Assembly (NCBI RefSeq): GCF_037975245.1 | Contig: NC_092575.1 | Coordinates: forward strand, 15,294,310 to 15,358,309 | DNA: 64,000 nt | Direction of reading: 5' to 3' | Source of the DNA: Apostichopus japonicus | Lineage: Eukaryota; Echinodermata; Holothuroidea; Aspidochirotida; Stichopodidae | Shown here: positions 1-64,000 of the stretch, one piece after another | Position numbering within the stretch: the first letter of the stretch is position 1 | Layout of the letters: the number at the start of each line of letters is the position of its first letter | Translations under genes and position numbers: made by a program | Notes under the pieces: generated by a model | What the model was told of the DNA's origin: nothing | What the model saw: the letters and a program-made list of their open reading frames with translations, nothing else | Database searches by the model: none

Positions 1-174
1 ATCATCATCCCCTACCATACTGCTCCCACCAAACAGAGCAGAGGCGGGCGGGTCCCCGTCCTTCTCTACCAGTAACGTCGGAGGTGCAGGATGAGGCAAC
101 GGAGATCCGTCTCGTGGAAACAGATTCAGGCCTTTTATAAAGTGAGTGTAATGAGGCACTGTCCCTCTTTGAAT
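1..174 (-). CDS. Exon 3 (partial) of the uncharacterised basic protein gene
   Basis: After the acceptor AACTCCCTCCACAG the phase-0 frame stays open to the window edge (58 codons, IQRGTVPHYTHFIKGLNLF...). It is Pro-rich (PLPHPAPPTLL) and ends acidic at the boundary. Its continuation lies outside the window. Confidence 0.5.
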   Translation of the reverse strand, partial: MQRGTVPHYTHFIKGLNLFPRDGSPLPHPAPPTLLVEKDGDPPASALFGGSSMVGDDD

Positions 175-3100
175 CTGTGGAGGGAGTTTAATAGCAAGAT
201 ATCTACTACACGGACAAAGATGGAGGGCATGGAACTTGTCATTCACACAAAACAACACTAGAGAAACATTTGACATTTTATCTTTTTTCCTGACTTTTCC
301 CCGACTTTTTCCCCGACCATCTTTTTTCTGACCATCAGTGTTACAGAAGTTAAGTTAGGGATGCCTATAAAATGTCTCCATCCAGTCAAGATCATTCACT
401 TATTCCACTGCTGATAGGTAGCTGTCAAATTACCACAACCAAAATTTAATATTTCTCTTTCAAATATGACCAATTTAAATGTCTCTTGTAACTCAAACTT
501 CACTTGCAATCAATATAAACAAACCATTTAACATTTGTTGAGGTTTGAAGACTACTCTTGAATCTCGAAAGGCAAAGGCATTTCATTGAAAACAAAAGCC
601 TACAAGCTAAGTCTGTTTTTCAGCTTTTGATTCTCTATAAGTTGCAACTTTTGGGAGTTTATGGCATATATACTGTACCACACAACTTAATGGGATTTTA
701 CGATGACAAATAGATAGATAGATAGCATACAGTACAAAGGAACAAATATGTAAATTAAGCTCAATATCTGTGCTGAACCTCTGTATATGAAACTAGAAAT
801 TAAGAGTTCCCAAGGTACATGTAGACCAGGGTTGTCCAACCTTTTACAGAGGAGGGCCACATGGAATGATTATGATGAAGGAGAGGGCCGCATTAACCCT
901 ACGCTCGATTTTTTGATTTTTTGCTGAAGCCCAAGGCAACAAAATGTGAGCACTGCGCGCGGAGCTCACTGATTTATTATCCTTCCTGATAAAACAGATG
1001 AATAAAGTACAACCGCCCTCCCCCCTTCCGCTGAGAGTGTCACACAAATTGACCCTTATGCAGTTTTTTGGACCAAGAAGGTTTGAATGATTTGTTATAT
1101 AGCTTCAAATTGTTATCAATAAATCTGCTCACTAAAATTTCGCACCGTACAAGCATCTCTGACGGGCCGGACGCAACCCTGCGGCGGGCCGGACTGTGGC
1201 CCGTGGGCCGTAGGTTGGACAACCCTGATGTAGACTGTTTCAGAGTACAACAAACTGAGCCAATTGTTTCTAACAATATTGAAATTCTAATCCGTTGGGA
1301 AAAGGCAAAACAAGTTCCCATCCATTCTTTGGAATCCAGACAATATACTATAGCTAACAAGTTCTTTAAACCCAAATCTTTTGTCATGTGTAACTTTCTG
1401 ACATCCTGGATGGCCATTAGACAATCCTTCCTGAACAATAGAGATGATACTCACATAGTTGTGACGGGGTAGGTGGAGAAATTCCCTTCTCTAAAAGACA
1501 AAAGATGAGACCATTTTTAATAAATTGTTATGGATTGCTCTTTTAACAGTTTACAAAATAAATGTCTCCACAAAATTAATTTTCCTCCAATATCTAATCG
1601 GATGAGTAATTAAGTGAGGAATTCAATATACAAATTTAGCGTCAACTTTTCATTCCAGCCACTGAAACCGAAATTTATATCAAATAGGAAGATATTGCAC
1701 TAATATATCCAAGACAAACCATATTGCCAGATTTCAAGCATGATCTACATTATGACACTCGTTGAAAATAATTAATTTTCACCCAAAAAGTAACGTTATT
1801 ACTAACAATCCAGACATTGATACCTCAATATTTGAAAATAATGCGACAGTTTTCCACAAGAATCCAAATCTGTTTCTTAAATGTTGTTAACCCATAAACA
1901 TTTTAAGAAACATTCAGTTTGGAGTTCAATGTGAATGCATATTTTACAATATTAATAGTCAAGTCTACCCTTACAGATGTTGGAGCGGTCCTCGGTCTTG
2001 TTGTCCCTTTGGCCCAAAACTTGCTCCTATCGAAATGAGAAGGCACGTCGGCAGCTAATAGGCCGGTGGAAGAGGTTGGCCTCTGAGAACTGCTCGATTT
2101 AGGTCTACACTCGACCGGACAGTAGGCGCACGCTTTGTGGTCCGTGGTTCGACCGACTGGGATGGACGAGACAGTTAAACGAGTGTGGTGCAACCTCTCA
2201 ACCTACAGAGAATTTGAAAAAGATATAAACCTTGTGAAACAAAACAGCTTAACGCAGGTACTCGGTTAAAATTTTAATGAAGTACTTTAATACCCCTGCA
2301 ACATAACAAAAAAGTGTCGCTTTACTGTACATATAATAGTTTCTTGAAGTGATGTCACAAAGGCTTCATACTGCCAGACATTATTTAAAGCCCTTTTTTT
2401 CTCCACACAATTGGCAATTAAACAATCACCTACTGTACCTGTTATACTCTCATGCAGTACAGTAACAGATGTTACAAGATTGTAATTCTACTTGATTGAA
2501 ATAAATTTTTTATACACCTATAGCTATAGGTTCAGGATATATTCAATCAAAGATTGTCTTACCTGTTCAGTACAGTAGGTGCTACACAGAGTATCGATCT
2601 AGGCTAGATGCCTTGTACATATATGATATAATTTACTGTATGTTGCAAACTCTGTGTGTGTAAAAGTGTACCTGAGGGGATCTGAGATCGATTAGCATGT
2701 TGAGTCTGGTATTTAGAGAGAATATTCGGCACACGGTGAACGAGACGCTGATGTCGGATTAACAAACTGTTGTGGAGTATTGGCTTTCCAATTACAGTAG
2801 GTAATTGGAGTAACACTTAAATCATGAAAGGAAAATTGTCTGCTCATGGGCAGCTGACAAGTTTGCTTAAGGTGAGCAAGTGCTTGCAGGCGTCCATTAC
2901 TAATACGAGGGGCCATTCCTAGGGGGAGCTTCAAGGTACTGTATTGATTGATTGTTGTTTTAATTCCCATGGTAAACAGCTGTATACTTTAGATAAGGCT
3001 ACCACTGCAGTGTTGTTAAACTTTGAATTCAGTAATGCTTCCCAAGAGATATCTCACAAAACTGCACTCCAAATTTGTTTAGTCAGTGGAGAAACAGACT

Positions 3101-4271
3101 TAAATCTCTCACCCAGTTGGGACAATTTTCCTATACTGTAGTGTTAAGTCCCACTTTCAGAGCACTCGTATTGTCAGTACGAGAAGTATGAGTATCATGT
3201 TTCTATCAGATAGAGGTTAGGAACTGCTTGTACTGTCAATACCGGTGCTTTGAGAGCATGATATTGGTGTACAGTTTAGAGAGGTATTAGCAATAGGAAA
3301 TTGTCCCAACTTGATGAAATCTCTACTACAGTACCATGGAGGTAAAACAGACTTACCTCCATTCTACTACTAACTATGAATATTCAAATGTGAGATGTGA
3401 AACCATTGTATACATGTCTTAATTTGATGCATGTTTACTATTAAAACAGATAATAGGGAGAACAATGAGAGTTGAAAAAGCTGACAGTTCATTATGCAAA
3501 TCTATTCTATTCTATTCAAATCTATTTCTATTCTATGCAAATCTATTAGGGAGTGTTAGCTCAGTGGTTAACGCCGGTGCCTTTCAATCATTAGGTCCCG
3601 AGTTCGAGTCACACCAAGATTAATGTATGTCGTCCAGTTACAGAGTTGTTGATAATTGACAATTCATAATCATGGACGTTAAAATATGAATCTAAGAGAC
3701 TAACTTCTGTCAGCTTGCGGCTTTTATAAGCCAATGATGGCTTCTTCGCAAGTTCCTGCTTGCAGGAGGATCTAAAATACATACATACATGCATCAGATA
3801 GCTGACAAAGCTGAAAATTCATTCATTATGCAAATTTATTCGTTTACTGTACTGTACCTCAGTAACACTTTTGTTCTGCGATGCGGTTGGTCGGTGCCGC
3901 ATGTGCGATGATGCTGACTTTGCCCTTCTCGGTAAACGGTACCCAGTGTTGTTGTCATCACCAGCACCATCATCCCTGTGGTTGTATACATTGCCAGGAC
4001 TTTCTCTGTACTGGTTGATGTGTGAGGCACTTTTTGGTCTATAAAATGTGTTTTTCTGGATGACAGGAGGCTTTGGCTGCTGCCGGTATCTACCGGATGC
4101 AACGGCACTCCTAACACGCCTCTGTCTCGTAACTTGCTTGGCAGGGGAAGGTGGCGAATAATTGAAATCATCAAAGGAGTTACTCTTGAAAGAAGAATGG
4201 TTAGAGCAAAAGTCTTGTGGAAGGAATTTCTTGTAGCCCGAAGCAAGCCACGGCGCAGATGGATCTAACAT
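1..4271 (-). CDS. Uncharacterised basic Ser/Arg/Lys-rich protein gene, 5' part (partial)
   Basis: Three open segments on the minus strand splice with GT-AG borders, all in phase 0: exon 1 4271-3858, exon 2 2202-1975, exon 3 174-1. The gene leaves the window in exon 3. The visible protein is 138 + 76 + 58 residues. It has no recognisable domain; it is basic and Ser/Pro-rich, with repeated motifs RPKSAS (exon 1), RRAKSAS (exon 1) and RPKSSSS (exon 2). The first ATG of the long open frame is taken as the start. No signal peptide or membrane segment is visible. Basic KSAS/RPTS-type motifs occur in many cytoskeletal or axonemal proteins, but that is only an association and I assign no function. 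The three independent segments joining in frame, with similar composition in exons 1 and 2, are the main support. Confidence 0.6.
175..1974 (-). other. Intron between exons 2 and 3 of the first gene
   Basis: 1.8 kb without a supportable exon. It contains the 401-bp hAT-like MITE (827-1227) and otherwise AT-rich unique-looking DNA. Open frames at 1040-1472 on either strand overlap the MITE end and show no domain. Confidence 0.5.
827..1227. mobile_element. hAT-like MITE with perfect 8-bp target-site duplication
   Basis: The ends are exact inverted repeats (CAGGGTTGTCCAACCT at the left, its complement at the right). The element is flanked on both sides by ATGTAGAC (819-826 and 1228-1235). CAG-starting termini and an 8-bp duplication are hallmarks of hAT-superfamily insertions. 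At 401 bp with no transposase it is non-autonomous. It lies in an intron of the first gene. Confidence 0.85.
1975..2202 (-). CDS. Exon 2 of the uncharacterised basic protein gene
   Basis: 76 codons between acceptor TTCTCTGTAG and donor GTAAGG, phase 0 on both sides. The encoded segment VERLHHTRLTVSS... to ...RPRTAPTS keeps the basic/Ser-rich character of exon 1 and contains four Cys. The open frame upstream of the acceptor is not needed once spliced. Confidence 0.55.
2203..3857 (-). other. Intron between exons 1 and 2 of the first gene
   Basis: 1.65 kb containing a tRNA-derived SINE (3548-3795) preceded by short direct repeats of TCTATTCTATGCAAA-type sequence (about 3497-3546). No other coding signal seen. 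Confidence 0.5.
3548..3795 (+). mobile_element. tRNA-derived SINE (copy 1)
   Basis: A pol III A box (TAGCTCAGTGG, 3557-3567) and B box (GAGTTCGAGTC, 3600-3610) head a body of about 250 bp that ends in an (ATAC)n-like tail. The same family occurs in inverse orientation at 27205-27404, sharing the body including the CCATGATTATGAATTGTCAA-type segment (in the copy-2 orientation). Confidence 0.8.
3858..4271 (-). CDS. Exon 1 of the uncharacterised basic protein gene
   Basis: Coding exon of 138 codons, MLDPSAPWLASGYKKF... to ...QNKSVTE, followed by the donor GTACAG. It is the longest clearly non-repetitive open frame in the first 10 kb. The second, shifted minus-strand frame over the same bases is a shadow. 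Confidence 0.6.
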
Positions 4272-5009
4272 GGCGAATCCCTATTTTATGTAAATTTCTC
4301 CGGTTAATGTGACATCAGTAAAAACCGATCGTTGAAGTAACCTTGTACAGTACGGTTCAGATGTGCAGCAGAACTGTTGAAAACAATAAGAGAAACAAAA
4401 GGAGCCAGAAGCTATTAGAAAATGTAAACAATACCCTTAATTTCTTCACAATATCAATTACTTTGTTAACAGTGTTTGTTGCAAATAAACTTTTACATGG
4501 TAATTTTAGTAAACTTACAATTTACATGCAACCCTCTCTGAGACTATATCATGTGTGAAGCAATGTTAGTATTATGGAAAAGCTCAGTATGTAAGACATT
4601 AAAATCATGGAATGGCATGAAGGCAAAATTTTAGTCGATACCGTAATTGCATATTAATATTTCAATGGTATGAAGGTAAACGGTACAGTACTTTTGTGAC
4701 ATAGATCTGCTAATGCACAAATGCGAGCAAAATGTCACTAAATTTGTGTACATTCGTTAAAGTTTGCTCTACACTTTCAGTAAATGTGTACATATTTCAT
4801 TGAAAGTAGAAAATGCAAACTTTAATGTTTTCTCCATTGACTGTATCAATTGCTGTTGACATATCATGTAGGCTGTTAAGATTTAAACATGTATGCAGCA
4901 TTCAAAAACAACATTACAATTTGACATTTTAACTCAACAGTGTCTAGCTATCAATGCAGCTGCATATATGCAGTATGCAGGGAATAACGTAGGTAACTTT
5001 CAACTTTGC

Positions 5010-5440
5010 ACGGCAGTTTCAAGGCAAATTTCGTCCTTTGTAAAATAATATGGTCTCTGTGTATAAGACTGACAAATTTTTCTAATTGTATAGTAACTTG
5101 AGCACATTGCAATGCATTATAAATTATTATATATAACACCTGGTACAGTTGGTGAATACCCCAAAATACTATACAGGTACACAGTACTATACAGGTATAG
5201 TATATAAATACTATACAGGTATGCCTGTCATATTGATCCTTTGTGCAGCACTTTGAAGGCAAATTTTGTCCTTTGTAAAATGATATGGGGTCCCTGGGTA
5301 TAAGACTGACACATTTTTCAATTGAGTGGCAATTTGATCACTTTGTATTAACACATTGCGATGCAATACCTGGTAAATTTTTCCCTGATATATATTACAC
5401 AGTACAGTTAGTGAATACCGTAAAGTACTATAAAGGTGTG
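5010..5440. repeat. Two-copy degenerate tandem duplication (about 230 bp unit)
   Basis: Segments near 5015-5210 and 5240-5440 share a CAAATTT.GTCCTTTGTAAAAT block, a TATAAGACTGACA.ATTTTT block, a GCACATTGC(A/G)ATGCA block and a TACAGT(T/A)(G/A)GTGAATACC block in the same order. Confidence 0.7.
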
Positions 5441-5614
5441 GAGGGGTTTTCACATCGGTGCGTACAATGATGAAGATACAGCTCTAGGTAACAATGTGCA
5501 TGATCTTTCCTGTTAACAGATCTATTCAATTAAGATTCACTGTAACATACATATCTCAATCTTTGTGCTAGTTGAGAAAATATGTTTGAAAAGATTTCAT
5601 CTTCAATAATTCTG

Positions 5615-5690
5615 TGAAGAATTGCCTTTGAAGAAGATCCTGCTAAGATCGAAACGTCAGGCCAACTTACTTTTACACATTCTCCTACAC
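5615..5690 (+). mobile_element. Possible Penelope-like LTR-type fragment
   Basis: Contains GAAGAAGATCCTGCTAAGATC followed by GAAACGTCAGGCC. This is a widespread signature of Penelope-like terminal repeats, with a short stem and a GAAAC motif. It is too short to classify firmly. Confidence 0.35.
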
Positions 5691-7369
5691 AGGCTCTCTA
5701 GTGGATAAGCAGTTTGCTAACAGTTTTATTTTATTAAGAATTGCCTTAAGTCCAATATATTTCATTTCAAATGGTAGCTTGTATATAATTTTAATGATAT
5801 TTAAATGCTTAAACGAGTAGTTTAGCAGGCATGATTGGTTGACGACATGATATATGTTAAGTTGCAAAACGAACGGTGGCCAAACATTCGTTGCTAACAT
5901 GTTAAAGTTATGGGTGGCAAATACTTAAAGCAAAAAGTTAGTTTAAATATGTCGCACTATACTGTATATGAATTAGGAAATGTGCAGGTACTTTGCCCTG
6001 AAGTGTCCATCAGAGATTCCTCAAAAGAATTCTCAATGATTTTAGAGACAACGGCTTGTCAAGTATCGCAGAACTGGAAAAGACCATATGACAGTGCTCT
6101 CTTAATAGTTACATATTTTTAGCAGATCATTTTCCCAGAGAAAGTGATTGAAACTTTGCATAGAGCCATTCTGGCTACCTTCACTGCCTGTACTTAAAAG
6201 GCAAGCCTAAATACTGTACCTAATGTGGAATCACACAAAGCACGAATCAATTTTGTTAATTCTGTGTTCTCTCCTCATGTACTAAATTTGCCAAACAAAA
6301 GCATTGCCAGTAAAAGTCTTGCAAATTTCTCATCTTCGTACTAAGTATATATCAGAATATAGGACTTGAAGACAATTGATATATGAAGACTAAACTGAAG
6401 GAGACCTAATAATAACAATCAGCAACAAGAGAATATTCAAAATACTGTCAACATCCTGGGCTAATGAGATTAGGCAACTTGGCTAGTTTATGCCACAGGG
6501 GGAAATAAGGCCTATTTGAGAATTAACTGCTAGCCCCTAGGCCTAAACTCCTTGGCCCTGTCTGCAACACATGCACTCACAAAGTATGACACACACATAT
6601 AATAAAACAATACTAGCAGGTCTAAGTGTGGGCCAGCATATGGACTTCATCTTAGACTGTTAGAGTTAGACTTAGAGCTAACTTAGCGGCTATTCCTAGG
6701 CAAGGCTATGGTTAAGGCCTACCTCTCGTATAGGCCTAACGGCAAGATGATGTGTGGTTTACGTTGAGAGCTCTTGTGATCTGCAAAATAAAACTCGTTC
6801 TAGCCTAGGCTTAGCCTACCTATACGAGTACGAGTCGTACGACATGCGATAAAGTCACACAATTCGAAGACTGCTCTCAATGTTCTTGCAGCATCTTTGC
6901 TTTTGATTCCAAAACTCCTTTGGTATCTTTCATTGTAGTAATAAATGTTTTCGTATAACTTTTAGCTGGGTTAATATTATTCCAAATATTACATTGTTTA
7001 GTCACTGATACTGATAGTACATCGCGCAATACCGATGCGGTAAGAGTCTCTCTGCTAGGTAACGCAGGTCAGAGATTACGAATTGACCTTCGACGACTTA
7101 CGTAATATGATAGAGGGTGGTCTACATAAACAGAAGGTAATACAAAACTGGGTGGATTAGCAACTGAATGGGCAATTTGTTACTTAATACTTGTATCATA
7201 TCGGTTACAGGTTTGTCAAAAGTCCATCTCTTTGAAAGCATAAACTTTCAAATTCAAAAGAAACGGCACAGTCCTCTGGAAGGTCGTACTAAGGATCATT
7301 GCTAGGATGTGCCAACGCCATAAGGGCCATTTTATGAAAACTTTGATGATGTACGAAAAGTAGGCTACG

Positions 7370-7670
7370 TACGCCGCGGCGATGATGCTGAGCAGACAAG
7401 GGCGGCGGAACCGGGGAGGGGGGCACAGGGGGCACGTGCTCCCCCACTTTTCCTCAGGTTAAAAATGTGCCCTTTTTCTACATAAAACTTGAGGTGTCTC
7501 AAGTTAGCAAGAGGCCAGGGAACCAGAATGAACACTCGGGAAGGGCCGTTTCCAGCCATCTGAGGGGTTTGTAAAACCAAAAATTTTCTTGTACGCTCCG
7601 CGCCAACTGATGGTGGCGCTCCGCTCAGATAGTCGTGCATACAACTTTGCAAATCCTGGCTACGCCTCTG
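7370..7670. mobile_element. Partial non-autonomous DNA-element relative
   Basis: Shares the block ACACTCGGGAAG(G/T)GCCG, then TTCC.GCCATCTG and GTACGCTCCGCGCCAAC, with two places inside the 11564-12567 element, in the same orientation. It also starts with GGCGGCGGAACCGGGG, a terminus-like sequence. No clean target-site duplication was found here. Confidence 0.55.
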
Positions 7671-9699
7671 ACTTTTAATAAATTGCTGTGGGTCAAACTC
7701 AAAGCTATTTCGAATGGAAAAAAAATGAAAGATATTGACAAGAAATAAACTCTAATTCGGAAGATTCCTACATTAGCAACTAGCATGATTTCACCTCATT
7801 TTGTCTCAAAAGAAAACTTGTTCCTTGTTTCCCAATTTGCACATTCGATATTGCAGTGCTAGTATGCATATTTTCCTTGAGGGGGGGGGGGGGCGTTGAT
7901 GGAGTGATGTGTATACGCAAATAAGATAATACAATACGAGTTATAAAGGGTACTAAATATACGGCTGCATCACTCCAATCGAATTTCTGCAAAGTGCCCT
8001 TTGATGTCGGTGCCCCCCAGATTAAAAGTGCTTCCGCCGCCCTTGTGAGCAGATCCAAAGTGGGCCCGGACCTGGGCCAATTCATTTGAAAAACTGGCAC
8101 TAATCATGAGCTGCAAACATATTTATGCAAATACATGGTCACGCCTAGTGGGCATTCCTTTGGCCTACCTTCAAGTGACGATTTCTTATGACAACTTCGG
8201 CGGTGGGTTACTTAGCCTATACCGTTTTGGTTTGGCGAAAACTAAGGTAGTGGCGCTCACAGGATTTCAAGGGGGAGGGGACCATACTGTTCTATGTAAA
8301 TTGGATTGGCTAATATATATGTTGTGTGTTGTAGAAGAAAATAGGGGAAGGTACACCCGCATAGTAGTCGAATTCCTATCCGGAAATGCATGCAAACACA
8401 TATTTCAAAGTGAAAATATACCGTGATGATAGTAACATCAGGTCTTCTGGTATCTTTTTGACATGCCAGGATTGTAGTCAAGTGTTTAAATACACTCTTC
8501 TTCAGCATGCTATTGAAAATTCGTGAAAGCATAGGATACGTGGGCGCAGCTACCTGCCAGTGCGGTGAAATGTTGAAGTGTTTTGGACATTTCAAAACTC
8601 ATTCGAGTTGACATTTGAAATCATCGCGTAGATATATATTTTGATCGTGCACTTGTTCTATTTTCACGTTATTACTAGTATTTTTAAACTTGAGGCAAGA
8701 TTACACATACGTCCTGTGCAACCGTACATGTTGTTCAAGTGTAAACCTCAAGTGCCCGAAAAGACCATATGAAGTGAATAATCCCTGAAAAACAAGAAGA
8801 CTAATGTTCCCCTTTGCTTTTAAACTCTCTTTATACTTTATACAATATGGTATTAATTTGGAAGTGGCATGACATCCTAGAAGTAACTTTACAAACTTGT
8901 ATCACTTACTTTTAAGCATCCTGAACTTAGGCATGGGAAGACGTGTGGGAGATAAAACTAATGGGCCATGGCGACACACGTTCAATAAATTATTACCTAT
9001 ATAAATGGCAATGTAGCTTATAGAGGTGAAGGAGACTATTTTTTTTCTCTTTTTCTGACCATTGGTTGGTACACCTGTTATTGGTTGGGGACAGGTGTAG
9101 CCATCAGTAAGGAGTCCTACTGAAGTGCAGGGGTAGCTGCACCCACGGAAGGTACACCATCTTCAGAGAACAATTTCGGTAAACTATCTCTAAGATATCC
9201 CTTTAGCTAATTGAGGAGAGGAAAGAATACCCTCACCAAAGTCAAATTCCAGCTCAGCATTAACAACAGAGACTTCAATGTCTGAGCTATTGATAACAAC
9301 ATAACATGTTTTGCAAAGACTGGTTTCTTAAAGAAGCAATGTTTTGGTCAATTTTTTCTCCCTCCAAAATTAACTGAATATAACCAAAGTAAGATTGCGA
9401 TTGATTAAACTAAGACAATGTCCTACAATTTTGCATGTAAAGGTTAAATAATGAAGTCCTGAGAACTTTGTCAATTTGATCAGTTTTTCGTCATCCAGAC
9501 ACTTGAAATAATTGGTATTAATCTCATGCAAATATTTTGCTTCAATATTTAATATAAATCTTACTATTAATTGCTCATTAAGCTACATCGTTATGTGATT
9601 TTACAATGGGATAGCATTGAAAATATAAGCAGCAACTGCTCTAAATGCTGCTCTAAGCAAAAGAGATGGACGATGGCACACAACAGAAGACACCAACAA

Positions 9700-10493
9700 A
9701 TGATAATAACATTGTTTCATTTATTTTAACATCTAAAACACCAACAACTGGTATGGACATGCCAACTCAATGATAAAATATAAAAGATGGATTGACAAAA
9801 AAAGGACCCTAGCTTTAATCATCAGCTCTTAGTGGCAATTCTTCAAAAGTCTGCATTATTACCATGCTGTTACTCTTAATTTCAATTACACAGCCTTCAA
9901 ATTAATGGAAGTAAGCCGAGAAAACAAACTTACAAATTGTGGCATCCCTCCCCTATCCTCCCTATGGCAAACCAGTATATGTACAAAAACATGTCATTTC
10001 TGCAGTATGGCTGACTGATATGATAATATTCACTGCAAAGAGATGTGTGTGCTTTTCTAAATGTAATCAAATTTAACTGGAATGAAATTGTTCCTCCTTA
10101 CTTTTAAAATGTATTCCGAGTATGGTTTACAATTAACATTCACCAAACACAGGCAGAAAGAAATACTAAACAGTTCAGTTTATATACAGTTTCCTTTGTA
10201 CAATCAGCAGGTTTTGTTCTTTGCAGACATTTACCAACCACAACTTATCCACCAATTTCATTCTGTAGATATTACAAATAACTAACTCTACAGACATTGT
10301 GACAAATGACCATGTGCTTGCTTTGGGTTTATTTACATGACAAGCGAGTGTGTTGCCAATGATCTTAAACATAAAGATACCCAAAAAAAATTGAAGGACA
10401 AGTAACTTTTATCTTGTGCCAATATCAGTGACAAAAAAATGCCTGTCATAAGACAGCCATGATAATTCAACAAGGTAGCAGAATGTCCCTTAT
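9700..10493 (-). other. Probable 3' untranslated region of the FET gene
   Basis: AT-rich DNA between the stop codon and the distal AATAAA. No open frame of note; the small frames at 10082-10384 are not supported. Confidence 0.5.
9720..9725 (-). promoter_or_regulatory. Candidate polyadenylation signal of the FET gene
   Basis: Minus-strand AATAAA about 770 nt downstream of the stop codon. A second, proximal AATAAA lies at 10328-10333. Which one is used cannot be told from sequence. Confidence 0.4.
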
Positions 10494-10690
10494 TTAGTAT
10501 GGGCGACCTCTCCTGTCATTTCTGCGATCCATATCCCTCGTGGGTCCACCTCCTCGGCCACCACGGCCCATGAAACCACCCCTGCCGCCACCTCTGTCTC
10601 CACCTCGTCCACCGTAGAAGCCTCGTCCCCCTCTCATACCACCACGGTCACCGCCACGACCCGAGTATCCACTTCTACCTCTATCCATAC
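10494..10690 (-). CDS. FET exon 17 (C-terminal RGG tract and stop)
   Basis: 197 nt after acceptor TCTTTGGCAG. Encodes GMDRGRSGYSGRGGDRGG... and ends DRRGRPY-stop (TAA 10496-10494). RPY at the extreme C-terminus matches the family's PY-type nuclear localisation signal for transportin. Confidence 0.95.
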
Positions 10691-13600
10691 CTGCCAAAGA
10701 CAAACACAGAAGATAATAATAACAGCAAACCCTTAAACAGCACCCTCTGCCCTCTACTGGGGTGGAGGAGGGCTGAGTATACAAAACCTTAAACCCTTAA
10801 AGACAAACACAGAAAATAATAATAACAGCAAACCCTTAAACAGCACCCTCTACCCTCTACTGGATGGAGGAGGGCTGAGTATACAAAACCTTAAACCCTT
10901 AAAGACAAACACAGAAAATAATAATAACAGCAAACCCTTAAAAGGCAACCTCTACCCTCTACTGGGGTGGAGGAGGGCTGAGTATACAAACCCTTTTACC
11001 AAGACACCACAGGCTAAAACTTCCTTCACACACAAGACTAGAGAGAGGGCGAGTTTAGTTATGACATCATTTGGCCACATCGTGTTGTCGTTCATCATTT
11101 TATTGCTACGTATGTTCTATGTACTGTATTTGCAAATCATGCTCAATCTAAAATATTTCAAAATTCTTAGTCAAGACCAAGAATAGAGGTTTTTCTCTAT
11201 TTTTCTCCTTTAACCAGACCATGTGGGAACCATTTTTAACTTGAAAATTACAATGGCATTGGTTTCTGTGTTAACATGAAATAAAAGAAAGAAAAGAACA
11301 ACGAAGAGAAAGAAAAAGGTAGCGGCAGTAATGAGCTAGATGCTTCTTCTCAGCTGTAAGAGGCAGTTGTTTTTCACAAACATCTCCATAATACAAGTTA
11401 ACGATGCTACTTGGGATTTCATCTCCTTTAAGACAGTCCACATAAAAGCATGACCCCCTCCTCCTCTGCGATCAAGAAAATGACCATCACTTGTATTGAT
11501 GCTGCAGGTAGTTAACCATTCTCTTTTTTTTTCTACATACAATCATTCAAGTATATCACTTACCAGTGGCGGCGGAACCGGGGGGGCTCAGCCACCCCAA
11601 TGAAAAAGTTGAGGGGGCAAATGCATGATAAGCCCCCCCAATATTTACCAAGGCTCCGAAACGTGCATCTGCCCATTTTTCAATGCATACTTGTCGATCT
11701 GTCCGATGCACACTTATACTATATAGGTGTAATAATTTTAGTAAATGCTGGGGGGACCCTCGGCCCGTCCCCTGGCTATAGACCACATTGTCACCCAAAC
11801 CGCGTCTTCACGCCCCGTGAAAAGTGGAAGCAGTGAGTGTGAGTACCGGTAAGCGCAACACAACTTCATCTTAGGACAATGACTTGCCTCATTTCAGCCA
11901 GTTCTCCAACATCCCTTACTCAGTGGCGGAGCGTCCATACAGTCAGGGGGCGGATGCCCCCTCACCCTGACGGACTCAAATGGACTGCTGGCGCCCTTTT
12001 CAGCTTTTCACTACTTTTTACTTATTCGCGATTATTGACTATTTTATTGCGCTCTCATCTACCTATTGACATTTGTCATATTCTGTTGGTGTAATTTTCC
12101 GACAAAATGGCGACGACACCTATTTATTCTCCGTTAATCTGCAAATTAGCAAGGCTCGGAAAGGGTCATTTCCTGCAATCTATAGAGTATCTTTACTCAA
12201 AAAATTTCTGTACGCTCCGCGCCAACCTGTGGTGGCGCTCCGCTTAGATAGTGTCGAAAGCGCCCTACAGACCATTCTTGCCCCACCCCGAGTGATAGCT
12301 ACACTCTTAAAACACCATCGAATATACATATTACAATGTTTTTACAGACTTTCTCGTGCAATCTGAGAAATTGCAGGCTTGAGACCCATATTTTAGGGCT
12401 AGGTATTCGCAGCATAAAACACTCGGGAAGTGCCGTTTCCGGCCATCTGGGGGTTTGAAAAAACCCAAAATTTTCTTGTACGCTCCGCGCCAACCGATGG
12501 TGGCGCTCCGCTTAGATAGTCTCCACACATTAGCCCCCCCAATAATTTTTCCGTTCCGCCGCGCCTGTCACTTACCCATGCCACCACTATCACCACCACC
12601 AGGCTTAGGGGCTTGGCATCTGTTACAGTTTTGTCTCCAGCCAAAGTTCACATTTCCACAAGGTCTGAAATTGAAAGAAACATCCCGTTTTGTGAATTTT
12701 TCAGAAACCGAACGCATCGCTTGCTTTCTTATTGGTCAAAATTATTTTGCATTGAATAACTTAGCATTTCAACATCACAATTTTCACCATCATCACCATA
12801 AAATCATGGAAATTCTGTGAACAGCACAAGTTAAAAGGACATTTGACATGTGATGGCTACTAAATTCATTCCCTGACAACACATGCCATATAGGGTACAT
12901 CACTTACATCTCTTCTACTTATTAATCCCACCAATAGATGACACCTGTTCTGCATGATTTCACTAATAGCTGGGTGGATGCACGACAGTTTAGCACATGC
13001 ACAATGTTCTAACAAGCAGATTGGAACAATATTGGTCAAGTCTGTGTAGAAAACTGGAATTTCATACAGACCTGTGTGAATCTGTACTGACTCTTTTACT
13101 TGCATTCCCAGTACACTTGTAGTAAACATGGGAGCATGCAATCTACAAATTGATTCCTAACAATGAATACATATATACATACCCTTTATCTGTATCGTTC
13201 TGGCATTCCCAATCACCCTCTCTCCTGGGTCCTCCTGGGCCGCCACCACCACGTCCCATACCACCACGACCTCCACGTCCACCATCTCTGTCGCCTCCAC
13301 GACCTCTGTCACCTCCTCGGAAACCCCCACCACGACTTCCTTTAACAAAAACAATTGCAACAGATTTAGCATCACTGTGATATTAAATTAGGTAAAAAAA
13401 AGAAAAGAAGAAAGAGGAAAGAAGATTTTATGATACAGGACTTACAAAAGATTCTGCTGCCAGGTGCAATTTTAAAGCAGTTGTATGTTTTTGATCGTCT
13501 AATTATATATATATATATATCAAAATATAATTGTATTTTCATCAACTAAGATATATTCCTAGATATATATATTTCTTTTTGGCCATCATAGTACAATGAG

Positions 13601-16600
13601 CACACACACAATTTTTTTAAATGTCAATATTACTCCCAAGGTTGAAATTGAAACAGTTTGACTTTTGAGAAAAACCTCAAAAAGTCAGGCTAAAGTGCTA
13701 TCAACTTATGAGCTAGACTTGAAGAAGCTGCTTTAAGAGAAACTAGGTTAATCATGACATCCTTCTAAGTTTAAAGAACTGCTATGTTGAAGTAAAAGGA
13801 CCTTGTCAAGATACCTTGGGGAGTACCTGTCCATCATGAAACACATCCTTCCCTCCCCCCCACAGTGAAATGCATAAATATAACCATCTGAGAAGAAGTT
13901 TTCCTTTATGACAAGTCTACTGGAAGTCATTAATGCCTACCCTCCTCCTTTGACGAACATGCTATAGGAACAAACTAAAATTTGCCTCAAAAGTAAGTTT
14001 GTATCACCTTGAGAAAGCTAGTTCACTGTGAACAATTTAAACTTTTAACAAGAACTGATTCTCCCACATAGAATATAGTTTTTCCTAACTGCCTGGTGAA
14101 GTTATTCTTCCTCCAGGGGTATCTTGATAGATCAATGATGGTGAGTGGGCTTTATTTCTCCTTCAGGCCTAAATTTGACAGTGTATTATTTTGACTGATT
14201 TGGTGAAACGCTACACTCCAGCTAGGGCATTTCGGTCCCAAAGTCATCTTTCTCTAGTCATTCCTTGTACTAACAAAGTCACATATGGAGATTGTTCTTT
14301 CAGTGCAGCAGGTCCTAAACTCTAGTTTTCTCTTCCTCATCACTTGAGAAATGTAACATCTATTGACACTTTTAAGAAGCATTTCAAAACTTATCTTTTA
14401 AGGCTTGAGTATGGGCATTAATCTTATTCGTTGTTTTATTCACATTACTGTGCCCATTTTTATAGGCATTTATATTTTTATGTTCTTTATTGTGGTTTAC
14501 AATCTTGTCTTATATCATTTTTTACTTTTATTGCTGACATTGTTATTACTTTTAGGTTTTCTTAAGTTTGGTAATTTCATATTCCAGATATTGGTTCTTT
14601 TGTACAGCGCCCTTGAGCATGTTTTATTTCATGATAACTGCACTTTAATATATGGTGTTCATTTATATTTTATTTATTATGTATAAGAGTTTTGTGCAAT
14701 GATCATTATGGAGGATAAATACAATGTTCTGTTCATCTCTCACCTCTGCCTCCTCGGAATCCTCCAATGGGGATATTCCTGGTGGCTAGCTGCACCTTGA
14801 TGATGTTCTTGTCGAATTCCTTGCCTAGAAGGAGAGCAAAGAGTATCATTAACATACAATTCAGTAGAGCGTGGTGGAGGGTTGGCTAAGGCGTCCGACT
14901 CGTGATCCAAGGATCGCTGGTTCGACTCCTGCTTAGTTCATTATGTTGTGTCCTTGGGCAAGATGCTTCATCTCACTTGCCTCTCTCCACCCAGGGGTTA
15001 AATGGGTACCTGTGAGGTCACTTGTGATTGGGCGCAGTATATAACTGCAGCCGCCTGGTGGGATTGTCTCCGGGACAGGTTATCACTGAGCAGGGGTAAC
15101 ATATTGTCTGTGGGCGCTTTGAGACCTATTGCTGGTACAAAGCACCACTATATAAAAGTGGTATATTATTATTAATTCTGTCGTGTTCTAGGGAAATTCA
15201 GTTATTTCGACAAAACATTAATAATTTCTTGGGCTCAACCATCCAAAAAACAAGAAGACAATGTACCTTTTCAACACGTCTACCTAACCCAAAATTAATT
15301 ACAAATTGGTATATATTTTGACATCTTGCCATATAACACTACCCAGACAGTCAGTTAAAACTCAGCTAAGTGTGTCTTGTTAAAGAAGTATAATGAATCT
15401 TACCGTTGAACCAATCAATCGCTGAATTGGCAGTGTAAGGGTCATCGTAGGTTACCGTTGCCTCTCCCTTGGATTCTCCATTAGGAGTCCTGTAGATCCA
15501 AATCTTGGGTCCATTCCTCTTCTTATCAATCTGAAGAGATGACGTGAGGGGGGACGGGAACAAGAAACTTTGATCAAACTTCATAGGCATTTCAAACAAT
15601 TTTTACAGCTCGAAAGTGTACTACATTTTAACGGAAGGGACAGATAGCTGCTAAAAACCTGAGGGAGAATGCTGGTATTTTCATGTATGTGATGCTTAAT
15701 GCCTTGATGTATACCAACCATGTGATAATCCTGTCTTATGTATGTAGAAACCTATGTACATACCAAGTACCCACAGTATGTATATGGTCTCCATTAGTAG
15801 ATTAATAATCATGAATTATACCTACACAAGTTAACATATTCACCTTTACCCCCAAACCATATTTTTGTAGGCAAAACGACAATTTAGGATATTTTACATC
15901 TTAGAACAGTGGTGTCAGAAAGAATGTCTTCTTCTTTGCTCTAATATGAACACCCCTGCCTCAGAAAAATACACCTTTCATGGAAATGACCGTTGGAAAA
16001 CCATTTCTAACCAAAAAGAAACTAATTCATCGATAACATGGTAACACCGTCTCTAATTTTTCAGATTACACTAAACAGCAGCATCAGAACTACCAGCAAA
16101 ACATAGCATTCCCTTGGTACAAGTTATAGTATCTGGGATTTTGCGCTATATAAGCACGGGCGTAATAATAATAATAATCTACAATAAAGGATTTCAAAAA
16201 TGTCACAAATTCCTGAGTGAGGAAAGAAGACAAGTGCGAGCGCATCCAAATCTCGCGGGAAATTGTTTCGAGTAGCGACCGACTAATAGTCCGTCCAACT
16301 TAGAGACTGACCTTGATGATTCCGATTGCACCAAAGAATTTGATAAGATCTTGTTCTCCAGCAGACTTGGGCAGGTCACTGATGAATATCGTATCCTCCA
16401 AGACCATCTTCTCTTGATCTGGTAAAGATGGTTAAGATGCAAATGAAAATGTTGGAAGGAGAGAAGGTAAATCATAAGACTACACATTGCTCATTCTTGT
16501 CAAAGTTAATAAGATCTTACCAACATGGCCAACAAAACTGTAAATTTTTGGTAAGAAGAGATCCAGACAAAATATACCGAGACAAAATGAATAAAACTCT

Positions 16601-19600
16601 GGAGGAGCCCAACCGTCTACAGTTCTTAAATGAAAAAATTATTTTCAAAAATTAGCAGCCTATCACGCTTTTTTTTTGGCCATGACATCACCTGATAAAT
16701 GATTTTTGAGGGAGAGTACATGATAGTGAACAAATCAGGAGTAACAACGACTAGTAAGTAACACAAGGACCTTGACGGAAGCCGTTGGAAACCCTGTCCT
16801 CTCGGCTTAAGAAATTGCTAACACCGACAAGTCACAATGAAAAGATTTTAACATTCAAACACCTTTAAAATGTAACGGACATATAAAATTCAACTTTACC
16901 TCCTCCACGGTCGTCACCTCCCATTGGGCTGCGATCTGTTAAAAGACAAAAGACGAAAGATAGTTTTATGGACTGAAGGAGACCGACAGGTAGATTACAA
17001 TATAAAATGGTCCGAAAGAACAAAAGCAGATCATAATACACAGGAAGAGAGAAACATCACAATCATTTAAAATAGTGGCTTTTTTCTACATACTTTGTGT
17101 ATTAAACTGTATTTTTGTAGAGCGACGGGCTATCAGCCATGCTCATTTATAAGTACACAACTGAAACATTTACACAGGCACTGTGCATTACAATAGTATT
17201 GGCATAAATAAAGCAAAACAACAACATTTTTAAAGGGTTACACATACATGACTTAAACATCTTGTCAAAAAATAGTTTTTTAAAAATGTTGCAAAAGCTT
17301 TGAATTGATGATATCACATTTCTGCTAAATGTTTTCCTTAAAAAATTAACACTCTTTAGATGTTTCAACTCAAAAATATGAACAATTTAATGTGTTAAAA
17401 CGTCCTTATTGTCCAGCATATATATTTATATCCATGCTGACAAGATGTTAAAACACACAATCCCAAGGCTAACTTAAGGAAATTTAAAACCAAGCTCCTA
17501 TTTTATACTCATTTCAGTCATTAGCATACAATTCTTATCTGATATGAACTATGACCCTTAAAAAAAAAACACCTTGAAAATACAGAGCAAACAACCGAGC
17601 ACCTATAACACATTATGTAGAGATTGAGATCGTTGCAAAAATACTTGTCTTTGCCTTCAGCACCAACGTTTTCCACTACTTCACTACTACTCTCGATAAC
17701 CAATTTTAATCTTGTTGCAGGTTTTCTGCTTCAAGCTCCAAAAAGCTGTTACACCTTTTAATCACAAAAAGGAACAAAAAAAAAATATAGTACCATGTTT
17801 AACTTGTAATACCAGTAACCACCCTATAGGCCATATTTTTATATAAGGCAAGTCATGTGACATTAGAACCAAACCACAAAATATTGAGAAAAGTATTAAA
17901 AGCAACTTTGCAGATAGGTAAATGTGAGAGATTACGCCTTAAAAAGAAAGATGTTTTTATTACTTTTGCTTTTAAATGAACCACCTACTTTCAAAGCATG
18001 AGGAGCAGATTTCAATAGCACACACTTTGCTGTCTCATTCTGTCTCCATTTCAATACTGACGCAAGCCATTTACAATTGACTGAGAAGAGTGATGATTTG
18101 AAGCTGGAACTATAAGGCTTTGTATCTGCATACATTAACTCCCTTAAAGTAACTTGAAATGTTGAACTTTTCGTGTAATATGAGTAAGTGACCTCAGGTA
18201 ACTCACGCAAACAACCATGTACAGAACCTTGTCAGAAAGATTGGGTACCTAACCTTGTCAGCAAGATTTGGTACTCAACCTTGTAAGAAAGATTGTTAGT
18301 TTTCTTTTAATGAGTGCACTACTAGAATCTTAACAAAGCAGTTACCCTGGCTTTGTAAGACTAACTTCACTCCCCGGTAATTTCAAATGCGTCTAAGAAG
18401 TGATAATTGGTAATGAACCTCTGCAAAACTTTTAAATCAAACCTCAGGCTACTGAACTGCAGTTTATAGTCCTGTTAATACATTCTGTAGGACACACACT
18501 TCAAAATCCTTAATACTCTGGTTTATACACTTAAAAAGTTCAAAAAATGCTGAATCGTTTCTGGGATACTGAGATCACTTTCCTGCGATCCTGTGATTTA
18601 ACTCGTTGTTATCACTTTTCACAACACAATTGGTGGGACTCAAACACCACCTTCGTTACCTATTAAGAAGTCTTTTGATTCTGGAAAAACCAAAATGGAA
18701 TCCAAAATCACACAAAGTACCACTCCAAGACTAGGGTTTCTACTTAGTGCAAAGTAACCTTCCATTGTTTGCAAAAATTAACCATTTGGACTCCTGGCAT
18801 TATTACATCTTTGTGTTGGCTTTCGACCTCCAAGTGTGATGGTTAAGAGGTATTGGAAGGGCAGTTCATTCCACAGTATTGGTCCTTTATTCACTAGCAT
18901 TCACTAAGATCCAACAGTCTGAGAGATGGGTAGCCATAGAATTATCTCCCTGCCATGAGGACACTCTATGAGATCTGGATGTGTGTGCAGCTTTTTCCTG
19001 ATTGTCCAACCGACCGCCCTCCAAAGCACATCAATCTGCAGACGTCACATCTTCTGACTTCTCTGGGTCCCATGAGAGGTAGAGCTTAACGAATCCACCA
19101 GTGAGATCTGGATGTATGCACAGCTTATACCTGATGGTCCAACCAACCGACCTTTAAAGCTCCTTGTAACACAGTTAGTGTTAGCGCCCCAAAGTCCATC
19201 CATCTGACTGGGTACAAGGTCTTCCAAGGTCTTCTGACTTCTCTGGGTCCCATGAGAGGTATTGCTTATCGAATCCACCGATGAGATCTGGATGTATGCA
19301 CAGCTTATACCTGATGGTCCAACCAACCAACCATCCCAAGGTCCATCAATCTGAATGGGTCCAACATCACATCTTCTGTGGGTCCCATGAGTGGTATTGC
19401 TTAACGAATCCACCGATGAGATTGCATGCCACAATATAGAGATTGAACTCATGTGCAGGATGGGAGAGCACTGTATCATTTTAACAACCAATAACTTTCA
19501 GTACACTTGTAAAAATTCATTTTCACCAGCCGTGCAGGGTAAGCCTGACATTTGCTTCCTGACATATATCAGCTTATCACAATTTCCATGCTACTGTACC

Positions 19601-22600
19601 TTATATGCAGGACAAAGTGATTCTAGAATTATAGGTAATGTATTCTCTGTGTATTAGCTTGCAGCAATATCATCATCCATAATGAACCGGGGTCATATGC
19701 AGCAAAGCTTTTTAGTGTGCTGTACCTGACGTGAAATCCATCTGTCCGACCTACGACAAGATTGGACGCCACTACCAAAATATGTGCTGGGGAAATGTCC
19801 ATGACCCAATTGATAAGCATAAGTTGAAAACTTGATAGCGTGAATGTCCATGCAGCGGAAACTTACAGTATTACTGACGATTACGCTCAACTTGACAAAC
19901 ATTGGGAGAAAAATCTCCCAGTTGGAAAAAAATTATGACAAGGTAAACGCTCACCACTGAAATGTCTGCGAAACGATATATTTGTAGTATCCGGTGTCTA
20001 CCAAACACTTTTGTATTCTGCTTTAAGCACATGTAAAGTGGTGTTCAGGATATCTTCTACAAAAGTTAACCTCTCTTTCTCTGATATTTTGCCAGTACAC
20101 GGTGACCCATCTACTTCCATGTCGTTCTCAAAGAAAAACAAGGAATGTCATTTTCGTTCTGTGATTCCTGACGAGCCCGAAGTCCAACAACTTCCTTGTA
20201 TGTGCATATCCTTCATATTACTGCTAGAAGAGCTTAACACTACAAGGATAACCTTCACTTCTTTTGTAACCTATTTGTCAGAACGTACAGCATTAGCCAG
20301 TTTATTGTGATGCATTCACTGTACACTATACAGTTCGTACCTGTTATATTCACCCGTATGAATATTGGGCAACGTAAAATAAGAAAAGAGTTCTTAACTT
20401 GTGTCTGGAGACATCCGCACAGGGTTTCACACCTTTTGTAAAACATCCAAATAGTTTTCTTTAACCGCCACAGAATACCCCAAAAACGAATAACACTCAC
20501 AATAATGAGCTAATACAGTTAACCCACATCAATGGTTTCTTTCAAACTCCATAGCAACACCACCAGTACATCTTTGTGTCAACATGACTAGTTTTCCTTG
20601 TGTCTGTACAGTCAACACACTTGTCATATTGCAGTCACCCAATGTTTGTACTGTGCAAAATTCTTTCCAGTGACACTTAATCATTGTAACTGCGATTTGT
20701 AAGAAACGATCGCTCGTTTTTATCACTTCCTACTGAGTGGAAGGTACACGTCCGTTAGAAAATAGCAATGTACCCTTAAACGAACGTTACGTAGAACTTA
20801 ACCTGTGCGCGTATGTCAGACACAATGTGTCATGTTTTACACCGAAGAAAACCGATCCTGTGGAATGAAGTGCATGTTAGTGATAACGTATAAATCTTGT
20901 TCTAGCTACTGTAGTACCTTAGATTCAGCTTAATGGGATTTTGAAGGGTTTAATCACACAGTACTCCTGCCTTCACACAAGTCTCGAACTATTGCCGTCC
21001 TATCATTCGACTAAGGGTTTTAACTACATAGCTTGTCAGTATTGTTTGACTTTTCGAAAAATGTGACACAGAACATATTCTTTCAGTATGGACAAATGAG
21101 GTTTTGAAGTGACTGACAAGCTATGTCTCATAACCCTTGGTAAGGGATAGTTAAAATGGCCTAAACAGAGATATACCAAAAGTTGTGAAATATTACTCAT
21201 AAGATAAACATGAACCTTAAGTGTACAACAATCCTTCCCATTTACAACCACAATGTACAGTACCAAACTTAAACACTGATCTAAGCTGTTTTATTATTAA
21301 TAGAAGAAACCTTTCCCATTGAACCCTGTCATTTACTCTTAACTTATGATTCCAATTCCAAAGCAGAGACTCTGTCCTCATAAAATGCAACGCTTCAACG
21401 GAGGAATTTTCAGGTGAAAAAAACAGACTATCCACCCCTTCTCCTCCTCCCCTGATCACCAAAACGTCAGCCTATTGGTTGATTGCAACCAATAAAACCA
21501 CCACTTACCAAAAGGTTTGAATCCCCCACCACGTCCAGGTCGATCTCTATTGGTAGGAAGGAAGGAATGAAGTAGAACTTGATAGAATACATATGTCTGC
21601 CACCTGGGAACCAGCTGGGATCAAATGCGAGAGTAACAGCTCTGGTTCTCACCACTGGCAGGTAAAATAACCGCTGCAAGCTGAAACACCTTTTTTTGTT
21701 TGTTAAAATACTTATACTCTTGCATCTATATAAATATAAACACTGCATTCAATATACTAATGCAGTTAGAAGGCACAACACAAAACTCTGTTGTTTACAC
21801 TACCATTTCATACACACGACAAAAGTTTGTAAGTTCCACACTTGGCAACAATTGATGTACAATCATGAATGAGAAGTACAAAAGATATTTTAAGGACCCT
21901 ATTATGAACCACTGCTGAAAGGATCATTTTGATGTCCTGTATGCTTTCAGAATTTGCTTAAACATAATTTTAATATCTCCCGAGAATTGATTCGCTGTTA
22001 CTTATTTTACTTCTTACGGTCCATTTGCAAAGGACCTACAGAGAATACCCCAAAGGGTGGTTAACACCATAGTCACGATAGACGTAATCCTAACAAAACC
22101 CATCGCAGCGGTATTTTCAACCGGGGAAACCCAATTGAGCACACACTATTAACAGCAAGTTACTTAGGCATGAATGTAAGCACAAATGTTGCACAAGTTT
22201 GACTTATGCTCTTACAGTAAAACCTCTACAAATAAGGAACCATAAGAGAAAAAAGAAAAAAAGAGAAAAAAGAAAAAAAAAAGAAAAGAAGGGCAACACC
22301 AGAACCACTAAAGAGTTTCAAATTGAACTCATAGTAAACACTTTTCGATAAATGGAAAGTAGCACATCTATAGAAATCAGTGTGTTACTGTACCACTCAG
22401 GAAACTACTTAGCCCTGGCTGCCAGCATAGCAGATTTTCAATTAATGTACTCATATCCATACATCCTACAGAGGGTGCAATGAAACAAAACAAAAACACA
22501 ATACAACCAACCACTGAGTGAAGCAGAGATGTTACTCACAAAACCAAACATGCAACAATTAATGCAGAATGAACTAGAAACCATGACAAAGCGAAACATA

Positions 22601-25600
22601 TTGTTTTTAAGGCTGAGACCTTATAATGTCTATGTATGGTGATTGGATTAGCATGGAGAGAAAGGCAATATAAAGACATGTTCTGCATGTGAAACCCTCA
22701 TTAAAAAGACTGAATTGTAGAGTATAAAGACCCCTATGGCATATCCAAATCATAATTTGTTAGTGAAAGACTGGTTTACAACCAACAGGACATTTGTGAA
22801 GAAAGAAAGAAAGAAAGAAAGACAAAAGGAAAAACAAAAACATCACAAAATAGTGATATAACTAACTTGGTTAATACAAAGTGAAAGGGAGGGGGAATAT
22901 CAAATTACTACAAGGAAGCTGGTTAAGTTAGAATAGTGGCAGTGCAATGAATAAAACTGAGAAATAGACCACTCATACTCCTTAGTACAAGCACAGAAGA
23001 GCATTCCATGGGGGGATGATGGAGCAGTTGGAGGAAAACGCTATATCACTTTGGATTTAGTCCTCCTCTCATCTAACGAGAGAGCTAATTTATTTGGAAA
23101 AGCAACATTTCATGCAATACAATCTCACCAGTATACTTATGTATAACCTGAATCAGTGCTGTGTACATATATTGTATGTGCTTCCATTCAAATGCATTAT
23201 GTAACCCAAACATCCATTTTAATTTCGAGTATATGGTCTATCCCAGAGGCTTTCATAAATCCTATGTGAAAAGGCAGTCTCTTAAGAACGTCGTCTATCG
23301 GGCCGACCAAGTCGTACCATTGGTAAAACTTTCAAACAATACTTGAAAATTGTGTAGACTCACAGTATACAGTAGCACACAGAAAGACTTGCAAAACTGC
23401 TTGCATTCCCTTCTCCCATTATCCAAAAAAAAACATTGCTAAAATCACAATATAAAGCACTAAGAATTAACCGTTCAATCGTATATACTTCTATGGTCTT
23501 TGTAACCTTGACAGGTACTTTCATAGCCCTTCTGATCTTCGTTTCACCCTGAATAACTTAGATTCTTATCAACTAAGAACCATATCAACTCCATAACAAC
23601 CAACATAACCTACATTACAACCATAACAACTAAGAACCAATCTAAGAACCACATCAACAGAGGCTGAAATTTGTTGGCACTAGCATGCCATCACTGCTAC
23701 TCTTAATTAAGGCTACTTGTTTGTTAAGGTTCACTTGAGTGAAAATTCAGTCCTAGTTTTTCTTGTGGCTATAATCTAGAAAAGTTTGAATCATAAATGT
23801 TTAGGTGTAATCAACCAACTTGGGCCAAGATTATGAAAAGCAGCTGGCCATGAAAAATTCATTATTATTTGTGATGAAAGAAAGTATATGATTTTAAACA
23901 GAGGTTAGTTTGGCAAAAACAATAACAACAGACCCACCAATTTAAATTGATAGAGCAAAACATGAAACCTTCTAGAGTAAACTCTCCACCACAAATATAA
24001 TTTCCTCTTGTTTTTGCCTCAAAACTTCTTTCTTTCTTAATTCCAGCCACATTAATCTTGACGATAACAATATGAACTCGCTTGAATAACTCACTCTATG
24101 ATCAAACTCTTATAATTGCAAAGTAACAATTTAAAATCATTCTCCAAATGATGTAATTAGTGGCGAGTAAACCATATCACTTTATTGGTTCAACAACATG
24201 CAACCCTATGCTCACCCATCAATCTACCCAAGATAAACATACACCATGGTTCAGACCAGACAATGTAAACATATCACACTGGAGTCTCACATACAAAACC
24301 AACTATCCATACAAACATTCCAACATTTTTTCAGCCAAATAAACCACTCACTTCACTTGGTTAAAAAATTAAATCGGTAGATAAAAATCTAAAAATAGGT
24401 AAATAAAACTCTTAGCATGTTTTATAACTTAAGGAAAAGAGTGTATCTGAAAAGAGAACTGGTGAGAGATTAGCAAACAAATGAAACTTTCATTTTGTGG
24501 GACCTAAAGTTTAAATAATCAAAATTGCAACTTATTTCTTCGGCAATGCCTATTAATCTGAATCTGCTTAATTGGCTATGGTAAAGAAAACAACCACCTA
24601 CACTCATTTTAGGGTACTTGAGGCATATTTCCTCTAAAAATGAAAAACAAACTGGTATTCAAAAAATTGCCCACAAAAACATTAATCAATCTCATTCCAC
24701 CAAATTTTTGTGATTATCATGCATTCTGGTGATAACCTTTAAAATTACCTCAAATTGAAACCATTGAAAACCTGTCACCTCCTGGACAAACCCTTGTCCA
24801 AAATATTCTTTCACAAGAATGCACGTCTGCAGACATGGAAGTAAGTGAATCGGTAACACGGACACCATTTCTCAGATTAATTTAACAACTATTAACGTGG
24901 ATACTCTTTTATTTTTGCACCAAGAAGCCAAGCCATCATACCCCATACCTTCTGATTTAAACTCGGCTTTTATCCATGTACTGACACAACCTTCATTCGT
25001 AACAATTTCTGTGAGGTCACAAATTACCAAACAGAAACACTTTCTTGCAATGTCCCAGCTGCAATGTTTTGACGGATTCCAAGAACTTTTGGTAGTCACA
25101 CGAAAAGTGTACCCTTATGAATTACGTGGACGCGATTCGTTTCGGTTACACGCTCTGATACCCCTAGCTGTCATAAAACCTTTGGCTTAAGTTTGTTGGC
25201 TATTTATTGTATTAACAGATTTATAAAATGGAATTACAATTATTTATCGTGACGTCAACAACTTTTGAGGCTCATAAACCCTGATATAAAGCTGTTTGCA
25301 GTTACTACTACCTCAGTAACCTTTCCTTACAGTAGCTGGATAAGTGAATAATATGTTAATCAACACTTTTGTAAAACTCTGTTCCTTGAATATTTTGATC
25401 CATATATCTTCCACTCTTGTCAAGTGAAAACACATTTGCCTTAAGTTGTTGGTTATTTATTGTATTAACAGATTAATAAAATGGAATTATATATTTATCC
25501 AGATGTCAAAAAAGTGACTTTCGAGGTTCATTAACCCTGATGTAAAGCTGTTTGCAGTTACTACTACCTCAGTAACCTTTCCTTAGCTGGTTAAGTGAAT

Positions 25601-28600
25601 AATATGTTAATTCAATACTTTTTGTAATACTCTGTTCCTTGAATATTTTGATCCATATATCTTTCACTCTTGTCTAGTTAAAACAATCCCTTTTGAGGGG
25701 TTCAATATGTTAATTATGCACATTGCAACTGTCTCTTGAGACTTTGTTGATCTGAATGGTAACTTACATTGATAACACACACCCCTTTCTGTTGTTAAAC
25801 AACCACCTATGCGATCTGTGGCATAAAAATTTGGCGCTCCAGGTATATCCCTTTTCTCTTCTCCCTTTATTTTCCTTCTTGATTTAATAATGTCCTCCTT
25901 TTACCAATGAATTTATGCCAAAAGTTGAGAAAATTTATATCCAAGGAGGAGCTTGTCACACCCATTAAATCGCTTTTAATGACAAACCTCCTGAGCCACA
26001 GAAGCCACCCCAGCGATGATAATCCAGACATACCGAACTCCTCAAAGGCTTCCCAGGAAATGACAAAGCAGTAAGACCTCGACCATTAACACTTTGTGTG
26101 GTTGAGATGCAGGAATTCAGGTGTGGACATGCATGACCATCCCATACTGTCTTCATTAACACTCAAGATTCCTTGACACCCCATTAAAATTTCTCCTCGT
26201 TAAATTAAAGTGACATTTCAAAACTTCCTTGTCCCAGTTTGGCAATACGCCAACAAATTAAACGTGTACTTTGCATGTATTTATGTATAAAACTAATTTT
26301 ACTGAAATTTGTCAACATATAACCTGTCAATTACTTGCTTATTAGCTGACCTTTTATTGCAAAAAACATATATATATATTTTGAACAGACTTGGCAAGTA
26401 GTTGAAATAGCTGTTACCAGGTTCTCAAATGTAAATTGGCACCTTGGTTGAAGTTCGACACGGTACAATGATCAGCTGTGTGATGTTAATATTTTTATTT
26501 TATTTTCTTTTTTTTATATCTTATTTCTGTGCTATATTTTCCTCTTTATCCTTAGAATTCCCAAAAATAATTCCTATGGTTTCATCATTGTTATGGTTCT
26601 GGTGTAGTAAACCCCTTTTGCCCAACCCAAGAAAGTTAAGTTGACTGCGGCTGGTGTAATACGGAGTATGGGATACTCTCCGCAACTGAGCAAATACTCG
26701 GTTTGATATTAGGTAGCAACTTATTAATGGCTTCAAGACATGCTTCGTAGGTAACTACAAAGACGTAAAGCTTACCTCATTCCACCAGAGTCACCTCCAC
26801 GCCCTCCTCTAAAGCTCCGGTCCCCACTGTCTCCTCCTCTATAACCACCTGAATGGGCCAAAAAAAAAAATTTCGTTACAATTTTGTTCATCCTGTTATT
26901 GTTTAAACCTTTTTCTCTTTAAGGTTACATAAGTCTACATAATGGGTATCAAAATTAGATCATGTCAAATCAAGGACTCCCTTTAATGGTTTGGTGAGAT
27001 GTCCAATTCACAGCAAGATTGCGAGAGATACTTGCAGGATTCATCAGCTGAGTGGATCCCATGCAGAGGTAATATAAAAATTCAAAGTCTACAGTAACAA
27101 AGTTTCAGTAAAACAAAGATTGGCAGCATTTAAGGACAGCAGCTGGACGAGGAACGTCCAGACACGTAGACGCCTCATCCACCCAATGGGTCCTAATGTT
27201 TCATATGTGTGTATTTAAGATCCTCCTGCAAGCAGGTACTAGCGAAGACCGAAGTCAGTCTCTTACATTCACATTTAACGTCCATGATTATGAATTGTCA
27301 ACAACTCTGTAACTGGACAACATACATTAATCTTGGAGGGACTCGAACCGGGGACCTTATGATTGGAAGGCACCGGGGTTAACCACTGAGCTAACACTCC
27401 TTGGTCGGTCGCATTGATGGAATAATCAAACTTGGAATCACTCAGGATGCCAGAGGTCAACCTACCTGGTCGGTCAGATGATCCCCCATACCTATCTGAA
27501 GGAGGACCACGACTTTCGTATCCTCCACCTATGCCAGCGAGAAAGAAATATGAAAGACAGAAGCAACTGTTATAGTGTGTGATGATAGTGTGCAGTACTA
27601 CACTGTTTGATCAAACCTGTTATAGTGTGTGATGTGCAACTGTTATAGTGTGTGATGATAGTGTGCAGTACTACACTGTTTGATCAAACCTGTGCTAGAT
27701 ATGAATGAACAATCAGTGAACACTTAAATGAAAGATAAATTTGATTATGTTAAAGAGTAGAACAGCAACATTTTCATATTAATAACTTTAGAGGGACTGT
27801 TCTTATTTGTCGTAAAATGATCTGATTATAGCCTCATTTCTTATGTAATATGGGTGGACATTTAATCTTTAAATTGCAACCTTTTTGCCCGATCCATCCC
27901 CTCTATTTTAGGGTCCACTGACAAGTGGAACATATATAAATATATATATATATATAGTTTTCTACTCACCACTTCCTCCTCCACTTCCCCCTCCCCCTCC
28001 ACTGCCTCCTTGGCTGTAACTTCTCTCTGGTTGGCTGGATCCATAACCACCTTTGGAAAAAAATATCTAATATGTAACTAAGAGTAAACTAGTGATGGAA
28101 ACAAATATCTGCTGAGACTCCTAAGATGTTCTTGTGAGGTACTCAAATGTTCACCTGTTTTTAAAATATTGCAATTAATTTCAGGGTTGACAGCAAACAA
28201 CAAGAAGAGCGAGCGTGTTGCTTCCTGACGCAACGTTTTGCACGGCGCAAAGACTTAGGCTTTGAACAGTTTCTAACTTTTAAGTTCAAAGGTAGTGTGA
28301 CAGAACCTGCTCGCACTGAGAGGCAACATTTAGCAAAAACACATTAATCTCTTTTGACAGCACATGCTCAATTAAGACAGGAATAAGCGGGAATGCTCTT
28401 GCTCAAAATTTAACCACAGTAGGAAACTTATCATTTATTGCCTGTTTTTTTTTTTAAATTCTCTTGCTCTTTCATAAAGGAGACATTCCTCAAGTTAAAT
28501 GAAACTACCTTGTGAAGATGATCCATAACCACCGGAACTTCCTCCTCCTTGGCTTCCTGCAGGCAAAAAAACAACAACAGTACTAATAAATGCAATGATA

Positions 28601-31600
28601 ATAATTATTACCTATGCAGTCATCTGTTTGATGCATAAAACCAACCACTTGCAAAAAATTCTTTAGACCTTCCACAGCATTCCTGATGACGATTTAACTA
28701 GTTTATTGACTGTGGCGTTTATGGCTAAAAAAGGATTCTATGATTAAATTCCCTCTTTTCAACTACACAGCATTTTGTAATGGCTTAATGTTCATAAACT
28801 ACACTTGTTTCGGTCTTGGCATTAATACCATATATGCCGCTAAACCTGATACACAAAAACGTCTTTGATCCTTCCGCAAATCACACACACAGTGATATGT
28901 TCGTAGATGAAATATCTGCATCTGCCATCAGTACCACACACTAGCAAGATTTTTTTAACAATTTGGATACCTTGGCTGCTTGAACGCCCCCCTTGGCTGT
29001 ACCCATGGCTGCCCTGAGATTGGTACGCACCACTGGATTGGTCTGATTGCCCATAGGAAGATGATCCTCCACTCTGGCCATACTGAGGCTGTGAACTGTT
29101 GTAGCCTCCTGTAGATGGTGCTGCTGGCTGTTGGCTGTAACCGCCAGGCTGAGGAGTTGTCTGTTGTTGCCCATAACTTGGGGCACTGGACTGACCACCG
29201 TAGGCTGAATTTGAAACAATTTACAAGTATGACAAAAATCTTTTTTTAATGGAATGAACAAACTTCCCATGGATCAAGTGATTATAAAGTCTTAAGAACT
29301 GTTAGTGGTGAGTAAAAGGCATCTAAGGACAGTTACAGTATGAACAGAAAGTGTGGGTAGGGGTAGGCTAATTCAAGCAGCTTAAAATACAATATCTAAC
29401 CAAAATCATCACATTAATGTTACAAATTGTTTCATGATGTACATTGTGACTAAGAGGCCTTAATGTAATGTGTGCACAGTCACGTACTGCTGGGTACAAA
29501 TGATGATGATGATGACGCACTTATACTAAAAGCCGTCTGGAAGCAAATCTGGGTAGTGAATTCGTTTCTATATGGGCAAGGAAGATACCACAATGTTTAC
29601 AACTTTGGTCTTCGGGCTATCAAAATCTCACTATAAAAAGCCCGATGGACTACAACTTTTGAGAAAACTTTGTTGAGAAACGGGCAGCTGATCCTGGACA
29701 TGTCCTTTGGGTTGTCAATTGGTCCGTATGTTCTTAGTTATGTCCAATACTGTAATGAACACATTTCAGTAAGCATGCACGTTCACACAGACATTTGTGT
29801 TTGTTCGTTCGTCGCGTGGGGACCTAACTAGCATTATAAATATGCCCTGGCGACATCTCTTACCAGGTTGTGTGGTCTGCTGATAGGCTGGAGCAGCCTG
29901 GCTGTACTGTTGTGGCTGCTGTCCATAAGCTGCAGCAGCAGCCTGTGGCTGTTGTTGTGTAGTCTGGCTGTAATCATAACTCCCTACTTGCTGCGGTGTG
30001 CTGTAATCCTGCAAACACATAAATCATGACAGAGTGATTAACAACAGACAGAACAGAAACATGGATTCAAATGTCAAAATATAACATCACCCACCTTTTG
30101 GTAAGGAAATCTAACTTAATACCTTTATTCAAAGCATCAAGGATAGGGATTACTGACTGTCCTATATACAGTTCTGAAGTTGTTAACCTTTTTCGATGGA
30201 ATAAAGGGGAATAATCTAGTGCTAAAATTTGGTGTGTGTTAGTACTCAGGTTTCTGATTTTTACTTTAGAAGTTTTTAAATACTGAAAATGAATAGAATA
30301 GCATGCCTGGCTTTAAACCAATTGTCTGAAATCTGTGGGGTTTTGGCAGACATCTAACAAATTCATCTACACTTTTCAAAACTGGCTGACATAGATCGAT
30401 ATACTTTTTAGTGTTTGCAACATGGAAGTCACAAGCTACATTCATGCATTGTAAAGGATGGGTGATTTGCAGACATCCAACAAATATCAACTACACTTTT
30501 CAAACTGGCTGACATAGATCGATATACTTATGACTGTTTGTAACATGGAAGTCACAAGCTACATTCATGCAATGTGAAGGATGGGTGATTTAGTGGTTTG
30601 CAGACATCCAACAAATATCATCTACACTTTTCAAAACTGGCTGACATAGATCGATATACTTTTTAGTGTTTGTAACATTGAAAGTCACAAGACTACATTC
30701 ATGCAATGTGAAGGATGGGTGATTTGGTGGCACGCTGCTAGCTCAGTCGTTACGGGAGATCCTGGTCCGTGGGCCTTAAAGTTCACAGACTGTTGCTTTG
30801 AACAATCAACTTACCTGCTGAGAGTACTGTCCAGTTTGGGCTGCAGGCTGAGCATAGGATGCAGCAGCCTGTGTGGCTGCAGGCTGTTGATAAGCTCCTT
30901 GTTGCTGGCCATAATTGTACCTGTGGCAAAGAAAAGAGAAACAGTAAGTAAAACTTGAGCTAAGCAGAAACCTGAAAATAAGTGGTCATTGGTAGAACAG
31001 CAAAGTAGCAAAAACCAATGTATATGTCTATTATACATAATAGCCTGCCATTTAGGTTAATTTTAAAACTTACTAACACACCTGGCCAAAATATGCATAA
31101 ATTTGTGTAAATCTGCTACGTTCTATTGGTGGCATACACTACTTGTATTCAAAAGTAAGTATGGTGCCCCAAATCATAGATGCCTAACTTGCAGCCACCA
31201 ATCTTACACTTAAGGAATTTATACAAAGACAGGCACTGACAAAATTTTTGCAAAAGATCAAACAGAAAAATTAATTCAATTAGTAGGGCATGAAGTGTCC
31301 TTCCTGGAAATTCAACTATTAATTACTCCTGAGTTAGAAGCAACCAAATACACGATTAGTCAATGTGTCAATTGTGTGTGCAAATGTCTATGTCGGACAA
31401 ACAAAAAGTTTGTATTCAAAGACCTTCATAGTGCAATGGATGGTAGTAATCCACAATGTTGGTGTTAAAAATGGAAACAAATGTGCATTTAGCTAATACA
31501 CATTAAGGGAAACAAATTACATTATATTGTACAGCATATACTTTTTTGGTTTATTAAAGTGCTGAAATATTTGCTGCTTGTGGAAAGAGTCACTTTTTTA

Positions 31601-34569
31601 CACGTATGGCAGTTTGCTTCTATATCAGTTTAGTGATCGTTATGCTATGAACGGTTTCAGTTGTTTTCCGCATACGTTACTTTCCGCTGATTACTTTCCG
31701 CTGAAAAAATTCTTCTGCGGAAAACACCTTTTTTTCACCTTCCTGTATACTATATTTTTCGCATATTTTAGGATACCAAATTCAGGCAGGATGATTAAAA
31801 TAACATGAGAAAGTATCAAAGAACGTCGATAAAGGATGGTTAGACTGAGTTCATGTCAGAAAAGTTAAGCTGCTTATAATACAGAGGAGGCTTGGGGGTG
31901 TGTAATTAGGGATTATTAAAGAAGTATGTGGTGGTCGGCTGATAAAAGGGCAAAGGGACACCCGCGTTATGAAGGATTGACTATCTAATAAAGTATTAAA
32001 ACTGCGGTCCGCGTAATGATAGTTTAAAAAAAAAAGTTGTAAAAGGCGGTATCTTTGATTTTCGCTGGAAATGGCTGTATAAGTAAGGGCTGTTTTAATA
32101 GTCGAACATGCATTTTGCACCACCTTTCTTACGAGTTACATCTAAAATCATGGCCGATTTATCCTGTTACAGTTAAATCCTATCTTCTCCACCTTCCTAA
32201 ATCATTCCATGTGCCTAATTAATTCAGTAAGTTATTCTGTCCCTCCAAAAAAAAAACGTTACTTTCCGCTGAAAAAAAAACGTTGTTTTCCGCTGACAAA
32301 TTTGTTTGCGGAAAACACTGTTTTGTTTCAGCGGAAAGTAACGTGTGCGGAAAACAACGGTACCCGCTATGAACTTACCCAGCAGTTTGGGCACCATAAG
32401 CTTGGTATTCTGTTGGGAAATAAAAAAAAGAATAAAAACTTTGCAAACCATGAAATGTGTTTGCTGGTTATACCAGCAAACATACAATATATTCCAATAT
32501 ATACTTGAAAATTGTCGCACAAATGTTGAAAATTGGCCTGGCATGGATAAGTTAAGACTACAGTACATGGTATAATGGTACAGGAATGAAAATAAGTGTC
32601 CACAGCCTATAAGCTTCAAATGCTCTCGTGGAAGTTTTCATTATTTACAATCACAATAAGTCAAATTCCACTCCACATCATGAAACATTAGTTTCCTAGG
32701 GTAAAAGGGTGTAGGCCTCATCGTTACGTTCAGTGCTATCCACATGAAGTACCAACATTAAGTTGGCCTAAAATCAGTTTCCAAAATTGTTCTACATCCA
32801 AGTGCTGCTTCTTCTCTGCCACAACTTGACAACACAAGGATATCTGTCAGAAGTAAAATGTAATGAAATCCTGAACGAAGCTTAGAGTTAGACAAGGCCC
32901 TCTAGTTTAGAAATAAAAGATCATGCTTCTCTCATATTAGGTTTGCATACTCCACTAAATATTACGGTTTAAAGAGCTCAGGGTATTTTCAGATTTTGTA
33001 TAGGTAATGTGTTGGTAGGCCTAGCCTATTCTTTAAGTGTAGAACAGGCTAGAACTGAACTTGTACTGTCTTATTGAAAGTATTAACTCTGTGCAGTTGG
33101 GTAAGCTTTGTGTAGATACTAGGTCATTGAATGAAGATGAAGAAAAATAGAACAATGTTAGTGTTAGCATTCTGTAATTGTTCAAGTGGCAGATAAAACT
33201 TGGGGCTAGGCGTAATAAATACAATTTCTGTGTGCAATGTTATTTCCCTTGCCGACCTGTTTGACAACATCCATTGTTAACTCAAAGTGGTAAAGATACA
33301 GCAGCTGAATGTACAGTGGTACTTGTTCAACATAACATGCATTGCATTGGTTTTTTTTTCCTGTCTAACAAAGAACTGTTCACAAATACGACAACTGAGA
33401 TCATTAACATAGGCCTAAGCTGGTTTCAGTTGTTTTCCGCATACGTTACTTTCCGCTGAAAAAATTCTTCTGCGGAAAACACCTTTTTTTCACCTTCCTG
33501 TATACTATATTTTTCGCATATTTTAGGATACCAAATTCAGGCAGGATGATTAAAATAACATGAGAAAGTATCAAAGAATGTTGATAAAGGATGGTTAGAC
33601 TGAGTTCATGTCAGAAAAGTTAAGCTGCTTATAATACAGAGGAGGCTTGGGGGTGTGTAATTAGGGATTATTAAAGAAGTATGTGGTGGTCGGCCGATAA
33701 AAGGGCAAAGGGACACCCGCGTTATGAAGGATTGACTATCTAATAAAGTATTAAAACTGCGGTCCGCGTAATGATAGTTTAAAAAAAAAGTTGTAAAAGG
33801 CGGTATCTTTGATTTTCGCTGGAAATGGCTGTATAAGTAAGGGCTGTTTTAATAGTCGAACACGCATTTTGCACCACCTTTCTTACGAGTTACATCTAAA
33901 ATCATGGCCGATTTATCCTGTTACAGTTACCAATCTTCTCCACCTTCCTAAATCATTCCATGTGCCTAATCAATTCAGCAAGTTATTCTGTCCCTTCAAA
34001 AAAAAAACGTTACTTTCCGCTGAAAAAAACGTTGTTTTCCGCTGACAAATTTGTTTGCGGAAAACACCGTTTTGTTTCAGCGGAAAGTAACGTGTGCGGA
34101 AAACAACGGTACCCGCCTAAGCTAGACCAGTTCATTATGCATCTCTCAAGCAATGGCTACCATTAGCACTTAGCAGGGCGTTGCATTTTTAGTCTAGACC
34201 AAAATATAACCTTCAGTCCTGTTGCGAGAGGCTTGATTCGAAAAAAAGGCAATAACGGAAAACGAAATTAGACGCTAGGGTAAATTTAACGTGAAAAAAA
34301 GTGTGACAAAATCTGTGTTAATCGTTAGCATGCTTAGGCTAGGGTATGCCAATACAATTTGATCAGTAGGCTACCATGCCTGTTGCCTTAACAAAGAATA
34401 AAGACTTGCAATTCAGTTGTAATCCTCCACATTTTAAGCGAAGAAATTTTGTAGAAGACTTACACTAATACCACTATAAATTTTTTAAACGATATGCATC
34501 TGATTTGGGACGCTTTGAAAATTGTTGACTAAGAAAATTCGAAATCTTACGGTTAGCTCCAGAAGCCAT
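10494..34569 (-). CDS. FET-family RNA-binding protein (FUS/EWSR1/TAF15-like), 17 coding exons, 543 aa
   Basis: The spliced frame is unbroken (1632 nt). Exons in order: 34569-34551, 32409-32379, 30920-30815, 30008-29864, 29204-28971, 28556-28509, 28050-27970, 27528-27466, 26848-26776, 21546-21509, 16935-16900, 16418-16312, 15530-15404, 14824-14744, 13339-13183, 12664-12576, 10690-10494. Domains: Tyr/Gln/Ser/Gly-rich prion-like region (1-242), RGG patch (243-291), RRM (about 301-385, RNP2 IFISDLP, RNP1 KGEATVTY), RGG/GD-rich linker (386-436), RanBP2-type zinc finger (439-470, Cys442, 451, 462, 465), and a C-terminal RGG tract ending RRGRPY. FET proteins are nuclear RNA/DNA-binding factors acting in transcription, splicing and condensates. 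The MASG start and RxRPY end match the family. Whether it is orthologous to one vertebrate member cannot be said; invertebrates usually have one gene. The zinc finger has an unusual C-x8-C spacing. Confidence 0.95.
10696..10995. repeat. Tandem repeat, about three units of 102-103 bp
   Basis: Units begin AAAGACAAACACAGAA at about 10696, 10798 and 10901 and end with GGAGGAGGGCTGAGTATACA. The array starts 6 nt into the last FET intron, directly beside the acceptor of exon 17, so each unit carries a near copy of sequence next to the splice site. Confidence 0.9.
11564..12567. mobile_element. Composite hAT-like element on the FET exon 16 donor
   Basis: Ends CAGTGGCGGCGGAAC at the left and complementary GTTCCGCCGCGCCTG at the right. 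Exact duplication TCACTTAC on both sides (11556-11563, 12568-12575). 1004 bp with internal repeats (GTACGCTCCGCGCCAAC twice) and a second CAGTGGCGGAGCG-like terminus at about 11921, suggesting nesting. No transposase seen. Confidence 0.8.
12576..12664 (-). CDS. FET exon 16 (rest of RanBP2-type zinc finger)
   Basis: 89 nt, PCGNVNFGWRQNCNRCQAPK then PGGGDSGGM. Acceptor AATTTCAG. Donor GTAAGTGA is itself one copy of the target-site duplication of a hAT-type insertion. Confidence 0.92.
13183..13339 (-). CDS. FET exon 15 (RGG2 and first zinc-finger Cys)
   Basis: 157 nt. A long GGR/GD tract is followed by REGDWECQNDTDKG. The only usable donor is GTATGT after AAAGG. This leaves eight residues between the first two zinc ligands. 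Confidence 0.85.
14195..14695 (+). mobile_element. 3' end of a LINE retrotransposon (degenerate)
   Basis: Plus-strand frame reads ARAFRSQSHLSLVIP, then VTYGDCSFSAAGPKL-stop, then FSLPHHLRNVTSIDTFKK. This is the conserved tail of LINE reverse-transcriptase ORFs (YGDRxFSxAAPxLWNSLP). A TAG replaces the expected Trp codon. A 3' UTR with TTGTACAGCGCCCTTGAGCA follows. It lies in a FET intron, antisense to the gene. Confidence 0.75.
14744..14824 (-). CDS. FET exon 14 (end of RRM, start of RGG2)
   Basis: 81 nt, GKEFDKNIIKVQLATRNIPI then GGFRGGR. Acceptor TCCTTCTAG, donor GTGAGAG. Confidence 0.93.
14867..15180 (+). mobile_element. tRNA-derived SINE with GGGTTAAATGGGTACC body
   Basis: A box TGGCTAAGGCG (14883-14893), B box GGTTCGACTCC (14919-14929), then CTTGGGCAAGATGCTTCAT and CCAGGGGTTAAATGGGTACC. 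The tail is CACTATATAAAAGTGG and a (TATTAT)-type run. This SINE body type is common in echinoderms and other invertebrates. In FET intron 13. Confidence 0.85.
15404..15530 (-). CDS. FET exon 13 (RRM, second half)
   Basis: 127 nt beginning IDKKRNGPKIWIYRTPNGE. RNP1 KGEATVTY and the following DDPYTANSAIDWFNG are diagnostic of FET RRMs. Acceptor CTCTTCAG, donor GTAAGATT. Confidence 0.95.
16135..16187 (+). mobile_element. SINE/LINE 3' tail fragment
   Basis: GCGCTATATAAGCACGGGCG followed by (TAA)n, matching the tail style of the SINE at 14867-15180. 5' truncated. Confidence 0.5.
16312..16418 (-). CDS. FET exon 12 (RRM, first half)
   Basis: 107 nt encoding DQEKMVLEDTIFISDLPKSA... to ...GAIGIIK. 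RNP2 is TIFISDLP. The end at GIIK matches FUS-type RRMs. Donor GTCAGT. Confidence 0.93.
16900..16935 (-). CDS. FET exon 11 (residues 280-291)
   Basis: 36-nt symmetrical phase 1-1 exon, DRSPMGGDDRGG, between CTTTTAACAG and GTAAAG. Confidence 0.82.
16936..21508 (-). other. FET intron 10 (4.6 kb)
   Basis: No exon supportable. Contains the degenerate repeat array 18960-19430. The plus-strand frame at 20011-20310 has no recognisable domain and is not called. Confidence 0.5.
18960..19430. repeat. Degenerate tandem repeat array in FET intron 10
   Basis: GAGATCTGGATGTATGCACA followed by CCTGATGGTCCAACCAACC recurs near 18970, 19103 and 19283, with a partial unit near 19417. The spacing alternates at about 133-180 bp. 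TTCTCTGGGTCCCATGAGAG recurs between units. The long minus-strand open frame here is a by-product of the repetition. Confidence 0.8.
21509..21546 (-). CDS. FET exon 10 (residues 267-279)
   Basis: 38-nt exon RDRPGRGGGFKPF between TACCAATAG and GTAAGTGG. It sits alone between two introns of about 5.2 and 4.6 kb. Frame agrees with both neighbours. Confidence 0.82.
21547..26775 (-). other. FET intron 9 (5.2 kb)
   Basis: No exon supportable. Contains purine-rich low-complexity DNA (about 22230-22295 and 22796-22840) and a 248-bp direct duplication (25190-25685). Confidence 0.5.
25190..25685. repeat. Direct tandem duplication, about 250-bp unit, two copies
   Basis: Both copies carry TATTTATTGTATTAACAGAT, GCTGTTTGCAGTTACTACTA, CTCAGTAACCTTTCCTTA and CTTGAATATTTTGATCCATA in the same order. 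The left copy starts near 25192 and the right near 25443. Confidence 0.9.
26776..26848 (-). CDS. FET exon 9 (residues 243-266, RGG patch)
   Basis: 73 nt between CCCATTCAG and GTAAGC. Encodes GGYRGGDSGDRSFRGGRGGD and ends at an Arg codon split by the intron. Confidence 0.9.
27205..27404 (-). mobile_element. tRNA-derived SINE (copy 2, minus strand)
   Basis: Same family as 3548-3795 in the opposite orientation. Minus-strand A box TAGCTCAGTGG (27393-27383) and B box GGTTCGAGTCC (27349-27339). The body and AAGATCCTCCTGCAAGCAGG end match. Lies 60 bp from FET exon 8. Confidence 0.82.
27466..27528 (-). CDS. FET exon 8 (residues 222-242)
   Basis: 63-nt symmetrical phase 1-1 exon, GGGYESRGPPSDRYGG.., acceptor GCATAG, donor GTAGGT. 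Confidence 0.88.
27569..27691. repeat. Short tandem repeat, about 75-bp unit
   Basis: GTTATAGTGTGTGATGATAG followed by TGTGCAGTACTACACTGTTTG and ATCAAACCTG occurs twice around a partial unit, between FET exons 7 and 8. Confidence 0.85.
27970..28050 (-). CDS. FET exon 7 (residues 195-221)
   Basis: 81-nt symmetrical phase 1-1 exon. GGYGSSQPERSYSQ is followed by a Gly/Ser run; donor GTGAGT. Confidence 0.88.
28509..28556 (-). CDS. FET exon 6 (residues 179-194)
   Basis: 48-nt symmetrical phase 1-1 exon, SQGGGSSGGYGSSSQ, between TGCCTGCAG and GTAGTTTC. Confidence 0.88.
28971..29204 (-). CDS. FET exon 5 (residues 101-178)
   Basis: 234 nt, the largest low-complexity exon, rich in SYGQ and GGYSQQ repeats. 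The correct frame differs from the longest open frame over these bases. It ends ...GRSSSQ at donor GTATCC. Symmetrical phase 1-1. Confidence 0.92.
29864..30008 (-). CDS. FET exon 4 (residues 53-100)
   Basis: 145 nt after acceptor TGTTTGCAG. Encodes DYSTPQQVGSYDYSQTTQ..., with a poly-Ala/Gln stretch. Donor GTAAGAG; ends in phase 1. Confidence 0.92.
30340..30735. repeat. Tandem repeat, three units of about 124-129 bp
   Basis: Units contain CAGACATCCAACAAATATCA, GGCTGACATAGATCGATATA and ACAAGCTACATTCATGCA, beginning near 30347, 30471 and 30600. Located in FET intron 3. Confidence 0.9.
30815..30920 (-). CDS. FET exon 3 (residues 17-52)
   Basis: 106 nt between TTTGCCACAG and GTAAGTTG. It encodes YNYGQQQGAYQQP... 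...TGQYSQQ, typical FET low-complexity sequence. Confidence 0.9.
31653..32366. mobile_element. hAT-like MITE copy 1, adjoining the FET exon 2 donor
   Basis: 714 bp from GGTTTCAGTTGTTTTCCGCA to ...GTGCGGAAAACAACGGTACCCG. Perfect 8-bp duplication CTATGAAC at 31645-31652 and 32367-32374. Subterminal TTTCCGCTGA / TCAGCGGAAA motifs recur inverted in both ends. No transposase-like frame. Confidence 0.9.
32379..32409 (-). CDS. FET exon 2 (residues 7-16, QYQAYGAQTA)
   Basis: 31-nt exon between TTTCCCAACAG and GTAAGTTC. Tyr/Gln/Ala-rich, in frame with exons 1 and 3. Its donor adjoins a hAT-like insertion (31653-32366). Confidence 0.85.
33422..34115. mobile_element. hAT-like MITE copy 2 (same family as 31653-32366)
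   Basis: 694 bp, nearly identical to copy 1 and in the same orientation. Perfect 8-bp duplication CCTAAGCT at 33414-33421 and 34116-34123. Both copies lie in introns 1 and 2 of the FET gene, about 1 kb apart. Confidence 0.92.
34551..34569 (-). CDS. FET exon 1 (residues 1-6)
   Basis: Starts ATGGCTTCTGGAGC (MASGA.), like the MAS- start of FET proteins, and stops at donor GTAAGATT. Phase 1 at its end. Confidence 0.85.
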
Positions 34570-34609
34570 TGTTGCAATTTGGTAGGTGACGCTGACAAAG
34601 TGGTATAAG

Positions 34610-34615
34610 CACGTG
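34610..34615. promoter_or_regulatory. CACGTG E-box 40 bp upstream of the FET start codon
   Basis: A palindromic CACGTG lies in the presumed 5' region. It is a known bHLH-ZIP binding core but occurs by chance every few kb. It is a candidate only. Confidence 0.25.
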
Positions 34616-34632
34616 ATCAGGAGGGCGCTAGA

Positions 34633-34930
34633 TCTATATATAGTACAGAGCCGTGTATAGAGACATACGGCTCTGATATAGTACGCAGAGCCGCATATTT
34701 AGATACGCAGGAGCCGTACGCATGAGCCGTTTACGGCTCTAATAGTACGGCTATGATAGTAGGGTTCTTTTTTGTAGAGGAACTCTAATACTTCGCAGAG
34801 CTGTATCAAAATATACGGCTCTGATAGTAGGTGGAGTTCCTTTAAAGGAACTTAGTAGTACGCAGAGCCGAAATATACGGCTCTGATAGTACGTAAAGGA
34901 ACTCAACAGTAGGCTCTGACAGTACTGAAA
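34633..34930. repeat. Inverted-repeat array of AGAGCCGTA / TACGGCTCT motifs upstream of FET
   Basis: About ten copies of GGCTCT or AGAGCC alternate in orientation within 300 bp, with TGATAGTACG spacers. There is also a perfect 16-bp palindrome GTTCCTTTAAAGGAAC (34836-34851). The array begins about 65 bp upstream of the FET start codon, in the presumed promoter/5' region. Confidence 0.85.
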
Positions 34931-35536
34931 CCTGAAGGTTACGTCACTTGTAAACAAACCTCTTCACTCAGTAGTAAACAATTTTCGTACGCTGCTCACG
35001 GGAGGCCTAAAGGGGTCTAAAATTGCCTCAGTCGACCCACTATGCACCACATGTACTTGCATTGATGCTCTTCAACATGTAAGCCACAAAAAAACAAAAC
35101 AAAAAACAGATTCTGATTCATAATATATCAACATAATGTTCTCCTATTGTATTTTGGCACTTTTCCTGAGGGCGGATTGATATAGACTCTAATAGGAGTA
35201 TGCCACCATCCACTACGTTTCGTAGGTTGACTCACCCTGGCATGTATTTTGCTCTTCTAAGAATTTAGGTAGGAAAGTTGACTTCAGTAATTTCTAGACT
35301 ATGAGGAAAACAGCAGCCAAAGAGTGTTTCAATTTCTCTCAGGAAATACATTACTGGGCCTACTATTATACTGATACCAGTGCGTCCAATCCAGAATTCT
35401 CTCGGAACATTAATTTATCACTCAACTTCGACGGTAACGTCCCATATCCAACATCATTACATCATCACGCGCGGATCCGAGGAGAGGACGGGTGGTGTCA
35501 ATCTAGTAATTAGCACAAATTGCGTGTAGAACTAAT

Positions 35537-35906
35537 CAGTGGCGTAGGAAGGTACTTTTGAGTGGGGGGGCTGAAGACTGATGGCCGGCCTGGGGGAGGG
35601 GTCTAAGGGGAGGGGGTGTCCCCCTCCCCTTTGGAATTTTTTGCATTTCCAGGTGGCCTCAGATGCAATTTGGTGCTATATAGCACACTTCAACACCCAC
35701 TCCATTTTGTAAACTTAATTTTGTATTTTCAACTGGCCTTAGATGCAATTTGGTGCTCCAAATGAGATTTTTTTTCTCATTTGGAAATGAAAAAGGGGTT
35801 TTCTGACCTGCGAACCGGGGGGGCGGAATGATACTTCCGCCCCTCCACATTTTTCACTGGGGGGGGGGGCTGGCGCCCCCCAGCCCCCCCGGTTCCTACG
35901 CCCTTG
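35537..35906. mobile_element. 370-bp hAT-like MITE with CAGTGGCGTAGGAA ends
   Basis: Left end CAGTGGCGTAGGAA, right end complementary TTCCTACGCCCTTG. Duplication GAACTAAT on both sides (35529-35536, 35907-35914). The interior is G/C-run rich with an internal direct repeat AGATGCAATTTGGTGCT. A paralogous uninterrupted site exists at 58428-58435. Confidence 0.88.
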
Positions 35907-36407
35907 GAACTAATCATTGACCTAGTTTATAGCCTAAGTATGCCTCGGAATGACTTTTTATGGGAGAGGTCCCATAGAGCACCCCTGATTCAAAGACTCA
36001 AAGTTAGGTGTAGTGCTGGATAATGCTTTCATATAGTATAGGCTATATAGATAAAGAAAACGAAATCATTGAATATCACTTACCTTTGTCCATACCTTTG
36101 GTGTTGGTTTCATAGCATAAAACAATAGTCTCAAAGGTGTCAATTGTCAAAATGCAAAAAATGTTTCAATCATTCGTATTACCCTGTCAGGGCAGGCTTT
36201 AAAAGGTGCTTAAAAATTGACTTTCGTTGCACCTATTTAGTACCAAGGTATTATGGTTGAGAGCTGTAGAGGGATGTCCTGAGAATATTTTTAGATACGT
36301 TTGAAGCTTGGGGAGATGTAAGTTTTGGAGTAAACAATAAATAGATGGCGTCACTGTTAACGGTGTACGATATTTATTAAAAACGGCAATGACCTTTCAT
36401 AGCAACA

Positions 36408-36410
<3 letters not shown>

Positions 36411-36472
<62 letters not shown>
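36411..36472. repeat. (TA)n microsatellite
   Basis: About 60 bp of uninterrupted TA. Confidence 0.95.
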
Positions 36473-36481
<9 letters not shown>

Positions 36482-38929
36482 TAGATACATATCAGATATA
36501 TACGGTAACATACAGATCCTCTCTAGATATGCACAGTGTGGACAGCATTCACTATTAGGATTTGAAAATTGAGATACATTCTGAGAGATACAAGGTCACA
36601 AATAAAAAGGGGGGGGGGGTATTAGATGTAAGGGGTACTGGTCATGAAAACCAGTTTCCATTAAAAACTTTCAATGTTGGCCAATCAAACACACCTAGTG
36701 TAACGTAAGAACATTTTGTCAGGTACAAATCAACTAGAGCCGTCTCAAAAGATGGTTATAGGTAATTGGACCAGGCACATAGCCAGATGTGTTGGGGGCC
36801 GGGGCATTCTGGGGCAATGCCACCATTTTTGTCATGCCCCACTCAACGCCATTTTTTAAAATCTATAAACACTTTGTCCCTTTAAATCTGAGCAGCTGAC
36901 CACGGGCCCTACTGACTGAACCCTTCATTTTAGAATAACTGTTATGGGAATGCCAGCATTAAGGGTCATTGCTGTTTCCATATATTTAAATAACCATTCA
37001 TCGTTGAAACATCATTTTGGTACAAGTCTAAATGCCTCTTGACAGGGGCAACACGACTACCTGTTATAGTCATCATCCTACAATGTTCAAGTTACATACA
37101 TACATCACAAGGATCTCCTACAATCATTTGTAAATATCCAATAAGCCTCTTACAGTCTATTGTGATGCCTGATTATAGTGTCCCTCTATCAGTTTGAGTT
37201 TGAAATTGATAAATGAATGCAACAATTACTGTTCACTTAAGTCTGTGACTCCTTTTATTGAAATAGATAGTAACATTGTGAGTCCTGTCAGAACCGTATG
37301 AAACCACATAATATTCATTAGATCACTGATGGTCAACACAAAATTGACACATACCAGGGATATCACGTTTGTATATAATTGTCTGGGTCTTTGTTTTTTT
37401 GTTTCTGGACTCTCCACCAGGACAACCCCTTTAAATTACAAGTGACAACTGCTAAAACAATATTGGGTAGGATGCTGAATGCCGTATAGGCATAAATAAT
37501 GAAAAACAGTCTTATTCTACTCCATTGGCTTTGTCTGTAGGGACTTTAGTATGTTTATTACCCTTCATTCCTCTCCAAGCAGTCACTTGATACAGCAAGA
37601 GCAGGCAATCTAAAGAGATATTACATAAAGATATACACTATACAAGTTCATGAACGTCCACGATTAACTATTGACAGATACTACACAGCTTGAAAATTCA
37701 AATCACTCAAGTATGCATTCCTTGCCTTTCATGCATTACCAGTGATGAAAGTTACTTTTCAAGCATGCTCTGACTGTTGCTAGGAGTTTCAATAATACTC
37801 TCTGAAGATACAAGCTTCATCTTTAAATCTTTTGAAATAATGAACTATTCTTAAAAACATTGGACAGGTCTCCATCTTGATATCCAAGCTTTGCACAATT
37901 TTTCATCTGGCGGTTGTTTCATGCTACCTGGTGTACAATGTTAATCCAGCTGGTTTAAATGACATTTGACAACATCCTACCTGCAAACTAGGCAAGTTAA
38001 CAGTTCTATTGTATTTACCCTGAGTTTGCTTGATATACAGATTCCCTTAAATTTAAAGAAATCCAGTCTTTACACTCCTCTTCCTTTCAAACCTTTTAAG
38101 ACCTGACTTCCCACATATTACTGAAGTACCACGCTTTTAACAAGATTGGTCCTTTCTTTGAGTACATTCCTCAAGCTCCCTGGACACGATTGGTTCTTTC
38201 CTAGTATACGTTCCTCATCTTTCCTCGAGTATACTGGCAATTCTTTCAAAGGTGTAAAATGGTAAATCGGTTCAACATAGTCTGTTGTTGAACCAGATAA
38301 GGTCGATAAGGTTGAAGTCGGCTTCTTATTCCATTTAACTCTAAATTAAAGAACATAAGTACACACGTTCAAGCGAAGCTATTTCCCTCAGTAAAACTAG
38401 ATTCGTGCAGCGGATTCCTTTGCTTTTCCCTTTGAGTAAATAATCGAAGAAGCCCTTATTTTCAATAATGGAAATGTTCCCACACCAGAGCTAGGTTACG
38501 GCCAATGAAACTGTTCATCTTAAGAACTAACAAGTTGTTAACAAGTTCTTCATAATCCTTATCGCACAAAAGAAAATTATTATGATTAACATGGTTTCTT
38601 AATTTTCGTTGAGTTTTATAAAATTACTCTTTTAAGTTTGTACAGCGCCATAGCTTATGTTTTTACATATATATGTGCGCTTTAGAAATGTTTAAATAAT
38701 AAATAATAATAATAATTACATTTCCAGAACTCAGGACCTCTCTTCTCTGAGAAAATTTGAAAATTGCAGTGTACTAAGCAACGAAAGACTGTAAACTAGG
38801 AGAGACTTTAGAATTGGAATTGACCGGGTGACGGGAAATTAGAAAGAATTTAATCCAAATTGATTTCAAGACCTTCTCACATTTGGTACCATTTTACGTG
38901 ATATTTTGTACTTTTTATTTATGCAATAC

Positions 38930-39938
38930 ACATTTCAATAACGTAGTCCATAACAACTCCCTGGTTCATTACAGCATATTTTCGACGAAAACATGTGATC
39001 TTGATAAAGAATGCATCTGTATTAACAGCCATCTATATTATTATACATTATGTATTATAACCTCGAATGAGACAGCCTTAGCTTCTTGAATAATTAAATT
39101 TAGTAAGAAAACAACTTTTTTGATACTAAAATCCAATTACATTACCTTTAAAGACAAGTTTGTAATATTCAGGATGTATTTTGTGATATAAAGAAAACGT
39201 GTCTTGGTAACGAAATGTTTTACTGTTCATGTAAAGTCTTATACACCCCTAACGAAATGCTTGTCCCCAACGAAACAAATGGTCTCCTAGTATTGTTTTT
39301 ATCAGCTATTAAGCTGATTAGTCATTATTTAACTTAGCTGTGAAGTATGCTTCCAAGCTAGAATAATATAGCTGTTTTTATTATGTGTAGGCAATTAATT
39401 TATTGCGACGTTCGTTTTTCTAATGCCTATGGGATTTCCTTGTTATGGTTTGAAAACCATAACAAGGAAAAGAAGTGCGACGGATACGCCTACGTATTAG
39501 TTAGTAATCTGCGAGTCTGACTGTATTGGATAAATACATAACTTGATACTCAATAGACTGAACATTACACAATAAAACGAGGCTACAAAATGGAACCTTA
39601 GTATGGTATATACTTTCACTTACAAAGGCTACAAAGGTGACTAAGTATAACTATTTCTGTTTGTTATAATAGGGATAAGTGGTGGATACTTTCAGTATCA
39701 GGAATGACTCACAGTGTCAGATGTCGTATAACCTGTTATAACTGACGTTTTACCTCTCTATCCTAACAGAGTGCTACTTAATGTTGTTCCTTACATTTGT
39801 GTTCGGTATAGGAGTCTCGTGTTTCGCATATATGCCAAATGTTTGGATGTAACAATTTTATTGGCTGTCATTTATAAGGCATATATGTTTCCCGTTATGC
39901 AGTAAATATCAACGCATATAAGTACACGAAGAATCAAA
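38930..39938 (+). repeat. 5' flank of receptor A, duplicated upstream of receptor B
   Basis: AACTCCCTGGTTCATTACAG..., GATCTTGATAAAGAATGCAT and the last 550 bp before the start codon recur at 46360-46490 and 48105-48987. The duplicated unit therefore starts about 1 kb upstream of the gene. Confidence 0.8.
39870..39877 (+). promoter_or_regulatory. TATA-like box of receptor A
   Basis: ATTTATAA at about 65 nt before the start codon. The same motif sits at 48920-48927 before receptor B. In receptor C it is altered to TTAATAAG (about 55260). Confidence 0.35.
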
Positions 39939-40376
39939 ATGGACAGGAGTGATTTTCAGAGAAGTTTAATCCTTGGATTTGTTCTTTGCCTTGCAAAAGG
40001 GGACGAGACTTGCGATGGTTACAGTCATAAAAAGGGTAGCGAATTTGTTTATGGACTTCTTGGACAAAACATAACCTTGTCCTGTGATGTAAAGTCTTAC
40101 TGTGAAAAAGCTACGTGGGCATTCCGTACAAGTCCTGTGAAATATTTGTATGCAGAATCGTGTCCTAACTGCGGAGAGAGTTTCTCTGTCATTGACATCA
40201 TCCACGGAGACAAAGTGAACACAAGTCTACATATTAACAACATTAATGAGAGTCTTGCTGGTATCTATGACTGTAACTGTCAGCATGGTAATCAAACAGA
40301 TAGGATGAAATGCTTTAACCTACAAATTGAAAACGCTTCGTGTCAATTAGAGTTAACTCAAAATGAGAAAGTAAAG
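39939..40376 (+). CDS. Receptor A exon 1 (signal peptide and V-type Ig-like domain)
   Basis: 146 codons, ATG in an AATCAAAATGG context, ending NEKVK at donor GTAGGT. Signal peptide and the whole domain share one exon. Intron 1 is phase 0, unlike the phase-1 borders usual for shuffled Ig domains. Confidence 0.88.
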
Positions 40377-43099
40377 GTAGGTAAAACTTTGGAATATTTA
40401 TTTGATTTTTATCTAGAGTGACTTTCAATGCTCCCATGACCAATTTCTGTCTATTTGATCTAACGTGTTTTATTATTCCTCAATAAGTACCTACACCGTG
40501 CGAATTATTTCATATGATGTCACGATCCATATATTCATAAACACAGTCCAATGTGAAAAGTGTAGGTAGTGTTTTGAGGTTAAATGATTATGGAATCATT
40601 GTTTGCCTTCGCAGGTATTTCAAAACAGTTCTGGAAGTCAACATGATGTGGCAGTACGTACAGTAAATGTTAACACCGATGACAATATCACAGCCAGATG
40701 CGTAAGCAATGTTGCAAAGCTGAAAAATAATTGCACAAATAGTAAGTATTATTACAGCAATCATACACGTAAATCCCATTGAGTATATATGTGATTCACG
40801 GAATACAATCCAGAAGAAGGATGAAAGTTAAACATCTTAAATTATTTTTAACTCACAAATATTTAAAGTACAAAGATATGATGGAGCACTCTATAAAAGT
40901 TTTGCATTTTTATTACCTATCTATAACATCGGATACGGACGTATGCAACTAATCAAATTTGGGTAAAGTTTAACTCATAACAAGTAAAATATGGACAGAT
41001 TAACAAATAAAATTGCTAAAGGTTGATAAGTTGGTCAAACACGTTTGTATGTTAATTGTTTTGGGGCAAAATGTTGCTCAAATTGTTTGGATACATTTTT
41101 ACCCAGGGTTGGTACAGAACGATTGCTCAAATGTTTAAGAGTGAAGAAAAGAGCCCCAAGTGACTTGGTTACTTTATGTAGTGTTAAAGTTAAAGTGTTA
41201 GTCTTTTATATTAGTGATGGGATTGTAAACCTAGAAAAGAGCGCTTTGAGATATGATTACAGAGTCAGAAAATATTTCCCTCTCTTTATGATATGTTATA
41301 TAATTATATGTTATAGGTGTTATATGTTATGTATGGATTGCAGTGTAAATGGTGTACGTCTCGTTTCACGACTATCTCCAGAGAACTTTTTTTTACTAAA
41401 TCGTGGTATGTACTTTGTTTTTTAATGAATTTGGCCGTTACATATACTGAAATATAATGGAATGAAACCAATTATCTGATGGAAGTTGCATAAATCTCTT
41501 TACGGTATATTGACAGGAAACGTCCAAAAACAACTTAATTCGTTCAGGTTACGTTTCACCAACCTTTTAGGTATTTGCAAAAGTACCCTAAGTATGATCA
41601 GTGGTTAGATTTGCTTTCAAGTTCTCATCGGAAGTTACTCCTATATCAATAAGATAACAAGAACCAGTGATGGTCTGGGATAATTTATTTGACTTCTATT
41701 GAACAATTGACAGGGTAGATTGTGCGTGGTGACACTATACATTGCTAATTGAAACAATGGATTCATTAAGACTTCGTCTGATAGATATATGAAGACATGA
41801 AGACACTGTCTAATATATCGGAATGAATATAGGGTACTTCTTGTAATTACATTTGTTTTTAACGAAGCTCTAGAGAGGACATGGTAGAAATAAAATGATT
41901 ACGTATGTACGTAAGAATATCACGTAGGTATGAATTAATTACTACGTACATACGTAATAAACAATATGTACGTACTAATTATAACGAATGTAGGCCTACG
42001 TACATACGTACGTGCTTTTATTACGTGATATAGCCAATGTTGACACTTGTCTGACGTAAGCGAACCTACGTGATACGCTGTGTGATACATGTTCATTTCC
42101 CATGTCCTCTCTAAAGCTTCCTAGTTTTTCATAGCTGGTGTGTGACGCTTAAGAAAAGTTCCTGCTAAGCTCAACACTTCATTATTCACGAATTTTTACT
42201 TTTCAGGATCAGGGTTGTTAAAAATAAAGAAATCACAAGATAGATGCCGGATAAGTTGCAGAATCAAAAGGGTATGCCAGACGAGAATCATCTTGAGTGT
42301 AATTTCCTCAACAACAAACAGTCCATCAACTTCCACGACGAAGGAGGAAGTTACACGAAGTACTAAACTCACTATCACTAAGAGCAGTACTGTCACTTTT
42401 GCGACATCGCCCTATACTACAGAAAGAAACAGTTCCTTGATTTCCACGAGAAAGAAGGACTTTACACAAAGTACTAAACCCACTATCACTAAGAACGACT
42501 CCGTAACTTTTGTGACTTCGCAACATACTACAGAAAGAAACAGTTCATTGACTTCCACGAGGAAGGAGGACTTTACACAAAGTACTAAACCCACTATTAC
42601 TAAGAACGGCACTGTAACTTTTGCGACTTCGCAATACACTACAGAAAGAAACAGTTTATTGACTTACATGATGTCAAAGGAAGAAACTTCTATCATGTCT
42701 ACATTTCCTGTAAGAACAACTTCTACGCGGGACCAGACAAAAGTGAATACTCCAGACGATGGAATTACCGTAATCGTCTCCACAGCATATACTGGAGAAA
42801 AGATCACACTGCCTGCTACTATGATGTTTGTGGTCATACTCGCAGCTTTCATTGTCATTCTTGTTTTCATTATACTTGTTTTATTGATGAAAATTTTGAA
42901 GGGCAAGCGAAAGCGTTCCGCAGAGAAGGAAAAATGGATAAATCCTATTTATGAAGGATTTGAAGAAGGAAGGGAAAGAGATGGGTCTACTGAGCACGAA
43001 AGATCTAATATAGCTAGTCAACCGGATCAAGAAACTTTGGATGATGGAATATATCATTTGGTAGTTACTAGCAATAGCAAACCTATAAATGAATCTTAG
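39939..43099 (+). CDS. Receptor A: Ig-like domains, Thr-rich repeat stalk, TM, NPIY tail (485 aa)
   Basis: Exons 39939-40376, 40615-40741 and 42207-43099 (phases 0 and 1) give an unbroken 485-aa frame. Signal peptide 1-21. V-type Ig-like domain about 35-130: GQNITLSC (Cys49), Trp60 in ATWAF, and LAGIYDC (Tyr110, Cys112). Extra Cys at 25, 55, 75, 78, 114, 125 and 135. Second Cys-rich Ig-like domain about 147-222, split by intron 2. Thr/Ser-rich stalk with three 37-residue repeats (about 240-350). TM about 394-416 with KRKR stop-transfer. Tail with NPIY (Tyr437) and GIYHLVV (Tyr471). Several N-glycosylation sites (44, 94, 103, 118, 132). NPxY motifs bind PTB or endocytic adaptors in known receptors. 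No named family recognised; a cell-surface recognition role is inferred from architecture only. Confidence 0.88.
40615..40741 (+). CDS. Receptor A exon 2 (first half of second Ig-like domain)
   Basis: 127 nt between TTTGCCTTCGCAG and GTAAGT. Encodes VFQNSSGSQHDVAVRTVN then VNTDDNITARC and NNCTN. Highly conserved in B and C. Confidence 0.87.
41873..42111. mobile_element. TA-flanked MITE in receptor A intron 2
   Basis: Inverted ends GAGAGGACATGG / CCATGTCCTCTC flanked by TA (41871-41872, 42112-42113), as in Tc1/mariner-type insertions. The interior is full of TACGTA/ACGTACGT palindromes that would fold into a hairpin. An insertion with the same ends is at the matching site in receptor C (56288-56615). 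Confidence 0.75.
42207..43099 (+). CDS. Receptor A exon 3 (rest of domain 2, stalk, TM, tail)
   Basis: Acceptor TTTTACTTTTCAG, then SGLLKIKKSQDRCRISCRIK. Three 111-nt repeats start near 42371, 42482 and 42593. Stop TAG 43097-43099. One exon encodes the end of domain 2, stalk, membrane and cytoplasmic parts. Confidence 0.88.
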
Positions 43100-44340
43100 A
43101 ACTCCATTACAGTTGTCGTTATCGCAAAATCGATTAATTAATGCAAACATTTATCAAGTTGATAATGAAGACAACGAAACTGCTAAGAACTCAATCCTTT
43201 CTTAACATTTCATTTCACTTATGTTGTAAGTTCATTTGTTATACAAACGCTTTGAAATGATACGAAAAACATTTGCTTTGATTCCAACTTTATTTGTATA
43301 CATAACTGTGTAAATACATGCTCTCGATGCTCACAATGAAAACTTAAGATCAATGTGCTTACCGGGGCAAAATAAAGTGAAAACGTAAAGAAAATCATAT
43401 CTAAAACATTGAAAGGTGAGAAAGAAGATATACATATTAACGCAAAACCTTTATAATTCTTATTCAGATAATAATAAATTTCTCTCACTAGACAATCATA
43501 AGAGAAAACTATGACTAGGTGTTTGAGGCGGGAGGGGGCAGGGGTAGGCGATGTGGCTGCAGCCCCCCATAATGATTTTCGGGCAATATGCTGCGATTGC
43601 ACCGGGCACTGCTCAAAATAAAATAACCCTACAATGCTTGATGAGAGTCAGTTTTCCGTAAAATTGTTTATAAGACTAACCTTTCTCAGCTGACCCAACT
43701 AATCTGAAGTTGATGTTGATTTTTTACATTTTCCAAATCTTTACAACCGGGCAATCGAATTGGTCTCTTAGCCAATTACATTAACTGTTGTAGATTTCGT
43801 TGATAATGTTATGACATAGAATTATGTTAGAGCAGGGAGAAAGGCAAGCTGAATGGGAGGGGCATTTAACATATAGAGATGCATGTTCTTAAAGTCGAAC
43901 TGAATCTATTTCAGCGAAAGTTATTAAAGAAAATGTACATATGTTGCAAAATGATTAGAAATATAAAATATTATATGCTGCTTGTGTAGCTGACGAGTGC
44001 ACGCTTGATAATTATGTGCCGCCGCGGTGTATATTCGAATGCCGTACGGACTACACTGTAGGATTGTAATGATAAAGGTAAGGTATACTTTCACTTCATT
44101 TTCATTTGTAGATCTTTCATAATATATTTACCACTGTACTTTCTTTTTTCAGTGATGATTCATACGTTCTCATGCACTCTTTTTACAATGGTGGTATCAG
44201 TTCTTGTAGGCAGAGGAGCCCATGGAAACAAATATCGGTAGATAATGGAGCTACTAAAATAGCGGTGTGTAAGAAAACGTCGATAAAACGTGCGAACAGC
44301 CCGCGTGCAAAGACGTGCCTATTCTGTTTGTGTACATTAA
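43100..44340. repeat. 3' flanking block of receptor A, repeated in the array
   Basis: Most of this block is shared with 51046-52440 (after B), and its later part with 62000-62830. Shared pieces include GGACTACACTG.AGGATTG and TCATACGTTCTCATGCACTC. No supportable gene within it. Confidence 0.75.
43371..43376 (+). promoter_or_regulatory. Candidate polyadenylation signal of receptor A
   Basis: AATAAA 272 nt after the stop. The aligned signal is present after receptor B (51305-51310). Confidence 0.45.
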
Positions 44341-44344
44341 CAGG

Positions 44345-45480
44345 AACCACCCATAAACAACTGTATCCGTCCAGGTTACGTTTCACTAACCCTTTAGGTA
44401 TTTACAAAACAATGCCCTTTAAGCACCGGAGGATCATCAGAGGTTGGATTTGCTGTTAGAGATTTCCTCGGATGTTACTCCTAGATCAATAAGATAACAA
44501 GAACCTTTGATGATCTAGGATAATTTGATTTGACTTCTATTGAACAATTGAGAGAGGTAGATTGTGCTTGGTTTATATCAACACTGTCCATTGCTAATTG
44601 GTACAATGAATACAATTGATACAATGAAGAGTTTGGTCTGATAGAGATGTAAACATTCATGACGACATTAATAGTTTTAACATTGAATATATCGGAATAA
44701 GTATAGAATACGTCTTGTAATTAAATTTATTTTCCGAAGTTGAGTGGGGACGCTTAAAATGTCAGTTCTTTCTAAATTCAACACTTCATTATTCACGAAT
44801 ATTTCCTTTTCAAGATCAGGATTGTTAAAGGTAAAGAAATCACAACATGGAAGCTTGATTATTTGCAGAATCAAAACGTTATAGAACAACAAACAACAAC
44901 AAACAGTTCATCAATTTCCACGACGCAGGAGGAAGTCACACGAAGCACTGAACTCAATATCACTAAGAACTGTAACTTTTGCGACTTCTCAATATACTAC
45001 TGAAAGATACAGTTCATTGACTATCACGATGTCAAAGGAAAAATCCTTCCTCATCTCTACATCTTCTGTAAAAAGAACTTCTCCGCGGGACCAGACAAAG
45101 TTACTCCTCTAGACGATTGAATTAGCACAACAAAACCGCCATATACTACAGAAAATATAATAACAAGAATATAATATGACCGGTATTTTAGTCGGCGTTA
45201 TGTTACTCATAACGATTGTTGTTATACTAATCTTAGTTATTATTTCCTGATTGGGCTTGTTTCTCGGAAATATTCGAAGAAAGATGAATATGAATATGCA
45301 AGGGATATTCCTCTCTTCACAGCCGCAACTGGCGAAACTAACTATTCAAAAACTATATATCCATCGACGATGGATAATAGTGATATTGAATATGCAAAAC
45401 ATATTTATACATCGACATTAAATATGTGAGACATATTCATAATTGAGTTCCTTTTTATGACGAAATCAATGAATAAATTA
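44345..45480 (+). pseudogene. Receptor pseudogene E: intron 2 remnant plus chimeric exon 3
   Basis: 44345-44560 matches the middle of receptor A intron 2. From 44815 it matches exon 3 but reads SGLLKVKKSQHGSLIICRIK and then hits TAG. Domain-2 Cys codons are lost and further indels and stops follow. The stalk part resembles A and D (SKE.., RTSPRDQTK). From about 45175 it changes to the C-type membrane segment (MTGILVGVMLLITIVV) with a TGA, then the C-type tail repeats. Exons 1 and 2 are absent. Its 3' flank (to about 45800) also matches C. Confidence 0.85.
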
Positions 45481-46359
45481 AGGAAAGGAAAGAAAATACT
45501 TGTTTTCAAATATATCTCGTTGTGTGTAAGAAGTAAGAAGTACCCTCATAAAAGGTACTTTCGTTAACTTTGTTATAATAGTCTATACTTCACAATCGAG
45601 AAGACAATTATTGCACCTTTTTTTACTAGTTACCCGATAAGATATTGCGACTACTGCAACTTTATATCTGCGTTTCAATTGAATAGGATGAGACTGAAAT
45701 AACCATAGTCATTAGATTTCCGGGTTTTGTATATCGTCAAGTGTTTTCTCTCTCTGTGGTGTGCATATTTGAAGCATTAGTGTTACATTAGAAGAAACAA
45801 AATGGTTTGTGATATCATGGTTGTTTCGGAAGACGTGCCAATTAGATTTAATGGTCGCAGCCACCTAATTTTAGGGATTGATCTATTCTCTCAACAAAAG
45901 GTAACTTGTGTTTTAAGGGTCAAAGTGACATTTTGCAGCATGTTTTGTTATGGTTTTTATTGAAGATGGTATAATTCTAGTAGCTATGCCAAATAGGTTT
46001 AATCGTTCATTTACAATTTGTTTCGTTACTAATCTTATGTAATTTAGTTTCTTTACAGTAGTTCCATCGGTCAGCTAGGGAGAAACCCACTGCCCTCTTA
46101 ATTTGCCTCACAAGTAACATATTTGAATACATGCATAGGTATAGTTGTTTTTTCTATTTATTTTACATATTTCATCGTAAATGATAAAGGAAGAGCAATC
46201 TACAAGTAAGGATTTTACTCGTACCTAAAAATTACTTGAAAGTTTGATAACTTACACAATTTCCCACAAAGGCCTCTAAAGCGATGTTAGAAGAAGTGAG
46301 AAGATTATTTTCGTAATGCACCTGGACATTTGTAGAAGATCTTATATATTCTTTATGGA
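45481..46359. other. Spacer between pseudogene E and the B unit
   Basis: The first part (to about 45800) matches the C 3' flank. The rest is AT-rich with no gene signal. Confidence 0.5.
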
Positions 46360-46599
46360 GTCTATAACAATTCCCTGGTTCATTTTAGCATAGTTTCGAC
46401 GAAAACATTTGATCTTGATAAAGAATGCATCCTATATTTTACAGCCATCCATATTATTATACATCATATATAATAACCTCAAATGAAACAGTATCACGAG
46501 GCGTTGTGTCGATCAAGTCGCAGATTCCCTAAATATTTCACAATATGTATAGGCCTAAATATAAATAAGCCTAAATATTAATAAGCCCACATGTATATT

Positions 46600-46601
46600 G
46601 G

Positions 46602-46641
<40 letters not shown>

Positions 46642-46644
46642 CAT

Positions 46645-46720
<76 letters not shown>
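46600..46720. repeat. (TA)n microsatellite
   Basis: About 120 bp of nearly pure TA adjoining the Penelope-like remnant. Confidence 0.95.
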
Positions 46721-46722
<2 letters not shown>

Positions 46723-46739
46723 AATAACGGAAAAACTGT

Positions 46740-47405
46740 TAAACAACTATGCTGCATTTAGAGAAAGACTGGATCTCGAGCGAGATACAATAATTGAATT
46801 AGGGAAGTGATTGGAAGTAAAACAGCCAATGTTTGGTTTTTGCAGAGCTTTCGAGCAAAACTAGCTCTTCTTCAGTGCATGATCACCGAAAGTGACAAGT
46901 AGTAGCAGGAATTGAAACTATTTTATAGAGAAGATGTCGGCATGGTTGTAAAGGCAAAGCGACTTACTGATTTCTGCTGAATTGAGCAGAAGTTTTAGAA
47001 ATTCGGATTATTTTAATCCGATTCCGTCGTAATTGTAAAGGGATTGTTTAGTTTATCTGGAACGGCAAATCGTTTCTGATGTTTAAACCGAATGGTGCCG
47101 TGGTCTTTAGGTTAAGTTCCCAGAAATTTTCTTTCGCTTTCCTAGATTTATCTGTCCAAGAATCGTTGTGGTCAATGGCAATAACACGCAAATTCTCAAT
47201 TGAATGATTTTGGAGATTGAAGTGATTTGCAACAGGTTGGTAGATCTTTTTTGTTTTCATCGCCGATCTATGTTGTGTCATTCTCATTCTAAGAGTGTTT
47301 TTAGACTCTCTAATGTATTGTAAGTTACAAATATTGCAGTAGATGAGGTAAATGACATTTTTGGATAGGCATTTTGTGCCGAATTTGGAACGTGCGTTTG
47401 GTTTA
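46740..47405 (-). mobile_element. Penelope-like element remnant (GIY-YIG end)
   Basis: Minus frame reads [20 protein letters not shown], then [54 protein letters not shown]. This is the pattern of the C-terminal GIY-YIG endonuclease of Penelope-like retroelements, with YIG altered to YIR. Downstream (46850-46890) is a GAAGAAGAGCTAGTTTTGC / GAAAGCTCTGC terminal-repeat signature. 5' truncated and inactive. Confidence 0.78.
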
Positions 47406-47410
47406 TATAT

Positions 47411-47457
<47 letters not shown>

Positions 47458-47472
47458 ATATATATATGTATG

Positions 47473-47531
<59 letters not shown>

Positions 47532-47588
47532 GAATTGAATTCAAAGCCAATTTATGTATGTATATGTATGTATGTATATATATATATG

Positions 47589-47652
<64 letters not shown>
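47405..47652. repeat. (TA)n / (TATG)n microsatellite complex
   Basis: Two long TA tracts around a duplicated AAGAATTGAATTCAAAGCCA segment (about 47529 and 47653). Confidence 0.9.
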
Positions 47653-47654
<2 letters not shown>

Positions 47655-47699
47655 AATTGAATTCAAAGCCAATTTATACGCTTTAACATACCAGTAGAA

Positions 47700-47912
<213 letters not shown>

Positions 47913-48987
47913 CTTTAAATGCAGAAGTTAGGTTAGTTGTCTGATAGATTCACATACCACAGTAGATGATATGTAACTTACAATATGACTATATATATAT
48001 ACATGTATGAAATCTACTATAGCAGTGACGATGTTGATTGTCATCGGGTGATTGTCCAAAATCTTCTACAGGCTGGCAACATATATTTACACTAGCCAAA
48101 ATCAGCCGAACTTACTTCACCAAGTTCTTGAATAATTGAATTTTATAAGAAATTATACTCCTTGATACTAAACTTCTATTACATTAGACTTCAAGACTGT
48201 TTTGTTAAATTTCGAATGTGGTTTGTGTTGTTATGTAAAATGTTTACTAACAAAATGCTTTACTGTTGATGTATATATGGATACACCCCTAACGAAATGC
48301 TTGCCCTTAACGAAACAAATATGCTCCTAGTATTTCTTCTCAGCTATAAGGATGATAAACTCTTAACTTCTTTTTGAAGTATACTTCCCCCGCCAGGATA
48401 CTATAGCTGTCTTCATTATGTATCGGGCTATTCATTTATAGCGCTATTCATTGTTCTACTGTCTATGGGGTTTCCCCTAAGTTTGTAAGCGAGAACAAAG
48501 CAAAGCAGTGCGACAAATACGCCTACATATCAAAATGCACTTAGTTATCTGCAAGTCTGACTGTATTGGATTAATACATAACTTGATACACAATAGACTG
48601 AACATTACACAATATATCAAGGCTACAAAATGAAACCTAAATATGTAATATACTTTCACTTACAAAGGCTACAAAGGTTACTTATCATAACTATCTAGGT
48701 TTGTTACAATAGGGATAAGTGGTGCCTCGATATAATACTTTCAGTATCAGGAATGACTCACAGTGTCAGATATCGTATAACCTGTTATAACTGACGTTTT
48801 ACCTCTCTATCCTAACAGAGTGCTACTTAATGTTGTTCCTTACATTTGTGTTCGGTTTAGGAATCTCATGTTTCGCATATATGCCAAATGTTTTGGTGCA
48901 AATATTTTATTGATTGCCATTTATAAGTCATATATGTTTCCCGTAATGCAGTAAATATCAGCGCATATAAGTACACGAAGAATCAAA

Positions 48988-49425
48988 ATGGTCAGGAGTG
49001 GTTTTCAGACAAGTTTTATCCTTGGATTTGTTCTTTGCCTTGCAAACGGGGACGAGTCTTGCGATGGTTACAGTCATAAGAAAGATAGCGAATTTGTTAA
49101 TCGATTACTTGGACAAGACATCACCTTGTCCTGTGATTTAAAGTCTAACTGTGGAAGAGCTACGTGGGCATTCCGTACAAGTCCTGTGAAATATCTGTAT
49201 GCAGGATCGTGTCCTAACTGTGGAGAGAGTTTCTCTGTCAGTGACATCATCAGCGGAGATATAATGAACACCAGTCTACATATTAACAACATTAATGAGA
49301 GTTTTGCTGGTATCTATGACTGCAACTGTCAGTATGGGAATCAAACAGATAGGGTGAAATGCTTTAACATCCAAATTAAAAACGCTTCGTGTCAATTAGA
49401 GTTAACTCAAAATGATAAAGCAAAG
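48988..49425 (+). CDS. Receptor B exon 1
   Basis: 146 codons ending NDKAK at donor GTAGGT. Signal peptide plus V-type domain. Confidence 0.87.
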
Positions 49426-51045
49426 GTAGGTAAAACTTGGGAATAATGATAATATATTTTTTTTATTTAGAGTGACTTTAAACGCTTACATGAGAAATTT
49501 CTGTCTATTTGATCTAATATATTTTATGATTCCATAATTATTACCTATACCGTGGAAATTTCTACATATGTTGTCACGATCTCTATATTCATAAACACAG
49601 TCCACTCTCAAGATTTTAGGTTTGTTTTTTTAGAGGTGAAATGATTATGGAATCTTTGTTTGCCTTCTCAGGTATTTCATAACAGTTCTGGAAGTCAACA
49701 TGATGAGGCAGTACGTACAGTAAATGTTAACACCGATGACAATATCACAGTCAGATGTATAAACGATGCTGCAAAGTTGAATACTAATTGCAAAAACAGT
49801 AAGTATTATTACAACCAAAATACACGTTAAACCCATTGAAAATATGTGTGATTCATTTAATACAATTCAGAAGAAGAATGAAAATGAACTTCTTAAATTC
49901 TTATAATCCTGTAAATAAATAAATAAATTAATAAGTACACAGATGCGATGCAGCAGTCTACAAAAGTTGGGCCTATAGTTGTACCAACCTAACATTGGAT
50001 ACGGACGTATTCATGTAAGCAATGTGGGTAAAGTTTAATCCAGAACAAGTAAAATGAGGACTGTTTAACTAATTAAATTGCTAAAAGGTGACATATTGGT
50101 CACATTTGGCTGTATGTTATTTGGTTTTGGGCAAAATGTTACTCAAATTGGTTGTTATGTTTTATAATCAAGAAAAGAGTCAAGCGACTTGTTTACTTTA
50201 TGTAGTTATTAAAGTTGGTTCAAGTTGTTAAAGTCTAGGATAATTTATTTGATTTTAATAAACAAGTGGCAGGGTAGATTTTGCTTTGTTTACTTTAACA
50301 CTCACTATTGGTAATTGGTACAATTGATAAAATGAAGAACCTAGTCTGATATGATGTAATAACGACATTCATGACGACATTTCAGACGTTAACTGTCGGA
50401 ATATATCGGAATGAATATAGAATACGTCTTGTAATTAATTGGGGGTGGCACTTAAAGTATCAGTTCTTTCTAAAATCAACAGTTAACTTTTTCCCGAATA
50501 TTTACTTTTCAGAATCAGGATTATTAAAAGTAAAGAAATCAGAATATAGATGCTGGATTAGTTGCAGAATCAACAATTTATGCAAAACGAGAATCATTTT
50601 GAGTGTAATTTCCTCAACAACAAACAGTCCATCAACTTCCATGACGACGGAGGAGGAAGTTACACGAAGAAACAGTTCATTGACTTCAACGTTGTCTCCA
50701 GACGATGGAATTACCGCAATCGTATCCACAACATATTCTGGAAAAAAGATCACAATGCCTGCTACTATGATGTTTGTGGTCATACTCGCAGCTTTCGTTG
50801 TCATTCTTATTTTCATTGTACTTGTTTTGTCGCTGAAAATTTTGAAGGACAAGCGAAAGCGTTCCGCAGAGAAAGAAGAATGGATAAATCCTATTTATGA
50901 AGGATTTGAAGAAGGAAAGGAAAGAGATGGATCTACTGAGCACGAGATATCTATCATAGCTAGTCAACCGGATCAAGAAACTTTGGATGAAGGAGTGTAT
51001 CATTACGTAGTTACTAGCAATAACAATCCTATACATGAATCTTAG
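48988..51045 (+). CDS. Receptor B: Ig-like domains, short stalk, TM, NPIY tail (365 aa)
   Basis: Exons 48988-49425, 49672-49798 and 50513-51045 splice in frame with the same phases as A. Signal peptide 1-21, V-type domain (GQDITLSC, ATWAF, FAGIYDC), second Cys-rich domain (NITVRC ... RCWISCRI). The stalk is much shorter than in A: the 37-residue repeats are missing and it goes from EEEVTRRNSSLTST straight to PDDGITAIVSTTYSGKK. TM about 274-296, DKRKR, NPIY (Tyr about 317), GVYHYVV (Tyr about 351). The membrane and tail are nearly identical to A and D. Exon 1 differs from A at about 26 of 146 residues. Confidence 0.88.
49672..49798 (+). CDS. Receptor B exon 2
   Basis: 127 nt after TTTGCCTTCTCAG. 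VFHNSSGSQHDEAVRTVN..., ends NCKN plus one base at GTAAGT. Confidence 0.86.
50513..51045 (+). CDS. Receptor B exon 3
   Basis: 533 nt after TATTTACTTTTCAG. SGLLKVKKSEYRCWISCRIN, short stalk, TM, tail, stop. Confidence 0.87.
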
Positions 51046-54000
51046 AACTCCTTAACAGTTGTCGTTATCGTAAAGGAGATTAATTAAGGCAAACGTTTAT
51101 CAAGTTAATAACAAGGACAACGAAACTGCTAAGAACTCAATCTTTTCTTAATTTGTCATTGGGTAGCTGGACATAAGTTGTAAGTTCATTTGTTATACAA
51201 ACGTTTTGAAATTGATTCGAAAAATATTTGCTTTGATTACAACTTTATTTGTATCCATAACTGTGTAAATATATGCTCTCGATGTATATAATGAAAATGT
51301 ACAAAATAAAGAAAAATGCAAAGAATATCATATCTAAAATTGAGAAAAGTGAGAAAGAAGAGAGACATATGAACGCATGTCTATACTTAATCTTTTATCA
51401 TTCTGATTGAGATAACGATCAGTTTCGTTTACTAGACAATCGTAAGAAACACACATAACTAGATGTAGGATGTGGGAAGGTGGGGGGGGGGGGGCGATGG
51501 GGCTGAAGCCCCCATATGATACCCGGGCAATATGCTGGATTGTTCCGGGAAAGTACCCCCCTCAAATAAATTGCAATGTTCTTGCTTGATGAGAGTCAGT
51601 TGTTCCGTAAACTCGTTGATAAAACTACCGTTCTCAGTTTAACCAACTAATCTGACGTTGATGTTGTGGATTTCTGGCACAATTCGCACTCCATGCTTAT
51701 TTTCTCTGTCCAAGACGATGTTATGATATCACTGTTGGCATTCCTTATATCGAATTTCAAGATGAGGGGTATCTCACCAGTACACCATTCCATACCAGGT
51801 TGGTTTTATTTTCCAAAATTATATAACCGGCTAATCGAACTGGGCTCCTGGTCCCTTACTATAACTGCTGTAGATTTCGTTTATAATGTTATGACATAAA
51901 ATTATGTTAAGAGCAGAGGGAAGTGCAAGCTGAAATGTGACGGGGATTGAGGATATAGGAATGTATGTTCTTAATGTCGAATTAAATAAATATCAGTGAA
52001 AGTTATAAAGAAAGTGTATACATGTGTTGCAAAATGATTGGAAAGAAACATTAAATGCTGTATTTTTTAGTTCATGAGTGCACGCTTGATAAGTATGTGC
52101 CGCGGTGTATATGCAAAAATCATGCGGACTACACTGAAGGATTGCAATAATAAAGTACCAAAATATTTTCACTTCATGTTTATGGGTAGATCTTTATTAT
52201 TAAATTTACCATTGTAATTTCTTTGTCTGTGATGATTCATACGTGCACTCTATTTATAATTGTGCTATCAGTACTTGTAGGCAGAGGAGCCGAGGGAAAC
52301 AAATATCGGTAGAAGGGAAAAAAAATATCGGTAGGTAATGTAGTTACTAAAATACGAAATAGCGGTGTGTAAGAAAACATCGATAATGTGTCAAAAAGTC
52401 CGCGAGCAAATACGTGGTTATTCTGATTGTGTGTTTCTTGAGAAGAGAAAAATAAGGTTTGTAGTTTAATTTAATTACAAATAGGAAAAATCAGAAGAGG
52501 TGTCCGTGTTCGGTTGTCGGGACCCTCCCTGGATGCGACACTGAAAAGGTATGACCCTAAACATTGTAACTATAACTCGAGTTATATAAACTTGTAGTAT
52601 TGTAGTTAACTAGTAGAACCTACACCAGGGATAATTATGTACCGCGGTGTAGATAGAGAGGTCCCTTGCATTGAGCAGTAGAATTGTAATGATAAATTTA
52701 AGACACTTTCACTTTCACTTTAAGCTTATGTTAAGTGTATTCATAATGTATTCCAATCTGCACTTTCGCTTCTGGTGATGAGTCATACGGTTTCATGCAC
52801 TGCAACAGTAGTTGCAGATTTTCTGTAAGAGAGGCCAATGAGACACGTATCGGTATATACCGAAGCTACAATACCAAAATACCGGCGTTTAGAAAAACAT
52901 CGGTAAAAGTAAGGAATACGGGCGCACGAAGCGAGTTTATATTTTTTCTTCATAACTGATGTCTGTTTTTCTGAGAAAAAGTATCTTAGTAGCAATATTA
53001 TTTATATTATGTGGGAAAATAAATCAGATCAGGGGCCCGAGGGTCCGGTTTACATCCCTAAAGACCCCGCCCCCTCTGAGAAGTTCTGACTCATTATATA
53101 TGGTAACGATTTATAATTAGTAGCATATTAAAGATAGAATTAAGATCTCTTTACTTCAGGTTTCTGTTGCGTGTATTCATTATGTATGCAACAGTGCACT
53201 TTCTATTTCAATGATGACTTGTTCGGTCTCATGCATCCTATAATAGTTATAACGCTTTACACGAAATGTCATTAATGGTAATTCTAGTTACATTTCATTG
53301 TTTACAAAATTCTAACCTCTTCGTGCTGAGAGCGAAACTGCTTGAAAATGTATTAAGAAAAAAAAAAGCATAACGTATCTCGCCGGTTACAAATCATCCA
53401 CCTCGTAAATACTTGACAAATATGTTTGCTGTCCCAATGTCACGCACGATGTTTAATACTCGTCTAATAAAGAGAGAAAGAACAGGGGAACTTGTACCGC
53501 CTCAGTCTTATGAAAACCTAAAAAATGCCGCTTTTAATAATTTGATATGCTTCATTTCAGTTATGAAATATACCCATTTCCATATTGATAATGAAAAGGT
53601 GCTTCTTTGATAGTAAGAACAGAAACGAACTTTATAAGAGAAATTAAGAAAATGTAGCACGACCATGCCCTTTAATTAAAAAAATCTTGTCAAAAATATA
53701 TAAAAAGTGCATTTTAGTTAAACAATTTCAAGTACTGGAATTCGTGACACAGAACGTACAGAGGGCCCTACTTGTGAGGACTGTTTCGAGGTGATATTTT
53801 CGATCTACTTCCTTTAGTCTGACATGTCCCACTCCCCGACGAGTGTTGTGCTCCTCCTGGTCATACATATTGAATAATAATCCTTCTCCGCCATCTCTGC
53901 ACAAATAAGTTGTGAAGATTAAGGCGATTAAAAGTCCAAAACAGTCTTATTAAGACATTGACGTATCTATTTGATTGAGTAAGGAACTATAACTTTTCAC

Positions 54001-55219
54001 ACGAAAACAAACAATAAAATAATGTAGCTTATTTCTATGGTTGAATTGTTTACATCTTTGCTGTCACTGACTTCAATATAACTGCAGAGGCATACGACAG
54101 TATTTCTGACGAGAGAAATGAATTGTTATTGCGTTGCTAAGTCAAACTTTCGTAAACAGAAAGGAAAACAAAGATGTTTAATGATTAACATCACTTAACA
54201 ACTGACGGTTATATATAGTTCTATTAACTAGTTCTTAGAGATAATTTCGTCCTAATATGAGAACAGATATAGGCCTACCCAGAGATTCCCCTTTGTTATT
54301 TTCAAGAGGGTATTATCTCCTTGTTATTATGTCGTTATAGTAAAGTGTTATGAAACCCGTCCGTTGAAGAAAATATTGTTGCATTACCATTGTCATATGC
54401 CATAAAAAGCTGCTTGTAACCTTTTTGGAAATAATTTACTTAATAATTCAAATATTTTATCACAAGGATAATAAATTTGCAGCATGTTTGGGCACGCTGT
54501 ACTGTGTCTTCTGAAATGAGCAGTGTACTCTCTCACACTGAAAGTAAAATGTCCAATGTGACAGCTGATTGTGACCTTTTCGTATTTACTGCAATACCTA
54601 CACTGATTTGTTAAATGTTGGTGCAAAATAATAAAGATTGTATTAATGAATATGCATTACTTTCGCAGCTGCAGCAATTGTGTTGTGGCAATCATGCAGT
54701 TAAAACAGTAAATCGAAGAGATGTATGTTACCTTCGTTTAATGAATATTCATGAATATTCTACAAAGTGGCGTCCAGCGATAAGTTCTTTCACTTTTGAT
54801 TTGGTAACATTTCATATCTCGCAAACAATATGCGTTCTTTGGAATTAAGTGCTACAGTTCCGCAGCGCAGTCAACTGCAGATGTGCTAGATTTCGTTAAT
54901 TCTTATGACACTGAGATTGAAGTCTTTATCCTCATTTCTAATATTTTGGAGAGTGGTATTCTATTCCTGTTCTGTTACACCAGGGATTTGCTGGTGCTCT
55001 CAACATCTTGTTTTGATATACATAGGCCTTCTCATCGTTCATAAAGCAATCTTTTTTTTTTGTGAACTTTAGGCTTTGTCAGATTGCGATACTTTAAATT
55101 AGAAATCATATTTATGCCTGCTTTGTAATTATAATTGAATCAATTTGAATGTTAGCATATTCTGATATTTGTCAGAATGGAATACCACAAACTTTGGAAA
55201 TAATTATAATTCTTGGATT
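51046..55219. repeat. 3' flank of receptor B and spacer to receptor C
   Basis: 51046-52440 is homologous to the block after A. 52600-53000 is a second, related block that recurs at 62980-63268. Both contain TCATACG(G/T)T.TCATGCACT and ATCGGTA elements, so they look like ancient tandem duplicates. 53240-55219 shows no recognisable feature. AATAAA at 51305-51310 is the likely polyadenylation signal of B. Confidence 0.65.
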
Positions 55220-55327
55220 TGTTCCAAATTTTTTGGTGTAACTATTTCATTGATTGCCATTAATAAGTCATATTTGTGTCCCGTTATGCAGTAAACATCA
55301 ACACATTATAGTACAAGAAGAATCAAA

Positions 55328-55765
55328 ATGGATAGGAGTGTTTTTCAGACAAGTTTTATCCTTGGATTTGTTCTATACCTTGCAATAGGGCAAGATACTT
55401 GCGATGGTTACAGTCATAAGAATGATAGCAACTTTGTTTATGGAGTACTTGGACAAAACATAACCTTGTCCTGTGAGTTACAGGCTTACTGTATTAGAGG
55501 TCTGTGGGCATTCCGTAAAAGTCCTGTGAAATATCTGACAGCAGGATCGTGTTCTAACTGTGTAGAGAGTTTCTCTGTAACTGACATCATCAACGGAGAC
55601 ATAATGTACTCCAGTCTACATATAATTAACATTAATGAGCGTCTTGCTGGTATCTATGACTGTAGCTGTCTGCATGATAATGGAGCAGATAAGGTGAAAT
55701 GCTTTAACCTACAAATTGAACACGCTTCGTGTCAATTAGAGTTAACTCAAAGTGAGAAAGTAAAG
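55328..55765 (+). CDS. Receptor C exon 1
   Basis: 146 codons ending SEKVK at donor GTAGGT. Upstream identity to A and B is confined to about the last 110 bp. Confidence 0.86.
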
Positions 55766-57303
55766 GTAGGTAAAACTTCGGCATATTTATTTGATTTTTA
55801 TCTAGAATGACTTTCAATGCTTTCATGACCAATTTGTGTCTATATGATCTAAAATATTTTATGATTCCATAATTAGTACTTACATTGTGCAAATTTCTTC
55901 ATATGTTGTCACGATCCCTATATCAATAAACACAGTCCACTCTCAAGATTTTAGGTATTTTTTGAGGTGAAATATGATTATTTGATCATTGTTTGCCTTC
56001 GCAGGTATTCCATAACAGTTATGGAAGTCAACATGGTGAGGCAGTACGTACAGTAAATGTTAACACCGATGACAATATCACAGCCAGATGCGTAAACAAC
56101 GTTGCAAAGCTGAATACAAATTGCCAAAACAGTAAGTATTATTACAACAACCACACACGTAAATCCCATACAATGGATAAATTAAGACTTTCGTCTGATA
56201 GATATGAAGACATGAAGACACTTTCGAATATATCGGAATGAATGTAGAATACTTCTTGTAATTACATTTGTTTTCTGCGGAGCTCTAGAGAGGACATGGT
56301 AAAAAAAAATATATTACGTACTTACGTGATAGTACTACATACGTACGTAAGAATATCATGTACGTAAGTGATATTTATTACGCACGTGATATATATGACG
56401 TACGCACGTGATAATTAATACGTACGTTCGTAATAGGTACGTATTAATTACTACGTAATACGTAATGATCAATATGTACGTACTAATTATAACGAATGTA
56501 GGCCTACCTACATACGTGCTTTTACTACTTGATATAGTCTATGTTAACACCTGTCTAACGTAAGCGAGCCTAGGTGGTATACTGTGTGATACATCTTTAT
56601 TCCCCATGTCCTCTCTAAAGCTTCTTAGTTTTCCATAGTTGATGTGAGACGCTAAGGAAAATTTCTTTCTAAAATCAACGATTCATTATTCAAGAATATT
56701 TACATTTCAGGATCAGGGTTGTTAAAAATAAAGGAATCAAAAGAAAGATGCCGGATTAGTTGCATAATCAACAACTTATGCGAGACGAGAATCATCTTGA
56801 GTGTAATTTCCTCAACAACAAACAATCCATCAACTTCCACGGCGATGGAGCAGGTTACACGAAGAACTAAACTCACAATTACTAACTCAAGCTCTGTCAC
56901 TTTTGCGACATCGCCATACACTACAGATAGAAACAGTTTATCGACCTCCTTGATGAGGAATAAATCTGGAAAAAAGATCACCGCTAACATGACAGGTATC
57001 TTAGTCGGCATTATAGTAATCATAACGCTTGTTCTTGTACTAATCTTAATTATTATTTCCTTGTTTTGGCTTGTTTCACGGAAATATTCGAAGAAAGTTG
57101 AACATGAATATTCAAGAGATATCCCTCTCTCCACAGCCGCAACTGACGAAACTAAATATTCAAAAACTATATATCCATCGACTATGGATAATAGTGATAT
57201 TGAATATGCAAGACATATTTATCCATCGACATTGGATAATAATGATATTGAATATGAGAGACATTTTCATAATTTAGTAACTCTTTATGACGAAATCAAA
57301 TAA
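55328..57303 (+). CDS. Receptor C: Ig-like domains, different TM and Tyr-repeat tail (385 aa)
   Basis: Exons 55328-55765, 56005-56131 and 56711-57303 splice in frame. Signal peptide and V-type domain as in A/B but more diverged (GQNITLSC, GLWAF, LAGIYDC). Second domain ITARC ... RCRISCIIN. Stalk with about one degenerate 37-residue repeat, then a switch to NKSGKKITANMTG and a different TM (about 283-310, GILVGIIVIITLVLVLILII). The tail has SRKYSKKVEHEYSRDI, then two units of IYPST.DN.DIEY and a terminal TLYDEIK (Tyr381). No canonical ITAM or ITIM, no NPxY. YDEI fits an SH2-ligand pattern. The tail is shared only with pseudogene E. Confidence 0.87.
56005..56131 (+). CDS. Receptor C exon 2
   Basis: 127 nt, VFHNSYGSQHGEAVRTVN..., between CCTTCGCAG and GTAAGT. 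Confidence 0.86.
56288..56615. mobile_element. TA-flanked MITE in receptor C intron 2
   Basis: Same GAGAGGACATGG inverted ends and TA flanks as 41873-42111, at the equivalent intron position, with a longer ACGTACGTA-rich palindromic interior. Absent from receptor B intron 2. Confidence 0.75.
56711..57303 (+). CDS. Receptor C exon 3
   Basis: 593 nt after TTTACATTTCAG. SGLLKIKESKERCRISC..., C-type TM and tail, stop TAA. Confidence 0.86.
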
Positions 57304-57643
57304 TAAGCAGTGCCTACCACAGTCATCATGATTTAAGCAAAGGAAGAAAAGACTTGTTCTTAAATATATGTCATTGCGAAGTACCTTCATGAAAGTACTT
57401 TTGTTAAAGTTTGTTACGTTCGTCTATATACTTCAAAATCGAGAGACAATTCTTGCCCCTTTTCTATTAATTACCGTACCCGATGAGATCTTATATGTTT
57501 GTGTGCGACTACTGTAACTTTACATATTTGTTTCAATTGAATCAGATGAGCCCGAATCACCACAGTCATTAAATTGCCGGGTTGTGTCTATTGTGGAGTG
57601 TTCTCTCTCTCTATGATTTGCATATTTTATGCATTGATATTCC

Positions 57644-57649
57644 AATAAA
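57644..57649 (+). promoter_or_regulatory. Candidate polyadenylation signal of receptor C
   Basis: AATAAA 340 nt after the stop codon, in sequence shared with the 3' flank of pseudogene E. Confidence 0.4.
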
Positions 57650-58399
57650 AGAAAGAAAATGTAAAGAATGGATAGAACTTGGAATTATGAATCATTTTCG
57701 GAATTATTTGATTGTACCATGGCATAGCAACGGAAAGTAAGCCAAAGTTGGAAGTGTGCTTGCAGTTGTCCCAAGATGTTTTCAGAAATATGGATCGTAA
57801 CGATGCTATAAATTAAAACGTTTGGCCAAAAAAATCACTATTTATTAACCTTATTTGTGTTAGCGTACTTAAATCTACAAAATGGTCATATTAATGTGTG
57901 TTTTAAATATCAAGAACGTAAGAACTATCTCCATAGTATTATTTCTATAACTTTCTTAATGTAAGTATTCAATGTTTATTTAAACAAAGAATGACGTTGT
58001 AACTTTTCCAAATTCATCCACTTAAATTTTGGACTGATTCCGTTTCTTTTTAAGTGAACTGAGTCATGATGAAAGTAGACATATTTATTCAACAATGAGT
58101 TAACTTTACCAGTTCAGTAGGAGGCCATAACTGGTATCACCGTGCTATGCTATAAAAGTTTGTATGTCGGGCGTAATTTTGAAAGGGATATTCCCACGTA
58201 CCTGACGTGACATATTGCTAATTTTCATTCAGGACTTTAGATGTAATTAAATGTTAGTAGGATGCTAGGATGCGAGTGTACGTGACATGGCGAAGTATTG
58301 GTAGCAATATTCTCATCGTTGTGACAGTGGAAGTGCATTGCATTTGCATTGAGAAAAAGCTTAATCGTTTTTCATGTTGAGATTTATGGAGGGTGTCAA

Positions 58400-58590
58400 A
58401 ATAGTCATTAGCACAACATTGCGTGTAGAAGTAATCATCGACCTAGAGTATAGCCTACGTATGGGTCAGACTGCAGCATTTCACAGCTATTAAAAAAAAA
58501 AAATTATTTGATAAGGAGAGGTCTCTCGACAGCACCCCTGCGAGGGTTCCCGCTGCAAAACACATATGTAGGTGTTGTGCTGAATAACAC
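58400..58590. repeat. Paralog of the 35.5-36.0 kb flanks without the MITE (empty site)
   Basis: TTAGCACAACATTGCGTGTAG, then AAGTAATCAT.GACCTAG, TATAGCCTA.GTATG and AGCACCCCTG align with 35500-35536 joined to 35907-36010. Confidence 0.8.
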
Positions 58591-59734
58591 ATTAAGACAT
58601 GCTTTGTAGACATGTTTATCTTCACCTGATCAGAAAAAAAGGACACACGCATGTACACTTCTTTGACAGTAGGCTTGCTAACCAACGTCCATAGTCTATA
58701 TGCCTCCTACCCACAAATAAGGGTTACGTAACAGTTTGAAAGAGTGGAGAAGAACAGGAAAAGTAACACATCAAAACCATATATTACCTATAAAATGTCC
58801 ATGCTATTTTCGTTTTGGTTTCATAGCACACATAGCCCCAAGCGTTTCAATATGCACACAAATGTTTCAATCCGTTGGAGACTCTGCGTTCTTTGCAGGA
58901 ATAAGTCTATCCGTACAGGGTTCGTCAATGCATGTATTCGTCCCTTTTCATCTACAATATATTCCTAATCCCAATGATGTTTTAAAGCGTTTCGACCCGA
59001 AGTGCGCGATAACTTCAAAGTCAGCAGTAAAAGCAAGCGTTTCGTTGAGTCTTATACAGTTATGGAAGGGGTGTATTTTACATGAAGTTATAATTTTGAC
59101 GATGCAGACCTTATAAGATGTTACCTTAGATGTATTGTTATGTAGGGCAGTGGCGGAATCTGCTTGTGGCAGATGCTACATATAGTTACCGTGTGAGTTT
59201 CACATTCCTAAATCACAGATTTGAAATGAAGATATAAAGTTAAATTGTAAAATGTTGTGAACATATCTGGCAAAAGGTGTCTGTTTGTAACATTATACTA
59301 TGACGATTTGTTGACCAATGTGAGAATGGTTTCATTTATGTTGTATTGTAAATGTTGTATATTGAACAGAATGACTTGAAGCATTTGTTCAAGTCTATGC
59401 CAAATATGTTGTTCTCTTCTACAGTTCTTAGAAATATGATTTCATCTCAGCCATACATGCTCAAATTCTTTGTTCTTACATTAAGTTAATATTTATATAA
59501 GTTGTTCACTTGCTCTTGTACAATACAGTTCAATAAAATACCCGCTTACTCTAATTATTGAGTTCTTTCATATTTTGTAGCTTTACCCACGTTTATATAT
59601 ACTTTATGGTCGAAACACCTGTTTTTTCATTGACGACGAGGATTTTCTTAAAACTTTTGGAATTTTATTCTTAACTGGTTCCAACATTTGTTATAATGGC
59701 ATTGATTGTGAAAATTGAATAATTTGATTTAACT

Positions 59735-60065
59735 AATGAGGACTTTGATAGCTATTAAGAGAGACACAGTTCTCTTTGGCAAATGGTGTCAAAGACGATA
59801 AGAAGGTTGCAGTATTTTTTAGTCTTATCGGAACTAAGACATATTGCTTATTAAAAACTTTATTATTGGCCTATTATCCGTCTGATACGTCTTACGATGG
59901 ACTAGTCAAAAAATTAAAAGACCACTTAACATCGAAACCCTTGGTTATAGCCGAGCCGAGAAAAAGCTGTTGTTGCAGGATAAACTTACGTTTGACGAAG
60001 CAATAGAAATTGTTCTCGTCTGTGAAATGGCAGACAGGAACGTTAATGACAAAGTCAAAAAGTGA
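59735..60065 (+). pseudogene. Ty3/gypsy-type retrotransposon gag remnant
   Basis: Frame reads ANGVKDDKKVAVFFSLIGTK, then KTLLLAYYPSDTSYDGLVKK, LKDHLTSKPLVIAE, and after a deletion and frame change LLLQDKLTFDEAIEIVL. This is the order found in gag proteins of Ty3/gypsy elements. A stop and indels show it is dead; pol was not found. Confidence 0.7.
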
Positions 60066-60689
60066 CGCAAAATGCAAAGCAAACCCACACTGGTAAAAAA
60101 ATATCTGTAAATTTACAGCAGTATCTGTCAATTAGTTTCCAGAGACTTGTTGTACATCTACAATTATGCTTTGTTTACCTTTACACAAGGTGTCGTTCAC
60201 CTACAATTTCTCTAAAATGACAGTACCATTTAATAATTGTACAGTAGGTTCTGTAAAGTCACAGTTTTTTTTGTATAGAAACAATTACCTTCTGTTATTT
60301 GATGGAAAGTGGGTGTATATTTACGAAGCCTTTGTGTACAGAAACATTCTCTTTTTGTATGTTGATGCAAGGTATCTGTATATTTATGGTTAGTGGGAAA
60401 CAGGAACCACTCATATATTAACAAAGGGTATCTCAACAATTACATCCTGCTTCCGTGGCATTACAGCTCTTGTTGTAGAAGAAGGTAGATTATTAATATT
60501 TGAACAAATAACATTCAGACAAATAACAAAGCACTGCTTTTGTTTCAACTTACAACACGTTATTTTTTTTATGAGCTTGTAATACAGCTGGAACAGAAAG
60601 AAAGATACGTGAGAAACCCAAATAAGGAGGAATTAGGATGAATTGAGATCACTAAAGTATAACAGCAAAACGGATTACAGTAATAATTA

Positions 60690-61110
60690 TAATAATATAA
60701 AAAGCGCTTTCCATGAAATCTCGATGCGCTGTACAGCATAAAATGTTAAAGATTTAAATGATCATAAAAATGCACAATAGCATGAAGAGAGGTAAGATAA
60801 TAAAAAACATAAAAGAATAAATCACTCTAAGCATTTAAAAAAAAATAAGTCTTCAAGTTCTTCCTAAAAATATTAAGATTGTTCAAATTGCGGAGATCTG
60901 AAGGTAGGCTCTTCCAAACAACCGGAGCAGCGACAGAACACCGTTTATCTCCGTAGCACTTGGTCGTCGAGTTATGTGGGTGACGTAGAAGAAGTTCAGA
61001 TGATGAGCGGAGAGACCGGCCGGGAACGTATTCTTTGATGAGATCCGATATGTAAGCAGGAGCCCACATGAAGAGATTTGAAGGTCAGCATTGCTATTTT
61101 GTAATAAAAC
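60690..61110 (-). mobile_element. 3' end of a LINE retrotransposon
   Basis: Minus frame reads APAYISDLIKEYVPGRSLRS, then CYGDKRCSVAAPVVWKSLPS and NNLNIFRKNLKTYFF. This is the conserved reverse-transcriptase-ORF tail of CR1/L2-like LINEs. A short 3' UTR with GCGCTTTTTATATTATT follows. 5' truncated. Confidence 0.8.
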
Positions 61111-61999
61111 AATGTATGGTTCACAATTGACTCATATATAATTAAGTAGACAGTAAAGTGTTGCATCTTTGATCAGTTTCATCATCTTACTGATGCCACG
61201 TTAGTTCTGTTAGACGTAAGAAAGTTGAAAATATTTTTCATAACTTTCTCCATGTAGATACAGAATACTATTTTATTCACTGCATTGATATAAACATAAT
61301 CCTGAACTGGAAGTAGCAAAAAAGTAATACCCTATTAATGGATTAATGAACTATTCATTGTCTCCATGCATGGTTCCAATGATTTTTACTTCTAATCTTT
61401 CTGAGTGAAACATGCAGAAGATTAAAAAGACTAAAAAATGTTATACAGAACAAACTAGAGGAATTAAGCAATACTTTACAACGGTGTTTAATGATTCAGT
61501 GGGCTCAAATATCCGTAATAATTAAAATGATGATACTTTTGTTCCTCTAAAATACCCAAAGTAACCTAATTTTGACCGTGATGACAAAATGGGACCATCT
61601 ATTCACCAGGGGTTCCAATACATACGAGGTATGTATTTACACGGACTTTTCACTCTGCTGACCTCAAATGACTTTTGGCCTTATGAAAAACAAATTCCTG
61701 CACGTAAATCTTTTACCAAAATAATTCTAAGCCAATTTGCCAAACTCTCTCATAATGATGTTAATAGTAGCCTATATATGTGCACATCAGTTTGACATGT
61801 GCAAATGATATAACCATATCAAATTTGAAGGGGAAAAAAAGATTTGGGGATTTGAAGTTTTTACCCTAATTAATCAGTGATATGAGAACCAAAATCATTA
61901 GGGTTCAACTTATACACCATGGGTCATGCACCCATAGTGTATATATGGTAACGATCACTCATTCCCGTTTCGAGTTATTGTCCAGAACATTTTCTTGTT

Positions 62000-63268
62000 T
62001 GATTAAGGTTAGTTAAAAATGTTGATAAGACTAACGTTCTCAGTTATACCCAACTAATATGACGTTGATGTTGTGGAGTTCGGACACAATTCGCACTCCA
62101 TGCTTACCTTTTCTGTCCAAGACGATGTTATGAGATGTATCACTGTTGGCATGCCTTATATCGAATTCGAATTTCAAAGATGAGGGGAGTCTCACCAGTA
62201 TGCCCTTCCATACTGGTTACATTTTCCAAATGGTCTACACTCTACAGTCTCCCAGTCGAATTGGGTTCCTAGGCACATACTATAACTGTTGTAGATTTCG
62301 TTTATAATGTTATTACATATAATTATGTTTAGAGCAGGGGAAGCGCGAGCAGAAATGGGAGGGGGATTTAGCATGAAGAAATGTATGTTTTTAAAGTCGA
62401 ATTGAATCAATATCAGCAAAAGTAATTAAGAAAGTGTACATGTGTTGCAAAATGATTGGAAAGAAACATATATAGGCTTATGCTGCAGTTGTAGCTCACG
62501 AGTACACGCTTGATAATTATGTGCCTCCGTGTATATACAAAGACCATACGGACTACACTGAAGGATTACAATGATAAAGTACTAAATACTTTCACTTCAT
62601 GTTTATGGGTAGATCTTTCATAATATATTTACCACTGTACTTTCTTTTTCAGTAAGGATCCATACGTTCTCATGCACTCTATTTACAATGGTGGTATCAG
62701 TAACGGTTCTTGTAGACAGAGGAACCCAGGGAAACAAAAATCGGTAGATAATGGAACTACTAAAGCAGCGGGCTGTAAGCAAACATCGATAAAAAGTGCG
62801 AACAGCCCGCGTGTAAAAACGTAGTTATTCTGATTGTGAGTTCCTTGATAAGAGAAAAATCAGGTGTTTAGTTAATTGTAATTGAGATGCCCGTGCTCGG
62901 GAGACGGGACCCCTCCCTGAATACACCCCTGCAAAGTTACGACTCTAAACATCTTAACGATAACTCGAGTTATATTCCGACCTATATCCTTGGTTGGATA
63001 GAGGCAGTATAATCGCGGTGTTGTTCACCAGTAGAACCTCCACCAGGGATAATTATGTGACGCACAGTAGATAGAGAGGTCCCTCGCATTAAGCACTAGC
63101 ATTGTAATGATACATTTAAGGCACTTTCACCTATGGCTAATGTTAGGTGTATAATTTATTAAAAACTGCACTGTCTTTTCTGGGTGATGAGTCATACGGT
63201 TTCATGCACTGCAACAGCAATTTCAGATTTTCTGGAAGAGAGGCCAATGAGACAAGTATCGGTATATA
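62000..63268. repeat. Receptor 3'-flank blocks preceding fragment D
   Basis: 62000-62830 matches 51590-52440 and 43660-44340. 62980-63268 matches 52600-52860. These sequences normally lie downstream of a receptor gene but here run directly into the middle of an exon 3. Confidence 0.75.
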
Positions 63269-63860
63269 CTTAAGACTTCGCAATATACTACAGAAGGAAA
63301 CCTTTCATTGACTTACACGAGGAAGGAGGATTTTACACAAAGTACTAAACCGACTATCACTAAGAACGGCACAGTAACTTTTGCGACTTCTCAATATACA
63401 ACAGAAAGAAACAGTTCATTGACTTACACGACGTCAAAGGAAGAAACAACTATCATGTCTACATCTTCTGTAAAAATGAATTCTACGCGGGACCAGACAA
63501 AAGTCACTACTCCAGACGATGGAATTACCGCAATCGTCTCCACAGCATATACTGGAAAAAAAAGTCACACTGCCTGCTACTATGATCTTTGTGGTCATAC
63601 TCGCAGCTTTCATTGTCATTCTTATTTTCATTGTACTTGTTTTGTCAAGGAAAATTTTGAAGATCAAGCGAAAGCGTTCCGCAGAGAAGGAAGAATGGAT
63701 AAATCCTATTTATGAAGGATTTGAAGAAGGAAAGGAAAGAGATGGATCTACTGAGCACGAGATGTCTATCATAGCTAGTCAACCGGATCAAGAAAGTTTG
63801 GATGATGGAGTGTATCATTACGTAGTTACTAGCAATAGCAAACCTATACATGAATCCTAG
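63269..63860 (+). pseudogene. Receptor fragment D: truncated, frameshifted exon 3 of the A/B type
   Basis: Begins abruptly at AAGACTTCGCAATATACTAC (matching 42630 of A). It lacks exons 1, 2 and the domain-2 part. It encodes almost two 37-residue stalk repeats, TTPDDGITAIVSTAYTGKK, then TM, KRKRS, NPIY and GVYHYVV tail to a stop at 63858-63860. An eight-A run (about 63556-63563) has one base too many, shifting the frame just before the TM. The tail reads on correctly in the next frame. Either a pseudogene or a homopolymer assembly error on a partial gene. Confidence 0.8.
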
Positions 63861-64000
63861 AACTTCATAACAGTTGTCGTTATCGTAAAGAAGATTAATT
63901 AAGGCAAACATTTATCAAGTTAATAACAAGGACAACGAAACTGCTAAGAACTCAATCTTTTCTGAACATTTTATTTCACTAAAGTTGTAAGTTGATTTGT

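Follow-up and report, generated by a model that had tools for sequence, protein, structure and literature searches.

How animals without antibodies recognize many targets is a long-standing question, and a tandem set of receptor-like genes in the sea cucumber Apostichopus japonicus bears on it: what are these receptors, and to what outputs might they be coupled? The window analysed here is a 64,000-nt stretch of contig NC_092575.1 (positions 15,294,310 to 15,358,309). An earlier note on this DNA had described three intact genes, one pseudogene and one fragment sharing one architecture. Gene models rebuilt from splice signals bear out this inventory and its placement (Table 1), and the in-frame splicing with phases 0 and 1 that had been proposed is the same in genes A, B and C.

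Table 1 Features of the receptor array within the window (window coordinates)
Feature	Position	Strand	Description
Conserved ~100-bp block ending at ATG	39835..39938	+	candidate 5' UTR / core promoter
Gene A exon 1	39939..40376	+	leader (signal-like), V-type Ig domain and start (first strand) of domain 2; phase 0 at end
Gene A exon 2	40615..40741	+	central part of Cys-rich domain 2; phase 1 at end
Gene A exon 3	42207..43099	+	domain 2 end, Thr/Ser stalk, TM, alpha tail (WINPIYEGF ... DGIYHLV)
Pseudogene	about 44813..45467	+	lone last exon, beta-type tail; several stops and frameshifts
Gene B exon 1	48988..49425	+	signal-like leader, V domain
Gene B exon 2	49672..49798	+	
Gene B exon 3	50513..51045	+	short stalk, TM, alpha tail (WINPIYEGF ... 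EGVYHYV)
Gene C exon 1	55328..55765	+	signal-like leader, V domain
Gene C exon 2	56005..56131	+	
Gene C exon 3	56711..57303	+	stalk, TM, beta tail (KTIYPST / DIEYARHIYPST repeats, TLYDEIK at end)
Fragment	63274..63860	+	3' part of last exon, alpha tail; one frame break, in A-run

The three genes encode proteins of 485 (A), 365 (B) and 385 aa (C) in three exons each, with exon 1 (438 nt, phase 0) and exon 2 (127 nt, phase 1) identical in length, donors GTAGGT and GTAAGT and CAG acceptors. The stalk of gene A contains 111-bp repeats (42316-42665), and the fragment is preceded by sequence resembling the 3' flank of gene B. The block upstream of the start codon is common to A, B and C, and its ATG-nearest part recurs in the remaining close copies of an alignment totalling 10. 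The V exon of B shares 83% protein identity with that of A, and the V exon of C 73%. With 7% neutral substitution per branch, 2.9-3.6 stops would be expected per coding sequence of A, B and C, and the probabilities of finding none in the three coding sequences are 0.028, 0.052 and 0.052. Together with the V exon identities, these low probabilities exclude chance. Across the 64-kb window, Rfam returned nothing at gathering scores, and eight other ORFs of the window had no Pfam match at E <= 0.01.

The assignment of the first domain as V-type Ig-like is supported by profile evidence from the PDB, Pfam and V-set domains of the same genome. With a profile of 25 family sequences, the best PDB match had an E value of 5.5e-11, and all 60 matches listed, of 109 at E <= 0.1, were Ig-superfamily chains by name. 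Alignment of this profile by hhalign with eight other V-set domains from the same genome gave an E value of 2.3e-6. Pfam V-set matched 12 of the 25 members at E <= 0.01, and no member reached its curated cut-off of 26 bits, which is a detection threshold and not a structural feature; gene B came closest (E 1.9e-5, 25.3 bits), gene A matched at E 4.9e-5, also under the cut-off, and gene C alone gave only E 0.071. B-strand C49, C-strand W60 and F-strand Y110-x-C112 are present in A, B and C in Ig order and with V-like spacing; C55, W60, G108, Y110, C112 and C114 are invariant in the 25 sequences, and C49 is nearly so. AlphaFold2, run on three-row alignments of exon 1 and of the mature V domain, produced poor models (pLDDT 44 and 37), and Foldseek with VIA-align on the exon 1 model returned mostly Ig chains, as weak matches from a poor model, so that the claim of an Ig fold rests on the profile evidence. 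By these profiles, the first domain of A, B and C is a V-type Ig domain. One exon encodes it together with the start of domain 2 in all three genes. Unlike in V(D)J antigen receptors, the J-segment motif FGxG is absent after the F strand of A, B and C (KCFN[LI]QI.. follows C112).

The second domain is small, Cys-rich and split over three exons. In A, B and C, Pfam gave Ephrin for one of the three (0.057) and DUF4998 for another (0.016), both under cut-off, and no C1-set match; domain 2 had no PDB match at E <= 1 and none to the in-genome V-set profile. Thus, the description as two-domain Ig-like receptors is supported for the first domain but not for the second. In sea urchins, receptors that span the membrane and have an IgV-IgC1 ectodomain are reported (Hibino 2006, Rast 2006, via PMC3308324); by that description, they resemble the array proteins in being echinoderm transmembrane proteins with a V-type domain in a two-domain ectodomain, and may differ in their second domain, for which A, B and C gave no C1-set match. 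VCBPs and FREPs are likewise diversified invertebrate immune-type proteins bearing Ig-like domains, but A, B and C had no Pfam match to chitin-binding, fibrinogen or EMI/EGF domains, and the array proteins have a TM segment. A scan of viral contigs for relatives gave two pattern matches, none of which was confirmed. As the earlier note had it, the family is an unnamed one, with no named family found in Pfam, PDB sequences or the literature searched; the copy number contradicts the alternative that the note had allowed, namely a single-copy family with a name.

Among the PDB matches listed, the best were to the adhesion proteins neurotrimin, NCAM2 and contactin, and the Sp38 sperm Ig domain was weakly matched by three of the 25 members (best E 0.0032). 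These matches would fit an expansion, specific to the lineage, of Ig receptors that serve adhesion or reproduction (gamete or self-recognition) instead of immunity, with the two tails coupling to the cytoskeleton and endocytosis. The allorecognition genes of Hydractinia (Alr), which are invertebrate tandem Ig-superfamily receptors with a V-like first domain, lend this reading a precedent; the array appears to differ from them in encoding leader and V domain in one exon and in its tails. However, such distant profile matches indicate fold, not function, and stalked short V-type proteins in tandem birth-and-death arrays are commoner among immune-type sets, and we regard an adhesive or reproductive role as somewhat unlikely.

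The local expansion noticed in the window proved to be tandem duplication across ~227 kb, of which the window covers the left edge. In the genome searched (671.58 Mb, 35 contigs), this chromosome carries 21 related V exons, a figure that includes broken copies, and the whole genome 31; the latter count comes from one search with one query and may miss distant members. The array runs far past the window; there it was read in parts, and further lone last exons may be present. Among 13 close C15 copies, seven have intact models and six are broken or degenerate. An inverted group is more distant, its V exons being 33-35% identical to that of gene B. Haplotype misassembly was considered as a source of the tandem copies and rejected, given an intron-1 divergence of 0.15-0.20 and the type of the published assembly that this genome fits, which is described as HiFi/Hi-C (PMC10344927). 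We read the array as a birth-and-death family of type I membrane receptors, with A, B and C as its first members.

The supposed single architecture holds insofar as all tails bear tyrosines, but the tails are not alike: they fall into two unrelated types, alpha (A, B and the fragment) and beta (C and the pseudogene), whose cytoplasmic parts gave no alignment (hhalign probability 0.1%). In A and B, the alpha tail carries W-x-N-P-[IV]-Y plus a C-terminal YxxV; the second alpha motif, with G at -2 and with V/I at +3, is neither a strict YxxL nor a strict ITIM. The beta tail of C is tyrosine-rich and ends in YDEI, which may be a Src-SH2-like site. With the type of each copy taken as that of the nearest downstream last exon, further alpha tails belong to copies 15373039, 15399001, 15406818, 15422639 and 15427136 and two decayed copies, and further beta tails to 15362384, 15380315, 15415466 and both C3 copies. 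NPxY is found in alpha tails except for the two decayed copies, and is absent from all five beta tails compared. Tails of the inverted group have NPVY (3/3), W at -5 (2/3) and DGIYYYI (3/3).

The closest counterpart of the alpha tail is that of CED-1, which is described as having NPxY, a motif that binds PTB adaptors, and a single YxxL (PMC8092387). With the tails of CED-1/Draper/MEGF10 the alpha tail shares NPxY, here preceded by W at -5; it also bears a further tyrosine, of YxxPhi type, close to its C terminus, which may correspond to the YxxL. Unlike those receptors, the array is multigene, its ectodomain is V-type Ig and not EMI/EGF, and the second motif of its alpha tail is YxxV/I.

V domains and tails have not always been inherited together. 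The V exon of copy 15373039 groups with those of C and 15362384 at 100% support, yet its tail is alpha, and a tree that parted the ten V exons according to their tails was rejected (AU p = 0.0035). This rejection indicates that V domains and tails have recombined, at least once. Near-alike ectodomains on distinct, recombined TM/tails recall vertebrate paired Ig receptors such as KIR and FcR-like/XFL, the Xenopus set being described as having a shared ectodomain, alternative TM/tail types and birth-and-death evolution (PMC2413239), and one tail might accordingly be inhibitory and the other activating. In the array, however, neither class combines a charged TM residue with a short tail, nor does either contain a strict ITIM or ITAM (six alpha and five beta sequences compared). 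Moreover, both of its introns fall inside domain 2 and not at domain boundaries, and one exon encodes the domain 2 end, stalk, TM and tail. An activating/inhibitory pair of the vertebrate kind is thus unlikely here, and we count the family neither among the relatives of CED-1 nor among classical paired receptors.

Hypervariable loops would favour recognition. A first loop test, with strands taken from the poor model, showed no effect (p 0.84). The BC and FG loops were picked after inspecting A, B and C, and for these the loop/framework dN ratio was 3.49 in A/B/C (reached by 0/5000 random block pairs), 1.44 in five other genes (557/5000) and 2.43 in all eight (2/5000). Variable sites made up 19/21 loop versus 43/96 other positions in all eight genes (p 1.6e-4) and 11/21 versus 35/96 in the five others (p 0.22). 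The loop hypervariability is therefore suggestive only, being strong in A/B/C and not significantly replicated in the five other genes, and we counted this against the explanation favoured below.

Selection also bears on whether the copies are mostly decaying duplicates of little function, the intact frames being recent survivors. The six broken or degenerate copies of 13, and exon-1 dN/dS near 1 for A-C (1.09) and B-C (1.16), are in line with decay. Nevertheless, the seven intact copies keep their frames and splice sites, tail motifs are retained across 33-35% V identity, and framework omega over eight V exons is 0.63, although its interval reaches 1.09; decay as the main story appears very improbable.

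In each gene, then, a single exon encodes the signal-like leader together with the V-type, Cys-rich Ig domain; beyond domain 2, each protein has a Thr/Ser stalk in which the number of repeats varies, a single TM segment and one of two unrelated tyrosine-bearing tails. The explanation we favour, at a probability of roughly 0.45, is that these are immune-type birth-and-death receptors, with the alpha tail a CED-1/MEGF10-like engulfment tail and the beta tail a multi-tyrosine docking tail. The proteins would be placed on phagocytic coelomocytes, where the V domain would present the ligand-binding face and the stalk act as a spacer. Going by its motifs, the alpha tail may act like that of CED-1/Draper/MEGF10, its PsiNPxY recruiting a CED-6/GULP-type PTB adaptor and endocytic uptake and its C-terminal YxxV/I serving as a second phosphotyrosine site; NPxY is known from nutrient and adhesion receptors too. 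The beta tail would form a docking platform of several tyrosines with the Src-SH2-like YDEI at its end. One ectodomain on two tails could then couple the same ligand class to uptake or to another signal.

More tentatively, and with some doubt, we propose that recombination shuttles variable V ectodomains between engulfment-type (PsiNPxY + YxxPhi) and docking tails, which would be a paired-receptor logic built on phagocytic and not ITIM/ITAM signalling, and that individuals may differ in how specificity is wired to output. The locus is compact, mapped and in a farmed species, with one recognition domain on two tails and visible V/tail recombination, and it allows a direct test of whether the tail decides between uptake and another response. 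If the proposal is true, ITIMs are not required for a pairing of like ectodomains with different outputs to arise.

The plus strand of the window carries three intact three-exon genes (A, B and C) encoding proteins of 485, 365 and 385 aa, together with one pseudogene rebuilt as a lone last exon and one fragment rebuilt as a truncated last exon, the content proposed in the earlier note. The intron phases that note had read, 0 and 1, also hold, exon 1 ending in phase 0 and exon 2 in phase 1 in A, B and C. Leader and transmembrane (TM) segments of the three were assigned by eye, and their open frames are preserved beyond neutral expectation. The stalk of A comprises a 111-bp in-frame tandem repeat in 3.2 copies (42316-42665), and those of other copies are shorter. 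Because the stalk of A is built of such repeats, stalk length varies with repeat number, and the shorter stalks elsewhere suggest that it may be polymorphic.

Profile searches bore out the V-type Ig-like nature suggested for the first domain. Pfam V-set matched B, A and C with E values of 1.9e-5, 4.9e-5 and 0.071, respectively, all below the curated cut-off, and 12 of 25 family members at E <= 0.01. With a 25-row profile, 109 PDB entries reached E <= 0.1, and the best 60 of them are Ig-superfamily chains by name, led by neurotrimin (5.5e-11). A three-row profile alone gave weak matches, zinc-finger chains among them. In addition, the family matched a profile built from eight further V-set domains in the same genome (E 2.3e-6, probability 89%). 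Two extra cysteines, C55 and C114, are invariant in the 25 aligned rows and mark the family. Domain 2 had no meaningful match in the Pfam, PDB or in-genome V-set profile searches.

The common plan had been described with a tyrosine-bearing tail; the tyrosines are present, but a single shared tail is not, as A, B and the fragment have an NPxY-bearing alpha tail and C and the pseudogene a tyrosine-rich beta tail, with no alignment between the two cytoplasmic parts. Five close alpha sequences align over W-x-N-P-[IV]-Y-E followed by [DEN]-G-[IVM]-Y-[HY]-[LY]-[VI]. Aligned beta tails contain KTIYPST-type and DIEYARHIYPST-type repeats and end in LYD[ED]IK in all five. In the inverted copies, whose V exons are 33-35% identical to that of B, NPVY (3/3), W at -5 (2/3) and DGIYYYI (3/3) recur, and the stretch between the two alpha motifs is not the same as in the close copies. 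This retention of both motifs while the intervening sequence differs argues that both are used.

The assembly searched has 671,581,487 bases in 35 contigs, and the window covers C15:15294310-15358309; PMC10344927 describes a published A. japonicus assembly of 671.6 Mb, 23 chromosomes and 34 scaffolds. One genome search that took B's V exon as query (47 candidates scored, 34 rows at E <= 0.01), after merging pieces of single exons (15415466/15415600/15415701 and 15471592/15471737), gave 31 V exons, 21 of them on C15, the contig of the window, in line with the local expansion noted earlier. Among the 13 close copies, seven yield intact gene models (A, B, C, 15362384, 15373039, 15406818 and 15427136) and the other six are degenerate. 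At C15:15422639-15423144, a V exon with internal stops joins TM and alpha tail directly, the intervening region being missing; this is a deletion pseudogene.

Features of the receptor family (five-digit positions, window; eight-digit positions, contig)
Feature	Contig	Position	Strand	Description
Exon 1 of A, B, C	C15	starts 39939, 48988, 55328	+	438 nt, phase 0; signal-like leader, V-type Ig domain, first strand of domain 2
Exon 2 of A, B, C	C15		+	127 nt, phase 1; middle of domain 2
Exon 3 of A, B, C	C15		+	remainder of domain 2, Thr/Ser stalk, hydrophobic segment, tail
Pseudogene	C15	about 44813-45467	+	lone last exon; several stops and frame breaks
Fragment	C15	63274-63860	+	last exon without its 5' part; one frame break
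13 close copies	C15	15334248-15450742		
4 inverted copies	C15	15471592-15500524		
4 further copies	C15	15534326-15560881		
2 copies	C3			
6 copies	C1	near 4.3 Mb		
2 copies	C1	near 20.5-20.6 Mb		
Degenerate copy	C15	15380315		exon 2 not recognisable
Degenerate copy	C15	15399001		exon-2 donor lost; acceptor AAG instead of CAG; frame break in exon 3
Degenerate copy	C15	15415466		V exon broken
Degenerate copy	C15	15422639		V exon broken
Degenerate copy	C15	15447976		V-domain cysteines and P of NPxY lost; open 342-aa model remains
Degenerate copy	C15	15450320		V-domain cysteines, P of NPxY and usual start lost

A permissive pattern found a phase-0 donor candidate at the exon-1 end in all ten far copies examined, and the far last exons read, three on C1 and one at 15562733, show a Cys motif, a stalk or a TM segment; judged from sequence, the far copies retain the same gene plan. 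No exon-2 match was found for 19065882, one of the pair on C3. At C1:4300025-4339043, a stretch of 39 kb, there are six almost identical distant relatives, and the three last exons read there have a short tail ending in PQY[AD]VVMMH, a third tail type. A Pfam V-set search of the genome (150 of 653 candidates scored) returned at least 140 rows at E <= 0.001. Judged by eye, roughly half of these fall on C12, so that this one chromosome has a far larger V-set expansion; three loci read on C12 look different from the receptor family.

On a V tree of ten copies, two being pseudogenes with open V exons, the alpha-tailed 15373039 clusters with the beta-tailed C and 15362384 (100% support), and a clean split into alpha and beta genes was rejected (AU p 0.0035). 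In alignment, the domain-2 part of its exon 3 resembles C and 15362384, and from the stalk onward it resembles alpha copies; judged by eye, this switch places the junction within the stalk portion of exon 3. V exons and tails have, on this tree and alignment, recombined. A 3'-flank module repeated after A (43635-44332), after B (51583-52860) and before the fragment (61990-63269) is a relic of unequal exchange.

Intron 1 puts the neutral divergence between A, B and C at about 0.15-0.20. The dN/dS values for A-B, A-C and B-C are 0.59, 1.09 and 1.16 in exon 1 and 0.61, 1.09 and 0.36 in domain 2. Across eight V exons taken as intact, those of the seven C15 genes plus 19072611 from C3, the framework has an omega of 0.63 (interval 0.37-1.09) and the BC and FG loops one of 2.14 (0.97-11.2), the loop excess being due to A, B and C. 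For the five other genes, 557 out of 5000 randomly drawn block pairs matched or exceeded the loop/framework ratio of 1.44, and variable sites showed no significant excess in loops (11/21) over framework (35/96; p 0.22).

Adjoining the array on the minus strand (10494-29220), SYGQ-rich and RGG-rich ORFs, one ending in RGRPY, look by eye like a FET-family (FUS/EWS/TAF15) RNA-binding gene; three pieces scanned had no Pfam match. Long TA microsatellites (46531-47909) lie beside a minus-strand ORF (47048-47551) that resembles the end of a Penelope-type element and had no Pfam match.

As described in PMC2413239, Xenopus paired FcR-like receptors combine like ectodomains with distinct TM regions, one class having an NxxR TM motif with a short or no tail and the other YxxL/I/V tails. 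The sea cucumber array shares like ectodomains with distinct TM/tail parts, but lacks the charged TM with short tail in the 6 alpha and 5 beta sequences compared. A review mentions sea urchin genes for putative transmembrane IgV-IgC1 receptors (PMC3308324), which may be distant kin. Titles and abstract starts of the best-matching open-access literature, with passages of PMC13428168 and PMC13228809, do not describe the array; a description elsewhere is possible.

The engulfment receptor CED-1 has NPxY, a motif bound by PTB adaptors, plus a single YxxL (PMC8092387); the alpha tail has this motif layout with V/I at +3. In NPxY motifs, hydrophobicity at position -5 plays a role. Src-family SH2 domains prefer pYEEI-like sites. 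The anatomy of both receptors can be read from their gene models; their cell type, ligand, adaptor and output we infer. From these motifs, alpha would be an uptake receptor and beta a docking receptor, the two sharing one recognition domain, presumably on coelomocytes.
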